A DNA stretch of 42,832 bases from a virus: positions 1 through 42,832 of IMG/VR virus record IMGVR_UViG_3300018080_000051; one strand, written 5' to 3'. Made by a program: the position numbers and the translations under genes. Shown in pieces: positions 1 through 42,832 of the stretch; positions within the stretch are counted from its first letter, which is position 1; the number at the start of each line of letters is the position of its first letter. The notes under the pieces are model-generated. The model saw nothing but the letters and a program-made list of their open reading frames with translations. It ran no database searches and was not told the origin of the DNA.

Positions 1-123
1 AACCTCAAAAGTAAATATACCGTTATACCTGATATTACACCAGCTATTACACGCTCGGGTAATTTTAACATAAAGCGATGCCAGAAAACATCCCATCTTA
101 CGAACTTTTTATTCTTCTTCATA
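1..123. repeat. 123-bp terminal direct repeat, left copy
   Basis: Bases 1-123 are identical to bases 42710-42832. Removing one copy closes a circle of about 42,709 bp. The minus strand of this copy carries most of a 44-codon gene (see 42697-42831) that is cut by the window edge at base 1. The ATG of that gene (120-122) overlaps the TGA stop of the RusA gene (119-121). Reading continuity across the junction shows the ends belong together. The repeat may be an assembly overlap or a true terminal redundancy; the sequence alone cannot decide. Confidence 0.95.
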
Positions 124-514
124 TTAAAGTAATCTCAATTTCTACTCTAGGATCTTCGCTGTATTTCTTTTGAATTCTTCCATCACAAATCAAACAGTCA
201 TCTTCTAGTAGTAGATTAGTTAAACAATCTAAATAAAACTTATCTATATTATCTCGATCTGGTTTTTTTATATGCCAATCATTTTCTTTGATCTCTGTTC
301 TTGAGGCTGGGATTTTAAAGTAGGCTATAAGATCAATTCGTACTGGACGCTTTCGAATAAGGTTTACATTACCTAAAGCTTCCTTCATAAATTGCCTCAC
401 AGCCTTCTGCTCTTTAGATTTAGGATTATACGTCCAAGTTTTTCCACCTCTTGTAACCGTTCTATGTCTAGCATTGGCTTGCGGATTACCTTTAATCGTC
501 AGATTTAATTTCAT
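119..514 (-). CDS. rusA: RusA-like Holliday junction resolvase
   Basis: This 131-residue protein has the length of the RusA family of Mg-dependent endonucleases, which cut four-way junctions during replication and recombination. The family signature is visible: KPDRDNIDKFYLDCL near residues 84-98, followed by an acidic EDDCLI segment around 104-109 and a later basic residue (QKKY), matching the KPDxDN...DxL...DD...K pattern. It lies late in the leftward replication operon. Its start overlaps the preceding gene (492-698), and its TGA overlaps the ATG of the 44-residue membrane protein that crosses the genome junction, so translational coupling is likely. Its probable role is processing branched replication intermediates before packaging. 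Confidence 0.88.
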   Translation of the reverse strand: MKLNLTIKGNPQANARHRTVTRGGKTWTYNPKSKEQKAVRQFMKEALGNVNLIRKRPVRIDLIAYFKIPASRTEIKENDWHIKKPDRDNIDKFYLDCLTNLLLEDDCLICDGRIQKKYSEDPRVEIEITLI

Positions 515-698
515 GGTTCTCCGGTTTTAATAGTGAATTCTTTTTCCATACCTCTTTAAGGGCGTGTAATCTCCCAACCTTATAGGAATTAATAATTAAT
601 TCAATTACTCCTTCGAGTGGGATTGTACTTTCTAATTCGTTAAGAGTTGCTGTTTCAATTTGTAATAATGATTTAAGTAAATCTTTTACATCGTCCAT
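492..698 (-). CDS. small hypothetical protein (68 aa)
   Basis: This is a 68-residue acidic/helical protein with leucine-rich N-terminal helices (starts MDDVKDLLKSLLQ). No family was recognised. It overlaps both neighbours: the end of the small TM gene 686-790 upstream and the start of the RusA gene downstream. This is typical of the tightly packed leftward operon and supports it being translated. Confidence 0.6.
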   Translation of the reverse strand: MDDVKDLLKSLLQIETATLNELESTIPLEGVIELIINSYKVGRLHALKEVWKKNSLLKPENHEIKSDD

Positions 699-790
699 AA
701 TAAAGCCTTTATTAAAATTGTTACTACAGCTCCCAGAGTAAAGCTACTCATTATAATTAGGGCTGCTCTTGTTAACATATGTTGGTTCAC
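686..790 (-). CDS. tiny single-TM protein (34 aa)
   Basis: A GTG-initiated frame sits two bases after the stop of the gene at 792-881 and encodes about 34 residues with one hydrophobic segment (AALIIMSSF...VVTILIKALLW). An internal ATG four codons later is an alternative start. It overlaps the next gene by 13 bp. There is no recognisable family. It is supported by its position in an unbroken chain of overlapping frames and by its membrane-like composition. Confidence 0.45.
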   Translation of the reverse strand: MNQHMLTRAALIIMSSFTLGAVVTILIKALLWTM

Positions 791-791
791 T

Positions 792-881
792 TTAACCCCC
801 TATCAGCCAGACACCTACAAAGAACGCAGCAGCAGCTTGCAGCCATTCCATAGTGTCCATACTTTTAAAAAATTTTATCAT
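792..881 (-). CDS. tiny amphipathic/TM protein (29 aa)
   Basis: ATG at 881-879 opens a 29-residue frame (MIKFFKSMDTMEWL, then an Ala-rich hydrophobic segment AAAAFFVGVWLIGG). It starts one base after the stop of the upstream 55-aa gene. The shape, a short basic N-terminus then one hydrophobic helix, recurs in several other tiny genes of this genome. No function can be assigned. Confidence 0.45.
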   Translation of the reverse strand: MIKFFKSMDTMEWLQAAAAFFVGVWLIGG

Positions 882-882
882 A

Positions 883-1050
883 TTATTTGTTCTTCCCTTT
901 ATAAAAATATTTATTTATTAATAAGCACACATTAATCATGGTATCCCACGATTCAGATATCTCTGTATTTTTTGCTTTAGTCCTTAATTTAATTAAAAGG
1001 TCTAATAGCTTTTGCATTGTTGGATCATATTTCTTATTTAATTCACCCAT
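883..1050 (-). CDS. small hypothetical protein (55 aa)
   Basis: This 55-residue frame (MGELNKKYDPTMQKLLDLL...) starts inside the last codons of the polymerase gene (13-bp overlap) and ends just before the next tiny gene. It is predicted to be mostly helical and basic at the C-terminus (YKGKNK). It was not recognised. The overlap with polymerase suggests termination-reinitiation coupling. Confidence 0.55.
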   Translation of the reverse strand: MGELNKKYDPTMQKLLDLLIKLRTKAKNTEISESWDTMINVCLLINKYFYKGKNK

Positions 1051-2960
1051 ATAGAACCTGTTAATAAATGTTTATCTTCTTGTTTAGTCCAATATTTCAT
1101 CAGACTCCATTCTGTAGTTATTCTTACATCTGGTAATACTTTCTTCATACCATGACACATGGTAGTTGACAAAACCTTTGCTATACTTTCCATATCTTCT
1201 GGATGCCCATCTGGTATTTCGAATATAAGTTCATCATGAATAAAAGCTAGGAATCTAACCTTTGTGTTGTAGTTTAACTCCATATCCTGAATAACTTTAA
1301 AGCATTCCCAAATAGCTTCTTTAGCTCCGTCTGCTGATAGACTCTGCATAGCTTTCCCATTTGCACATGAACAATATGTACACATATTTCTATATCTACC
1401 ATTACTCTCATATGCATAAGCATGGTCTGGGTTACCAGATAATTTCTGTTTTCCCATCCAACCATTATCTCCTAAGAATTTCTCTAATTCTGGAATTTCA
1501 TTTAAAGCAAAAGATTTAAATAATCTAGCTTCTTCTTCTGAAATATGTACTCCTGATGCTTGAGCAATCTTCCTCATAGTACTTGGACCTACTCCTCCAG
1601 CTAATGATAGACCTCCTGGTTTACTATCCGTTCTGGCTTTCTTAGCTACTGGATCACCATCTTTTAACGATCTAATAAATTGTTCTAGATCAGGTTCTGT
1701 ATTAGTTAAATGAGAATACCACATGTGTCCCAACAGACAATGAAAATCTACAGGTTCTTCTCCCTTATTTAAATACTCCTTTAAAGTACTTCCTAATTTT
1801 AAATCACTAAGTACTTGAGCAACTGAACACGCTTCTAGGGCTGCGTAGTCAATAGTCAATATCTTATAGCCTGGTCTAGCTCTGAAGATCTCTCTGATAT
1901 CCCCTTCTCTAGGCATAGTCTGTATAAAAGAACTGGTTCTACCTGTCTCTTTTAAAATATCATAAGAAGCTCTAAATATACCATTAGCCTTTCTAATATT
2001 TTTACAATAAGTATTTTTATATTTCTCTATTAAGCTCAATTCTATTCTAGCTTGAATAATCTCATCTGGTGGAAATTCTAATAATGAATTAGAGTCAATT
2101 TTTACTTGGCCTTTGGGGTGTGTTTTAGTAGGTTTAGTAAAGGATAGATAGTCTACATAATTCTCTGTTAAATATTCTACAAATTTTTTATTCTCTTTTC
2201 TAATCTCTCCTTTCTTGGTTAATTTAGCAAAGCCTTTCTCAATTAATAATTTATATAACGGTTCTAATCCATCGTCTAACTTTTTTTCTAATGTATCTAA
2301 TTTATGTAAGTCAACTTTCAATCCTCGAGTAGTTGCCAGATTCAAAGCGAAAGCTGCTTTAATCTGAAGGCTTTCAGTATTCATAGACCCCGGGCCAGAG
2401 GAAGTTCTTATTTTTTCTTGTGATAAAAATACCTTCTTCAACATTTCTACATCTAGTAAGCAATACTCTATAGCTTCTTGAGGGTAATCACAGGAATCTA
2501 TATTATCTAATTCAGCATACCTCAATCTCCAAATATCATCTCCTTTTTTATAAGTAGATAAATCTACTCCGACATATTTTCTACTTAAGTTCATAAGGCT
2601 GTAGCCTTTGGATTTTATTCTCCCCTCTATAGACAGATCTAATAGTTTCTCTCTAATAATGGTATCTCTGAATCCTCCTCTATCTAATATATCTATAATT
2701 AATTTACGGGCTTCTGGAAAATGATACCACATGACTAATATATCAAAATTAAATCCATTCTGGAATACAATATCAAATTTTCCTTCTGCGCATTGAATTA
2801 ATAAATCTATAGTTTTCTTTTGTAATTTACCATCCTTGTTTCCAACTACTCCTTGGTTATTGTCGAAATTATTAATCCAACTCAAACATACTGGCTTAGG
2901 ATAGCTTCCATCTTCTATTAAGAATGTTTCAAAATCTAAAAAATAAAATTTATCTTGCAT
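1038..2960 (-). CDS. family A DNA polymerase with 3'-5' exonuclease domain
   Basis: This 640-residue replicative polymerase has an N-terminal DEDD proofreading domain: FLDFET at residues 8-13, FQNGFNFD around 66-73 and YCLLDVEML near 166-174. The polymerase core follows. Motif A is TIDYAALEA near 370, motif C is FIHDELIFE near 575. Motif B is unusual: after Arg and Lys (ARTDSK) it reads PGGLSLAGGVG. Common phage PolA enzymes have an aromatic-containing NFG(Y/F)PGG block at this place, so the conserved O-helix aromatic appears to be Leu. There is no 5'-nuclease domain. It is the main DNA-synthesis enzyme of the leftward operon, with an AEP primase, ssDNA-binding candidate and exonuclease upstream. 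Whether the altered O helix changes nucleotide selectivity is unknown. Confidence 0.93.
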   Translation of the reverse strand: MQDKFYFLDFETFLIEDGSYPKPVCLSWINNFDNNQGVVGNKDGKLQKKTIDLLIQCAEGKFDIVFQNGFNFDILVMWYHFPEARKLIIDILDRGGFRDTIIREKLLDLSIEGRIKSKGYSLMNLSRKYVGVDLSTYKKGDDIWRLRYAELDNIDSCDYPQEAIEYCLLDVEMLKKVFLSQEKIRTSSGPGSMNTESLQIKAAFALNLATTRGLKVDLHKLDTLEKKLDDGLEPLYKLLIEKGFAKLTKKGEIRKENKKFVEYLTENYVDYLSFTKPTKTHPKGQVKIDSNSLLEFPPDEIIQARIELSLIEKYKNTYCKNIRKANGIFRASYDILKETGRTSSFIQTMPREGDIREIFRARPGYKILTIDYAALEACSVAQVLSDLKLGSTLKEYLNKGEEPVDFHCLLGHMWYSHLTNTEPDLEQFIRSLKDGDPVAKKARTDSKPGGLSLAGGVGPSTMRKIAQASGVHISEEEARLFKSFALNEIPELEKFLGDNGWMGKQKLSGNPDHAYAYESNGRYRNMCTYCSCANGKAMQSLSADGAKEAIWECFKVIQDMELNYNTKVRFLAFIHDELIFEIPDGHPEDMESIAKVLSTTMCHGMKKVLPDVRITTEWSLMKYWTKQEDKHLLTGSIWVN

Positions 2961-3182
2961 TTATACATACTCATCTAGATTGATAATTTGTCTACTGAGC
3001 CAAAGATTACAATGATTCTGTTTCTTACTACACAGTGTATTACTATGAGTTCTCCACATATCAAAATCTAATTCACTAATAGTGCCTTTAATTATCTCCT
3101 CTCCTTTCTTTATAATAGTAAAGAAACAATCTTCACCATTTTGTGTTTCCATTTTATTGATCAATAATACTTTTATATCCAT
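2961..3182 (-). CDS. hypothetical protein (73 aa)
   Basis: This 73-residue protein starts MDIKVLLINKMETQ and contains three Cys residues and one His (CFFT, LCSKKQNHCN). Its stop lies immediately before the polymerase ATG. No domain was recognised. The beta-like N-terminal half and the Cys/His spacing could form a small metal site, but this is speculative. Confidence 0.55.
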   Translation of the reverse strand: MDIKVLLINKMETQNGEDCFFTIIKKGEEIIKGTISELDFDMWRTHSNTLCSKKQNHCNLWLSRQIINLDEYV

Positions 3183-3394
3183 CTAATTAATCCTGTTATA
3201 TCTACTACTAACCATACACATGCTAGGGCTCCCCAGGCCCAGTCTTTGTCTCTTACTGAAACTATTCCTAATCCTAAACAGCCCATCATATAAAATAAAA
3301 ATCCTATCCATGTAATCCCTAAATTACCAGCTACAATAATAGATCCGATTACATTACATACTACTGATGACCATTTTATTATTTTCCAAATCAC
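3173..3394 (-). CDS. small membrane protein with about three TM segments (73 aa)
   Basis: This short protein is almost wholly hydrophobic. Hydrophobic stretches lie at about residues 8-25, 28-45 and 52-70, separated by short polar turns (VRDKDW). It overlaps the genes on both sides by a few bases. It was not recognised as a holin, but it is a membrane protein in the replication operon and one of several in this genome. Confidence 0.6.
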   Translation of the reverse strand: MIWKIIKWSSVVCNVIGSIIVAGNLGITWIGFLFYMMGCLGLGIVSVRDKDWAWGALACVWLVVDITGLIRWI

Positions 3395-3606
3395 TTCTTA
3401 TCTCCAAAACAATATGTTAACCAGTATCCAATAGGGGTGAATATAAGATTGTAAATCATTACAACACCTAAAGTTAAGAAGAAAGGAAGATGTAATTGTG
3501 TAAGCCAAATAAAGAAACTAAATCCGATTATTGATAAGATTTTATTAATAACAATAAAGGATGTTTTAGGATATTTCTTTGTCAGCTTATGGAAATACTT
3601 TATCAC
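3391..3606 (-). CDS. small two-TM membrane protein, GtrA-like in shape (71 aa)
   Basis: This 71-residue protein has a basic N-terminus (IKYFHKLTKKYPKTS) and two hydrophobic segments, ending GYWLTYCFGDKK. Length and topology resemble half of a GtrA-type flippase-like protein, but no diagnostic motif was seen. It is overlapped by the next gene (ATGA-type junction), so it belongs to the leftward transcription unit. Confidence 0.55.
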   Translation of the reverse strand: MIKYFHKLTKKYPKTSFIVINKILSIIGFSFFIWLTQLHLPFFLTLGVVMIYNLIFTPIGYWLTYCFGDKK

Positions 3607-3875
3607 GTTACATCTCCATTGACATCTATCTTTTCATCTTCATATGGTGCTGCGGTTCGTCTGTACATCTCTAACTTAGCACACTCTAATACTCCTATTA
3701 TATCATTTATGACTTTATAACTCAAGCCTCTTTCCTCTATATATCTATGGCAAATAGAGGTAACAATATAATTAAGATCTCCTACAGTGAAACACTTCCT
3801 GGCCACCAGTGCATCTAACTTTTGGTGATCATCTGAGAAAAATCTATCTCTATCTTTTTGTTTAATATATGGCAT
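3603..3875 (-). CDS. hypothetical protein (90 aa), MazG-like helical pattern possible
   Basis: This 90-residue soluble protein starts MPYIKQKDRDRF and has a central helical pattern (DLNYIVTSICHRYIEERGLSYKVINDIIGVLECAKLEMYRR). This segment resembles the short phage proteins annotated as DUF-type 'QKDRxxFD...INDxxGALE' companions of nucleotide-metabolism genes, but the function of that family is unknown. It lies just downstream of the LOG-like gene. Confidence 0.6.
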   Translation of the reverse strand: MPYIKQKDRDRFFSDDHQKLDALVARKCFTVGDLNYIVTSICHRYIEERGLSYKVINDIIGVLECAKLEMYRRTAAPYEDEKIDVNGDVT

Positions 3876-3883
3876 ATAGCTCC

Positions 3884-4468
3884 TTAATATAATCCTAAAT
3901 CTTCTGCTGTACCTTCGAAATCTTTATGACCTCTTTCTTCTAGTTCATCTACCATATCATCATACTTAATAAATCTTACATCTCTTGTAATATTTTTAGC
4001 ACAATGTTGTATTTCTAATTCTCTTAATTGTTTCTTTAAGAGATCACAAATCCATCCTTCATCTACTACCCAAATCTCTCCTTCCCATTGTTGTAATCTT
4101 TTTTCTGTAATAAAAGACCAAAACTCTCTCATGGTTCCTGCTCCTCCTGGGAGCATTAAAAGAATATCAGAGACATAATAAAGCTCCTCTCTATCTGCTA
4201 AGGATTTACAGACCATAGTATTAGCTCCTGGTAAGGGCTTTTCTATGGTTTCAATAAATTCTGTAGTAGACGCTAAAGGTTTAAGGGCTGGGTTTTTTGA
4301 TAGATATCCACGAGCACAACTACCCATACAACCTGTAGAACCTGCTCCATATATTAATAGATGTCCATTTGCAGCAATGGCTTGACCTGTTTTATAGGCT
4401 AAAGTCTTTTTCTTTCTAGAAACTTTATCTGATGCTGCTCCGAACATACCGATTCTTAATCTAGTCAT
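3884..4468 (-). CDS. LOG-family (lysine decarboxylase-fold) nucleoside monophosphate phosphoribohydrolase
   Basis: This 194-residue Rossmann-like protein starts with a beta strand and Gly turn (RLRIGMFGAAS) and has the nucleotide-pocket segment IYGAGSTGCMG near residues 40-50. It carries the family hallmark PGGxGTxxE as PGGAGTMRE near 115-123, with an upstream DREELYY segment matching the conserved basic residue region. LOG enzymes hydrolyse the N-glycosidic bond of (modified) AMP to release base and ribose 5-phosphate. The chosen ATG at 4468 overlaps the exonuclease stop (TAATG); a longer frame exists but lies inside that gene. In a phage it could act in nucleotide salvage, in making or removing a signalling nucleotide, or in anti-defence. 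The substrate cannot be read from sequence. Confidence 0.85.
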   Translation of the reverse strand: MTRLRIGMFGAASDKVSRKKKTLAYKTGQAIAANGHLLIYGAGSTGCMGSCARGYLSKNPALKPLASTTEFIETIEKPLPGANTMVCKSLADREELYYVSDILLMLPGGAGTMREFWSFITEKRLQQWEGEIWVVDEGWICDLLKKQLRELEIQHCAKNITRDVRFIKYDDMVDELEERGHKDFEGTAEDLGLY

Positions 4469-5298
4469 TATTTTACCTTCCATATATGTAAGCAATTTAT
4501 ACACTCATAGTGTTTACATTTACTTACTTTTCCTGTTCTTTTATTCTTCTTAGGAATATTAATAATTTTAATATCAAACTTTTTCTGACGTCTTGCTGCA
4601 CATTTAACGCAGTAAATACGTGTCTCTTTAAGATAACTCTTAAATAAATTTAAAGTTTTTAAATCAAAATCATAATAATCCATTTCTCTTAGGAAGACTT
4701 TTCTAGTATCAATAACATCTTTAATATTATATTTAATTCTAGACTCTTGTTTCTTCCCTTTACCTTTAGCAACATCTATACAATCTTGCATAGTTTGTTT
4801 ATCTTTACCTCCAAAATTATAATCTTTAGATCTAGCATCTAATGAGTGTGATGCTTTCCTAAAAGATCTTCTACTTAATTTTAAAGTATCAATAGTAATA
4901 AGATTAGTTATGGCTGGGAGTTTGTTTTGCATGATACGTTCTTGAAGTACCTTAGCATCATATGCATCTCCATTTTGCATAACTACAACATCTATCTCTT
5001 CTAATCTCTTTACTACTTTCTTTAGGCATTTCTTATCGCAGCCCCTCATTGTACTATGATCAAAATCCCAAGACCATACTTCAGGTTTTTCTCTACCTTC
5101 TTCTAAAAGGACTATAGAAGTAACCTTTAAGGTTTCTTCGATTTGATTAGTTTGAATAAATGCTTTTCTTAAAGGATATGTCCAAACTAAATACGGTGAT
5201 GTTTCAATATCTAAGAAAGCTACTCTAAGACCTTTCTCAACTGCTTTCTTATATAATGTGCTGGGTTTTAAATCAGCTTTTTCATATTTACTAACCAT
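4468..5298 (-). CDS. DEDD-type 3'-5' exonuclease (RNase H-like) with C-terminal zinc finger
   Basis: This 276-residue protein has Exo I FLDIETSP (D30, E32), Exo II QNGDAYDAKVL near 108-118, and Exo III YNIKDVIDT near 190-198. The Exo III Tyr and Asp four residues apart define the DEDDy class. The C-terminus carries two CxxC pairs (CVKC and CINC, about 40 residues apart) that likely bind zinc and nucleic acid. The polymerase has its own exonuclease domain with similar motifs, so this is a second, free-standing nuclease. It sits between the ssDNA-binding candidate and the LOG gene. Likely roles are DNA degradation or replication-intermediate processing. Confidence 0.82.
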   Translation of the reverse strand: MVSKYEKADLKPSTLYKKAVEKGLRVAFLDIETSPYLVWTYPLRKAFIQTNQIEETLKVTSIVLLEEGREKPEVWSWDFDHSTMRGCDKKCLKKVVKRLEEIDVVVMQNGDAYDAKVLQERIMQNKLPAITNLITIDTLKLSRRSFRKASHSLDARSKDYNFGGKDKQTMQDCIDVAKGKGKKQESRIKYNIKDVIDTRKVFLREMDYYDFDLKTLNLFKSYLKETRIYCVKCAARRQKKFDIKIINIPKKNKRTGKVSKCKHYECINCLHIWKVK

Positions 5299-5303
5299 GT
5301 TAT

Positions 5304-5852
5304 TTATCCCATTCGTTTAAAAAATGATTTTCTTTCCGGTCTATGTAGTACATCAATACGTACTGGTCGTAAGGATATTCCTACTAATCTATTACCTTCG
5401 GAGGTAGTATAATCATATGATGAGAGTTCTGCTTGTACTTGGACTACAGTCTTTGAGTCTAGCACTAATTTATCCCCACCAATTTTTTCTCCTCCTTCAA
5501 AAACATCTATCTTAGATCTATTTTTGAATTCTATCGTAGAAATTCCATCAACAGGTTCCCATTTTCCAGAATCTTTGTCTTTCATTATTTTAGGTTTTAC
5601 CATATTAAAGTTCATCTTTTTATCGGCGGCAGCTCTAGCCATATCTTCCTGACTATTAATAAAATCAATAAACTCTTTATGTTTTACATCTTTCTCTGGC
5701 TCAAAAGCCATTTTAATGTGGTATACTAAATTTAAATTAGTGCCATCTTTACCTATTCTAGGAAACTTTTCCGCTCTTTTTAGATCTGGAACTAACAAGA
5801 AAGAATTCCCTACGCTCATCCCTTCTGGGGTAGTGACCATAATTTTATTCAT
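5304..5852 (-). CDS. putative phage ssDNA-binding protein
   Basis: This 182-residue protein is beta-rich and lysine-rich without a signal peptide (starts MNKIMVTTPEGMSVGNSF). It contains segments such as FKNRSKIDVFEG and VQVQAELSSYDY that fit an OB-fold. Length and position next to exonuclease, primase and RecB-type nuclease match the phage single-strand binding proteins of the DUF2815/T7 gp2.5-like group. Unlike those it does not end in a clearly acidic tail (ends KSFFKRMG), so the call is contextual. Its ATG overlaps the TGA of the ribbon-helix-helix gene. Confidence 0.5.
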   Translation of the reverse strand: MNKIMVTTPEGMSVGNSFLLVPDLKRAEKFPRIGKDGTNLNLVYHIKMAFEPEKDVKHKEFIDFINSQEDMARAAADKKMNFNMVKPKIMKDKDSGKWEPVDGISTIEFKNRSKIDVFEGGEKIGGDKLVLDSKTVVQVQAELSSYDYTTSEGNRLVGISLRPVRIDVLHRPERKSFFKRMG

Positions 5853-6028
5853 AACACCTCCTTATGTGTTTTTAATAAATCTTTTTCTGATACAAATATA
5901 TCTAAATGTTTCTCAAGTAATTCTCTAATTAATTTAGAAAATTGTCTTCTTGGTAATTCTAATTCTGTCTTTACTCTTAAGATTAAATCTTCAGGCAAAG
6001 AAACAGATACAATTTTATGTTTCTTCAT
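5849..6028 (-). CDS. ribbon-helix-helix (CopG/Arc-type) DNA-binding protein (59 aa)
   Basis: This 59-residue frame lies between the ssDNA-binding candidate and the gene at 6028-6288. It starts MKKHKIVSVSLPEDLI, a classic RHH beta strand (alternating KIVSVSLP) followed by helix 1 (EDLILRVKTELEL), a turn, and helix 2 (RRQFSKLIRELLEKHL). Both ends use overlapping stop-start codons (TAATG upstream, ATGA downstream), which strongly supports expression. RHH proteins dimerise and bind operators, so this is a candidate repressor of the phage's early promoters. It might alternatively act as an accessory replication protein. Confidence 0.8.
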   Translation of the reverse strand: MKKHKIVSVSLPEDLILRVKTELELPRRQFSKLIRELLEKHLDIFVSEKDLLKTHKEVL

Positions 6029-6288
6029 TAAGTAACCTCTCTGTTTAAATATCTAACTTTAATACCTGCTTCTTCTAAATATGATATAATATATCCATAT
6101 TCTGTAACTCCAGATAGAGCTGCTTTATGTACTTCTACAGACTGTAGTCCTGCAGCTTTAACTCTATCAACTATCTCTAATGCCATCTCTTTAGCCATAA
6201 CTACAGGATGCTTTCCTGGGTTATGCTTCTGCCATTCTGTTTCATATTTTCTTAATTCATTAACAAATAAATGTAAATTATTATTCAT
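6028..6288 (-). CDS. hypothetical protein (86 aa)
   Basis: This 86-residue soluble protein has an N-terminal helical half (LHLFVNELRKYETEWQK) and an alpha/beta C-terminal half (GYIISYLEEAGIKVRYL). No family was recognised. It overlaps the AEP primase gene by 8 bp and the RHH gene by one base. Its constant association with the primase suggests a replication accessory role, but that is inference from position only. Confidence 0.6.
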   Translation of the reverse strand: MNNNLHLFVNELRKYETEWQKHNPGKHPVVMAKEMALEIVDRVKAAGLQSVEVHKAALSGVTEYGYIISYLEEAGIKVRYLNREVT

Positions 6289-7111
6289 GGGCTGTTCCTA
6301 AATCACTTTGGTTATATACCCAATCTAACATCTTTTCTACTTCATCTGATGTTTTATCAGGATTAAATTCTACTAGGGCTGGGGTGACGATATTGAATGC
6401 TGTATCTATATCAAACCCTGATCTAAATAAATCTATGCACATGTATTTAAGTTTATCATGCCTAGATGTTTTTCCTTTTTTAATTCCAAACTTTATAAAG
6501 GCTCTGGTCATTTCACTTAGGCCCTTTGTAGATGATACTTCTTTTTTTTCATGTGTTGGTTTGTCTTTTAATAAATTTAACCATTCATAAAATTCTTTAT
6601 TGTTTCTTCTCTTAGTATAATACTTTAACTCTTGTACAACCTCTTCGCGTTTACTGCCCGCTAATCTAGTAAATGTAGATGGTTCCATACATGCTGGATC
6701 TATTAGATCCATATTATATTTAATTTTATTACATATATGTCTGTATTCTTTAAGTGATACACCTTCTTCTAAAGATATAATAAAGTGGTAACTTTTATTG
6801 CCACTAAATGTGCATAACGATACTGGTGTGTGGAATGATCTTATATAATCCCATTGATCTTCATAGGTCATATCAGCTCTATCTATTTCTATAACAAAGT
6901 TTCGTAAAGAAGATAGATTATCTATCCTTCTAGTTGTATAAGGTTTAAAAGGATTAGCTGCTATCCATTGATCTTTATCTGATCTTATATAATTATTTAC
7001 TTTAACTGTATTAATTTCTATCGGGCATTTATATTCATTAACTTTTCTACAAGGGCATATATACTCTCCCTCATCAAACATAATTCTTAACATTATATCT
7101 GTATCATTCAT
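6281..7111 (-). CDS. AEP-type (PrimPol-like) DNA primase
   Basis: This 276-residue protein has the archaeo-eukaryotic primase catalytic pattern. An acidic strand FVIEIDRAD near 72-80 provides metal ligands, SGNKSYHFII at 103-112 matches the (S/G)xKSxH nucleotide-binding motif, and PSTFTRLAGSKR near 148-159 corresponds to the third motif in phage AEPs. An N-terminal CPC...C cluster (about 19-29) may bind zinc. The C-terminal part (from about 195) is helical and PriCT-like. It probably makes primers for the family A polymerase. No replicative helicase is attached or found nearby. Confidence 0.75.
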   Translation of the reverse strand: MNDTDIMLRIMFDEGEYICPCRKVNEYKCPIEINTVKVNNYIRSDKDQWIAANPFKPYTTRRIDNLSSLRNFVIEIDRADMTYEDQWDYIRSFHTPVSLCTFSGNKSYHFIISLEEGVSLKEYRHICNKIKYNMDLIDPACMEPSTFTRLAGSKREEVVQELKYYTKRRNNKEFYEWLNLLKDKPTHEKKEVSSTKGLSEMTRAFIKFGIKKGKTSRHDKLKYMCIDLFRSGFDIDTAFNIVTPALVEFNPDKTSDEVEKMLDWVYNQSDLGTAHE

Positions 7112-7916
7112 TATCTATCTTTAACCTTTTTTTACATTCATCTATACTTTCTTCTCCAATGATACAGGGCCATAATTCACATTCTCTACCGAACCACCAT
7201 TTATTCTCAGGAGTCTCTAGAACGGCCTGTAGTCCACGTTTTTTATATACCTGGTATGTTTTTACCAATTCCCTAGCTTCGGCCTTTAGAAGGGCTATAA
7301 TATGGTTTATATGGGAAGGTGATACATTGGCTGTTACCTGTTTATAACTAACTATATCCATATCCCTATTTTTAAAGAATTGATTATGTCCAATAATCGT
7401 TTCTTGTCCTTGTCTGTGGTTAGGATCTAATAGCCAATCTGACTTGAGTGTACCCTCTTCTACTCGTTGATTAATCATATATGCATAAAGTATTAATTGC
7501 CAATTGTCCGAGATAGTATCCACTGTCTCTTCATATCCTCTTGTTGCAGTTTTATGATCATAGACCTGCAATATTTTATTATCAGGATCATAATTCCACA
7601 TATCGATAATCCCTCTGAAAGGTGGTAGATCAGGGGCTATCCAAGACTCAAATGCTGTTTCTATATTCCATTGGTATTTATCTAGCCAATCTTTATTCTC
7701 TTCCCTCCACTTTAATAACCGTTTATCAGTCTTTTCGGTCATAGTCACGTCTGTATGACCATTTATTACGAGATCTTCTAGGGCTGTGTGTACTTTACTA
7801 CCAAAAATTAAGTGCTTTGTAGGAGGAGTCTTAATACCTTCTATATATTGTAGGCACCATCGTCTAGGGTTCTTCTTATGTAGATTCAATTGAGATATGG
7901 ATATATAGGGTATCAT
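7104..7916 (-). CDS. PD-(D/E)XK nuclease, RecB/Cas4-like
   Basis: This nuclease of about 270 residues opens with an ISQLNLHKKNPRRWCLQYI helix typical of the PDDEXK_1 group. It then shows FGSKVHTALE near residues 40-49 (motif I, His and Glu), the core FRGIIDMWNYD and VYDHKT (Asp and D-x-K), and DNWQLILYAYM (the QxxxY motif). The start at 7916 is chosen because a GGAGG Shine-Dalgarno lies 8 nt upstream; the earlier in-frame ATG at 7931 sits on top of that site. It overlaps the primase gene by 8 bp. Likely roles are recombination or end-processing of phage DNA, or host DNA degradation. Confidence 0.85.
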   Translation of the reverse strand: MIPYISISQLNLHKKNPRRWCLQYIEGIKTPPTKHLIFGSKVHTALEDLVINGHTDVTMTEKTDKRLLKWREENKDWLDKYQWNIETAFESWIAPDLPPFRGIIDMWNYDPDNKILQVYDHKTATRGYEETVDTISDNWQLILYAYMINQRVEEGTLKSDWLLDPNHRQGQETIIGHNQFFKNRDMDIVSYKQVTANVSPSHINHIIALLKAEARELVKTYQVYKKRGLQAVLETPENKWWFGRECELWPCIIGEESIDECKKRLKIDNE

Positions 7917-8007
7917 ATTACTGTCCTCCACTTATATAATACATATTCTTACCTTAAGTTCCAAATTATTATTTATACTGAGGGGGAATTATTGTAAAAG
8001 GTTCCAC

Positions 8008-8586
8008 TTAAGTTCCATTTAGCCTAAACCCTCTAACGTGACCATTAATAATAATTGGTTCTCTATTACTAACACCTAGTTCATACTGTAATCTAGCTTT
8101 TGCTGCAGTATCGGATAATCCTACTAACCTCAAATCTTTATATCTACTATATGCTGGACGTTGCAGATTTCTAGCCTCTGTATTGTCCATACGTCTTTGA
8201 TGATATCTATTAGAATCTTTATTATCTTTTCTAATCTCTCTAGCAGATCTATGCCACTCAAAATCAAACACGTTAGCGTTAGGTCCATTATCTGGCATAT
8301 ATTCAGCATATTCAGGTAATACTAATGTACTATCGTTAGAGTCAATATTAACTCCTGCAGAGTTAGATGATCTAACAGATGAGTTGGATCTAGCATTGGA
8401 CCTTGACACTGATCTAGACTTAGATAATGAATTACTTTTATTAACTCTTTTCTTTGAGACAATACTATTATTACTGTTAATAGTATTCTTATTAAAGTTA
8501 GATGCTTGAACTACCCCTGATCCAAATATAGATGTAATAAAAAGAACTAATAAAGGAATAATATACATTTTTTTACTTATCATCAT
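8008..8586 (-). CDS. secreted Ser/Asn/Arg-rich protein (192 aa)
   Basis: The first gene of the leftward operon encodes a Sec signal peptide (MMISKK, then a hydrophobic core YIIPLLVLFITSIFG, cleavage near VQA-S). A low-complexity segment rich in Ser, Asn, Lys and Arg follows (about residues 30-80), then a soluble C-terminal domain with charged helices ending NGHVRGFRLNGT. No family was recognised. As an early, exported, basic protein it could act in the host envelope soon after infection, for example in superinfection exclusion, but nothing proves this. A second in-frame ATG (8568) directly follows the stop of a possible leader frame. Confidence 0.7.
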   Translation of the reverse strand: MMISKKMYIIPLLVLFITSIFGSGVVQASNFNKNTINSNNSIVSKKRVNKSNSLSKSRSVSRSNARSNSSVRSSNSAGVNIDSNDSTLVLPEYAEYMPDNGPNANVFDFEWHRSAREIRKDNKDSNRYHQRRMDNTEARNLQRPAYSRYKDLRLVGLSDTAAKARLQYELGVSNREPIIINGHVRGFRLNGT

Positions 8587-8692
8587 GGAACCTATCGTAA
8601 AATTTTAAAATACTATCTGAATAAAAATCCATACTAGAATATAAATATCGTATGAATATTTTTAAATACTTACTGAGAGAGATTAATACCAA
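8573..8692 (-). CDS. possible leader ORF (39 aa, TTG start)
   Basis: In the leftward mRNA leader an excellent AGGAGGTG Shine-Dalgarno precedes a TTG codon by 5 nt. The frame encodes about 39 residues (LVLISLSKYLKIF...) and ends with TAA inside the first codons of the secreted-protein gene. It may be a translated leader that controls the next gene. The strong ribosome site is otherwise unexplained, but the peptide is unremarkable. Confidence 0.35.
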   Translation of the reverse strand: MVLISLSKYLKIFIRYLYSSMDFYSDSILKFYDRFHDDK

Positions 8693-8733
8693 TTCTCACC
8701 TCCTAATACTATTTAACATTCGCTATATACTTT

Positions 8734-8762
8734 ATTATATCACATAGATAATTTAAAGTCAA
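8734..8762 (-). promoter_or_regulatory. sigma70-type leftward promoter
   Basis: On the minus strand TTGACT (8762-8757) and TATAAT (8739-8734) are separated by exactly 17 bp. Predicted transcription starts near 8727 and runs into the leftward replication operon. The bases after the -10 box (AAAGTATATAGCGAATG) resemble those after the promoter at 42171-42199. Confidence 0.85.
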
Positions 8763-8781
8763 GGAACCTGAACCTAAAAAA

Positions 8782-8802
8782 ATGTCTTATATATATGAAA
8801 GA
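8782..8802. repeat. control-region motif shared with 13595-13615
   Basis: The stretch ATGTCTTATATATATGAA recurs at 13595 with one mismatch in the first 18 bases. The core is partly palindromic (TCTT...AAGA). Both copies lie in the two long gene-free control regions of the genome, so a shared operator or alternative promoter element is possible. Confidence 0.45.
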
Positions 8803-8889
8803 CCTTATATATTATAAACACAGACGGCCATTCGTACTATATATCTATATAGAGGAGGGTAGGATTAATTTAATATTAAGACGATAAAG

Positions 8890-8919
8890 TTGACAAATAA
8901 ATAGATTTTATGGTATAAT
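8890..8919 (+). promoter_or_regulatory. sigma70-type rightward promoter
   Basis: TTGACA (8890-8895) and TATAAT (8914-8919) are both perfect consensus hexamers, with an 18-bp spacer. Transcription would start near 8926 and read the structured leader and the rightward small-gene region. It is divergent from the leftward promoter 130 bp away. Confidence 0.88.
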
Positions 8920-8925
8920 AAGGGT

Positions 8926-9143
8926 ATAAGCAATAAGAGAAGGAGTGAATAGTACACATCAAGTCGGGACCCCTGATGGAGGTCTTAAAGAATATGATGG
9001 GATGGGATATTGAATAAGTAATCTTTAAGGCGTGTTGTCTAGAATGACTAAACTGCTTCACTTAGTCTGAGTAAACGAAACTAAGGAGATGGAGAGTCCG
9101 GCGGAAATAATAGGGAAGGGGTTGGACCTATTAAAAAATTTAT
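8926..9143 (+). ncRNA. candidate structured leader RNA
   Basis: About 220 nt without a convincing gene follow the rightward promoter. Visible pairings are a long stem between 8982-8991 and 9022-9031 (core CTTAAAG/CTTTAAG), a short GACC/GGTC hairpin (8968-8971 with 8981-8984), and a 6-bp stem CTTAGT/ACTAAG (9061-9066 with 9080-9085) with a 13-nt purine-rich loop. GACT/AGTC (9046-9049 with 9095-9098) brackets that stem. The last part is purine-rich with GTCC (9096-9099) able to pair GGAC (9124-9127). It is less AT-rich than the flanks. It may be a regulatory leader or an independent RNA; no known class was firmly recognised. Confidence 0.5.
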
Positions 9144-9159
9144 AAGGATGGTGGTTATT

Positions 9160-9342
9160 ATGAGAAAAACTAATAAAAAAAGAGTAGCTAAAAGCTTAGA
9201 GAAAAAGAGAGAGATACAATCTTTAGGTAAAAGTGTTGTTAAAAAACAGAAAGTAACACCGAGTAAAAAAAGAAAGAAGATGAATCCTGCTCATATTATT
9301 ATGATATTAATATTGATTGGTATTTTTATACTCCTATTGTAG
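9160..9342 (+). CDS. basic tail-anchored small protein (60 aa)
   Basis: This 60-residue protein has a very Lys/Arg-rich cytosolic part (MRKTNKKRVAKSLEKKRE...) and a C-terminal hydrophobic anchor (HIIMILILIGIFILLL). The start at 9160 is preferred because AAGGA lies 11 nt upstream; the frame's earlier ATG at 9148 overlaps this site. It is the first gene after the rightward promoter and structured leader. A basic, membrane-anchored early protein could bind nucleic acid at the membrane, but its function is unknown. Confidence 0.65.
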   Translation: MRKTNKKRVAKSLEKKREIQSLGKSVVKKQKVTPSKKRKKMNPAHIIMILILIGIFILLL

Positions 9343-9347
9343 TATGT

Positions 9348-9465
9348 GATCCCATATAGACAGGAAATCCTCTCCCGGCCACCAGCCACCAATTCTATCT
9401 CTGAGAGTACCTGTAGGTTACACTTGACCCTATTCAGTTGAATGTAAAAGTGAGGGATCTTTTTA
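9348..9465 (+). ncRNA. three-way-junction RNA ending in a U-run
   Basis: The closing stem GATCCC/GGGATC (9348-9353 with 9454-9459) encloses two arms. Arm 1 is ACAGG/CCTGT (9360-9364 with 9410-9414) containing CTCTC/GAGAG (9370-9374 with 9403-9407). Arm 2 is CACTT/AAGTG (9421-9425 with 9448-9452) capped by ATTC-agtt-GAAT. The closing stem is followed directly by TTTTTATT, so the 3' side can act as an intrinsic terminator or attenuator. The internal loop is C-rich, unlike flanking DNA. It lies between the first two rightward genes. Confidence 0.55.
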
Positions 9466-9484
9466 TTAATATAAGGTTTACATA

Positions 9485-9721
9485 ATGCAAATAAAAAAAA
9501 TTATAGTTTTAATAGAAGAAGCCATAGAAGATTTGTTTCCTACATATGCATTCTTACAAGAAGATATGAGGACTGCATATTTAGAAATTAAGGAAACAGA
9601 TGAATTATTTAGAGAATCCATGATGGATATTTACTATAATAAACGAAATGAGTTTATGAAAGTAAAAGATAAAATGGATAGATTACAAGAAGATTTGAAA
9701 GAATATAAACAAGAGGTTTAA
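9485..9721 (+). CDS. small helical protein (78 aa)
   Basis: This 78-residue charged protein is predicted to be almost entirely helical (EEAIEDLF..., then VKDKMDRLQEDLKEYKQ), probably a coiled coil. No family is recognised. Its TAA is one base before the next ATG, so the two are likely coupled. Confidence 0.6.
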   Translation: MQIKKIIVLIEEAIEDLFPTYAFLQEDMRTAYLEIKETDELFRESMMDIYYNKRNEFMKVKDKMDRLQEDLKEYKQEV

Positions 9722-9722
9722 G

Positions 9723-10007
9723 ATGACAAAATATAAAGTATCCCCAGCATCAGTTGCGGAACTTATTCTAGAAGAGCTTGATAAGAATTTGGAAGAATAT
9801 AAAGTTCTTAAAGAAGAATGCGCTGATCAATTAGCTCAAAAGGCCATGGATGATGTCACAGAACCTAAATCTTTAGAATTGTTTCTAAAAGCTTGGGACA
9901 CTATCGAACACCTTATGAGCGCTGTAGAGAAACATGTTCCTGACACTGGATTAGTAGAAGAATTAATGGTTAGACATTTTCCGGATACTGCTAATTGGGA
10001 GGCTTAA
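9723..10007 (+). CDS. acidic helical protein (94 aa)
   Basis: This 94-residue acidic protein starts MTKYKVSPASVAELILEELD, is helical throughout and ends HFPDTANWEA. It was not recognised. Its stop is followed immediately by the ATG of the next TM gene. The net negative charge would fit a small inhibitor or adaptor, but this is only a possibility. Confidence 0.6.
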   Translation: MTKYKVSPASVAELILEELDKNLEEYKVLKEECADQLAQKAMDDVTEPKSLELFLKAWDTIEHLMSAVEKHVPDTGLVEELMVRHFPDTANWEA

Positions 10008-10181
10008 ATGAATGCTGCAACAATTTTTATTATCTTGACTTTGGCTGGGTTGTTAACTATGTCATGGTGGTGGTTACTGCTTATTATACCAGTTAGTATT
10101 ATATCGGATATCATGAAAGAAAGGAGATTAAAGAAAATTGAGGATCAATTAAAAAGATTAACTATAAAAAAGGATACATAA
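10008..10181 (+). CDS. single/double-TM small protein (57 aa)
   Basis: ATG at 10008 directly follows the preceding TAA. The 57 residues hold two adjoining hydrophobic segments (TIFIILTLAGLLTM and WWWLLLIIPVSII) and a basic helical cytosolic tail (MKERRLKKIEDQLKRL). The layout resembles other tiny membrane proteins in this region. Function unknown. Confidence 0.6.
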   Translation: MNAATIFIILTLAGLLTMSWWWLLLIIPVSIISDIMKERRLKKIEDQLKRLTIKKDT

Positions 10182-10388
10182 TTGCGTAAGCTTATAGATA
10201 GAATAAATGATATTGTTTTTGATAAAAAGCTAAAAATGAGAGAGACATCACGAGAAGCTGATATATCTCATCACGAATTAAAAGCATTATGGAAAGGAAG
10301 ATTAAGGTATATCTCAGTATTATCATTAATTAAGTTAATGAAATATAAAGGATATAAAGTAAATATATTTTTTGAGAGGATAAAATAA
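10182..10388 (+). CDS. small HTH-like DNA-binding protein (68 aa, TTG start)
   Basis: A TTG start follows the preceding TAA with no gap and has AAGGAT upstream. Residues about 20-55 (METSREADISHHELKALWKGR-like pattern, then SVLSLIKLMKYKGY) resemble a compact XRE/Cro helix-turn-helix: 'READIS' as the turn and 'HHELKALWKG' as the recognition helix. At 68 residues it is the size of a Cro protein. It may regulate the divergent promoters at 8.7-8.9 kb. Confidence 0.55.
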   Translation: MRKLIDRINDIVFDKKLKMRETSREADISHHELKALWKGRLRYISVLSLIKLMKYKGYKVNIFFERIK

Positions 10389-10390
10389 CT

Positions 10391-10594
10391 ATGGAAAGCC
10401 CAGCATCTATAAATAAAAGATTAGGGTTAGGGCTTTTATTAGTACTCGCCATAGGCTTACTATCAGCAGCAGTTTACTTTACGAGTGTGTTTTGGTTAGC
10501 CTTACCTATACCTTTGTTAGCATTAGGAGCATATGGATGTATGTTTATGGACATAAGTAAAATAGATGAGGCCGATGAAGACCAAGAAAAGTAA
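10391..10594 (+). CDS. small two-TM protein (67 aa)
   Basis: This 67-residue protein has hydrophobic segments at about 10-30 and 35-52 and an acidic cytosolic tail (SKIDEADEDQEK). The block WLALPIPLLALG is echoed in the next gene (LALPIPFIIK), suggesting tandem duplication. It overlaps the next gene by up to 29 bp. Confidence 0.55.
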   Translation: MESPASINKRLGLGLLLVLAIGLLSAAVYFTSVFWLALPIPLLALGAYGCMFMDISKIDEADEDQEK

Positions 10595-10766
10595 GAGAGC
10601 CGAGCTATGCCTAACAGGGATAGTAGGATTATTATGTGCAGGACTACATATTGCTATCTTAGCACTACCTATCCCATTTATTATAAAAATAATAATCATA
10701 TTAAGTATAGATATTTTAGCTTTTATAGGTCACCAATTAGATATTATATTACATGATGAGGAGTAA
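10566..10766 (+). CDS. small two-TM protein, probable paralogue of upstream gene (66 aa)
   Basis: This protein of up to 66 residues has a basic N-terminus (KTKKSKR) and two hydrophobic segments containing ALPIPFI, matching the ALPIPLL of the preceding protein. The start may be ATG 10566 or the next ATG at 10575, which has GAGG just upstream. Function unknown. Confidence 0.55.
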   Translation: MRPMKTKKSKRAELCLTGIVGLLCAGLHIAILALPIPFIIKIIIILSIDILAFIGHQLDIILHDEE

Positions 10767-10769
10767 GTA

Positions 10770-10895
10770 ATGTTTGAACTAATAAATTGGATACTAGCTC
10801 CAATTCTTTTAGGAACTATAGTATGGCTGTCAGCGGTAGAAATAAGACAGCTGAAAAAAGATTATGACGAACATGGTAAAGATGATGAAGTATGA
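10770..10895 (+). CDS. single-TM microprotein (41 aa)
   Basis: This 41-residue frame, MFELINWILAPILLGTIVWL followed by an acidic/basic tail (RQLKKDYDEHGKDDEV), starts three bases after the upstream TAA. GGAG lies just upstream, inside the end of that gene. It is one hydrophobic helix plus a charged tail. Function unknown. Confidence 0.5.
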   Translation: MFELINWILAPILLGTIVWLSAVEIRQLKKDYDEHGKDDEV

Positions 10896-11163
10896 TTTAA
10901 ATGAGATGTATAATGAGATTATACGACAGCATAGATTAGTTATGGATGATGTAAAGAATTTCTTTAACGATTCTCCGGGATTAGAGATTCAATTAGATCT
11001 GATGTGGATAGAACATTTATATAATGTAAAGCAAGTAAGAGAGGAAATGTTTATTTGTTCACTAGTAGGGGACAAGACAGAAGAAATTTTCAGAGATCAT
11101 GCAGATAGAATTTTAGATGAATTAATTTTAAAAATCACTTCTCAGCCTAAGGATAAGAAATGA
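10864..11163 (+). CDS. helical hypothetical protein (up to 99 aa)
   Basis: This soluble helical protein contains DLNEMYNEIIRQHRLVMDD and ends ITSQPKDKK. Several ATGs (10864, 10882, 10885) are possible starts; those near 10882 give less overlap with the preceding microprotein gene. Its TGA overlaps the next ATG (ATGA). It was not recognised. Confidence 0.55.
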   Translation: MTNMVKMMKYDLNEMYNEIIRQHRLVMDDVKNFFNDSPGLEIQLDLMWIEHLYNVKQVREEMFICSLVGDKTEEIFRDHADRILDELILKITSQPKDKK

Positions 11164-11336
11164 TTTATAAGTATAATATCCAACCTGCTTCAATAATTGA
11201 TAATGATATCATGGTATTAGGATATTATTTACCTGAAGATATTATTACTGATGCTCAGAAGATGCTAGACAGTATTAGTTATTCTGAAATACCAAATTTG
11301 TATGATTATATTGATTTACATTTAACGGAGATTTAA
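11160..11336 (+). CDS. small acidic protein (58 aa)
   Basis: ATGA overlap with the upstream stop opens a 58-residue frame (MIYKYNIQPASIIDN...) with aromatic/acidic composition, ending DYIDLHLTEI. Its TAA abuts the next ATG at 11337. This chain of perfect junctions supports it as a gene. No function known. Confidence 0.55.
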   Translation: MIYKYNIQPASIIDNDIMVLGYYLPEDIITDAQKMLDSISYSEIPNLYDYIDLHLTEI

Positions 11337-11552
11337 ATGAAAATAAGAAGAACAGCAGATGGTTTATGGCTGCATAAATTAAGTGACACTATGTTTGTTG
11401 TAGAACTAGAGACAGATACAGGAGATAGATATCTACACTTACCTGCTGGCCTTATTGAATTAATGTTCGATGCTTGGGAACACCCAGATAGAGTCGAATA
11501 TGAAGTATTGCAAATAGCTAAAGAGGAATTAGAGAATGAGAATAAAGACTAA
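11337..11552 (+). CDS. small beta-type protein with ETDTGDRY motif (71 aa)
   Basis: This 71-residue protein contains FVVELETDTGDRYLHLP, a beta-hairpin-like unit that recurs in the following gene as VMSIETDAGENYMVI, so the two appear to be tandem diverged paralogues. The C-terminus is acidic and helical. It overlaps the next gene by 17 bp. Function unknown. Confidence 0.6.
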   Translation: MKIRRTADGLWLHKLSDTMFVVELETDTGDRYLHLPAGLIELMFDAWEHPDRVEYEVLQIAKEELENENKD

Positions 11553-11793
11553 AAGTCTAAAAAGACAGAGAAAACCAGTAGATAAGTTATATTATCTTCC
11601 ATCTAGAGATGACTTAGTTATGTCTATAGAAACTGATGCTGGTGAGAATTACATGGTCATTACGAAAGATGAGTTATTGAAACCTATGTCTATACCTCAA
11701 TTTGCAGAATTCCTCAAATATAAAGCTGATAAAAGACGAGCTTTGCTAGCGAAAGTAGCTATTTATAAGAATAAGGAGGATAGAAAATCATGA
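11536..11793 (+). CDS. paralogue of 11337 gene with ETDAGENY motif (85 aa)
   Basis: This 85-residue basic protein starts MRIKTKSLKRQRKP and carries the IETDAGENYMVITKDEL unit similar to its neighbour. The C-terminal half is a basic helix. Its TGA overlaps the ATG of the 25-aa TM microprotein. Function unknown; duplication within an operon suggests a heteromeric pair. Confidence 0.6.
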   Translation: MRIKTKSLKRQRKPVDKLYYLPSRDDLVMSIETDAGENYMVITKDELLKPMSIPQFAEFLKYKADKRRALLAKVAIYKNKEDRKS

Positions 11794-11867
11794 TAACGAT
11801 TATAATGCTAACAATAGTAGCTTTCCTCTTAGCCTGGGGCTACGGTAGAGCTAGTAATATTAAATAG
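11790..11867 (+). CDS. 25-aa TM microprotein
   Basis: ATG overlaps the upstream TGA (ATGA). The frame encodes MITIIMLTIVAFLLAWGYGR plus five residues, a single short hydrophobic helix. It is very small, so confidence depends on the coupling and on the many similar genes nearby. Confidence 0.4.
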   Translation: MITIIMLTIVAFLLAWGYGRASNIK

Positions 11868-11874
11868 GACATAT

Positions 11875-12381
11875 ATGACAGAAGAACAACCAATAAGAGT
11901 AGAAGAAAGATATACAGGACACCAACTAGGTTTTCCTATTTTATTTCATGATATGCCTATATCTAAATTTATGGGTAGGGAATTTGCTCAAGTAGACTGG
12001 GAAGAAATCCAAAAAACAGCCTTTTCAGCTCTCATTATCAAGCCAGCACTTCTAAGTGGTAATGAAGTAAAGTTTATGAGAACATTTATGGAACTCAGCA
12101 TAGAAGACTTAGCTAGGGGTATGAAGTTACCTCCAGAAGTCATAGCTTTATGGGAAATGAAAGAAGATAAACCTACAGGCATGAGTAAAGGCTTAGAAGC
12201 AGTATTTCGTATCTTCTCATCAAAAGACGATAGAGTAGGCAGCCATAGTAAAGGATTTGCAACCGACATGTTATTAGATACATTGGTAACTTTAGTAGAT
12301 GGCGCTGAAGTGATTATGCATGTAGAATTACAGAAAGGACGAACATTTATGGTTTATTTTCTACCTACAATATATCCATAA
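11875..12381 (+). CDS. XRE-family HTH transcriptional regulator (168 aa)
   Basis: A central HTH is visible at about residues 60-105. ALLSGNEVKFMRTFMELS corresponds to the (L)(S/T)GxEIxFLRK helix, IEDLARGMKLPPEVIALWE is the helix-turn-helix, and WEMKEDKP follows. This arrangement is that of HigA/MqsA-like antitoxins and phage regulators. The N-terminal 55 residues and C-terminal 60 residues (beta-rich) are probably dimerisation or ligand-binding parts. A 15-bp palindrome lies 13 bp after its stop and is a plausible operator. It could control the switch within the rightward region. Confidence 0.7.
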   Translation: MTEEQPIRVEERYTGHQLGFPILFHDMPISKFMGREFAQVDWEEIQKTAFSALIIKPALLSGNEVKFMRTFMELSIEDLARGMKLPPEVIALWEMKEDKPTGMSKGLEAVFRIFSSKDDRVGSHSKGFATDMLLDTLVTLVDGAEVIMHVELQKGRTFMVYFLPTIYP

Positions 12382-12393
12382 TTTGTACATAAC

Positions 12394-12408
12394 TGTCATT
12401 ATATGACA
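12394..12408. promoter_or_regulatory. 15-bp palindrome, candidate operator
   Basis: TGTCAT-TAT-ATGACA is a perfect 6+6 palindrome placed directly after the HTH regulator gene and before the structured leader of the next gene. It could equally be a small hairpin in the transcript. Confidence 0.4.
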
Positions 12409-12412
12409 TTAT

Positions 12413-12569
12413 CTTGCACGTTTTACCCGGCAATAATAGTCATTAAATGCACATTATTTATACTAATAAGTGTAATATCGAGCTAAATTTCATGAAGATT
12501 CAAAGGGCTGAGTGGAAATATCATGGAGAAAGTCAGGGTAATTAACAAGTAAATATACCCTATTGCAAG
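12413..12569 (+). ncRNA. possible structured intergenic RNA
   Basis: The 209-bp gene-free interval between 12381 and 12591 can be closed by CTTGCA/TGCAAG (12413-12418 with 12564-12569). Inside are CATGA/TCATG (12491-12495 with 12521-12525) and GGGTA/TACCC (12536-12540 with 12556-12560). The segment is AT-rich, so some pairing may be by chance. No terminator-like U-run follows. It precedes the gene at 12591. Confidence 0.35.
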
Positions 12570-12590
12570 CAATTATATAGAGAGGTTAAG

Positions 12591-12806
12591 ATGGTTAGAC
12601 TACTAAGAACGCTAAAGCTAGGTGACACTCATCACTATAATATGAAGATGTTCACAGATATGACCAGCCAAACAGTCATAGATTTCCAAGCAAAAGACCA
12701 ACCTCATAAGTCATTTAAGGTTGTAGTTCCGGGAGTATATGATAGAGATATTGCCCAATCAGTATGGGAATCGCTAGTTGATAAGTTTCTTAAGGAGGAA
12801 CTTTAA
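12591..12806 (+). CDS. hypothetical protein (71 aa)
   Basis: This 71-residue soluble protein starts MVRLLRTLKLGDTHHYNMK, has a beta-like middle (SFKVVVPGVYD) and an amphipathic C-terminal helix (SLVDKFLKEEL). GAGAGG precedes the start. Its TAA shares a base with the next ATG. It was not recognised. Confidence 0.6.
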   Translation: MVRLLRTLKLGDTHHYNMKMFTDMTSQTVIDFQAKDQPHKSFKVVVPGVYDRDIAQSVWESLVDKFLKEEL

Positions 12807-12934
12807 TGGAACCTATAGGAGGATTTATCTTTCTTTGCCTAGCCTTAGCACTAGGGATAACTAATGTTATACTACCTCATTTCCCAACAAAACTCCCTCC
12901 AAAGGGACTAATTCGCGACCCATATAAGAGGTAA
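12806..12934 (+). CDS. single-TM microprotein (42 aa)
   Basis: This 42-residue frame begins within the upstream stop (TAATG) and has AAGGAGG 8 nt before it. It encodes MEPIGGFIFLCLALALGITN and a Pro-rich basic tail (HFPTKLPPKGLIRDPYKR). A single hydrophobic helix with a C-terminal basic tail. Function unknown. Confidence 0.55.
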   Translation: MEPIGGFIFLCLALALGITNVILPHFPTKLPPKGLIRDPYKR

Positions 12935-12936
12935 TT

Positions 12937-13092
12937 ATGTACAAAATGTACAAAATGTACAATACTATTAGATATAAGATTAACAGATACTGGTCTGATA
13001 TAGCTAATAAAAACCCACAACTACAGTATATGGATAGTGAAATCCCGACAGTATGGACTAGAATATGCTATCAATTGAACAATAAATGGTAG
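12937..13092 (+). CDS. small protein with MYK repeat N-terminus (51 aa)
   Basis: The start region contains three near-perfect tandem 9-bp units (ATGTACAAA, ATGTACAAA, ATGTACAAT), giving MYKMYKMYN. Any of three ATGs could be used; AGAGG precedes the first. The rest is a basic aromatic-rich helix (RYKINRYWSDIANK...). This is the last small gene before the large gene-free region. Confidence 0.45.
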   Translation: MYKMYKMYNTIRYKINRYWSDIANKNPQLQYMDSEIPTVWTRICYQLNNKW

Positions 13093-13110
13093 ATAAAAGA
13101 CCAGGGTCAT

Positions 13111-13207
13111 ATGTCGAGTAAGTCTACATTATATCGACATACTGACACGATATAACGATTGATACGACATATCTGCAGCCATCGAAGAGGTAATCTACGA
13201 ACGACAT
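13111..13207. repeat. cluster of CGACAT/ATGTCG hexamers
   Basis: ATGTCG at 13111 (inverted) and CGACAT at 13135, 13165 and 13202 give four copies in 97 bp with spacings of 24, 30 and 37 bp. They may be iterons or protein-binding sites. Short motifs in a small region can recur by chance. Confidence 0.4.
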
Positions 13208-13264
13208 CAGGCTATAGAATCCGTTCGCTAGAAGTGCAATTGTATCTTTTGCGTACCGTAGATT
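13192..13264. repeat. inverted repeat with nested stem
   Basis: AATCTACG (13192-13199) pairs with CGTAGATT (13257-13264), and inside it GAACG (13199-13203) pairs with CGTTC (13222-13226). It could form a cruciform in DNA or a hairpin in RNA. Confidence 0.4.
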
Positions 13265-13443
13265 CAAGCGTTTTTGGTTCACAGAAACGACAATCAATAC
13301 ACATAACATACTATTAATAAACACAGCGAGATCGTTGATTCAGGTAGAGATTACACTGGCTATTTGGTACAGAATATACTATAATGAACACTTCGGTGGA
13401 GATTATGTACCCCACAACCTCATCCATGAAAATACCCAAATAA

Positions 13444-13473
13444 CCTCCGCATTTACCCATATATCCTCCGCAT
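13444..13473. repeat. two CCTCCGCAT direct repeats 21 bp apart
   Basis: The 9-bp element CCTCCGCAT occurs at 13444-13452 and 13465-13473, two helical turns apart on the same face. GC-rich elements stand out in this AT-rich DNA. Confidence 0.45.
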
Positions 13474-13594
13474 AATGTTGATAAAATCTTATTAATCATG
13501 CCAAATCTGTAAAATCTCTTTGGAACCTTGTAAAAATAATTCCTCTCTGTAGAATGACCTTTTTAAAAAAACTTTGTCCTTGATCATCGAAAAC

Positions 13595-13615
13595 ATGTCT
13601 TATATCTATGAAGAG
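13595..13615. repeat. control-region motif, second copy
   Basis: ATGTCTTATATCTATGAA matches the copy at 8782 in 17 of the first 18 bases. Confidence 0.45.
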
Positions 13616-13924
13616 ATATTAAGAGTTCTAACATTGGGCTTGCAGCCCTTTGCACTTAGCAGCAGAGCCCATAAGATCTAGGTGCTGTTGTGGATGTTTT
13701 ACTAACCAACCCGAGATAGACTATATGTTCTATATGTTCTCACCATATCAGCAAGCGTCACTGCATAAAAGACTATGGAAGCACAAGACTTTAGGGCTGG
13801 CAATCTGGATCAGAAACCTCAAAAACAGGGTTCGCTAGTACCCCCTTTAAGAAATGCTAACAGTTCAAAATTATATACTATATCGAATTTTAAAAAAATT
13901 ATTAATTAAGGAGATTTTAGACAA

Positions 13925-14194
13925 ATGAAGAAATTTTTACTACTAGCATTGTTAGCCCCTATGGGATTATTTGCTGCATGGGGAGACCCTACGGGAGAGA
14001 TACCTGATCATTACGGTAATATGGGTCCAGTTAAATATCATGAGTCAATTGATTCCTATGTTTATGATAACGGGAGTCTAATAATTAAAATACCGAGGGA
14101 AGGCAAGATTTGGCTGAATGTCAGAGGATGTGACCACTGTATAAGAAACTATGAAGCTTGGAGACTGAGACAAATTTTAGAAGCCGGAAAGTAG
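13925..14194 (+). CDS. secreted small protein with CxxC motif (89 aa)
   Basis: The Sec signal peptide MKKFLLLALLAPMGLFA has cleavage after FAA (about residue 18). The mature part is a soluble domain of about 70 residues with a single CDHC motif at C69-C72 followed by a helical tail. A CxxC in an otherwise Cys-free exported protein fits a redox or metal site. AAGGAG lies just upstream. It is the first of a set of exported Cys-containing small proteins (13.9-15.9 kb) that precede a membrane-anchored thioredoxin-like gene. Confidence 0.7.
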   Translation: MKKFLLLALLAPMGLFAAWGDPTGEIPDHYGNMGPVKYHESIDSYVYDNGSLIIKIPREGKIWLNVRGCDHCIRNYEAWRLRQILEAGK

Positions 14195-14248
14195 TGTAGT
14201 CTCACTATATTAGGGGGTATCCTAAAATTTAAGAAAAGTATTAATTAA

Positions 14249-14386
14249 ATGTTATTAGTTGGACTATACACCCTATCGATCATAACCGCGACCATTTGCA
14301 TTGCTATATGGGGACCTCGTAGAACTGGAGATTTACAATCTATTAATAAAAGGGCAGCAGAAGATAAAATTGGTAAAAAGGAATAA
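14249..14386 (+). CDS. single-TM microprotein (45 aa)
   Basis: This 45-residue frame, MLLVGLYTLSIITATICIAI, is followed by a basic tail (WGPRRTGDLQ...IGKKE). It has one hydrophobic helix and a positively charged cytosolic side. There is no strong ribosome site, so the start is less certain. Confidence 0.45.
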   Translation: MLLVGLYTLSIITATICIAIWGPRRTGDLQSINKRAAEDKIGKKE

Positions 14387-14391
14387 AATAA

Positions 14392-14420
14392 TTGAATTTA
14401 ATCATATAGTATGATATAAT
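14392..14420 (+). promoter_or_regulatory. sigma70-type promoter upstream of the Cys-rich gene
   Basis: TTGAAT (14392-14397) and TATAAT (14415-14420) are separated by exactly 17 bp. A start near 14427 would leave only a few bases of leader before the ATG at 14434, with AAGG(T)AAGGAAG as ribosome site overlapping the initially transcribed bases. Confidence 0.7.
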
Positions 14421-14433
14421 TAAGGTAAGGAAG

Positions 14434-14613
14434 ATGAAAGTATTAGTAAGTTGTTTATTAGCCCTATTTGTAATAGGAGGAGTGAGCTCGGCAATAGCTC
14501 AGGCTCCTGTAAAAGTTATTAAATGTTGTAAATGTTGTCCACTCTGTCCTTGTCAGGATGATTGTCGTTGTACACCTGACCACAGATGCGATGAAGGGTG
14601 CAAATGCAGATAA
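14434..14613 (+). CDS. secreted ultra-cysteine-rich peptide (59 aa)
   Basis: The Sec signal peptide MKVLVSCLLALFVIGGVSS has cleavage near AIA or AQA (residues 22-24). The mature peptide of about 36 residues contains 11 cysteines at 31, 32, 34, 35, 38, 40, 44, 46, 52, 56 and 58. They are arranged as CCKCC, CPC, CRC and CKC pairs, plus His50 and several Asp/Glu. This density matches metallothioneins or disulfide-knotted toxin-like peptides rather than an ordinary enzyme. It has its own promoter immediately upstream, and its TAAGGAG doubles as the ribosome site of the next gene. Exported by the host, it could chelate metals in the periplasm or be a substrate of the phage's DsbD-like module. No homologous family was recognised. 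Confidence 0.75.
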   Translation: MKVLVSCLLALFVIGGVSSAIAQAPVKVIKCCKCCPLCPCQDDCRCTPDHRCDEGCKCR

Positions 14614-14623
14614 GGAGATTTAT

Positions 14624-15127
14624 ATGCATAGGTATGGAATAGATAAAGAGTTTAAAGAATGGTTATTACGTAAAAAGACAGATAGACTTCTCACTTATAA
14701 AGCTACTCTTAACCACAGTCTTTTTACTAAAATTAAATATTATTACAAAAGTCTAAGAATTAGTAAGATTAAAGGTATTAAGAGACTCTATGTGAATATT
14801 TGCCGGGATACCGAAGATAATCTTATTATTATTAATACATTCACTAGTTTTTTTAAATTCCTTAAGTCGTTGAAGAGTGTACATATAACTTCAGATCTAT
14901 TAATTCATTTTGGAATACTATATGAAAATAAAGTTATAGACCCCCTGTTCAAGATGGATGATTTTACTCTATACGCTAGATTTGATGAGACTTTAGATGC
15001 TAAGGTAATTGACAACTTATCTTGGCCACAAGATGTAGAGGAATTTATATTAGGTATAAGTATAGAAGAAGAAAAATATAAATATAGTACTGTAGACATG
15101 CATAAGTATGCCGGACAGGTTAGATAA
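14624..15127 (+). CDS. hypothetical protein (167 aa)
   Basis: This soluble protein starts MHRYGIDKEFKEWLLRKKTD. The start at 14624 is preferred: AAGGAG lies 8 nt upstream, whereas the longer open frame extends into the Cys-rich gene. The N-terminal half is basic and helical, and the C-terminal half is mixed alpha/beta and acidic. The pattern TRLYVNICRDTEDNLIIINTFT-like strands followed by SLKSVHITSDLLIHFG resembles a small ligand-binding fold, but no family is claimed. Confidence 0.6.
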   Translation: MHRYGIDKEFKEWLLRKKTDRLLTYKATLNHSLFTKIKYYYKSLRISKIKGIKRLYVNICRDTEDNLIIINTFTSFFKFLKSLKSVHITSDLLIHFGILYENKVIDPLFKMDDFTLYARFDETLDAKVIDNLSWPQDVEEFILGISIEEEKYKYSTVDMHKYAGQVR

Positions 15128-15139
15128 GGAGATAGATAT

Positions 15140-15238
15140 ATGACATGGTTATTATTAGGGATCCTAGCTGGACTAGGCGGAGCAGTCGCACTCTGGTGGT
15201 GGGCTAAATCGAAAAAAGGACCAACTTGTAAACACTGA
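15140..15238 (+). CDS. single-TM microprotein (32 aa)
   Basis: This 32-residue frame, MTWLLLGILAGLGGAVALWW, has a tail AKSKKGPTCKH. AAGGAG stands upstream at a usable distance. The glycine-zipper helix (GxLAGxGGA) could self-associate in the membrane. The C-terminal Cys-Lys-His may bind metal. Function unknown. Confidence 0.5.
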   Translation: MTWLLLGILAGLGGAVALWWWAKSKKGPTCKH

Positions 15239-15395
15239 GTTCGGAAACAGTGGACTTCGGCAGCACCCCAGATGCGTTACACCGAAGTGAAAGTCGAGAC
15301 TCGGACTATAACAAGAGGCTGGAGTTACCCCAGTTATACGGCCAAAGGGGACTGAAATTGGCCGATAAAGCTACCTGTCCCCACTTTTAATTGAA
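15239..15395 (+). ncRNA. structured intergenic RNA with H-type pseudoknot / terminator choice
   Basis: This is a GC-richer 170-nt interval without a gene. Pairings are ACTTCGG/CCGAAGT (15254-15260 with 15282-15288) and CTGG/CCAG (15319-15322 with 15330-15333). GGCCAA/TTGGCC (15340-15345 with 15358-15363) interlocks with GGGGAC/GTCCCC (15347-15352 with 15377-15382). The interlocked stems form a sterically allowed H-type pseudoknot (loops of 1, 5 and 13 nt). Alternatively the second stem, followed by ACTTTTAATT, serves as an intrinsic terminator that competes with the first. This layout is that of a riboswitch or attenuator placed before the secreted Cys-protein genes. Confidence 0.6.
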
Positions 15396-15407
15396 TATAA
15401 GGCCAAA

Positions 15408-15671
15408 ATGATAAAAAAATTAGTACTAACAATCGGATTATCAGCAATCGCAGGTCTACTGCTAGCTACGGCAGTATGTAGTCCTACACCCTTATATACA
15501 CCTACATATATAGTAGAAGACGTACAGATAGAGAAAGGATACGGATGTCCTAGTGGGAAATGCCCACAATCAGCTTATGATAGAGTCAAAAAGAAGTGGG
15601 CTAATGGCAATCCTTATAAAGAAACATGGAAATTTAGTTGGTTAGGTCCTAGAGGAGACCATAACTGTTAA
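15408..15671 (+). CDS. secreted small Cys protein A (87 aa)
   Basis: The signal peptide MIKKLVLTIGLSAIAGLLLATA is followed by Cys24; this might be a lipid-modified Cys, but the preceding TAV is a poor lipobox. The mature protein has C47 and C52 (GCPSGKC) and a C-terminal C87. The block VEDVQIEKGYGC recurs in the next protein as VEGVKIQQEKGIGC, so the two are tandem paralogues. It lies directly downstream of the pseudoknot RNA. Probable periplasmic location; function unknown. Confidence 0.65.
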   Translation: MIKKLVLTIGLSAIAGLLLATAVCSPTPLYTPTYIVEDVQIEKGYGCPSGKCPQSAYDRVKKKWANGNPYKETWKFSWLGPRGDHNC

Positions 15672-15679
15672 GGTAAAAT

Positions 15680-15889
15680 ATGTTTAAAAAACTATTAATT
15701 ATATTGACAGCTATACTTATAAAAGGAATCATCACCTTTCCAACTGCAACCCATGTAGAAGGTGTTAAGATTCAACAAGAAAAAGGTATCGGATGTACTA
15801 GAATGAAATACTATGCACCATGCCATGACTTATTAGAGCATCCTCCAGAAGAGGAACCTCTTTGTAGATATGAATTATTAAACCCCTAG
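15680..15889 (+). CDS. secreted small Cys protein B (69 aa), paralogue of A
   Basis: The N-terminal signal-like segment MFKKLLIILTAILIKGIITF has cleavage possible after TAT near residue 24. The mature part has C39, C48 and C62 and the VEGVKIQQEKGIGC block shared with the preceding protein. An odd number of cysteines suggests intermolecular disulfides or a metal site. It is eight bases downstream of gene A and likely co-transcribed. Confidence 0.6.
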   Translation: MFKKLLIILTAILIKGIITFPTATHVEGVKIQQEKGIGCTRMKYYAPCHDLLEHPPEEEPLCRYELLNP

Positions 15890-15895
15890 GTAGCC

Positions 15896-16132
15896 ATGAC
15901 CAATCAGTACAAGGGTCCGGAATTGCCAGACGATATGTACCTCACAATCCCATTCCTAGAACTTATGGAACTATCGGGCCTCGACAGTGAAGTAGACCTG
16001 GTTAACACAGGGCTTGCCCTCTTAGAGTTCTATTATAAATCTATAAAGGATGGATACATTCCAGGTCTGCTGGATATAGATAAAGATAGTTTCTTTCCTA
16101 TTTCATTAGAGGGGACGCTAGATGAAGAATAA
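15896..16132 (+). CDS. acidic hypothetical protein (78 aa)
   Basis: This 78-residue acidic protein contains LTIPFLELMELSGLDSEVDLVNTGLALLEF-like helices resembling the helical part of a ribbon-helix-helix or a regulator-like domain (a strand followed by two amphipathic helices). The acidic surface argues against DNA binding. Function unknown. Confidence 0.55.
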   Translation: MTNQYKGPELPDDMYLTIPFLELMELSGLDSEVDLVNTGLALLEFYYKSIKDGYIPGLLDIDKDSFFPISLEGTLDEE

Positions 16133-16137
16133 AATGG

Positions 16138-16215
16138 TTACGGCTGACATCACCAGGGCTTAAACCTGAGCTTATCACTGAGCTTGGGTATACCCGAATC
16201 AGTGAATTTTATAAC
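16138..16215 (+). ncRNA. compact two-hairpin RNA element
   Basis: Hairpin 1 is GCT...AGC (16143-16145 with 16169-16171) enclosing CAGG/CCTG (16154-16157 with 16165-16168). Hairpin 2 is TCACTGA/TCAGTGA (16175-16181 with 16199-16205) continued by TTGGG-tata-CCCGA (16184-16197). ATTTTATAAC follows, which is a weak U-run. It could be a terminator for the secreted-protein operon or a processing or protection element ahead of the gene at 16231. Confidence 0.5.
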
Positions 16216-16230
16216 ATTAAGGAATAAATC

Positions 16231-16431
16231 ATGTACGAGACTTTAGAAGATATGTACTATAGAGCTCAATCTGTGTTAAAGAAATCCAGACAGTTAACTA
16301 CTAAGGATGGCAAGATGTTCCTAGAGTTATTTGAGGAAATAGTAGAAAAAGCAAAGATATACCCATCAGGGGCCTTTGACATAGATCCAAAAAAGAGGCT
16401 AGATCAAAAAAGGAAAAAAGATGAACGATAG
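16231..16431 (+). CDS. small basic/helical protein (66 aa)
   Basis: This 66-residue helical protein (MYETLEDMYYRAQSVLKKS...) has a strongly basic tail (PKKRLDQKRKKDER). It overlaps the next gene by 11 bp. AAGGA precedes the start. It was not recognised. Confidence 0.55.
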   Translation: MYETLEDMYYRAQSVLKKSRQLTTKDGKMFLELFEEIVEKAKIYPSGAFDIDPKKRLDQKRKKDER

Positions 16432-16633
16432 ATTAATGGTAAGTAAGAAAAAAAGAAAAGCACATAAATATGAAGTAACCTTTGATATCTGTAGTATTAG
16501 TGTATTCCATGATTCAGCCTATCGAGAGAATTTATATAATGAGTTTTTTGATCATGTTAAAGAAATTATAAATAATCATACTCCAGATACTGATAAGCTA
16601 GAAGAAATAGATTTAGATAAGAAAGAGAAGTAA
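16421..16633 (+). CDS. small hypothetical protein (70 aa)
   Basis: This 70-residue protein has a basic start (MVSKKKRKAHKYEVTFD) and an acidic helical end (DTDKLEEIDLDKKEK). It directly precedes the holin gene (gap of 4 bp) and may be co-translated with it. Function unknown. Confidence 0.55.
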   Translation: MNDRLMVSKKKRKAHKYEVTFDICSISVFHDSAYRENLYNEFFDHVKEIINNHTPDTDKLEEIDLDKKEK

Positions 16634-16637
16634 GAGT

Positions 16638-17039
16638 ATGTGGATAACAACTCTAATGGGAGTTCTCTTCCCAATTATATCAAAGGTAATGGATAAATTT
16701 ATTCCAGACGCCAATGATAAATTAGCAGCAAAGAAAGAGCTTATGTACCTGGCCGAGGAGATGGTCGGACATAAAAAAGATATTATTTTAGCTGAAGCCA
16801 AGTCTGAACGGTGGTTTCAAGCCTTATGGAGACCTATCGTTGGATGGTCATTCTCTATGATGGCTATATTTATGATTCTTTTTAGCTCAATCATCAAACC
16901 AATCTTTCATTTCTTGACAGGAATTGATTTACCAGAGTTAATTATATCATCAGAGCTTTGGTATGCAGTATTTTTCTGCTTAGGAGGCTACATGAGTCTT
17001 AGAACTATCGAAAAAGTCGTAAAATGGTTAAAATTATAA
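16638..17039 (+). CDS. holin, GTA/3TM-type
   Basis: This 133-residue protein has an N-terminal hydrophobic segment (ITTLMGVLFPII), a charged linker, and the family-typical EAKSERWFQALWRPIVGW block near residues 54-71. Two strong TM segments follow (SFSMMAIFMILFSSII and LWYAVFFCLGGYMSL). This matches the 3TM holins associated with gene-transfer-agent and phage release. It would permeabilise the inner membrane at lysis. No endolysin gene is adjacent. Its TAA overlaps the ATG of the thioredoxin-like gene (TAATG), coupling lysis and redox genes. Confidence 0.8.
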   Translation: MWITTLMGVLFPIISKVMDKFIPDANDKLAAKKELMYLAEEMVGHKKDIILAEAKSERWFQALWRPIVGWSFSMMAIFMILFSSIIKPIFHFLTGIDLPELIISSELWYAVFFCLGGYMSLRTIEKVVKWLKL

Positions 17040-17788
17040 TGAGTATAGCAAGAATTAAGAAATATTTAAAAATGGGAGCCTCAGGGGCACTATTACTTGG
17101 ATTTATTTCATTAAGTATCTACCAAGGATGTACTAAGAGAGCGTCTGAATACCAACCACCAAGGATTGAGCATAAGGTAGTAGAAAAAAAGACAAAGAAG
17201 CTAGATAAATGTAAAAGAGCTCGAAGTTTAAGACAACAACTCAAAGATAAAAAGAATCCAGCAGTAAAAAAAGACGTAAAGAAGGAAGTAAAACCTGAAA
17301 TAGATGAAACAAAACCAAGATCTAGTTTTATAAGACGTAGAAAAAGATATTTTAGGGAGATATCTAAAGAAACATGGTTATATCCAACAGATAATCATAG
17401 CAGAAGCTATACCAGACCTAAAGGGGCTGGAACTAAGTTAGGATATATTGAAATGGCTAATTGGGAATCATATGACAGAGATACCATAGATAAATTAGAA
17501 GACACAGCCTATGTAGTCCATTTCACAGCTAAATGGTGTATGATTTGCCAAATGCAGCATAAATATCTTCATAATGAAGAAGTAGATAAATTTGCAGATG
17601 AGCATAAGGTTCGTCTCTTTACTGCTGATATGACAGATTATAGTGAAGAGTTAAATAAAGCATTAAAAGATTATGATAGGGCAGGTATACCTGTTTATGT
17701 ATTTGTAGATAAGAAAGGTAAAGAATTAATTATTGATCAGATTTGGTCTACAGAGGAAACCTTACAGCACCTAGAGAATTTAAAATGA
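17039..17788 (+). CDS. membrane-anchored thioredoxin-like protein (cDsbD-like)
   Basis: This 249-residue protein has an N-terminal signal anchor (SGALLLGFISLSIYQGC, about 15-31), where Cys31 is a possible but imperfect lipobox cysteine. A long basic linker (40-110) leads to a thioredoxin-fold domain (about 140-249). The active site is WCMIC (166-170), the strand VVHFTA precedes it, and the cis-proline region GIPVYVFVD (217-225) follows. This domain matches the C-terminal domain of DsbD (thioredoxin-like, accepting electrons from the membrane domain). The start at 17039 overlaps the holin stop; an earlier ATG lies inside the holin gene. The membrane part of a DsbD-like protein is encoded 20 kb away at 37145. 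Its likely role is periplasmic disulfide reduction. Confidence 0.82.
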   Translation: MSIARIKKYLKMGASGALLLGFISLSIYQGCTKRASEYQPPRIEHKVVEKKTKKLDKCKRARSLRQQLKDKKNPAVKKDVKKEVKPEIDETKPRSSFIRRRKRYFREISKETWLYPTDNHSRSYTRPKGAGTKLGYIEMANWESYDRDTIDKLEDTAYVVHFTAKWCMICQMQHKYLHNEEVDKFADEHKVRLFTADMTDYSEELNKALKDYDRAGIPVYVFVDKKGKELIIDQIWSTEETLQHLENLK

Positions 17789-18312
17789 AACCAAGAGATA
17801 ACCCTGGTTTAGTATCCGTATGGGATAAAGCTAAGAATGACTATCTAGAAGGAAATTATGAATCTCTTCATGGTTTAGCAAAGAAGTGGGAAGTCAATTA
17901 TAATACTCTATGTGATAGAGTATATAAGGGAATAAAAATAGATAAGGCGTGGAGAGATGAGAAAAAAGCGATTGAAGAAGAAGTTAAGACGCACGCTGTC
18001 GAGGTGGCTAAGAAGAAATTGGCTACTACGTATTCTAAGACTTCTGGGATGATGGATGATCTTTTAGATCGTATTAAGATTGGAATAGAAAGCGGAGTAT
18101 TCTCAATAAAAGAATTCCCGGATCTATATGCCAAGCTAGGCACAGCCCTTAAGAATGTACATTCAACATTAAGACTAGAGACAGGAAAGTCTACTCAGAA
18201 TATTGAAGTAAAGAAAAATAAAGAGAATCTAGAAGACGCTCTTACTAATTTAAAAAATAAAGGTTTGATAGACTTAGATACATTAGAAAATATTGAGATT
18301 ATAGAAGATTAA
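17785..18312 (+). CDS. terS: terminase small subunit
   Basis: This 175-residue protein contains an N-terminal HTH-like region (YESLHGLAKKWEVNYNTLCDRV, residues 26-47). A helical oligomerisation part and an acidic tail (IDLDTLENIEIIED) follow. It starts at 17785 in an ATGA overlap with the thioredoxin gene and lies three bases before the large terminase. By position and architecture it recognises the phage packaging site. Confidence 0.75.
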   Translation: MKPRDNPGLVSVWDKAKNDYLEGNYESLHGLAKKWEVNYNTLCDRVYKGIKIDKAWRDEKKAIEEEVKTHAVEVAKKKLATTYSKTSGMMDDLLDRIKIGIESGVFSIKEFPDLYAKLGTALKNVHSTLRLETGKSTQNIEVKKNKENLEDALTNLKNKGLIDLDTLENIEIIED

Positions 18313-18315
18313 TCT

Positions 18316-19794
18316 ATGAAATTAAATAAAAGCCAAGTAGAATCCCTACTAAAATACAATGCAATCGTAACTGACGTATTTGAAGGTTGGGAACCATTTG
18401 AATATCAAAGAAAGGTTTTTGAAGATTTATTTATTCTTAATAAGAAGTATGTATTCTGCAATTGGCCACGCAAGAGTGGAAAAAGTGAGGTAGCAGCTAG
18501 ATTTCTAATTTTAAAAGCATTAATGATCAATCATAGTACATTATATTATGTATGTGAGACTAGAGAAAATGCAGAACAAGTTATTTGGTCACGACTACAA
18601 CAAATGATTCCAGCTAAATATCTACAACAAGGTGGTTTCAGAGAATCCACTAAAGAAGTGAGATTTAATAATGGATCTATAATAAAGTTATACGGATCTA
18701 ACTCCAACAAGGATGCATTGATTGGAACTAGCCCAGACTCATTAGTATATGATGAATATCGTACACATAAGTCTACTTTCCACGATGTTATGATGCCGAA
18801 TGTATTTAAAAAACATTGTCAAATATTGATAATTAGTACTCCACCAGATGTTTTAGATGTAGATCAATATAATATGTATAAGGCCATGGAGGATTACTGC
18901 AAAGAAGATCCAACTAAGAGAGCCTACACAACTATGGATTGTTGGCACGGTAATCCACAGCAACAGGAGTTCTACAAAGAATTAGAAGGTTATTATACCA
19001 GTGTCAATAGATATAATGAATTTAGACGAGAGTGTCTATGTGAATATGTTAAAGGAACAGTAAAGAGTATGTTTCCAGAATTTCAATCAGATGATTTGAT
19101 TCCTCATTCAGATATCATGGATATGGTAAGAGATAATCGAGATGATTATATTTGGTGCGCATGTTTCGATACATCAGGATGGAAAAGATGGGGAGCATTA
19201 TTTGCAGCCATACATAAACGAGATAGTAAGGTTTATATATTAGATTCCATAGCTATAGAACCTGAAGCTAATACCTTTGAGGCAAGAGAACAAGCTGGAA
19301 TGTCAGCTAAAGCTTTATGGCCAACAGTAGAATATAAATTAAAGTGTCTCTATCCTAATAGTACCACATCTGATTGGGATATTCTTTGGGATCCAGCAGA
19401 TGTTATGATTATGGATGACGTAAAACGTATGTACGGAGAAGACATCACTATAGATACAGTTAATAAACGAACTATGGGTAAGTCTCAGTGTTTAAATCTC
19501 ATACGAGATATGAGAAGCATGAATAAACTTCTGATTAGTGATCGAGCAGCTGGATTAATTACAGAGTTTCAGGCTATGAAATTAAATCCTCAAACAGAAG
19601 CACCTGAGAAAAAGTATGATGAGTTGATAGATTGTTTAAGATATATTATATATGAGAATGAAGATTTATTTGACTTTAAAGATAAAATAGAAATTAAAGA
19701 ATTAAGTCCAGAAGCTAAATTTTTGCAGCAGGTAGATAGAACAAGAAATCAAGTCGATATCGATGAGGATATTGATCTAGGGGGATGGATATAA
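18316..19794 (+). CDS. terL: terminase large subunit (packaging ATPase/nuclease)
   Basis: This 492-residue protein has a Walker A-like PRKSGKSEVA (51-60) preceded by a Q-motif (FEYQRKVFED), Walker B DSLVYDEYR near 138-146, and a coupling STPPD motif after it. The C-terminal RNase H-like nuclease shows CFDTSGWKRW, WDPADVM and DELIDCLRYI, where the acidic residues bind metal. It drives DNA into the prohead and cuts it. Confidence 0.95.
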   Translation: MKLNKSQVESLLKYNAIVTDVFEGWEPFEYQRKVFEDLFILNKKYVFCNWPRKSGKSEVAARFLILKALMINHSTLYYVCETRENAEQVIWSRLQQMIPAKYLQQGGFRESTKEVRFNNGSIIKLYGSNSNKDALIGTSPDSLVYDEYRTHKSTFHDVMMPNVFKKHCQILIISTPPDVLDVDQYNMYKAMEDYCKEDPTKRAYTTMDCWHGNPQQQEFYKELEGYYTSVNRYNEFRRECLCEYVKGTVKSMFPEFQSDDLIPHSDIMDMVRDNRDDYIWCACFDTSGWKRWGALFAAIHKRDSKVYILDSIAIEPEANTFEAREQAGMSAKALWPTVEYKLKCLYPNSTTSDWDILWDPADVMIMDDVKRMYGEDITIDTVNKRTMGKSQCLNLIRDMRSMNKLLISDRAAGLITEFQAMKLNPQTEAPEKKYDELIDCLRYIIYENEDLFDFKDKIEIKELSPEAKFLQQVDRTRNQVDIDEDIDLGGWI

Positions 19795-20102
19795 TGTTAA
19801 CCGCAGTAATACTACTAACTATTTTAATTAATTTAGTTATAACAGGTTATGCTGTTTCTAAATATATTAAAGTTAAAATAGATATAGAAAGATTGTTAGA
19901 ACATAAAAAAGATATGATACAATCTCATAAAAGTTTAATAGAAGAAGTGACGAGCCTTAAGTACGCTCGATCACCACAGCAAGAAGCTATAGAGTCCTTA
20001 GAGTCTGTAGATAGTAAAGAAGTAATAAAAAAATTAAATGAGCAGGGAGTCTTTGATACCGTCATGAGCCCAGCATTTAATCTAGAGGATATGTATGAGT
20101 GA
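19794..20102 (+). CDS. single-TM coiled-coil protein between terminase and portal (102 aa)
   Basis: An N-terminal hydrophobic helix (MLTAVILLTILINLVITGYA) is followed by a helical, coiled-coil-like cytosolic part and an acidic end (SPAFNLEDMYE). The ATG at 19794 overlaps the terminase stop; an earlier in-frame ATG at 19785 is less likely. The role is unknown. Spanin-like or packaging accessory functions are both conceivable. Confidence 0.6.
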   Translation: MLTAVILLTILINLVITGYAVSKYIKVKIDIERLLEHKKDMIQSHKSLIEEVTSLKYARSPQQEAIESLESVDSKEVIKKLNEQGVFDTVMSPAFNLEDMYE

Positions 20103-22326
20103 TTTTGACGAGTTGAATCCATCAGATTATGTAAATAAGTCATTATATAGATTAGATCTTGATAGTGAATCATCGAAAGATGATATTCTCGGATTTATAA
20201 ATGCTCATTATAAACAATTAATGCAATCACCAAGAGATCTTAATAGATTATGTAATCAGAACGAAGATCTAGCATTCTATTCTGGATATGCATGTCCACT
20301 AGGCAATAAAAATGCCCTTATAGTAACAGAAACCGGAGCCACAAACTTAAATCGAAGAAAGAAATTTACTAAGATTGCATTAAATCATTTAAAAGATATT
20401 GTAGATAATTTAGTATCTCGATCTATTGTTAGAAAACCTAATTATACTGTATATCCTAAAAATGAATTTTTAATGAACGAAAAAGGTAAAGCTAGAACAG
20501 CTAAAAAGTTTTTAGCATCAAAATCTCAAGAAACAGATTTTGTATCTGTACATACACAGCATATTTTCCATACATATATGTTCGGAGAATCCTACCTAGA
20601 AGTTTTTTGGAATCCATATAAAGGACCTTTATTAGTAGATGATAAAAAATTACGAGATAAAGTACCATTGTTAGACTCGGATGGTAAGCCAACTAAAAAT
20701 AAAGATGGTAAAGTAATTCAATTAGATTCTAGACAGAAAATTGGTGACGTAGATATTAGATTAATAGATCCTAGAAGAATTATTACACCAAAAGAAAATT
20801 GTTTTGAAGACTGTGAATGGGTTATTATCTATGAGAATATTTCAGTAGATAAATTAAGACAACGATATCCAGATCAAGCAGCTGATATTAGTCCACATAA
20901 AGACTTAGAAATCTTTGACAGTGGATGTATGGAATATGTTAAAGATCCAAATTCTACTCTTCTATTTAAATTATATCATAGGGCTACACCAGAAATGCCG
21001 AAAGGAAGAGTTATATTAACCACACCCACGGCCATACTATTAAACGATGAGTATCCTCATGAAACTGTAATTGATCAGGATTTATTTCCTGTGATTCAAT
21101 TAAGATTAGAGGATTTACCAGATACAGAGAGAGGAGGTAAGTCTATTATCTCTATGGGTAAACACTTACAGTTAGCAATTAATAATTTGATCAACACCCA
21201 AGTTAGAAATGTCGCATTATTCCCACCCATTAGAGTATGGGAAGAAGGATCTGTTGACAAAGATAAATTAAGATTAGGTTCTCCTACAGACATTACTTAT
21301 AGAAAAAATAGAGCACCACCAAAAGTATTGACTACTGAGTCTGTATCCCAACCAACAATTTTATTAATTAATATGTTGACAGAACGTTTGATGCAGTTAT
21401 CAAATGTTTTGCCAATATCTCGTGGAGAGACAATACCCAATACTGAATCTAGATTAATGTTGGATTTCTTTAAAGATCAAGAATTAGCTCAGTCTCTACC
21501 GATGGACGAAAAGGTTAAGATTAGTTTGATTAGTATAGCTAAATTATGGATAGCTATTGCTGCAGATGAATACAAGGATTCCGAAAAGAAAAAGAGAATG
21601 ATAAAGTACTTTGGAGAAAGAAATTCATTAGTACAATCTGATTTAAATATAAAAGATTTAAAAATTCCTTTTGATATTAATATAGAAATTCTAAATACTT
21701 TCGCAGATACATTTCAAGGAAAAGTTCAACAGATAACACAGTTATTGCAAATTGTTCCTAATGCACTTACTCCAGCTAAGATTTTAGATATTTTAGAGTT
21801 AGGTAATCCGGATGAATTATTAGATTCAGCAACGGCTGCAGTAGATTTAGCAGAGAAAGAAATTAATGAACTCTTAGAAGGGAAAGAAGTCCCACCACCT
21901 CAAAGGTATGTAGACTTAGTTCCTTACTATGAGCAATACTTTAGAGCACTACAGAAATCAGAAATTAGAAGTATTCTTCCTGATTTATATGATCCATCTA
22001 GAGATTCAGAACTCTTAAAAGGAAATGAGCAAATAGCTCAACGACTACTAGATCAAGTAGCCGCCATAGAATTAATGATATCTGAAGCTATAGAGAATAT
22101 GGAAGCTCAAGGCATTTTAAATGAAATAGGTAAATCTCCATTACGATTAGAGGTAATGACTAGATTTCCCACATTCCCTACAGTATTAAAAACTGATTCT
22201 GTAGAAACCGTAGATCCTTTTGATATAGAGGATAATGTTATCCCTAATCAACCATCCCAACAGTTACCACTTGAGGGACCCGTCCTAGATAATGAAGGAA
22301 CGCCACCAGGCAATCCCATTACCTAA
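20095..22326 (+). CDS. portal protein (P22-like size)
   Basis: This 743-residue acidic/helical protein sits directly after terminase. It has the length of P22-type portals (about 725 aa). It contains a wing/stem pattern with KLWIAIAADEY, a Pro-rich block before the long C-terminal helices, and a polar tail (NQPSQQLPLEGP...) that could form the barrel. The ATG overlaps the preceding stop. It forms the dodecameric vertex ring through which DNA passes and to which the adaptor binds. Confidence 0.88.
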   Translation: MSDFDELNPSDYVNKSLYRLDLDSESSKDDILGFINAHYKQLMQSPRDLNRLCNQNEDLAFYSGYACPLGNKNALIVTETGATNLNRRKKFTKIALNHLKDIVDNLVSRSIVRKPNYTVYPKNEFLMNEKGKARTAKKFLASKSQETDFVSVHTQHIFHTYMFGESYLEVFWNPYKGPLLVDDKKLRDKVPLLDSDGKPTKNKDGKVIQLDSRQKIGDVDIRLIDPRRIITPKENCFEDCEWVIIYENISVDKLRQRYPDQAADISPHKDLEIFDSGCMEYVKDPNSTLLFKLYHRATPEMPKGRVILTTPTAILLNDEYPHETVIDQDLFPVIQLRLEDLPDTERGGKSIISMGKHLQLAINNLINTQVRNVALFPPIRVWEEGSVDKDKLRLGSPTDITYRKNRAPPKVLTTESVSQPTILLINMLTERLMQLSNVLPISRGETIPNTESRLMLDFFKDQELAQSLPMDEKVKISLISIAKLWIAIAADEYKDSEKKKRMIKYFGERNSLVQSDLNIKDLKIPFDINIEILNTFADTFQGKVQQITQLLQIVPNALTPAKILDILELGNPDELLDSATAAVDLAEKEINELLEGKEVPPPQRYVDLVPYYEQYFRALQKSEIRSILPDLYDPSRDSELLKGNEQIAQRLLDQVAAIELMISEAIENMEAQGILNEIGKSPLRLEVMTRFPTFPTVLKTDSVETVDPFDIEDNVIPNQPSQQLPLEGPVLDNEGTPPGNPIT

Positions 22327-22352
22327 TAAACGTAAGATATAAAGAGGTATAA

Positions 22353-23588
22353 ATGGAAGATAATAATGAGCTCTCAATCGAAGCAGCCCTAAATGATATT
22401 TTAGAATCAGATAGTGTAGATGCATCATTAGGCAATAAAGAAGCAGAATCTGTAATCCCTGTTGAGGATAAAGAAGAAGTTAAAGAAGAAGTTAAAGAAG
22501 AAGTTAAAGAAGAAGTTAAAGAAGAAGTTAAAGAAGAAGTTGCAGAAGAATCTACAGACGAAGTTGTAGAAGATAAAGAAGAAGTTGTAGAAGATAAAGA
22601 AGTTGAAGAAGAGAAAGAAGAATCTGAGGTCAAACATTTTACAGCTAAATTTAACGGAGAAGATATTGAAATCCCAATAGATGCAAAGATCGATATTTCA
22701 ACTAAAGCTGGTAAGAAGGCCGAAGTTACTATAGACGAATTAAAAAGTGATTTTTGGGGAAAACAAGAAATAAGTAGAAGATTAAATGAAGTAGAGACTC
22801 TTAAGAAAGAATCTAAAGAAGCTTTACAGTTTCATGATAATCTTATAAAAAGATCTGAGTCTCTTAAAGGACATGAAAAGATTTCTCAGATTTTAACAGA
22901 CCTATCCCATGCCAATCCTAAATTAGGTGAAGACATGAAAGATTTCGTAGTTCGACTCTACGAGGAAGGCATCAACCTCAGCCGTATGGATGAAAAAGAA
23001 CAAAGAGCTTTTTTACTTGAAAAGGAAAATAAATCTCTCAAGTCAGTTCAAGAATCCCAAGTTCAAATGGATGAGCAAAAACAAGTTGCCGAATATATAC
23101 AAGTCGAGACAGATAAGTTAAAAGAGAAATTCCACCTAGACGATGAGTCTTGGACAGGTGCTCTAGAAGATTTATCTAAAGAGGGCAAGATCTTAGAAGA
23201 TACCCCCGTTTCAGATGCTTTTAAAATAGTAGAAGAGCATTTACAGCAAGGAGTTGTATTTAAACAACTCAACACCGTTCTAGATGTTCTAGAAGAAATA
23301 GATCCCGAGTTAGCCAAACGAGATGATGCAGTTATGGACCTTTATGCAATCCTCACCCATCGACCCGATATGGACTTGAAAGATCTGAAAATCAAGGCTG
23401 GTAATTTATTTGGTACAGAGCAGATAAAAGCCGCTAATGAAAAACAAAAACAAAAAGAAAAAATAACAGGAATTAAATCAAATAAAAATAATCCTGGAAA
23501 AGAATCATTTAAAAAGACCAGTGCTCATAGCAATGATCCCGTAGCTGATTTTTTCTCTTCAGGTGAAGATAGACCACCAGGATTATAA
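22353..23588 (+). CDS. scaffolding protein
   Basis: This 411-residue, very acidic, coiled-coil-rich protein lies between portal and coat. The N-terminal part holds a Glu/Val/Lys repeat (six KEEV units, about residues 40-63) and further Glu-rich repeats. Long amphipathic helices follow (about 130-290), then a basic C-terminal end (KQKQKEKITGIKSNKNN) that would dock to the coat protein. These traits and position are those of scaffolding proteins. Confidence 0.8.
   Translation: MEDNNELSIEAALNDILESDSVDASLGNKEAESVIPVEDKEEVKEEVKEEVKEEVKEEVKEEVAEESTDEVVEDKEEVVEDKEVEEEKEESEVKHFTAKFNGEDIEIPIDAKIDISTKAGKKAEVTIDELKSDFWGKQEISRRLNEVETLKKESKEALQFHDNLIKRSESLKGHEKISQILTDLSHANPKLGEDMKDFVVRLYEEGINLSRMDEKEQRAFLLEKENKSLKSVQESQVQMDEQKQVAEYIQVETDKLKEKFHLDDESWTGALEDLSKEGKILEDTPVSDAFKIVEEHLQQGVVFKQLNTVLDVLEEIDPELAKRDDAVMDLYAILTHRPDMDLKDLKIKAGNLFGTEQIKAANEKQKQKEKITGIKSNKNNPGKESFKKTSAHSNDPVADFFSSGEDRPPGL
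22470..22541 (+). repeat. six tandem 12-bp repeats in the scaffold gene
   Basis: The unit AAAGAAGAAGTT is repeated six times without change and encodes (K-E-E-V)6. A perfect short repeat of this kind is prone to length variation by slippage, always in frame because the unit is 12 bp. Confidence 0.9.
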
Positions 23589-23603
23589 AAAGGAGTTTAA
23601 ACA

Positions 23604-24827
23604 ATGGCTGATGAATTTATTAGCATTGCTAACACAATTATGAGTGATATCTATAAGACTAAGTATTTAGATCTTATGGCTGCACCTATTAATCGTAGAC
23701 GTCCATTAAAAAGTATGGTACGACACGATACTAAAGCTACAGGTAATGTGCAAGCACACGGAGCCCTCTTCTCAGATGTAGGTGGCTTTAGTTCAGGTAG
23801 TTTTGGAGACGCAGGCTCATATAAAGCAAAACAAACAAACTACACATTAAAGAATCAATACTTCCGTGCTCGAGTTGACCGTAAGTCAATTATGCTTTCG
23901 AAAGATCCAACAGGAGCTTTTAAAGAGCAATTGAATATGGCTATGGCTGGTGGTAAGGAAACTATTGATAGAAACTTAGAGCGTATGTTAGTCCAAGGTG
24001 ACGGAACAGGAGCTTTAGGTACTATTGATACTGGTGGAGTTACTGATAATGGAGATGGTACTTTTGACTTAGTTATTAGTGCTGCAACTTGGGTACGAAA
24101 TAACTTTCGTATTGAAGATCTATTAAACGTTTCTACTAATGCTTCTGTATATGAAGTTGTATCGGTTGCTAGAGGTACCCGTACTGTAGTTATTAAAAGA
24201 ATTTCTGGATCAGATACTCCAGCAGCAGCTGAGATCGTTTACAGACAGAAATCTAAAGATGCGGAAATGCAAGGATTACGTGGAGTAGTTAAAGCTTCTT
24301 CTGGTAGTCTTTATGGTATTACCGTTGGAGATGGCTGGCAGTCACAACATTTAAATGCAGCAAGTAAACCTTTAACTGAAGGTATGATTGTTGAAATGCT
24401 TTATAGCATTCAAGATGAATGTGGTGAGTTCCCTGATACAATGATTGTATCACATACTCAACGTAAGAAATTAGCTGAACTTGCTAGAGACAAAGCACTA
24501 CATATTGTAGATCGTGAAGTCAAGAAAGGTGAAGTTTTGATTGGTGTCTTTCCACACATTGTGGTAGAAGGTGTAGAAATCAAAATTATTGCTTCTCAAG
24601 ATATGGTAGCAAGTGAAGTATTCTTTGTTAACATGGCTAAAGTAAGTCTACGAACAGCAGGTAAAGGAGAATTTATCGCTGGTACTGATGGCATCCTACA
24701 TTATGAAGGAGCAGCCCTAGGTAATGACGTATATTCTATTTTATGGGCACAATATGGAGAAATCTTTATACACCCTGCTTTCCATGGTGAAATTAATAGT
24801 TTAAGTACAACAGTAGAAGTTAGCTAA
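23604..24827 (+). CDS. major capsid protein (HK97-like fold)
   Basis: This 407-residue protein follows the scaffold, with AAGGAG upstream. The N-terminal region contains a Gly/Ser-rich loop (FSDVGGFSSGSFGDAGS), and a beta-hairpin region follows (TWVRNNFRIEDLL...). The later ADxxxVSHTQRKKL-like segment (IVSHTQRKKLAELA) and IKIIASQDMVASEVFFVN match the P-domain strand-helix order of HK97-type coat proteins. Codon use is smoother and GC slightly higher than neighbours, as expected for a very highly expressed gene. Confidence 0.88.
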   Translation: MADEFISIANTIMSDIYKTKYLDLMAAPINRRRPLKSMVRHDTKATGNVQAHGALFSDVGGFSSGSFGDAGSYKAKQTNYTLKNQYFRARVDRKSIMLSKDPTGAFKEQLNMAMAGGKETIDRNLERMLVQGDGTGALGTIDTGGVTDNGDGTFDLVISAATWVRNNFRIEDLLNVSTNASVYEVVSVARGTRTVVIKRISGSDTPAAAEIVYRQKSKDAEMQGLRGVVKASSGSLYGITVGDGWQSQHLNAASKPLTEGMIVEMLYSIQDECGEFPDTMIVSHTQRKKLAELARDKALHIVDREVKKGEVLIGVFPHIVVEGVEIKIIASQDMVASEVFFVNMAKVSLRTAGKGEFIAGTDGILHYEGAALGNDVYSILWAQYGEIFIHPAFHGEINSLSTTVEVS

Positions 24828-24840
24828 CTAGGAGAAAAGA

Positions 24841-25209
24841 ATGACTAAACAATTTTTAAAGAAGAATAGATTGGATAAATCTAATCGATTCGAATTTCTA
24901 GTCTTTCGCGTCGACGGATCAGAATTGCCAACAGGCACTGGTACGGCAACACCCCTATTAGTTGGTCGTGAGGCAGCGACTGCATTAGATGATGGTTCTA
25001 ACCAAGTTACTATCACATTTAATGAAGCTTTGCCAATCGCTCCGCTTGTAGCATCTATCACTTGTGGTACAACCGATGTTATTGTAGATACATATGCAAC
25101 TACAACTACAACATTGATTTATACTACTACTGATACAGATGCTGTGGCTGCTGCTGACGCAGACGTAGATATCGTATTAATTTGCCCTATGGGCCCAGAA
25201 GTAATGTAA
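24841..25209 (+). CDS. small beta-rich virion protein, decoration candidate (122 aa)
   Basis: This Thr/Ala/Asp-rich protein consists of short beta strands (FEFLVFRVDG..., VTITFNEALPIAPLVAS..., VDIVLICPMGP) without signal peptide. It lies immediately after the coat gene with AGGAG, so a capsid decoration or vertex protein is likely. No family was identified. Confidence 0.6.
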   Translation: MTKQFLKKNRLDKSNRFEFLVFRVDGSELPTGTGTATPLLVGREAATALDDGSNQVTITFNEALPIAPLVASITCGTTDVIVDTYATTTTTLIYTTTDTDAVAAADADVDIVLICPMGPEVM

Positions 25210-25222
25210 GGAGAAATATATT

Positions 25223-26053
25223 ATGCCAAGTGAATTTAATGATCACTTACGGTTGAAGAATGTAAAAAAGCTTCAATCGCGTAATGCCGCAGACACCAAT
25301 TGGGTGGACATGCTGCATTTAGACACTGGCGATGATCTCGTACACCCCCGAGCCCCTAGGGTTCAGAGGTTTGAGTTTGATCGCATGCCACGACCACTAG
25401 CTGGTTTGGCAGGTGCTGCTGGAGGAGCTCCAACAGGAACCGCCGGTGATGAAAACTTGTTACTATGGCCGAGGTTGACCTTAGAATATCATATTCTAGG
25501 AACCCAGACCATCGTAGCCCCAGTCATGACCGCTGTTGGTCTAGACCTTGGATCTATGGACCAAACTGCTAATGATGGTTTGGAACTCTGTCCTGGTGTA
25601 GCTACTAAACATGACATGAGATTCGTTGTAGGTACGGATGCAGCATTCTATGTTGAGGCAAAACTCAAGATAGCTGATGTATCTGGTACAGATGACTTAG
25701 CTGTAGGTTTCAGAAAATTAGAAGCTTATCAAGCTAATGTTGATGACTATGATGAAATGGCAGCCCTTAACGTAATAGCTGGTGCTATTAATGTTGAAAC
25801 CATTCTTAATGGTGCTGCTACTGCAACTACAGATACTACAGATACTGTAGCAGATGCCGGTACGGTAACTCTACGTGTAGATGTTAGTGCTGCAGGTGTT
25901 GTAACTTTTAAGATTGATGGACAACCTCCAACTACTACAGCAGCATTTACATTTGATGATGCTGAAGTTGTTGTTCCGTTTATCTATTTCTTACAAGATA
26001 CAGATATTGCAGGAACTGTAGAACTCATTCATTTAGAATGTGGTCGCGCATAA
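25223..26053 (+). CDS. virion-associated beta-sandwich protein (276 aa)
   Basis: This 276-residue protein is rich in Thr, Ala, Val and Asp. The C-terminal half resembles a concanavalin-like jelly roll (VTLRVDVSAAGVVTFKIDG, then VVPFIYFLQDTD), a pattern frequent in virion proteins of marine phages. It lies within the head operon, which ends at a strong terminator 8 bp downstream. Probably a capsid or minor head protein. Confidence 0.6.
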   Translation: MPSEFNDHLRLKNVKKLQSRNAADTNWVDMLHLDTGDDLVHPRAPRVQRFEFDRMPRPLAGLAGAAGGAPTGTAGDENLLLWPRLTLEYHILGTQTIVAPVMTAVGLDLGSMDQTANDGLELCPGVATKHDMRFVVGTDAAFYVEAKLKIADVSGTDDLAVGFRKLEAYQANVDDYDEMAALNVIAGAINVETILNGAATATTDTTDTVADAGTVTLRVDVSAAGVVTFKIDGQPPTTTAAFTFDDAEVVVPFIYFLQDTDIAGTVELIHLECGRA

Positions 26054-26060
26054 AACCTTT

Positions 26061-26090
26061 GAGAGGGGTATTTTACCCCTCTCATTTTTT
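26061..26090 (+). terminator. strong intrinsic terminator after the head operon
   Basis: A perfect 10-bp stem GAGAGGGGTA/TACCCCTCTC with a TTT loop is followed by ATTTTTT. It would stop or reduce transcription between head and tail genes. Confidence 0.95.
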
Positions 26091-26108
26091 AATTAAAAGG
26101 AAAAAATA

Positions 26109-26420
26109 ATGGCTAGAATAATAGGATTTGAAGCATTGAGTGAATTAGCTCCTGCAGGTATTGGAGCAACATATGCTACATTAGCTACCCTCACGTTTCA
26201 TGCTAAGCAATTATTATTTGTAAATTCTTTAGATGGTGATGTAGTACTATCCTTTGATGGTGGTACAACAGATCATGTTAGATTACCAGCATCTACCAGT
26301 CTCTCATTGAATTTTACGGATAATGAGCATTTATTAGCAGGAACAGTTATACAAGTAAAAGACGGCGCTTCAGCACCTACAGCAGGTACTTTAGGCGTAA
26401 CACCAGTTTATCATAAGTAG
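26109..26420 (+). CDS. small virion protein (103 aa)
   Basis: This 103-residue beta-rich protein starts MARIIGFEALSELAPAGIGA and contains LLFVNSLDGDVVLSFDGGTT and LRLPASTSLSL-type strands. This pattern is common in small structural proteins of marine podoviruses whose exact role is unknown. AAAAGG precedes it. It is the first gene after the terminator. Confidence 0.6.
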   Translation: MARIIGFEALSELAPAGIGATYATLATLTFHAKQLLFVNSLDGDVVLSFDGGTTDHVRLPASTSLSLNFTDNEHLLAGTVIQVKDGASAPTAGTLGVTPVYHK

Positions 26421-26428
26421 GTATCAGC

Positions 26429-27406
26429 ATGTCAATGCCAACATATAATGGTGCTATTGTTATTAGGACATTTAATAATCTACAAACAGATTATTTAACT
26501 GATTTTAATGATAACACCCTAAAGGTCTTAGCAGACCATACGCATGAAGGAAGTGGAGCAGGTAACCCTATTCATGGAACAGATGCAATTCAAGCAGGCA
26601 CGATTACGGCCGCATCCATAACAGATGGTACGATAACAACAGCTAAACTTGCCGCAGCCACATCGGTTGTAGTTTTAGATAATGCTGTATATCTTCAATG
26701 GAGAAATAATGCTGATTCAGCAGATTTAGATGTAATCAAAGTTAACACATCAGATAATATTGAATTTGAACAAGATATCGATAAATTTAGAGTTTCAAAT
26801 AATATTACTGTAAAAGGTCAAACAGCAGCTGCAGCAGATCATAATTTATTTAAAGTAAATACTTCAGATGAATGGGAATGGTTAAATTCTGCTCATACAC
26901 AACATGTTTATCCAAAAACAGACAGTACATATGATCTTGGATCTACATCCTTAAGATGGAATAATATTCATACAGATGCATTAAGATTTGTTAATGGTGG
27001 TGATGATATGGATTGGTATGAAGAAGGCTCCATTACACCAGTATTAACATTTGGAGGTGGATCAACGGGAATAACTTATTCAATTCAAACTGGATTATTC
27101 ACTAGAATTGGAAGACAAGTTTTTTTCTCTATAGATTTACAATTATCAAGTAAGGGATCAAGTACAGGCAATGCATCTATAACAGGATTACCATACACAG
27201 AATCAACTACAACATCACATACTGTTTGTGTTCCGTTTGTGACGGCATTAACTACTACTTTAGGAGATGTAATCGCCGGAGCAATTTCAGGAACTTCTCT
27301 TGGTCTTTATTCATCTTCCACTGATGGAGGAGGCAATTCTAATGTAAATGAGACTCATTTTGCAGCCACTACCAGATTAATTTTAACAGGAAACTATACA
27401 GTATAA
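26429..27406 (+). CDS. tail fibre / appendage protein 1
   Basis: This 325-residue protein has an N-terminal helical/beta part (TYNGAIVIRTFNNLQTDYL) followed by DHTHEG(S)GxGxPI. Fibre repeats (TITAASITDGTITTAKLAAAT) lead to a 'LGSTSLRWNNIHTD' motif typical of phage fibres. The C-terminal part is Ser/Thr/Gly-rich and probably a trimeric beta head. It likely contacts the tail through the N-terminus and the host surface through the C-terminus. Confidence 0.72.
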   Translation: MSMPTYNGAIVIRTFNNLQTDYLTDFNDNTLKVLADHTHEGSGAGNPIHGTDAIQAGTITAASITDGTITTAKLAAATSVVVLDNAVYLQWRNNADSADLDVIKVNTSDNIEFEQDIDKFRVSNNITVKGQTAAAADHNLFKVNTSDEWEWLNSAHTQHVYPKTDSTYDLGSTSLRWNNIHTDALRFVNGGDDMDWYEEGSITPVLTFGGGSTGITYSIQTGLFTRIGRQVFFSIDLQLSSKGSSTGNASITGLPYTESTTTSHTVCVPFVTALTTTLGDVIAGAISGTSLGLYSSSTDGGGNSNVNETHFAATTRLILTGNYTV

Positions 27407-27421
27407 TAAAAGGAAAATAAT

Positions 27422-28375
27422 ATGAGTTCATTTTTTGGAGGAGGAGGTTCATTAGGAGCTTCGGTAGAATCCTCAGAAATCACAGATCTAACGATTGTCA
27501 ATGCTGATGTATCAGCTTCTGCAGCTATTGCATTAAGTAAAATTGATACAGCCGCAGCAGCAACATTTACTACTCTTAGTGCAACAGCAGATTCTAATCA
27601 GCTCGTATTAGATTCAGACGGCAACGCTACCACTATTACAGCCGCAGCCTCAGGTGCAGTTACTCTTACTTTACCAGATGCTACAGATACACTAGTAGGT
27701 AAAGCAACTACGGATACATTTACTAATAAGACTTTTGATGCAAATGGTACCGGTAATAGTTTATCTAATGTAGATGTAGCCGATTTAGCTTCTGGTACTG
27801 ATGGTGAATTAATCACTTGGGATGCTTCAGGTGACCCAGCAACAGTTGCAGTAGGTACAAGTGGTCAGATATTAACATCTAACGGAGCTGGCGCAGCACC
27901 GACATTTCAAGCAGCAGCTGGCGGAGGAGGTAAACTTCTTCAACGAGTAGTTACATCATCTACTACACAGTCGTCTACTACAACTTCTATTCCAGGAGAT
28001 GATACTATCCCTCAAAATACTGAAGGTGCAGAATATATAACAGTATCAATTACCCCTGGTAATGCAAGTAATAGATTGTTAATTACTTTTATCGGTAGTT
28101 TATCTTCATCATTATCGGCTGGTAATATTTATGCTCTCTTTCAAGATTCAACAGCAGATGCACTAGCAGCTAATAGATCAGCAGGTGTAACATCCTCATC
28201 TGATTCAGTTTGTCTTAGATATGAAATGGCTGCTGGAACTACATCGGCTACGACTTTTAAAATCCGCTACGGCCCTGAGGGAAGTGGTACAGCTTATATA
28301 AATCAAACTAATGGTGCAGACACATTAGGTGGAACATCAACATGTACATTAGTTGTAGAAGAGGTAGAGGTATAA
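27422..28375 (+). CDS. tail fibre / receptor-binding protein 2
   Basis: This 317-residue protein has fibre-like repeats (ALSKIDTAAAATFTTLSAT, then TDGELITWDASGDPATVAVG and GTSGQILTSNGAGAAPTFQA) typical of marine phage fibres. A C-terminal head domain from about residue 190 follows. That domain (DDTIPQNTEG... LFQDSTADALAA ... CTLVVEEVEV) is homologous to the C-terminus of the protein at 29650. A 32-nt DNA block there is identical, pointing to duplication or gene conversion. Confidence 0.75.
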   Translation: MSSFFGGGGSLGASVESSEITDLTIVNADVSASAAIALSKIDTAAAATFTTLSATADSNQLVLDSDGNATTITAAASGAVTLTLPDATDTLVGKATTDTFTNKTFDANGTGNSLSNVDVADLASGTDGELITWDASGDPATVAVGTSGQILTSNGAGAAPTFQAAAGGGGKLLQRVVTSSTTQSSTTTSIPGDDTIPQNTEGAEYITVSITPGNASNRLLITFIGSLSSSLSAGNIYALFQDSTADALAANRSAGVTSSSDSVCLRYEMAAGTTSATTFKIRYGPEGSGTAYINQTNGADTLGGTSTCTLVVEEVEV

Positions 28376-28376
28376 T

Positions 28377-28700
28377 ATGAAATTTTGGTATTGGAGAGAA
28401 GAAGATAAGTCTTTATGGTATGCTGATAGTAAAGAAAAACCAAGAGATAGTAAAAAAATATTAAAAAGACCATCTGAAGATCATATTTATAATGGAAAAA
28501 AGTGGGTAATAGATAAAGATTTATACCTAGAAGAAAGAAAAAAAGAATATCCATCTATAGAAGATCAACTAGAAGCAATTTTAAAACAACTAAATTACAT
28601 GCAAATGAACGGCCAAACAGATTTGATTTCAGAAATGGATGGTATTATTGGACAATGGCTTGCAGTAAAAAAGAAATTCCCTAAGCCAAAAGGAAAATAG
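28377..28700 (+). CDS. tail fibre-associated small protein, assembly candidate (107 aa)
   Basis: This 107-residue soluble protein starts MKFWYWREEDKSLWYAD. It has the YLEERKKEYPSIEDQLEAIL segment, which recalls the conserved YP(x)(x)EEQLD motif of phage proteins encoded next to fibres. A fibre chaperone or assembly role is inferred from position. It ends directly at the adaptor gene start. Confidence 0.6.
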   Translation: MKFWYWREEDKSLWYADSKEKPRDSKKILKRPSEDHIYNGKKWVIDKDLYLEERKKEYPSIEDQLEAILKQLNYMQMNGQTDLISEMDGIIGQWLAVKKKFPKPKGK

Positions 28701-29657
28701 ATGAGACGTTTAGAATTATTATTAGATCATGTTAGAAGGGCTGTGGAGAATGAGAATCCTAGCACTACTGATGGATTTTCGAATTTAGAAATTATTCAAT
28801 ATTTTAATGATGCTCAAGATCATTTATTTTCTAAGATTGTTTTAGAACATCCTAATGTCTTTCTCAAAGAAGGATTTATATCTTTAGTAGTTGATCAAGA
28901 AAGTTATGATCTGCCAACTGATATGTATATGGGAACTAAGATTAAAAGTTTAGAATATAAATATGGATCTGGATCAGATGATTATTATAAAATTGGTCAA
29001 AAGACAATCCATGATAGACAAACTGATTTTACAGGAGAAGTTCCTCACTTCTATATCAGAAAAGGCGATGATATATTAATCAATCCAATCCCGTCAGTTG
29101 CAAACACTAATGGCCTTAGATTAATTTACCAAAGACAAATACGAACATTAGATGTAAGAAGAGGAACTATTACTTCTGCATCAAAGACTAGTGAGACATT
29201 AAATTCTATTACATTAGATCTTACTCCAACGTTAAGTAAAGATGATGATTCTGTTCAAGCAGCAGCAGATTTATTAAATACACTAGATTATATATGTGTA
29301 GTAGATAAAGACGGAGCCACAGTAGTTGATTCTATTCCAGTTAAGTCATATGACTCTACAACTGGAGTTATTACTCCAGATGTATTTACGACATCAGTAG
29401 CAGCAGGCTCCTTTGCCGATCAATATGTCGTAGCTGGTAAATTATCTACTACTCACTGTGAATTACCTAGACTATGTGAAAGATATCTTTTAACATATGC
29501 TACATTTAAATTATTAAGAAGAAATGCTAATGAGATGGAATCAACATTCCAAAGGCAGGAACTCGCAGCCATAGAAGCTACAATAGTTGATTCATTTAAA
29601 ACGGCAGATGATGATGTTTATAATATTCCATTAGATGAGATTTGGACTGATGAGTAA
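28701..29657 (+). CDS. head-tail adaptor (T7 gp11/P22 gp4-like)
   Basis: This 318-residue protein starts RRLELLLDHVRRAVENEN. It has the adaptor signature of helices followed by ADQDHLFSKI-like residues (FNDAQDHLFSKI), DQESYDLPTDMY, and the beta insert (GTKIKSLEYKYG). A second half (TLDYICVVDKDGATVV) and a final helical part (LPRLCERYLLTYATFKLLRR) complete it. This order is typical of adaptors that fix the nozzle to the portal in short-tailed phages. It overlaps the next gene (ATGAGTAA). Confidence 0.75.
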   Translation: MRRLELLLDHVRRAVENENPSTTDGFSNLEIIQYFNDAQDHLFSKIVLEHPNVFLKEGFISLVVDQESYDLPTDMYMGTKIKSLEYKYGSGSDDYYKIGQKTIHDRQTDFTGEVPHFYIRKGDDILINPIPSVANTNGLRLIYQRQIRTLDVRRGTITSASKTSETLNSITLDLTPTLSKDDDSVQAAADLLNTLDYICVVDKDGATVVDSIPVKSYDSTTGVITPDVFTTSVAAGSFADQYVVAGKLSTTHCELPRLCERYLLTYATFKLLRRNANEMESTFQRQELAAIEATIVDSFKTADDDVYNIPLDEIWTDE

Positions 29658-30393
29658 TCCAATTAACAATAACAATTTACTTAATGATCATATTATTATT
29701 AAATATGAAGATGGTCTTAAAGGTACAATTAATACATCTACTGATACTACTAAGAATACTATATCTTTAGGGAAATCAGTTACTATGAGTATCACCGATA
29801 ATGCTTTAAATGCTATTAAGTTAGTAGATGCATCAGTGACTAATACTAAATTAGAAAATTCTTCTATTACTATCAATACTTCTGGCACTTTATCCGGAGG
29901 ATCTGAAGTGAGTTTAGGAGATTCTATAACATTGGAAGGAACTACTAAAGTCTTACAAATGATTTCAAGTACCAATACTTCTATGACTACACACACTACT
30001 GCTACACCTGCTCTAGATGATACAATTCCTCAAATCACAGAAGGGGATGAATTTCAAACATTATCAATTACACCTAAATCTGCATCTAGTACTTTATACA
30101 TATCTGTCACCGTCCCATTTTCTACTACTGCTGCTGGAACTACTATCATATCATTATTTCAAGATTCAACAGCAGATGCACTAGCAGCAAAAGCAGTAAC
30201 AGGAACATCCGGTTGGCTAGATTCAATTACCTTTCAACATGTAGTTGCATCAGAAAATATATTAAAACGAACTTATAAACTTCGTATTGGTACACAGACC
30301 GGTACAACAACTACTATCAATGGCGCAGTTAGTGCAAGAAAATTGGGTGGAGTAGTGGCATCAACAATTATTATTACTGAGGTAGAAGCTTAA
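29650..30393 (+). CDS. receptor-binding/fibre protein 3, paralogue of 27422 C-terminus
   Basis: This 247-residue protein has an N-terminal linking part (SNPINNNNLLNDHIIIKYED, ITDNALNAIKLVDASVTN). Its C-terminal head domain of about 120 residues shares TIPQ(N/I)TEG, LFQDSTADALAA and VEEVEV/ITEVEA with the fibre at 27422. The start is the ATG overlapping the adaptor stop; the frame upstream lies inside that gene. Two related heads with different stems may give two host-binding tips. Confidence 0.68.
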   Translation: MSNPINNNNLLNDHIIIKYEDGLKGTINTSTDTTKNTISLGKSVTMSITDNALNAIKLVDASVTNTKLENSSITINTSGTLSGGSEVSLGDSITLEGTTKVLQMISSTNTSMTTHTTATPALDDTIPQITEGDEFQTLSITPKSASSTLYISVTVPFSTTAAGTTIISLFQDSTADALAAKAVTGTSGWLDSITFQHVVASENILKRTYKLRIGTQTGTTTTINGAVSARKLGGVVASTIIITEVEA

Positions 30394-32888
30394 TGCCAAA
30401 TCAATCAAAAACATATCTTGGAAAAGCTTTTGGCTTAGAGCAGAACTCTCTGATTCAAAGTCCAAATACTGCCTATGCAGATGATTGTTTAAATGTGCAA
30501 TTAAGAAAGGATACAGGTCTCGAGAAGCGAAAAGGCTTTCAAACTAAGATAGATAATAATGGAGGTTATGGCCTCGTTGAGTATTCCTATATTAATTCTG
30601 ATAATACAGTAACAACTGAGAAGTTAGTTATAGATGAATCTCTCTATAAAATAGAGGAAGGAACATTTAGCATAGCATATACAGGCTCTCAACCTCATGC
30701 CTCAATTCGTATATTAAACACCAGTGGAGAATTAAAGCTACAACTCATAGAGAATGCAGTTACCGTACTAGACCAGGCCCTAGGTAAAGGGTATGAAGAG
30801 GCAAGCATTGAAACATTGGCAGCTACTAAGACAGCTGTAGATGCCATTACTGGCTTTGCTGTTACTATCACTGGAGACACAACAGTTTCATCTGCTTTTT
30901 TAGATGTTACTCCTTTGATCAATGTTTCATCTGGTAAAAGTTTAGATATTAAATTTCTTTATTTAACAGAAGTTAATAAAACAATTACATCTCCTTTAGA
31001 TAATTTATCTAGTATAAAAGGAACAACAAATTTAAAAAATGTAAAAGCTATTAATCATAATAATTTATTAATCCTAACTGATGGTGGCTTTCCAAAAATT
31101 TATGATGGTCAAACTGTATATAAGGCTGGTCTTCCGAAACCCACAATTATTAGTATTACGAGTTCAGTTGGATCTTTAAGTGATGATTATGTTTATTATA
31201 TGACTTATGAATTTACTGATGCACGAGGTAAAAGAACAGAGAGTGCAATCTCAGATGCAGTATCGATCACATTAGCCACTCAACAAGCAAATCTTACTAT
31301 ACCGACTCTTGAAAAGACGTCAGGTTATAATACTAATTGTGCAGTTGCTAATGGTACTCAATCTGTAGCTTCATCTAGTGGGACAGTAACATTAACAGTC
31401 AATGATGGCATAGCAGGACCTCACACATTAAAAGCAGGCGACACGGCCCTATTGCACAATAGAGCAACTGGTGTAGATACTGTAAAGACGTATGATGTAC
31501 AATCTGTTACTGCTACAACTATCGTTTTAGTTTCTGATGAGACTATAGATGTAACAGATAAAGATCCAATTAGTAATAATTTAAAAATTAATATTTATCG
31601 AGAGGATGGAGTTTCAACGACCAAGACACTAGTTTATGAAATTCCTAATAATTCTTTTGTAGCTTCGTTATCGATCACTGATAATGATACTGATACAACA
31701 GATAATGCAGTTTTTACTGAATATCTGAAAACACAGGCAGCTCCCCCTAAAGCTGATTTCTGTGCATCCTATAAAGGAAATCTAGTATTAGCCAAAGGAC
31801 AAACTATATATTTTTCCGATGAAGTGAATAACGGTTTTATAACATCGAGCCTATCATTTCCATCCTCTCACTTTTTACTTTTTAAAGATGTAGTAACAGC
31901 TATCGAAACATCTATCGATACATTATTAGTCTTTGGAGAAAAATCAATACATGGTGTAGAAGGGAGAACATTAGATACTGATATTGTCAATAAGTTTCTT
32001 ATTACTAATCATATCGGCTGTGCCTCAGCAGATTCTATTGTATCCGTTGGAAAGATATTATACTTCTTAACGGATACTGGAGTATACGCTGCATCTGGAA
32101 ATACGTTATTATCAACTGATATTGGAATCCCATCACCAATATCTAAGTTTATTACAAATACTATTAGAAGTTTAGATAGTCAATTAAATATAAAAAGAGC
32201 AGTTGGAGTTAATGACATTAAAAATAATAGAGTATTGATGTTCATCCCATCTGAAATTACAGCAAATACAGATTTTTCAGATACTGGATCTATAACATTA
32301 GTTCATGATTATGAAAATAATCAATGGTTTATTTGGAAGAATGTTAATATGGCCGGTGGAGCTATATTAGATAGTAATAAAGATTTATATTGGAGTGAGA
32401 GAAAGGCAGGAGCAACTCAAAGTATTCGCACACATCGTAGTCTTGATCTAAGAACAACAGATGATTATTGGGACCACACCACAGCCATATCGTCTTTCTA
32501 TGAGTTTAAATGGGATTCATTAGATACTCAGTCTTTAACAACGTATAAGAAGCCATTAAACCTTAAGCTGTATTCTATAAGAAGAACAGATGAAGATTTA
32601 TTACATAATCCAACATTAACAATTACAACCTATAAAGATTATATACCTTCACTCTTACATAGTGCAACAGATTTTACTCTGAGTACAAAAGGTGAGAATT
32701 ATCCTCATAGATGGAATCAAAAACCATTTGGTAATTGGAGAGAAGGATATACAAAAACTAGATTCAATTCTGATGTTATTGAATCATTAAAAATAAAAGT
32801 AGAAAATAATACTGGAGGGGTTAATTTTAATCTATCTGGTTTAGAAATAGAGTGGGCTGATCCCTACGATAATCAATTAAAAACATAA
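30393..32888 (+). CDS. tail nozzle / tail tubular protein B-like
   Basis: This 831-residue protein has the beta-rich architecture of T7 gp12/P22 gp10-type nozzle proteins. It opens with DDCLNVQLRKDTGLEKRKGF. FADEVNNG- and GxxS-type strands and an Ig-like insert (about 250-470) lie in the middle. The hallmark C-terminal pattern (NRVLMFIPSE...DYENNQWFIW...DLYWSER) is followed by a DPYDN end. It follows the adaptor and fibre genes. Confidence 0.72.
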   Translation: MPNQSKTYLGKAFGLEQNSLIQSPNTAYADDCLNVQLRKDTGLEKRKGFQTKIDNNGGYGLVEYSYINSDNTVTTEKLVIDESLYKIEEGTFSIAYTGSQPHASIRILNTSGELKLQLIENAVTVLDQALGKGYEEASIETLAATKTAVDAITGFAVTITGDTTVSSAFLDVTPLINVSSGKSLDIKFLYLTEVNKTITSPLDNLSSIKGTTNLKNVKAINHNNLLILTDGGFPKIYDGQTVYKAGLPKPTIISITSSVGSLSDDYVYYMTYEFTDARGKRTESAISDAVSITLATQQANLTIPTLEKTSGYNTNCAVANGTQSVASSSGTVTLTVNDGIAGPHTLKAGDTALLHNRATGVDTVKTYDVQSVTATTIVLVSDETIDVTDKDPISNNLKINIYREDGVSTTKTLVYEIPNNSFVASLSITDNDTDTTDNAVFTEYLKTQAAPPKADFCASYKGNLVLAKGQTIYFSDEVNNGFITSSLSFPSSHFLLFKDVVTAIETSIDTLLVFGEKSIHGVEGRTLDTDIVNKFLITNHIGCASADSIVSVGKILYFLTDTGVYAASGNTLLSTDIGIPSPISKFITNTIRSLDSQLNIKRAVGVNDIKNNRVLMFIPSEITANTDFSDTGSITLVHDYENNQWFIWKNVNMAGGAILDSNKDLYWSERKAGATQSIRTHRSLDLRTTDDYWDHTTAISSFYEFKWDSLDTQSLTTYKKPLNLKLYSIRRTDEDLLHNPTLTITTYKDYIPSLLHSATDFTLSTKGENYPHRWNQKPFGNWREGYTKTRFNSDVIESLKIKVENNTGGVNFNLSGLEIEWADPYDNQLKT

Positions 32889-32904
32889 GGCAAAGAAGAG
32901 AAAG

Positions 32905-33792
32905 ATGTCATTTATTAATAATATAGCAGCTCAAGCATTTAATGAAATATCTCAGAAAGGTCCCGGATTCGGTGGTCTACAAAGAAATGCTCCAGGTATA
33001 ACAGGTTTAAGTTTTTTAGGTAGAAATCTACCTTTATTGGAATTTGGTCAGGACCAAAAAATAGAAGGACAACTATTAAGCGCAAGCCAAAATGCTGGAC
33101 TAGGTCAAGGAGGAGGGGGAGGATTAAATCTTGGAGCACCAAGGGATATTGTCTTCGGTAGTATACAAGATAAATTAAATCAAGCCAGACAACAAAGAGG
33201 TCAAGAGTTTCAACAAGGAGCCTTAGGTCGTATAGACCCGAATGCATTTTCTGGTGATACATTATTTGCTTCAGACAGATTAAAAGATCTGGCTTTAGGT
33301 ATGGATAGTCAACAACTCCAAGCCTTACGATCCAGAGGCCAAGAGGGAATTCAACAAAATTTTCTATCATCACTTAGAGATTTAAGAGCTTTAAACAGTG
33401 ATAGATCTGTTCCTTCTGAGTTAGCTGCTTCTAGAAAAGCAGATTTATTAAGAGATAGATTAAGAGCTTCTAAAGACCTTGAGCAAGGTATGATTATAGA
33501 TGATTTAAATCGACGACAATCAGTACTCTCTCAATTAGATACACTAACTAGTGGGGCTGCATCAAGACGTCAGAGTGCTCAACAGGCAAATGCAGCATTA
33601 GAATTACAAGAAAGATTAAATAGATTAGGTAATCCTGAATTGGCAGCAACATTATTAGCTGATATAGAAAAAACAAACGCAGCGAATAGAGCAGCTATAC
33701 TTGCACAAAATTTACAGGCTCAGCAAGCCCAACAACAATTAGCTTCTCAAAACAGACAAGCTGATTTAGATAGATTAATAGAATTACTATAA
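32905..33792 (+). CDS. Gln-rich internal virion protein (295 aa)
   Basis: This 295-residue protein is Gln/Ala/Leu-rich. Its N-terminus is Gly-rich (QNAGLGQGGGGGLNLGA), and long amphipathic helices and coiled coil follow (QARQQRGQEFQQ, QANAALELQERLNRL). Placed between nozzle and ejection-type proteins, it probably belongs to the internal core that is injected with DNA. Confidence 0.6.
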   Translation: MSFINNIAAQAFNEISQKGPGFGGLQRNAPGITGLSFLGRNLPLLEFGQDQKIEGQLLSASQNAGLGQGGGGGLNLGAPRDIVFGSIQDKLNQARQQRGQEFQQGALGRIDPNAFSGDTLFASDRLKDLALGMDSQQLQALRSRGQEGIQQNFLSSLRDLRALNSDRSVPSELAASRKADLLRDRLRASKDLEQGMIIDDLNRRQSVLSQLDTLTSGAASRRQSAQQANAALELQERLNRLGNPELAATLLADIEKTNAANRAAILAQNLQAQQAQQQLASQNRQADLDRLIELL

Positions 33793-33801
33793 GGAGATGA
33801 T

Positions 33802-34815
33802 ATGATTAACCCAGGAAGTTCCACTCCTTTTGATAATAAGCTCAATAAGGTAGGACCTAAACAAAGACAACAATTTGATAATACATTAGAAGATTTCAAA
33901 TTATTAGCTTTACAGCAATTAGCTAGTGCTCAGGAACCAGAACCTGTACCAGTTACTCCAAGCTTATTAGATTTATTACAAAATCCATTACAAGCTGAAG
34001 AACCATCTCCATTACAGAATTTAAGAGTACCTGAAGCCCCAATCCAAGAACCAGTAGTACAAGATGAAGTTCAAAGTCCCTTAGTACAGCCAGTTGACCC
34101 AGTTGCTCCAGCTGAATCTATTCCAGAAGTACCACAAGCAGAAATACCAACCCCAGCCCCGATTGTAGAACCAGAGCAACCAATCAATATTAAAGAAGTA
34201 GATAATTTAAGAAAATTATTAAAATTACAATCTGATAGAAGGAAAGATACTAGAGAAGAAGCAGAATTAAATCCTTTTCAACTATTTGAACCCACTGAAT
34301 CTAGAGCAGGAGCTTTAGATGATTTGCAAAGACGGGATCTAGCTAAAAAGGAAGCAGCTTTTTTAGAAGCTGATGCTTTAATTGATGATTCTATTCGTTT
34401 TATTAAAGAGAAAGGTATCCCTTTAACTTCTTACAGTCCAGAAGGCGTAGAAGCAAGGCAATTGCAATCCTCACTTTTGAACATTGAACGACAAGCTCAA
34501 GGAGCTGGTGCGAACTTTACTGAGAAAGAAATGGAAATTATTACTGATATTATTGGTACCTTATCAGGAGTCAAGGCTAAATTCCTCGGCCCTGAAGTAG
34601 CTGTAGAGAATATGGAAAGATTTAGAAAGCTTCTTACTCGTAGAGTATCAACCAAAATGGTTCAACAAGGTTTCTCTCCTAAAAGAGTACAAATTGAAGG
34701 ACCAGATGGATCTGTATTAGAAGTAGATACTATCGAAGCATTAAGATTACAACAAATCGCTAAAGACCCTGAAAAATGGGATCGATTTATAGAAAGTTTA
34801 CAAGAGGGTGAGTAA
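33802..34815 (+). CDS. Pro/Glu-rich internal virion protein (337 aa)
   Basis: Residues about 45-130 are low-complexity Pro/Glu/Val (e.g. EPVVQDEVQSPLVQPVDPV), followed by a helical C-terminal domain (KEKGIPLTSYSPEGVEARQL... FLGPEVAVENMERFRKLL). The last half resembles the family that folds into ejection-tunnel helical bundles, but this is only suggested by position. It overlaps the next gene by one base. Confidence 0.6.
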   Translation: MINPGSSTPFDNKLNKVGPKQRQQFDNTLEDFKLLALQQLASAQEPEPVPVTPSLLDLLQNPLQAEEPSPLQNLRVPEAPIQEPVVQDEVQSPLVQPVDPVAPAESIPEVPQAEIPTPAPIVEPEQPINIKEVDNLRKLLKLQSDRRKDTREEAELNPFQLFEPTESRAGALDDLQRRDLAKKEAAFLEADALIDDSIRFIKEKGIPLTSYSPEGVEARQLQSSLLNIERQAQGAGANFTEKEMEIITDIIGTLSGVKAKFLGPEVAVENMERFRKLLTRRVSTKMVQQGFSPKRVQIEGPDGSVLEVDTIEALRLQQIAKDPEKWDRFIESLQEGE

Positions 34816-36689
34816 TGGCCAAATTTGGTAATGTTAAATTAGTTAAGAAGGGAGGATCAACTCAAGAGGTTGAACCAAAAACTTCGGCAAAACTCATTCG
34901 TCCAAAGGGCCCTATTAGGGGTACTTTAGAAACGAGTGGTGGAGGACCTAGTCAAGGTGAGTTATTCACAAAGGCAGCTATAAGTGGTTTACTTGGCCCT
35001 GTAGCATCTGAAATCCTTGACCTGAGGGGTGGTAGCTCTGTAGCTAGAAATCCGTTAGAAGCCTTTAGAAGAGGTATATCACAAGGTCAAAGTGTTGGTT
35101 TTTCTGATGAATTGGCTGGAGGGGTTGATTTTGCGTCTAAAGCTTTAACAGGACAGACTGATCCATTATCTCCACTTGATGAGCTAGCCTCAGCCATAGA
35201 AGGTAGAAGGCAGGCATTTGATCAAACATCAGCAGATTTCCCTGTTGCTAGTACAGCAGGTGAGATTGGAGGGGCAGTCAGCATTCCTATTGGAGGACCA
35301 GCTAAAGCCTTAGGATTTGGAGCTAAGATAGGACGAGGAGCTAAAATAGGGGGTACATTAGGGGCATTATTCGGAGCAGGTAAATCCAGAGGGAGTCTTT
35401 TAGAAGGAGATATTGGAGAAGTTGCTGCCGATACAGCAATCGGAGGAGCCCTAGGAGGAACACTTGGAGCAGCTGCACCAACAATCTTAGGAGGATTAGC
35501 TAGAGGTGGTAGAAAATTAATTACTCCATCACGAACATTGCATGAATTAGCCACTGGTGGTAAGGGGACTGCACCTTCTAAATTATTTGAGAAAGCTACT
35601 GGAGCTAAACAATCACAATTTGTTGATGCTATCGATACAGCAAGTAAACATAAAATTTTAAAGTTAGAACAATTTGGATTTAGATCCCCGTCAGTAGAAA
35701 AAGGAAAGGGGGCTATCACTAAACAAGTTGATAAATTTAAAGACTTCTTCTTAAGTGGTCCAAGACCTGAATTTGATGCGATGAGGGCGGATACTCATGG
35801 TACTATCTCTAAACTAAGTAATAATATTGATGATATTGTTCTTAGAGCTTCAAAATCAAAAGGAACCATCTATAAACTAGATGATGTATTTGGAAAAGAT
35901 GCACCAAAACAAATTGAAAGAGCTATCTCAAATGCTAAGTTGAACCCAGCCACTAGTAAGGTTGCTCAAGAATTAGATAGTTTTATTGATACAGAAGCCT
36001 ACGGAAAATTATTAAAAGGTAACGCATCTGCACATGATGTTCTCCAAGTTAAAAGAATGTTAAGTAGAGTTATTGGTAATTTTGATGATGCTACTCCAGG
36101 ATCTATGAAAGATAAGTTACAAAGTATATTCTTTAGATCTCGAGATATTGTTAATAAAGAAGTAAGTTTTGGCTTACCTAAAGAATTTGATAAGTTTCAG
36201 ACATTGAATAAAGATACATCGAATCTATTAACACTTCAGAAAGTTTTAAGATCTGGACAGGCTAAGGCTGGTAGCATAGAAGCTGGAGGAGAATTATTTA
36301 GAGGTGATGTTGTCGGATCTGCTGCAGAGGTAGTACCAGGACTTGTGGGACTGGGGACGAGATCAGGTGCTGGTAAATTGATTGGTAGAGCATTAAGTAT
36401 ACCTATCAGAGGCACAGCCCTAGCAGCTGACAAGACAATTGGTGATCCAAAATTCCTTGGTTGGGTATCTGGAGTTTTACCGTCATATAATAGTGAGACT
36501 AATACAGTAACTAAAACATCAGATAAGGAAATGTATTCACATTTTATTGATGGCAAAGAAGGAATTACTTTAAAGAAAAAAGCTAAACTCAAAACTCAAT
36601 TACATACATCCGGTAAGATAGATCCCGATATAATCCCAAAAGATGTACGAGCTAAAGCTTTAGAGAAATTAACTAAGGAAGGTTTATAA
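34815..36689 (+). CDS. DNA ejection/internal protein with glycine-zipper region (624 aa)
   Basis: Residues about 140-230 are rich in Gly/Ala with small-xxx-small patterns (GEIGGAVSIPIGGPAKALGFGAKIG, then ALGGTLGAAAPTIL), typical of membrane-penetrating ejection proteins. The rest is helical. A C-terminal segment (GLVGLGTRSGAGKLIG) is again Gly-rich. It follows the internal-protein cluster. Likely role: forming a conduit across the host envelope. Confidence 0.62.
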   Translation: MAKFGNVKLVKKGGSTQEVEPKTSAKLIRPKGPIRGTLETSGGGPSQGELFTKAAISGLLGPVASEILDLRGGSSVARNPLEAFRRGISQGQSVGFSDELAGGVDFASKALTGQTDPLSPLDELASAIEGRRQAFDQTSADFPVASTAGEIGGAVSIPIGGPAKALGFGAKIGRGAKIGGTLGALFGAGKSRGSLLEGDIGEVAADTAIGGALGGTLGAAAPTILGGLARGGRKLITPSRTLHELATGGKGTAPSKLFEKATGAKQSQFVDAIDTASKHKILKLEQFGFRSPSVEKGKGAITKQVDKFKDFFLSGPRPEFDAMRADTHGTISKLSNNIDDIVLRASKSKGTIYKLDDVFGKDAPKQIERAISNAKLNPATSKVAQELDSFIDTEAYGKLLKGNASAHDVLQVKRMLSRVIGNFDDATPGSMKDKLQSIFFRSRDIVNKEVSFGLPKEFDKFQTLNKDTSNLLTLQKVLRSGQAKAGSIEAGGELFRGDVVGSAAEVVPGLVGLGTRSGAGKLIGRALSIPIRGTALAADKTIGDPKFLGWVSGVLPSYNSETNTVTKTSDKEMYSHFIDGKEGITLKKKAKLKTQLHTSGKIDPDIIPKDVRAKALEKLTKEGL

Positions 36690-36838
36690 TGTTATTAATA
36701 ATGATAATCTTCGGATTAATATCTGTAGCTTTATATTATTATAAGACTAATCCTCATTTAGCTCATACTGTATCTGCTAAATTAATTGAGTGGAAGAACA
36801 AGATATGTTCTAAACTATTAAAATGGTTGGGAGATTAA
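36689..36838 (+). CDS. single-TM microprotein (49 aa)
   Basis: ATG overlaps the upstream TAA (TAATG). MLLIMIIFGLISVALYYYKT is followed by an amphipathic basic tail (AKLIEWKNKICSKLLKWLGD). One hydrophobic helix and an interfacial C-terminal helix. The next gene begins one base after its stop. It belongs to the membrane-gene cluster that includes the DsbD-like gene. Confidence 0.55.
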   Translation: MLLIMIIFGLISVALYYYKTNPHLAHTVSAKLIEWKNKICSKLLKWLGD

Positions 36839-36839
36839 T

Positions 36840-37142
36840 ATGTTTGGTTTAAATAATCTCCCTTTATGTTTACCCTGTGGAATTGATGATCCTACCATAT
36901 TAATCTTTGTTGGTAGTATTTTGGTATCTCTATTGATTAAAGAGGCTGTGGTCTTCTGGATTAAATCCTTTAAGAAAGATCCTTGTGCGGTTGCAGCAGC
37001 AAAAACAAAGATTATATTAGAAAAATTAAAAGAACATGAAGATCTCAAGCTCTCATTGTTGATAGAATTAAAAGATGTATCCCACAGCCAGTTGAATATA
37101 TGTAAGATTCTAGAGCGGATCTTACAAAAGATTGATAAGTAG
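36840..37142 (+). CDS. membrane protein with N-terminal CxxC and coiled-coil tail (100 aa)
   Basis: This 100-residue protein has a short N-terminal segment with CLPCG (about residues 10-14), then a TM helix (ILIFVGSILVSLLIKEAVVFW), and a helical cytosolic tail (KTKIILEKLKEHEDLKLSLL...). The CxxC would lie on the outside if the tail is cytosolic. It is two bases before the DsbD-like gene and so may be a partner or substrate of it. A phage-type class II holin-like topology is an alternative. Confidence 0.6.
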   Translation: MFGLNNLPLCLPCGIDDPTILIFVGSILVSLLIKEAVVFWIKSFKKDPCAVAAAKTKIILEKLKEHEDLKLSLLIELKDVSHSQLNICKILERILQKIDK

Positions 37143-37144
37143 TT

Positions 37145-37858
37145 ATGCCGTCATTATTCTATATTCTATTCTCCGCCTTCGTGGGGGGATTAATCCTTAA
37201 TATCATGCCCTGTGTATTACCAGTCATTACATTGAAGCTAATGAGCTTTATGAAATTGGCGAATAATAAACGTAAAGATATCATTAAGCATGGAGTGGTT
37301 TACTCTGCTGGAGTGGTACTGAGTTTCGTTGCTTTGGCTGCGTTGATATTATTAATAAGCTATGGAGGGGGTTTCGCTTCTTGGGGGTTCCAATTCCAGA
37401 GTGCCTGGTTCTGTGGGGGTATGGCAGCGTTTATGATCCTTCTGGGGCTTCATACCATGGGGGTTGGTAGTACCCTACTGCTCAAGCTTAAGATGCGACT
37501 GAAGCTTACTAAGAGCCTTGGAGGCTATGTTGCCACAAAGCTCGCTAATATGTCTAAGGTCCTCCCTCTCTGCAACAGCTTCTTACAGGGAGTATTTACT
37601 ACTTTAATCGGTTCGGCCTGCTGTGGCCCTTTTCTAGGCTATGCTATCGGTATCAGTTTCCTCCTTGCTTGGCCTATTACTCTATGTGTATTTGCCTTAA
37701 TTGGTCTGGGTATGTCCTTTCCTTATCTAGTAGTATCCTGTTTTCCTAAGCTTATGAAGTGGATACCTAAGCCAGGTAAATGGCTTAAGTGGGTAAAGTA
37801 TATAATGGGTGGTATAATGATACTTACGTCAAGCTGGTTTATATGGATATTAATATAA
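37145..37858 (+). CDS. DsbD/ScsB-type transmembrane thiol electron carrier
   Basis: This 237-residue polytopic membrane protein has about six to eight hydrophobic segments. The two signature cysteines are present. Cys23 lies in NIMPCVLPVITLKLMSF, the Pro-Cys-Val-(L/F)-Pro motif of the DsbD/ScsB membrane domain; Cys159/160 lies in GSACCGPFLGYAIG, equivalent to the second active Cys before Gly-Pro/Ala-Pro-Phe. Between them runs GVVYSAGVVLSFVALAALIL, as in the family. The N-terminal and C-terminal soluble domains of full DsbD are absent; a thioredoxin-like domain is supplied by the gene at 17039. The family moves electrons from cytoplasmic thioredoxin across the inner membrane to periplasmic thiols. 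Overlaps the next gene by 16 bp. GC is higher than in neighbours, consistent with acquisition from a host. Confidence 0.9.
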   Translation: MPSLFYILFSAFVGGLILNIMPCVLPVITLKLMSFMKLANNKRKDIIKHGVVYSAGVVLSFVALAALILLISYGGGFASWGFQFQSAWFCGGMAAFMILLGLHTMGVGSTLLLKLKMRLKLTKSLGGYVATKLANMSKVLPLCNSFLQGVFTTLIGSACCGPFLGYAIGISFLLAWPITLCVFALIGLGMSFPYLVVSCFPKLMKWIPKPGKWLKWVKYIMGGIMILTSSWFIWILI

Positions 37859-38424
37859 TATATCTTATTAAAGATGCTGACATCTTGATGTTCAGACACC
37901 CTAGATTCCCTAGAGGTGGTTGGTGGGTAGCAAGATACTGTAAAAGCCCCTATTCTCACTGCTGCTTAGCAAAGTGGGTAAATAATGAATTATATGTCCT
38001 AGAATATAGATCGGCCTCTGGACCCCGTCTAATGAAGGCAGAGGGGTATGTCAATAAAAAAGGTAGAGTTGTTGATGTATATGGAGTTAATGATGTTACT
38101 GAGGGTAACACTTATAAGACGATGAATGAACACCTTAGGGCGAGGGTGATTAGAGAAGCTGAGTCGGTTATGCGCAAGTATACTGTATATTCACGCAACC
38201 TAATCTTGCGTATTGCGTGTAGATTATTCCCTTTCGTTCGTTTATTCTTTAAGCCTGATACTCAGGATAAGTCTCAACCAGATAGATTCATATGCTCTAC
38301 ACTAGTAACATATGCTTATCGAAAAGCTTATACTGATCTGATACCTAATTTATCAGATATGTATTCTAACCCAGGTGATGTAGGACGGTCTGCTTTACTT
38401 CATCTTAAACTTACTTTAAAATAA
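37843..38424 (+). CDS. YiiX/NlpC-P60-like permuted papain-fold hydrolase
   Basis: This 193-residue protein shows the permuted catalytic layout: His39 in SPYSHCCLAKW, Glu54 in YVLEYRSASG, and Cys151 in DRFICSTLVTYAY. The His-first, Cys-late order with (F/Y)xCSxLV defines the YiiX/YaeF (permuted NlpC/P60) superfamily, some of which are peptidoglycan amidases. The start at 37843 overlaps the DsbD-like gene. No signal peptide. Since no lysozyme, amidase or transglycosylase gene of the usual kinds was found, this is the best candidate for the phage endolysin or a virion hydrolase. A Cys nucleophile could depend on the redox module. Confidence 0.78.
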   Translation: MDINIIYLIKDADILMFRHPRFPRGGWWVARYCKSPYSHCCLAKWVNNELYVLEYRSASGPRLMKAEGYVNKKGRVVDVYGVNDVTEGNTYKTMNEHLRARVIREAESVMRKYTVYSRNLILRIACRLFPFVRLFFKPDTQDKSQPDRFICSTLVTYAYRKAYTDLIPNLSDMYSNPGDVGRSALLHLKLTLK

Positions 38425-38425
38425 T

Positions 38426-39592
38426 ATGTCATCATTTCATAATAACAGTAAACCAGATATCCCAAAGTCCGCCTTCGGTGATGTTAGAGTTGTTTCTCCT
38501 GAAGCAAGTATATTAATTCATTTTCCCTATAACTATAATACAGAACTATTAACGGATGGAAGTTCTGGTTCAGGATCTAGTTCAGTATCCGATCAACATT
38601 TAGTAATTTCCTCTGGGGCTGCGAGTTCAAGCGTAGGTCTCACGGAGTCTAAAGAGACTTTAAATTATAATCCTGGTTTAGGTGCTAGTGTTAGATTTGC
38701 TGGTTATTATACATCAGGTGTTGCAGGTAATACTCAATTGATAGGAATTGGAGATTCTAGTGATGGGTTCTTTATTGGATTTAATGGTACAGACTTTAGT
38801 ATACTAAGAAGAAATGGAGGAAGTGATACTTGGGTATCTCAGGATAATTTCAATAAAGATTTATTAGATGGATCTGGAAATTCTAAAATGGTTTTAGATC
38901 CGACAAAAGGTAATGTATATGAAATACAATATCAATGGTTAGGATATGGAGCTATTCAATTTTGTATAGAAAATCCAAATACAGGAAAATTTATACCTTT
39001 TCATACTATTCAATATGCGAATAATGCTACTGAGCCTTCTATAGAGAATCCCTCATTACCCTTTCGTATAGAATCAAACAATGATAGTAATACTACTGAT
39101 ATAACAACTCGCATATCTTCTGCAGGTGCTTATGTAGAAGGAAGATCTCATTTAGTTGGTCAGCTAACTAATTGTATAAATAATACAAAAACTATTACTA
39201 CAGAAACTAATATACTAACTATACAAAATAAAGCTCTTTATGCTTCTGTATCTAATAGAGTTCCAGTTAATCCTTTTAATATAGCTCTCAATAACTCTGG
39301 TACAAAAGATACTACTTTTAAATTATATTTAAACACTACACTAGGAGGTTCTCCCTCTTATACTGATATCGAAGCTACTAATAGTGTAGTATCTTATGAC
39401 ACAGCTGGTACTACGATTACTGGTGGTAAACTATTAACTGCAATTATTGTACAGAAAAATACAACTCTATTGATAGATCTTATGCCATGGAATATTAGTC
39501 TTAAACCTACAGATATTCTAACCATATCGGCGGAGAGTTCTCAATCTAATGATGCATCTGTTTCTATATCCTGGAAGGAGCAATTCGATTAA
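38426..39592 (+). CDS. virion appendage / receptor-binding protein (388 aa)
   Basis: This 388-residue beta-rich protein has a mid-domain (about 75-240) with LGASVRFAGYYTSGVAGNTQLIGIG, DGFFIGFNGTDFSILRR and GNVYEIQYQWLGYGAIQFCIENP. I recognise this as the appendage/fibre domain found in many aquatic phages and some large eukaryotic viruses. The C-terminal third is Asn/Thr-rich (TKDTTFKLYLNTTLGG). Likely a receptor-binding or capsid-surface fibre. Confidence 0.62.
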   Translation: MSSFHNNSKPDIPKSAFGDVRVVSPEASILIHFPYNYNTELLTDGSSGSGSSSVSDQHLVISSGAASSSVGLTESKETLNYNPGLGASVRFAGYYTSGVAGNTQLIGIGDSSDGFFIGFNGTDFSILRRNGGSDTWVSQDNFNKDLLDGSGNSKMVLDPTKGNVYEIQYQWLGYGAIQFCIENPNTGKFIPFHTIQYANNATEPSIENPSLPFRIESNNDSNTTDITTRISSAGAYVEGRSHLVGQLTNCINNTKTITTETNILTIQNKALYASVSNRVPVNPFNIALNNSGTKDTTFKLYLNTTLGGSPSYTDIEATNSVVSYDTAGTTITGGKLLTAIIVQKNTTLLIDLMPWNISLKPTDILTISAESSQSNDASVSISWKEQFD

Positions 39593-39736
39593 ATGAAAAA
39601 TATAAGATACTTTGTAATAATGATTGATGATGATGGTAAACCTCTCGGAAAGAGATGGTTTGATACGGAACAAGAAGCTATCGATTTCACTCTCGACTGC
39701 CCTTTAGATTGTATTATCTATCAAGCTATTGATTAA
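39593..39736 (+). CDS. small acidic protein (47 aa)
   Basis: Start follows the appendage stop with no gap. The 47 residues (MKNIRYFVIMIDDDGKPLGK...) resemble a short beta-alpha-beta unit with two Cys (LDCPLDCIIY). Its stop overlaps the convergent protease gene stop by four bases. It was not recognised. Confidence 0.5.
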   Translation: MKNIRYFVIMIDDDGKPLGKRWFDTEQEAIDFTLDCPLDCIIYQAID

Positions 39737-40317
39737 TTCTCATCCTCATAGTGCTTTATTATGAGTTCAGATTTCTTTTTCATATCCCTTAAAATATATT
39801 CAATTGGTACAGAAAAGCAATGATGCTTATACTTACCCATACCTGAGGCCCAATGTAATCCTATAACATCTCCCATACCAGTCATAAGTGGTGAACCAGA
39901 TGTCCCTGGTGGACAGGGGTCTCCGCTGAATAACATAGACTTATTATATAAATCCTCTGAGTACATTTCTGAATTGTGTGTCTCTCTGAGGATTTTTCTG
40001 TCTTTGGATTCATGAGGACACCAAACAATATATGGTTGCATTAAATCATCTGATGCGACATGAGCTTTAGGAGTCATCTTTAACCAATTCTCAATCTTAT
40101 CTTCTATGCGCAATATGGCATAATCATATCTAGCATTGGTATGCACTCTATGTAAATCAATATAGACTTTTTTATGAGGATAATAAATCAGTGCTTGAAG
40201 TTTTCTTTTACCTTTAATAACATGATGACATGTAAGAATTGTATTCTCAGTAATAAAGAAACCAGTACCTATGGCGTCAGAATCGTGGATGATTGTAACA
40301 ACTGGTAAATTATTCAT
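39733..40317 (-). CDS. trypsin-fold serine protease, apparently cytosolic
   Basis: This 194-residue protein has no signal peptide and starts MNNLPVVTIIHDSDAIGTGF. The catalytic triad is complete: His32 in ILTCHHVIKG, Asp65 in RYDYAILRI, and Ser140 in PPGTSGSPLM (a G-T/D-S-G motif). The oxyanion glycines GTSG are present. It resembles HtrA/3C-like chymotrypsin folds lacking a PDZ domain. It is the last gene of the second leftward operon and overlaps the preceding protease gene by 8 bp. Substrates are unknown; the lack of an export signal suggests action in the cytoplasm, on host or phage proteins. Confidence 0.85.
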   Translation of the reverse strand: MNNLPVVTIIHDSDAIGTGFFITENTILTCHHVIKGKRKLQALIYYPHKKVYIDLHRVHTNARYDYAILRIEDKIENWLKMTPKAHVASDDLMQPYIVWCPHESKDRKILRETHNSEMYSEDLYNKSMLFSGDPCPPGTSGSPLMTGMGDVIGLHWASGMGKYKHHCFSVPIEYILRDMKKKSELIIKHYEDEN

Positions 40318-40945
40318 ATTCTATACCTGACTCTTTTAATAAATCTTTAATATCTTTTACAGGAACTACTAAGGAATCCTTATCATCTAAGGACATTGCT
40401 GATCCCACTCCAACAACATCACCTTCATCATCTAGCACCGGCCCGCCCGAGTCTCCTGGTTGTATACCTGGTGAGAATTCAAGTTCCCACTTTCTAAAGT
40501 AATCATATGATTTATAAGCAATCTTCTTTACCTTCCAATACTTTAGATTTCCATGACCTATTAATGTATATATCTGATGTTTATGTAAAGTTTCATCATC
40601 TAAATCTAGAGCTGAAAATTTATCTGTACTATTAATTCGAGCAATGGCTAAATCATCTGAAGGTTTGGTAGCTATAATTTTAGCTGTATATTTTCTACCG
40701 TCTTTGAATGATACTCTTAAATCCATACCATACTGAGAAAACTTTTCAGCAACATGATTGTTAGTTACCATAAGGCCGTCTTCTGAGATAACAAAGCCTG
40801 TGCCGTACCCTCCCATAGGATGCTTTACTATTACTAATGATTCCATAGCTTTATCGACGTTCAATACTGAGGGTTCTTTCTCAACCTCTGGTCTGAAGAA
40901 GTTAAAAAAACTTAGAATCACTACTCCAATTAATAATATACTCAT
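40310..40945 (-). CDS. membrane-anchored HtrA/trypsin-like serine protease
   Basis: This 211-residue protein has an N-terminal TM anchor (ILLIGVVILSFFNFF). The protease domain has His64 in VTNNHVAEKF, Asp98 in SDDLAIARI and Ser166 in PGDSGGPVLDDEG. These motifs are the classic HtrA/DegP ones (TNNHV, DLAV, GDSGGP). No PDZ domain follows. It lies between the secreted and cytosolic proteases with 3-bp and 8-bp junctions, so all three are co-expressed. Topology suggests a periplasm-facing enzyme on the inner membrane. Confidence 0.9.
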   Translation of the reverse strand: MSILLIGVVILSFFNFFRPEVEKEPSVLNVDKAMESLVIVKHPMGGYGTGFVISEDGLMVTNNHVAEKFSQYGMDLRVSFKDGRKYTAKIIATKPSDDLAIARINSTDKFSALDLDDETLHKHQIYTLIGHGNLKYWKVKKIAYKSYDYFRKWELEFSPGIQPGDSGGPVLDDEGDVVGVGSAMSLDDKDSLVVPVKDIKDLLKESGIEYE

Positions 40946-40948
40946 TTT

Positions 40949-41569
40949 TTATAAGTCCTTCAATATTGAATTAATAGGTATCATAACTCCTCTTGGATGA
41001 GCTGGAGTACCAGTTCTAGCTACAAAGATTCCAATCAATTCTGCATCTTCATTATAAACTCCCGAACCGCTTTCTCCGCAGTATCCGATATCTAAATAGA
41101 TTTTATCAGGATTGATTCTTTTATTTGGAACTACCACAGCCGTTCCAGATGTCATACCAAGTTTAGGAGAATAAATATATACTCTATCTCCTTGTCGTAC
41201 TAAATCGGAATCTCCTACTTCTATTCCTTCTTTATCACCATCAGATAAAAAAGCATAATCCATACCTCTATCTTCATAACGCGATTTAATTAGTTTAAAA
41301 GTTTTCTTTTTTCCATTATCATTAATCCCAAAAAAAGATGTGTACCCATTTTGTTTTAATTCATCTGTGCAGTGGGCTGCGGTAAATGTTCCCTTGGTAG
41401 TATCTACTAGAGGCAATTGACATGTAGTTTCACCATCAAGACTTAATCGATATGTATGTTTTTTTATTTTTGATTCAATATCGGAATCAGTTAAAACAGA
41501 TTCATTAGCAGATAGGCTTAGAAGGAAAGTCCCCAATACTATTGTCAGTATGTATTTTATATTCTTCAT
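40949..41569 (-). CDS. secreted trypsin-like serine protease
   Basis: This 206-residue protein has a Sec signal peptide (MKNIKYILTIVLGTFLLSLSA, cleavage after residue 21). Catalytic residues are His66 in FTAAHCTDE, Asp104 in GMDYAFL and Ser167 in CGESGSGVYN. Cys50 and Cys67 could form the disulfide next to the active His that is typical of trypsins. A GGAGAG site precedes the start, which lies inside the upstream coiled-coil gene (65-bp overlap). Exported to the periplasm or released, it may cut envelope proteins; the Dsb-type module of the same phage could control its disulfide. Confidence 0.88.
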   Translation of the reverse strand: MKNIKYILTIVLGTFLLSLSANESVLTDSDIESKIKKHTYRLSLDGETTCQLPLVDTTKGTFTAAHCTDELKQNGYTSFFGINDNGKKKTFKLIKSRYEDRGMDYAFLSDGDKEGIEVGDSDLVRQGDRVYIYSPKLGMTSGTAVVVPNKRINPDKIYLDIGYCGESGSGVYNEDAELIGIFVARTGTPAHPRGVMIPINSILKDL

Positions 41570-41687
41570 ATAACTCTCCTACAATTTTTTTATAGATACT
41601 AACATTTGTCTTTAGATTTTCTAAATCTGATTCCATATATTCAATATATGAATTAAGTTCTTCTAATTGATATTCTATATTATTCAT
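41505..41687 (-). CDS. small coiled-coil protein (60 aa)
   Basis: This 60-residue protein starts with a heptad-like helix (YQLEELNSYIEYMESDLENLKTNV) and ends DFPSKPIC. It overlaps the upstream gene by 8 bp and the secreted protease gene by 65 bp. The overlap with the start of the protease suggests coupling. Function unknown; it could be a chaperone or inhibitor for the protease. Confidence 0.5.
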   Translation of the reverse strand: MNNIEYQLEELNSYIEYMESDLENLKTNVSIYKKIVGELYEEYKIHTDNSIGDFPSKPIC

Positions 41688-41865
41688 ATAAAGCTTTCCT
41701 ATCTGTTAAGTTAGAGAGATCTCTTATTACATCTTTATAAGAATTAATTAAATCTTGTACAGGAATATCTTTTAATTCTTCATGGCTTATTTTATTTAAT
41801 AAATTTTTCTTTCTACTTTCTAATCTCTCTATGAGAAACCTATTTAATACTTTCATATCTATCAT
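41680..41865 (-). CDS. small helical protein (61 aa)
   Basis: This 61-residue, charged, helical protein (VLNRFLIERLESRKKNLLNKI...) starts within the end of the pyrophosphohydrolase-like gene (26-bp overlap). A later ATG (about 41856) is an alternative start. Unrecognised. Confidence 0.5.
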   Translation of the reverse strand: MIDMKVLNRFLIERLESRKKNLLNKISHEELKDIPVQDLINSYKDVIRDLSNLTDRKALYE

Positions 41866-42157
41866 CTTCTCCTAATTGTTTTTCAACATGTTCTCTAATC
41901 ATTGCTAAACATGCACAGGCATGATCTAAATGATTTAATTGACTTTCTGGATCTAACTCTTCTCCTTCCCACCATGACCATGTGTGCCTCATAAGAGAAG
42001 CCATTAGCCTACTCCAAATAAATCCTTGCTTCCAGTTATGTCGTCCATATTTTTTCTCTCCAAACATAAATGCCCTGGAGGCTGCTTCTAAATAAGACTT
42101 TGGGAGATGTGTATAATCAACTTTATCTTTGTCAAACTTTTTAGCTTTATCTGTCAT
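41840..42157 (-). CDS. dATP/dGTP pyrophosphohydrolase-like protein (DUF5664 type)
   Basis: This 105-residue all-helical protein has the family pattern LPKSYLEAASRAFMFGEKKYG, HNWKQGF, LMRHTWSWWEGEE, DPESQLNHLDHA. The spaced His, Glu and Asp residues of the last two segments form the metal site. I associate this pattern with phage dATP/dGTP diphosphohydrolases, MazG/MazZ-like enzymes that adjust dNTP pools. It is the first gene of the second leftward operon and its ATG is only a few bases from the predicted transcription start, so the mRNA may be nearly leaderless. No PurZ-like (adenylosuccinate synthetase-like) gene was found. Confidence 0.72.
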   Translation of the reverse strand: MTDKAKKFDKDKVDYTHLPKSYLEAASRAFMFGEKKYGRHNWKQGFIWSRLMASLMRHTWSWWEGEELDPESQLNHLDHACACLAMIREHVEKQLGEDDRYESIK

Positions 42158-42170
42158 TCGCTATACCTTT

Positions 42171-42199
42171 ATTATATCATATTAAACATATTTTGTATA
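42171..42199 (-). promoter_or_regulatory. leftward promoter for the protease operon
   Basis: On the minus strand TATACA (42199-42194) and TATAAT (42176-42171) are 17 bp apart. The bases after the -10 box (AAAGGTATAGCGAATG) closely match those at the other leftward promoter. The ATG of the next gene is about 14 bases past the -10 box, so the leader is very short. It lies directly after the sigma-like gene stop. Confidence 0.7.
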
Positions 42200-42700
42200 C
42201 TATATACCGTCGCTGATTATTAGATTTTTCAGAATACTAAAACTCTCAACAATCTCCTTCCTCCCTCTATATAATTTCTTTTTGATATTACTCTCTGTAC
42301 TTTTAAATTCCTTAGCTAAATCTTTAATAGAAATACTTTTAAGATAGAATCCTTCCATAATTGGATAGTTACTTTCTGAACATAACCTTAATAAAATCTT
42401 AAATGTTTTTGGATCTATACCAAAAGAATCCTTTAGGTCAGCAAAGTCTAATGTTAATGATGTAAACACTTGATTATATTTCCTTTGTTGTTTTAAAAAT
42501 CTACATGCAGCCCCACGTGTAGCTATTCTAAGATATGATATAATTTGCTTATCATCATGGTCCTCCCCTTTTCCTTCTTTAGAAAAATTAATAATTATAT
42601 CTTGTACTAAATTTTCTGCATCACTTTTCTGAATGCCAAAACTAGCACAATACATTATTAATTTAGGATAAACTTTTTTGTATATATAATCTATATTCAT
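42200..42700 (-). CDS. ECF-type sigma factor-like protein
   Basis: This 166-residue protein starts at 42700 in an ATGA overlap with the upstream 44-codon gene; a longer open frame exists but begins inside that gene. Region 2-like helices are visible: YPKLIMYCASFGIQKSDAENLVQDIIINFSKEG (about 11-43), with the typical DAE(D/N)LVQD(I/V) motif. A region 4 HTH lies at about 120-155 (YLKSISIKDLAKEF, STESNIKKKLYRGRKEI). Length matches ECF sigma factors. It is the last gene of the leftward replication operon, the right time to turn on late transcription. DNA-binding regulator without sigma activity is an alternative. Confidence 0.72.
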   Translation of the reverse strand: MNIDYIYKKVYPKLIMYCASFGIQKSDAENLVQDIIINFSKEGKGEDHDDKQIISYLRIATRGAACRFLKQQRKYNQVFTSLTLDFADLKDSFGIDPKTFKILLRLCSESNYPIMEGFYLKSISIKDLAKEFKSTESNIKKKLYRGRKEIVESFSILKNLIISDGI

Positions 42701-42831
42701 AGATGCAAAAACCTCAAAAGTAAATATACCGTTATACCTGATATTACACCAGCTATTACACGCTCGGGTAATTTTAACATAAAGCGATGCCAGAAAACAT
42801 CCCATCTTACGAACTTTTTATTCTTCTTCAT
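42697..42831 (-). CDS. 44-aa membrane microprotein spanning the genome junction
   Basis: ATG (42831-42829) starts a frame of 44 codons, MKKNKKFVRWDVFWHRFMLK, with one hydrophobic helix (RVIAGVISGITVYLLLRFL). Its TGA overlaps the ATG of the sigma-like gene (ATGA). In the left repeat copy the same ATG overlaps the TGA of the RusA gene. These two coupled junctions are only complete when the window is closed into a circle, which supports circularity. Function unknown. Confidence 0.7.
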   Translation of the reverse strand: MKKNKKFVRWDVFWHRFMLKLPERVIAGVISGITVYLLLRFLHL

Positions 42832-42832
42832 A
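42710..42832. repeat. 123-bp terminal direct repeat, right copy
   Basis: Identical to bases 1-123. See the left copy for interpretation. Confidence 0.95.

Follow-up and report, generated by a model that had tools for sequence, protein, structure and literature searches.

Can a phage supply its own pathway for carrying reducing power across the inner membrane? The question was raised by a 42,832-nucleotide stretch of viral DNA (IMG/VR record IMGVR_UViG_3300018080_000051; hereafter the window), in which the original prediction, made from the letters alone, had seen a thiol-reducing pathway of the DsbD type split between two genes, one for the membrane domain (P0002) and one for a membrane-anchored thioredoxin-like domain (P0001). 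In the open-licence literature that we searched, a trans-membrane system for reducing power was previously not known from phages, and no paper on a phage-encoded DsbD, or on DsbD as an auxiliary metabolic gene, was found. Our analysis makes it likely that this phage encodes a two-protein thiol-reducing relay, with the layout of CcdA-ResA/Etrx and consisting of DsbD-type domains, with no alpha domain among them.

The window is very probably a complete phage genome

The ends of the window carry an exact 123-bp direct repeat (positions 1-123 equal 42710-42832), so the window is very probably the complete genome, of about 42.7 kb, of a tailed phage. We recognised a terminase, a portal protein, a PolA-type polymerase with a separate exonuclease, a primase-like protein and RusA, together with genes for tail or virion proteins. 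The major capsid protein and the tail protein at 28701 gave no profile match and were assigned provisionally, by position and by the gene order common to relatives. This phage gene content and the end repeat bear out the original claim that the genome is that of a phage. Elsewhere in the genome we noted a sigma-factor-like protein (42200-42805, minus strand; phrog_1740, E = 7e-6), a SLOG/LDcluster4 family protein (3884-4504, minus strand; Pfam, E = 1.3e-9) and a virion protein (38426-39592) whose relatives include cyanophage structural proteins and, at 39% identity, a protein of the uncultured 485-kb phage LR745208.

A stand-alone DsbD-type membrane domain

37145-37858, plus strand: P0002, DsbD beta-type six-helix membrane protein of 237 amino acids (Pfam DsbD_TM, DsbD profile, conserved residues, topology)

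A DsbD/ScsB membrane domain had been proposed here from the motifs MPCVLP and SACCGPF, and Pfam DsbD_TM (PF02683) indeed matched residues 6-233 with E = 8.9e-12, exceeding the curated cut-off. Two signature cysteines had been named, Cys23 in the first motif and Cys159/160 in the second. Alignment with cellular DsbD/ScsB proteins placed Cys23 and Cys159 on the invariant catalytic columns and left Cys160 as an extra residue. Thirty columns are conserved to 95% or more in 80 cellular membrane domains; P0002 retains 28 of them, although it carries the majority residue at only 39% of positions overall.

The topology of P0002 is predicted as six helices with both ends outside, and the AlphaFold model of the protein alone has a six-helix core at a mean pLDDT of 88. 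DsbD has eight helices; P0002 shows six predicted helices in its 237 amino acids and has neither an alpha nor a gamma domain. Among the NCBIfam models, those for DsbD and TsoB matched and that for CcdA did not, while the sequence profile A10 matched the solved CcdA structure 5vkv (E = 8.8e-6). Foldseek with the P0002 model, run without a positive control, gave no match in the PDB or in the viral collection BFVD.

An anchored DsbD gamma-type thioredoxin

16638-17039, plus strand: three-helix holin (GTA_holin_3TM; Pfam PF11351, E = 2.8e-12; phrog_3427 lysis/holin, E = 3.7e-22)
17039-17788, plus strand: P0001, membrane-anchored DsbD gamma-type thioredoxin (DsbD profile, Foldseek, predicted fold)

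The P0001 reading frame opens at 17024 (17024-17788, 254 amino acids) and contains an ATG at 17039. The latter start, which the original prediction had used, is plausible because this ATG overlaps the stop codon of the holin gene as TAATG. The protein consists of an N-terminal hydrophobic anchor, a linker of about 100 mostly charged residues and a thioredoxin domain, whose active site is marked by WCMIC and a cis-proline at P223 (P218 if translation starts at 17039). That a separate, anchored thioredoxin-like domain with these signs lies at 17039 was corroborated by both profile and fold. The NCBI DsbD profile aligned to P0001 at gamma-domain positions 455-552 (E = 4.6e-8), the thioredoxin part was predicted at a pLDDT of about 95 with the protein modelled alone, and the best solved structures found by Foldseek were DsbD gamma domains. 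The branch of P0001 in the tree is very long.

On the same DsbD profile P0002 aligns to positions 170-379, so that between them the two phage proteins account for beta and gamma of a single known protein. Because the conserved columns and both catalytic cysteines are kept, P0002 and P0001 are, judged by their sequences, intact proteins and not decaying fragments. The pair is probably functional.

A DsbD reduced to beta and gamma

We compared the pair with the best 80 loci of a cellular genome scan, which are the top-scoring relatives and not a random sample. In all 79 relatives that could be parsed, one chain carries an N-terminal region, the membrane domain and then WCxxC. DsbD/ScsB proteins are thus single polypeptides in this set; the window instead has two reading frames, 20 kb apart. 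No DsbD alpha domain was found in the six frames of the window or of a second phage with the pair (described below), using a profile of 75 cellular N-terminal regions that recovered three held-out sequences with E = 1e-32 to 1e-50.

The description 'split DsbD' therefore needs qualifying. It holds in that beta and gamma lie on separate genes; there is no alpha domain, helices 7-8 are absent too, and the arrangement matches CcdA plus ResA/Etrx. By sequence the window has two features of a CcdA-ResA pair, a stand-alone six-helix PF02683 protein and a separate, anchored protein of predicted thioredoxin fold. The phage pair can be seen as DsbD cut down to beta and gamma and also split, a naturally minimised form of an electron carrier that has been studied in depth.

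The pair is rare and occurs in a second phage

A scan of viral contigs with the membrane-domain alignment found one true phage, G001 (IMGVR_UViG_3300035698_007257), and G001 was again the sole find when the thioredoxin alignment was used in a scan of its own. Alignments were needed, as searches of viral contigs with single sequences (P0002, P0001 or the terminase) gave no matches. Both scans depend on short motifs and would miss CcdA-type proteins as well as relatives whose motifs have changed. Several other matches were rejected. In INPHARED, two records filed as phages, MT837473 (L002) and CAKLQH020000008 (L008), proved to be bacterial chromosome fragments; MT837473 holds a fused DsbD together with mnmA/queH-like genes, and the record titled 'Acinetobacter phage MD-2021a' is chromosomal. 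The IMG/VR matches L010 and L011 were judged bacterial, the former carrying a fused DsbD beside a prophage.

G001 is a complete, distantly related phage of 38 kb with an exact 127-bp end repeat, and its core phage genes are 23-40% identical to those of the window. Its membrane protein (2441-3148) and exported thioredoxin (3177-3626) are encoded by separate but adjacent genes. The membrane protein keeps 24 of the same 30 cellular columns and has only three cysteines, two of them the catalytic ones; the thioredoxins of the window and G001 keep 8 and 10 of 10 conserved columns, respectively.

Further viral relatives were gathered with tail and capsid alignments. The membrane half was absent from all 63 related records besides G001, 35 of which are at least 30 kb by their listed lengths. 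The thioredoxin half was absent from the 32 of these records that were searched and from the fetched stretches of the rest; the profiles used on the fetched stretches include phage rows, and absences alone were used. Both halves are missing together from G002, G003 and G007, and here the absence is real because exact end repeats are present (96-144 bp across these three and G001). The original prediction had held that relatives keeping one half alone would count against it, and no such relative was seen among the records searched. The pair is thus rare among the phages examined. What is new here is a split pair that two phages have and that was seen neither in the other phages examined nor in the 79 cellular relatives.

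For each of the four phage domains, the first BLAST match within the fetched cellular set was from Chlamydiota. Chlamydiota as donor gained no support from the trees, which do not group the phage genes with them. A chlamydial host was likewise not supported, as 234 Chlamydiota genomes contained no relative of the phage tail protein in a search run without a positive control. Trees cannot separate an inherited from a separately gained pair in the window and G001 (p-AU 0.318 and 0.571).

Three tandem trypsin-like proteases lie at 39733-41569 (minus strand), two of which have an export or anchor signal at the N terminus. Such proteases are unusual in a phage; G001 has two, not far from its pair, and one is present in several relatives that are more distant. 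The original prediction had read a cysteine next to the active histidine of one of them (40949-41569, TAAHC) as a redox sign. This argument fell, since AHC is the usual motif of the trypsin fold and the cysteine says nothing in favour of a redox module; some relatives that lack the pair have related proteases too. An apparently strict link between pair and proteases in 33 records broke in the wider set.

Gene neighbourhood and candidate substrates

36701-36838, plus strand: short reading frame of about 45 amino acids with a hydrophobic N terminus (sequence reading)
36840-37142, plus strand: 100-amino-acid one-helix membrane protein with LCLPCG (reading frame, hydropathy and charge)
37843-38424, plus strand: putative permuted papain-like cysteine amidase (C92, YaeF/YiiX type; remote homology)

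The first of these frames opens a cluster of small proteins 5' of the P0002 gene. The P0002 gene itself starts 2 nt past the end of the one-helix CLPC protein gene, whose product has no Pfam match and whose LCLPCG end, the N terminus, is probably periplasmic. At its other side, the 3' end of the P0002 gene is overlapped by 16 nt by the ATG of the 37843-38424 gene. In a tblastn search the protein encoded there matched the amidase of Bacillus phage Goe8 (E = 8e-4), which is itself a Peptidase_C92 (E = 5e-7), and His39 and Cys151 are conserved. The C92 assignment runs via the Goe8 homologue and is remote because there is no direct Pfam match; on this sequence evidence we regard a C92 cysteine amidase as probable. 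No counterpart was recognised in G001 by an insensitive search that would miss the window's own amidase too.

With the holin beside P0001 and the putative amidase beside P0002, both halves adjoin genes with a plausible role in lysis or at the envelope. This context is suggestive of a lysis or envelope enzyme as the target of the relay. Further exported proteins with cysteines are encoded upstream of the holin:

13925-14194, plus strand: small exported protein with CDHC (sequence)
15408-15889, plus strand: two small exported Cys-containing proteins (15408-15671 with four Cys, 15680-15889 with three; sequence)

The first is a possible partner or substrate of the relay and the other two are possible substrates. 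Together with the CLPC protein at 36840-37142, they agree with the original count of at least four small exported cysteine proteins.

How the pair may work and what it may serve

In the proposed relay, host cytoplasmic thioredoxin would pass electrons onto Cys23/Cys159 of P0002, which would carry them through the inner membrane. The WCMIC site of P0001 would collect them and reduce a disulfide in the host envelope. We infer that P0002 and P0001 exchange electrons and that the flow has this direction. Several points count against this reading: the 20 kb between the genes in the window, the very long branch of P0001, the presence of the pair in only two phages, the empty Foldseek searches with P0002 and the lack of a recognised amidase counterpart in G001. 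More tentatively, the relay may serve to hold a phage envelope enzyme in its reduced state during late infection, the overlapping amidase (37843) being the first candidate. As candidate substrates we would place this amidase first, other phage-exported cysteine proteins second and host envelope proteins third. If the relay works, the virus would control redox conditions in the compartment where its own lysis and surface proteins act. It is a more doubtful proposition that certain phages use a trans-membrane reducing pathway of their own as a timed switch for lysis or envelope enzymes, bringing electrons from the host cytoplasm to the outside so that a cysteine-dependent phage enzyme, such as the overlapping amidase, is activated.

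Alternatively, the pair could be an auxiliary metabolic module without a phage substrate that aids the physiology of the infected host, for example by reducing apocytochrome c (as in CcdA/ResA or DsbD/CcmG) or repairing oxidised envelope proteins. We give this a real but minor chance. Cellular relatives of the relay do function in the maturation of cytochrome c and in defence against oxidative stress (PMC3884852, PMC3914529), and no dedicated phage substrate has been identified. The genes, however, adjoin a holin and a putative cysteine amidase rather than metabolic genes, and, among the window proteins scanned, we recognised nothing else with a respiratory or repair role.

Chlamydiota, the top BLAST match of all four domains within the fetched cellular set, have disulfide cross-linked envelopes, which would suit a relay that attacks the envelope, reducing host disulfides made by DsbA and so weakening the envelope or blocking superinfection. 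Neither the trees nor the tail-protein search in 234 Chlamydiota genomes, run without a positive control, points that way. Loss of DsbA in Acinetobacter does alter phage susceptibility, but via a capsule regulator (PMC10249906), and we consider such an attack unlikely.

It is similarly improbable that the halves are two unrelated acquisitions, with P0002 serving a host thioredoxin-like protein and P0001 a host DsbD. The 20 kb between the genes in the window would fit this reading, but the genes are adjacent in G001, relatives have both or neither where both were searched, and the halves come from one profile family.

An artefact, either a contig chimeric with bacterial DNA or decaying genes, is very improbable and largely refuted, for although two phage-collection records with DsbD turned out to be bacterial DNA, both genes here sit within runs of overlapping or abutting phage genes between exact 123-bp end repeats, their frames are intact with conserved residues kept, and an independent second phage carries the pair.

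Comparison with known systems

The membrane domain of DsbD receives electrons from cytoplasmic thioredoxin and hands them to the C-terminal thioredoxin domain, from which they reach the N-terminal domain (PMC3884852). The phage pair resembles DsbD/ScsB in the sequence family to which both domains belong, in having both catalytic motifs and in the gamma fold, but DsbD/ScsB joins alpha, beta and gamma in one chain, whereas the phage has two genes, six helices instead of eight and no alpha domain. Chlamydial DsbH, a periplasmic thioredoxin-fold reductase, is likewise a separate exported thioredoxin. Its structure (2ju5) is the sole PDB sequence match of P0001 and NCBIfam DsbH also matches, but far under the DsbH cut-off, and the fold match ranks behind DsbD gamma. 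In the SAR endolysin Lyz of phage P1, a disulfide on the catalytic cysteine controls a phage lysis enzyme (PMC3556154). As far as known no trans-membrane relay takes part there, while for the phage pair it is the link to lysis that is conjectural.

The closest layout is that of CcdA with ResA, StoA or Etrx, in which CcdA and separate thioredoxins achieve the same transfer without the N-terminal domain (PMC3884852; PMC3914529). There, too, two genes encode a six-helix membrane protein with a catalytic cysteine pair and no alpha domain and, as with P0001, a separate membrane-anchored extracytoplasmic thioredoxin. The pair described here differs in that both domains match DsbD profiles and in being phage-encoded, with its genes far apart in the window. 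By analogy, it most likely works like CcdA-ResA.
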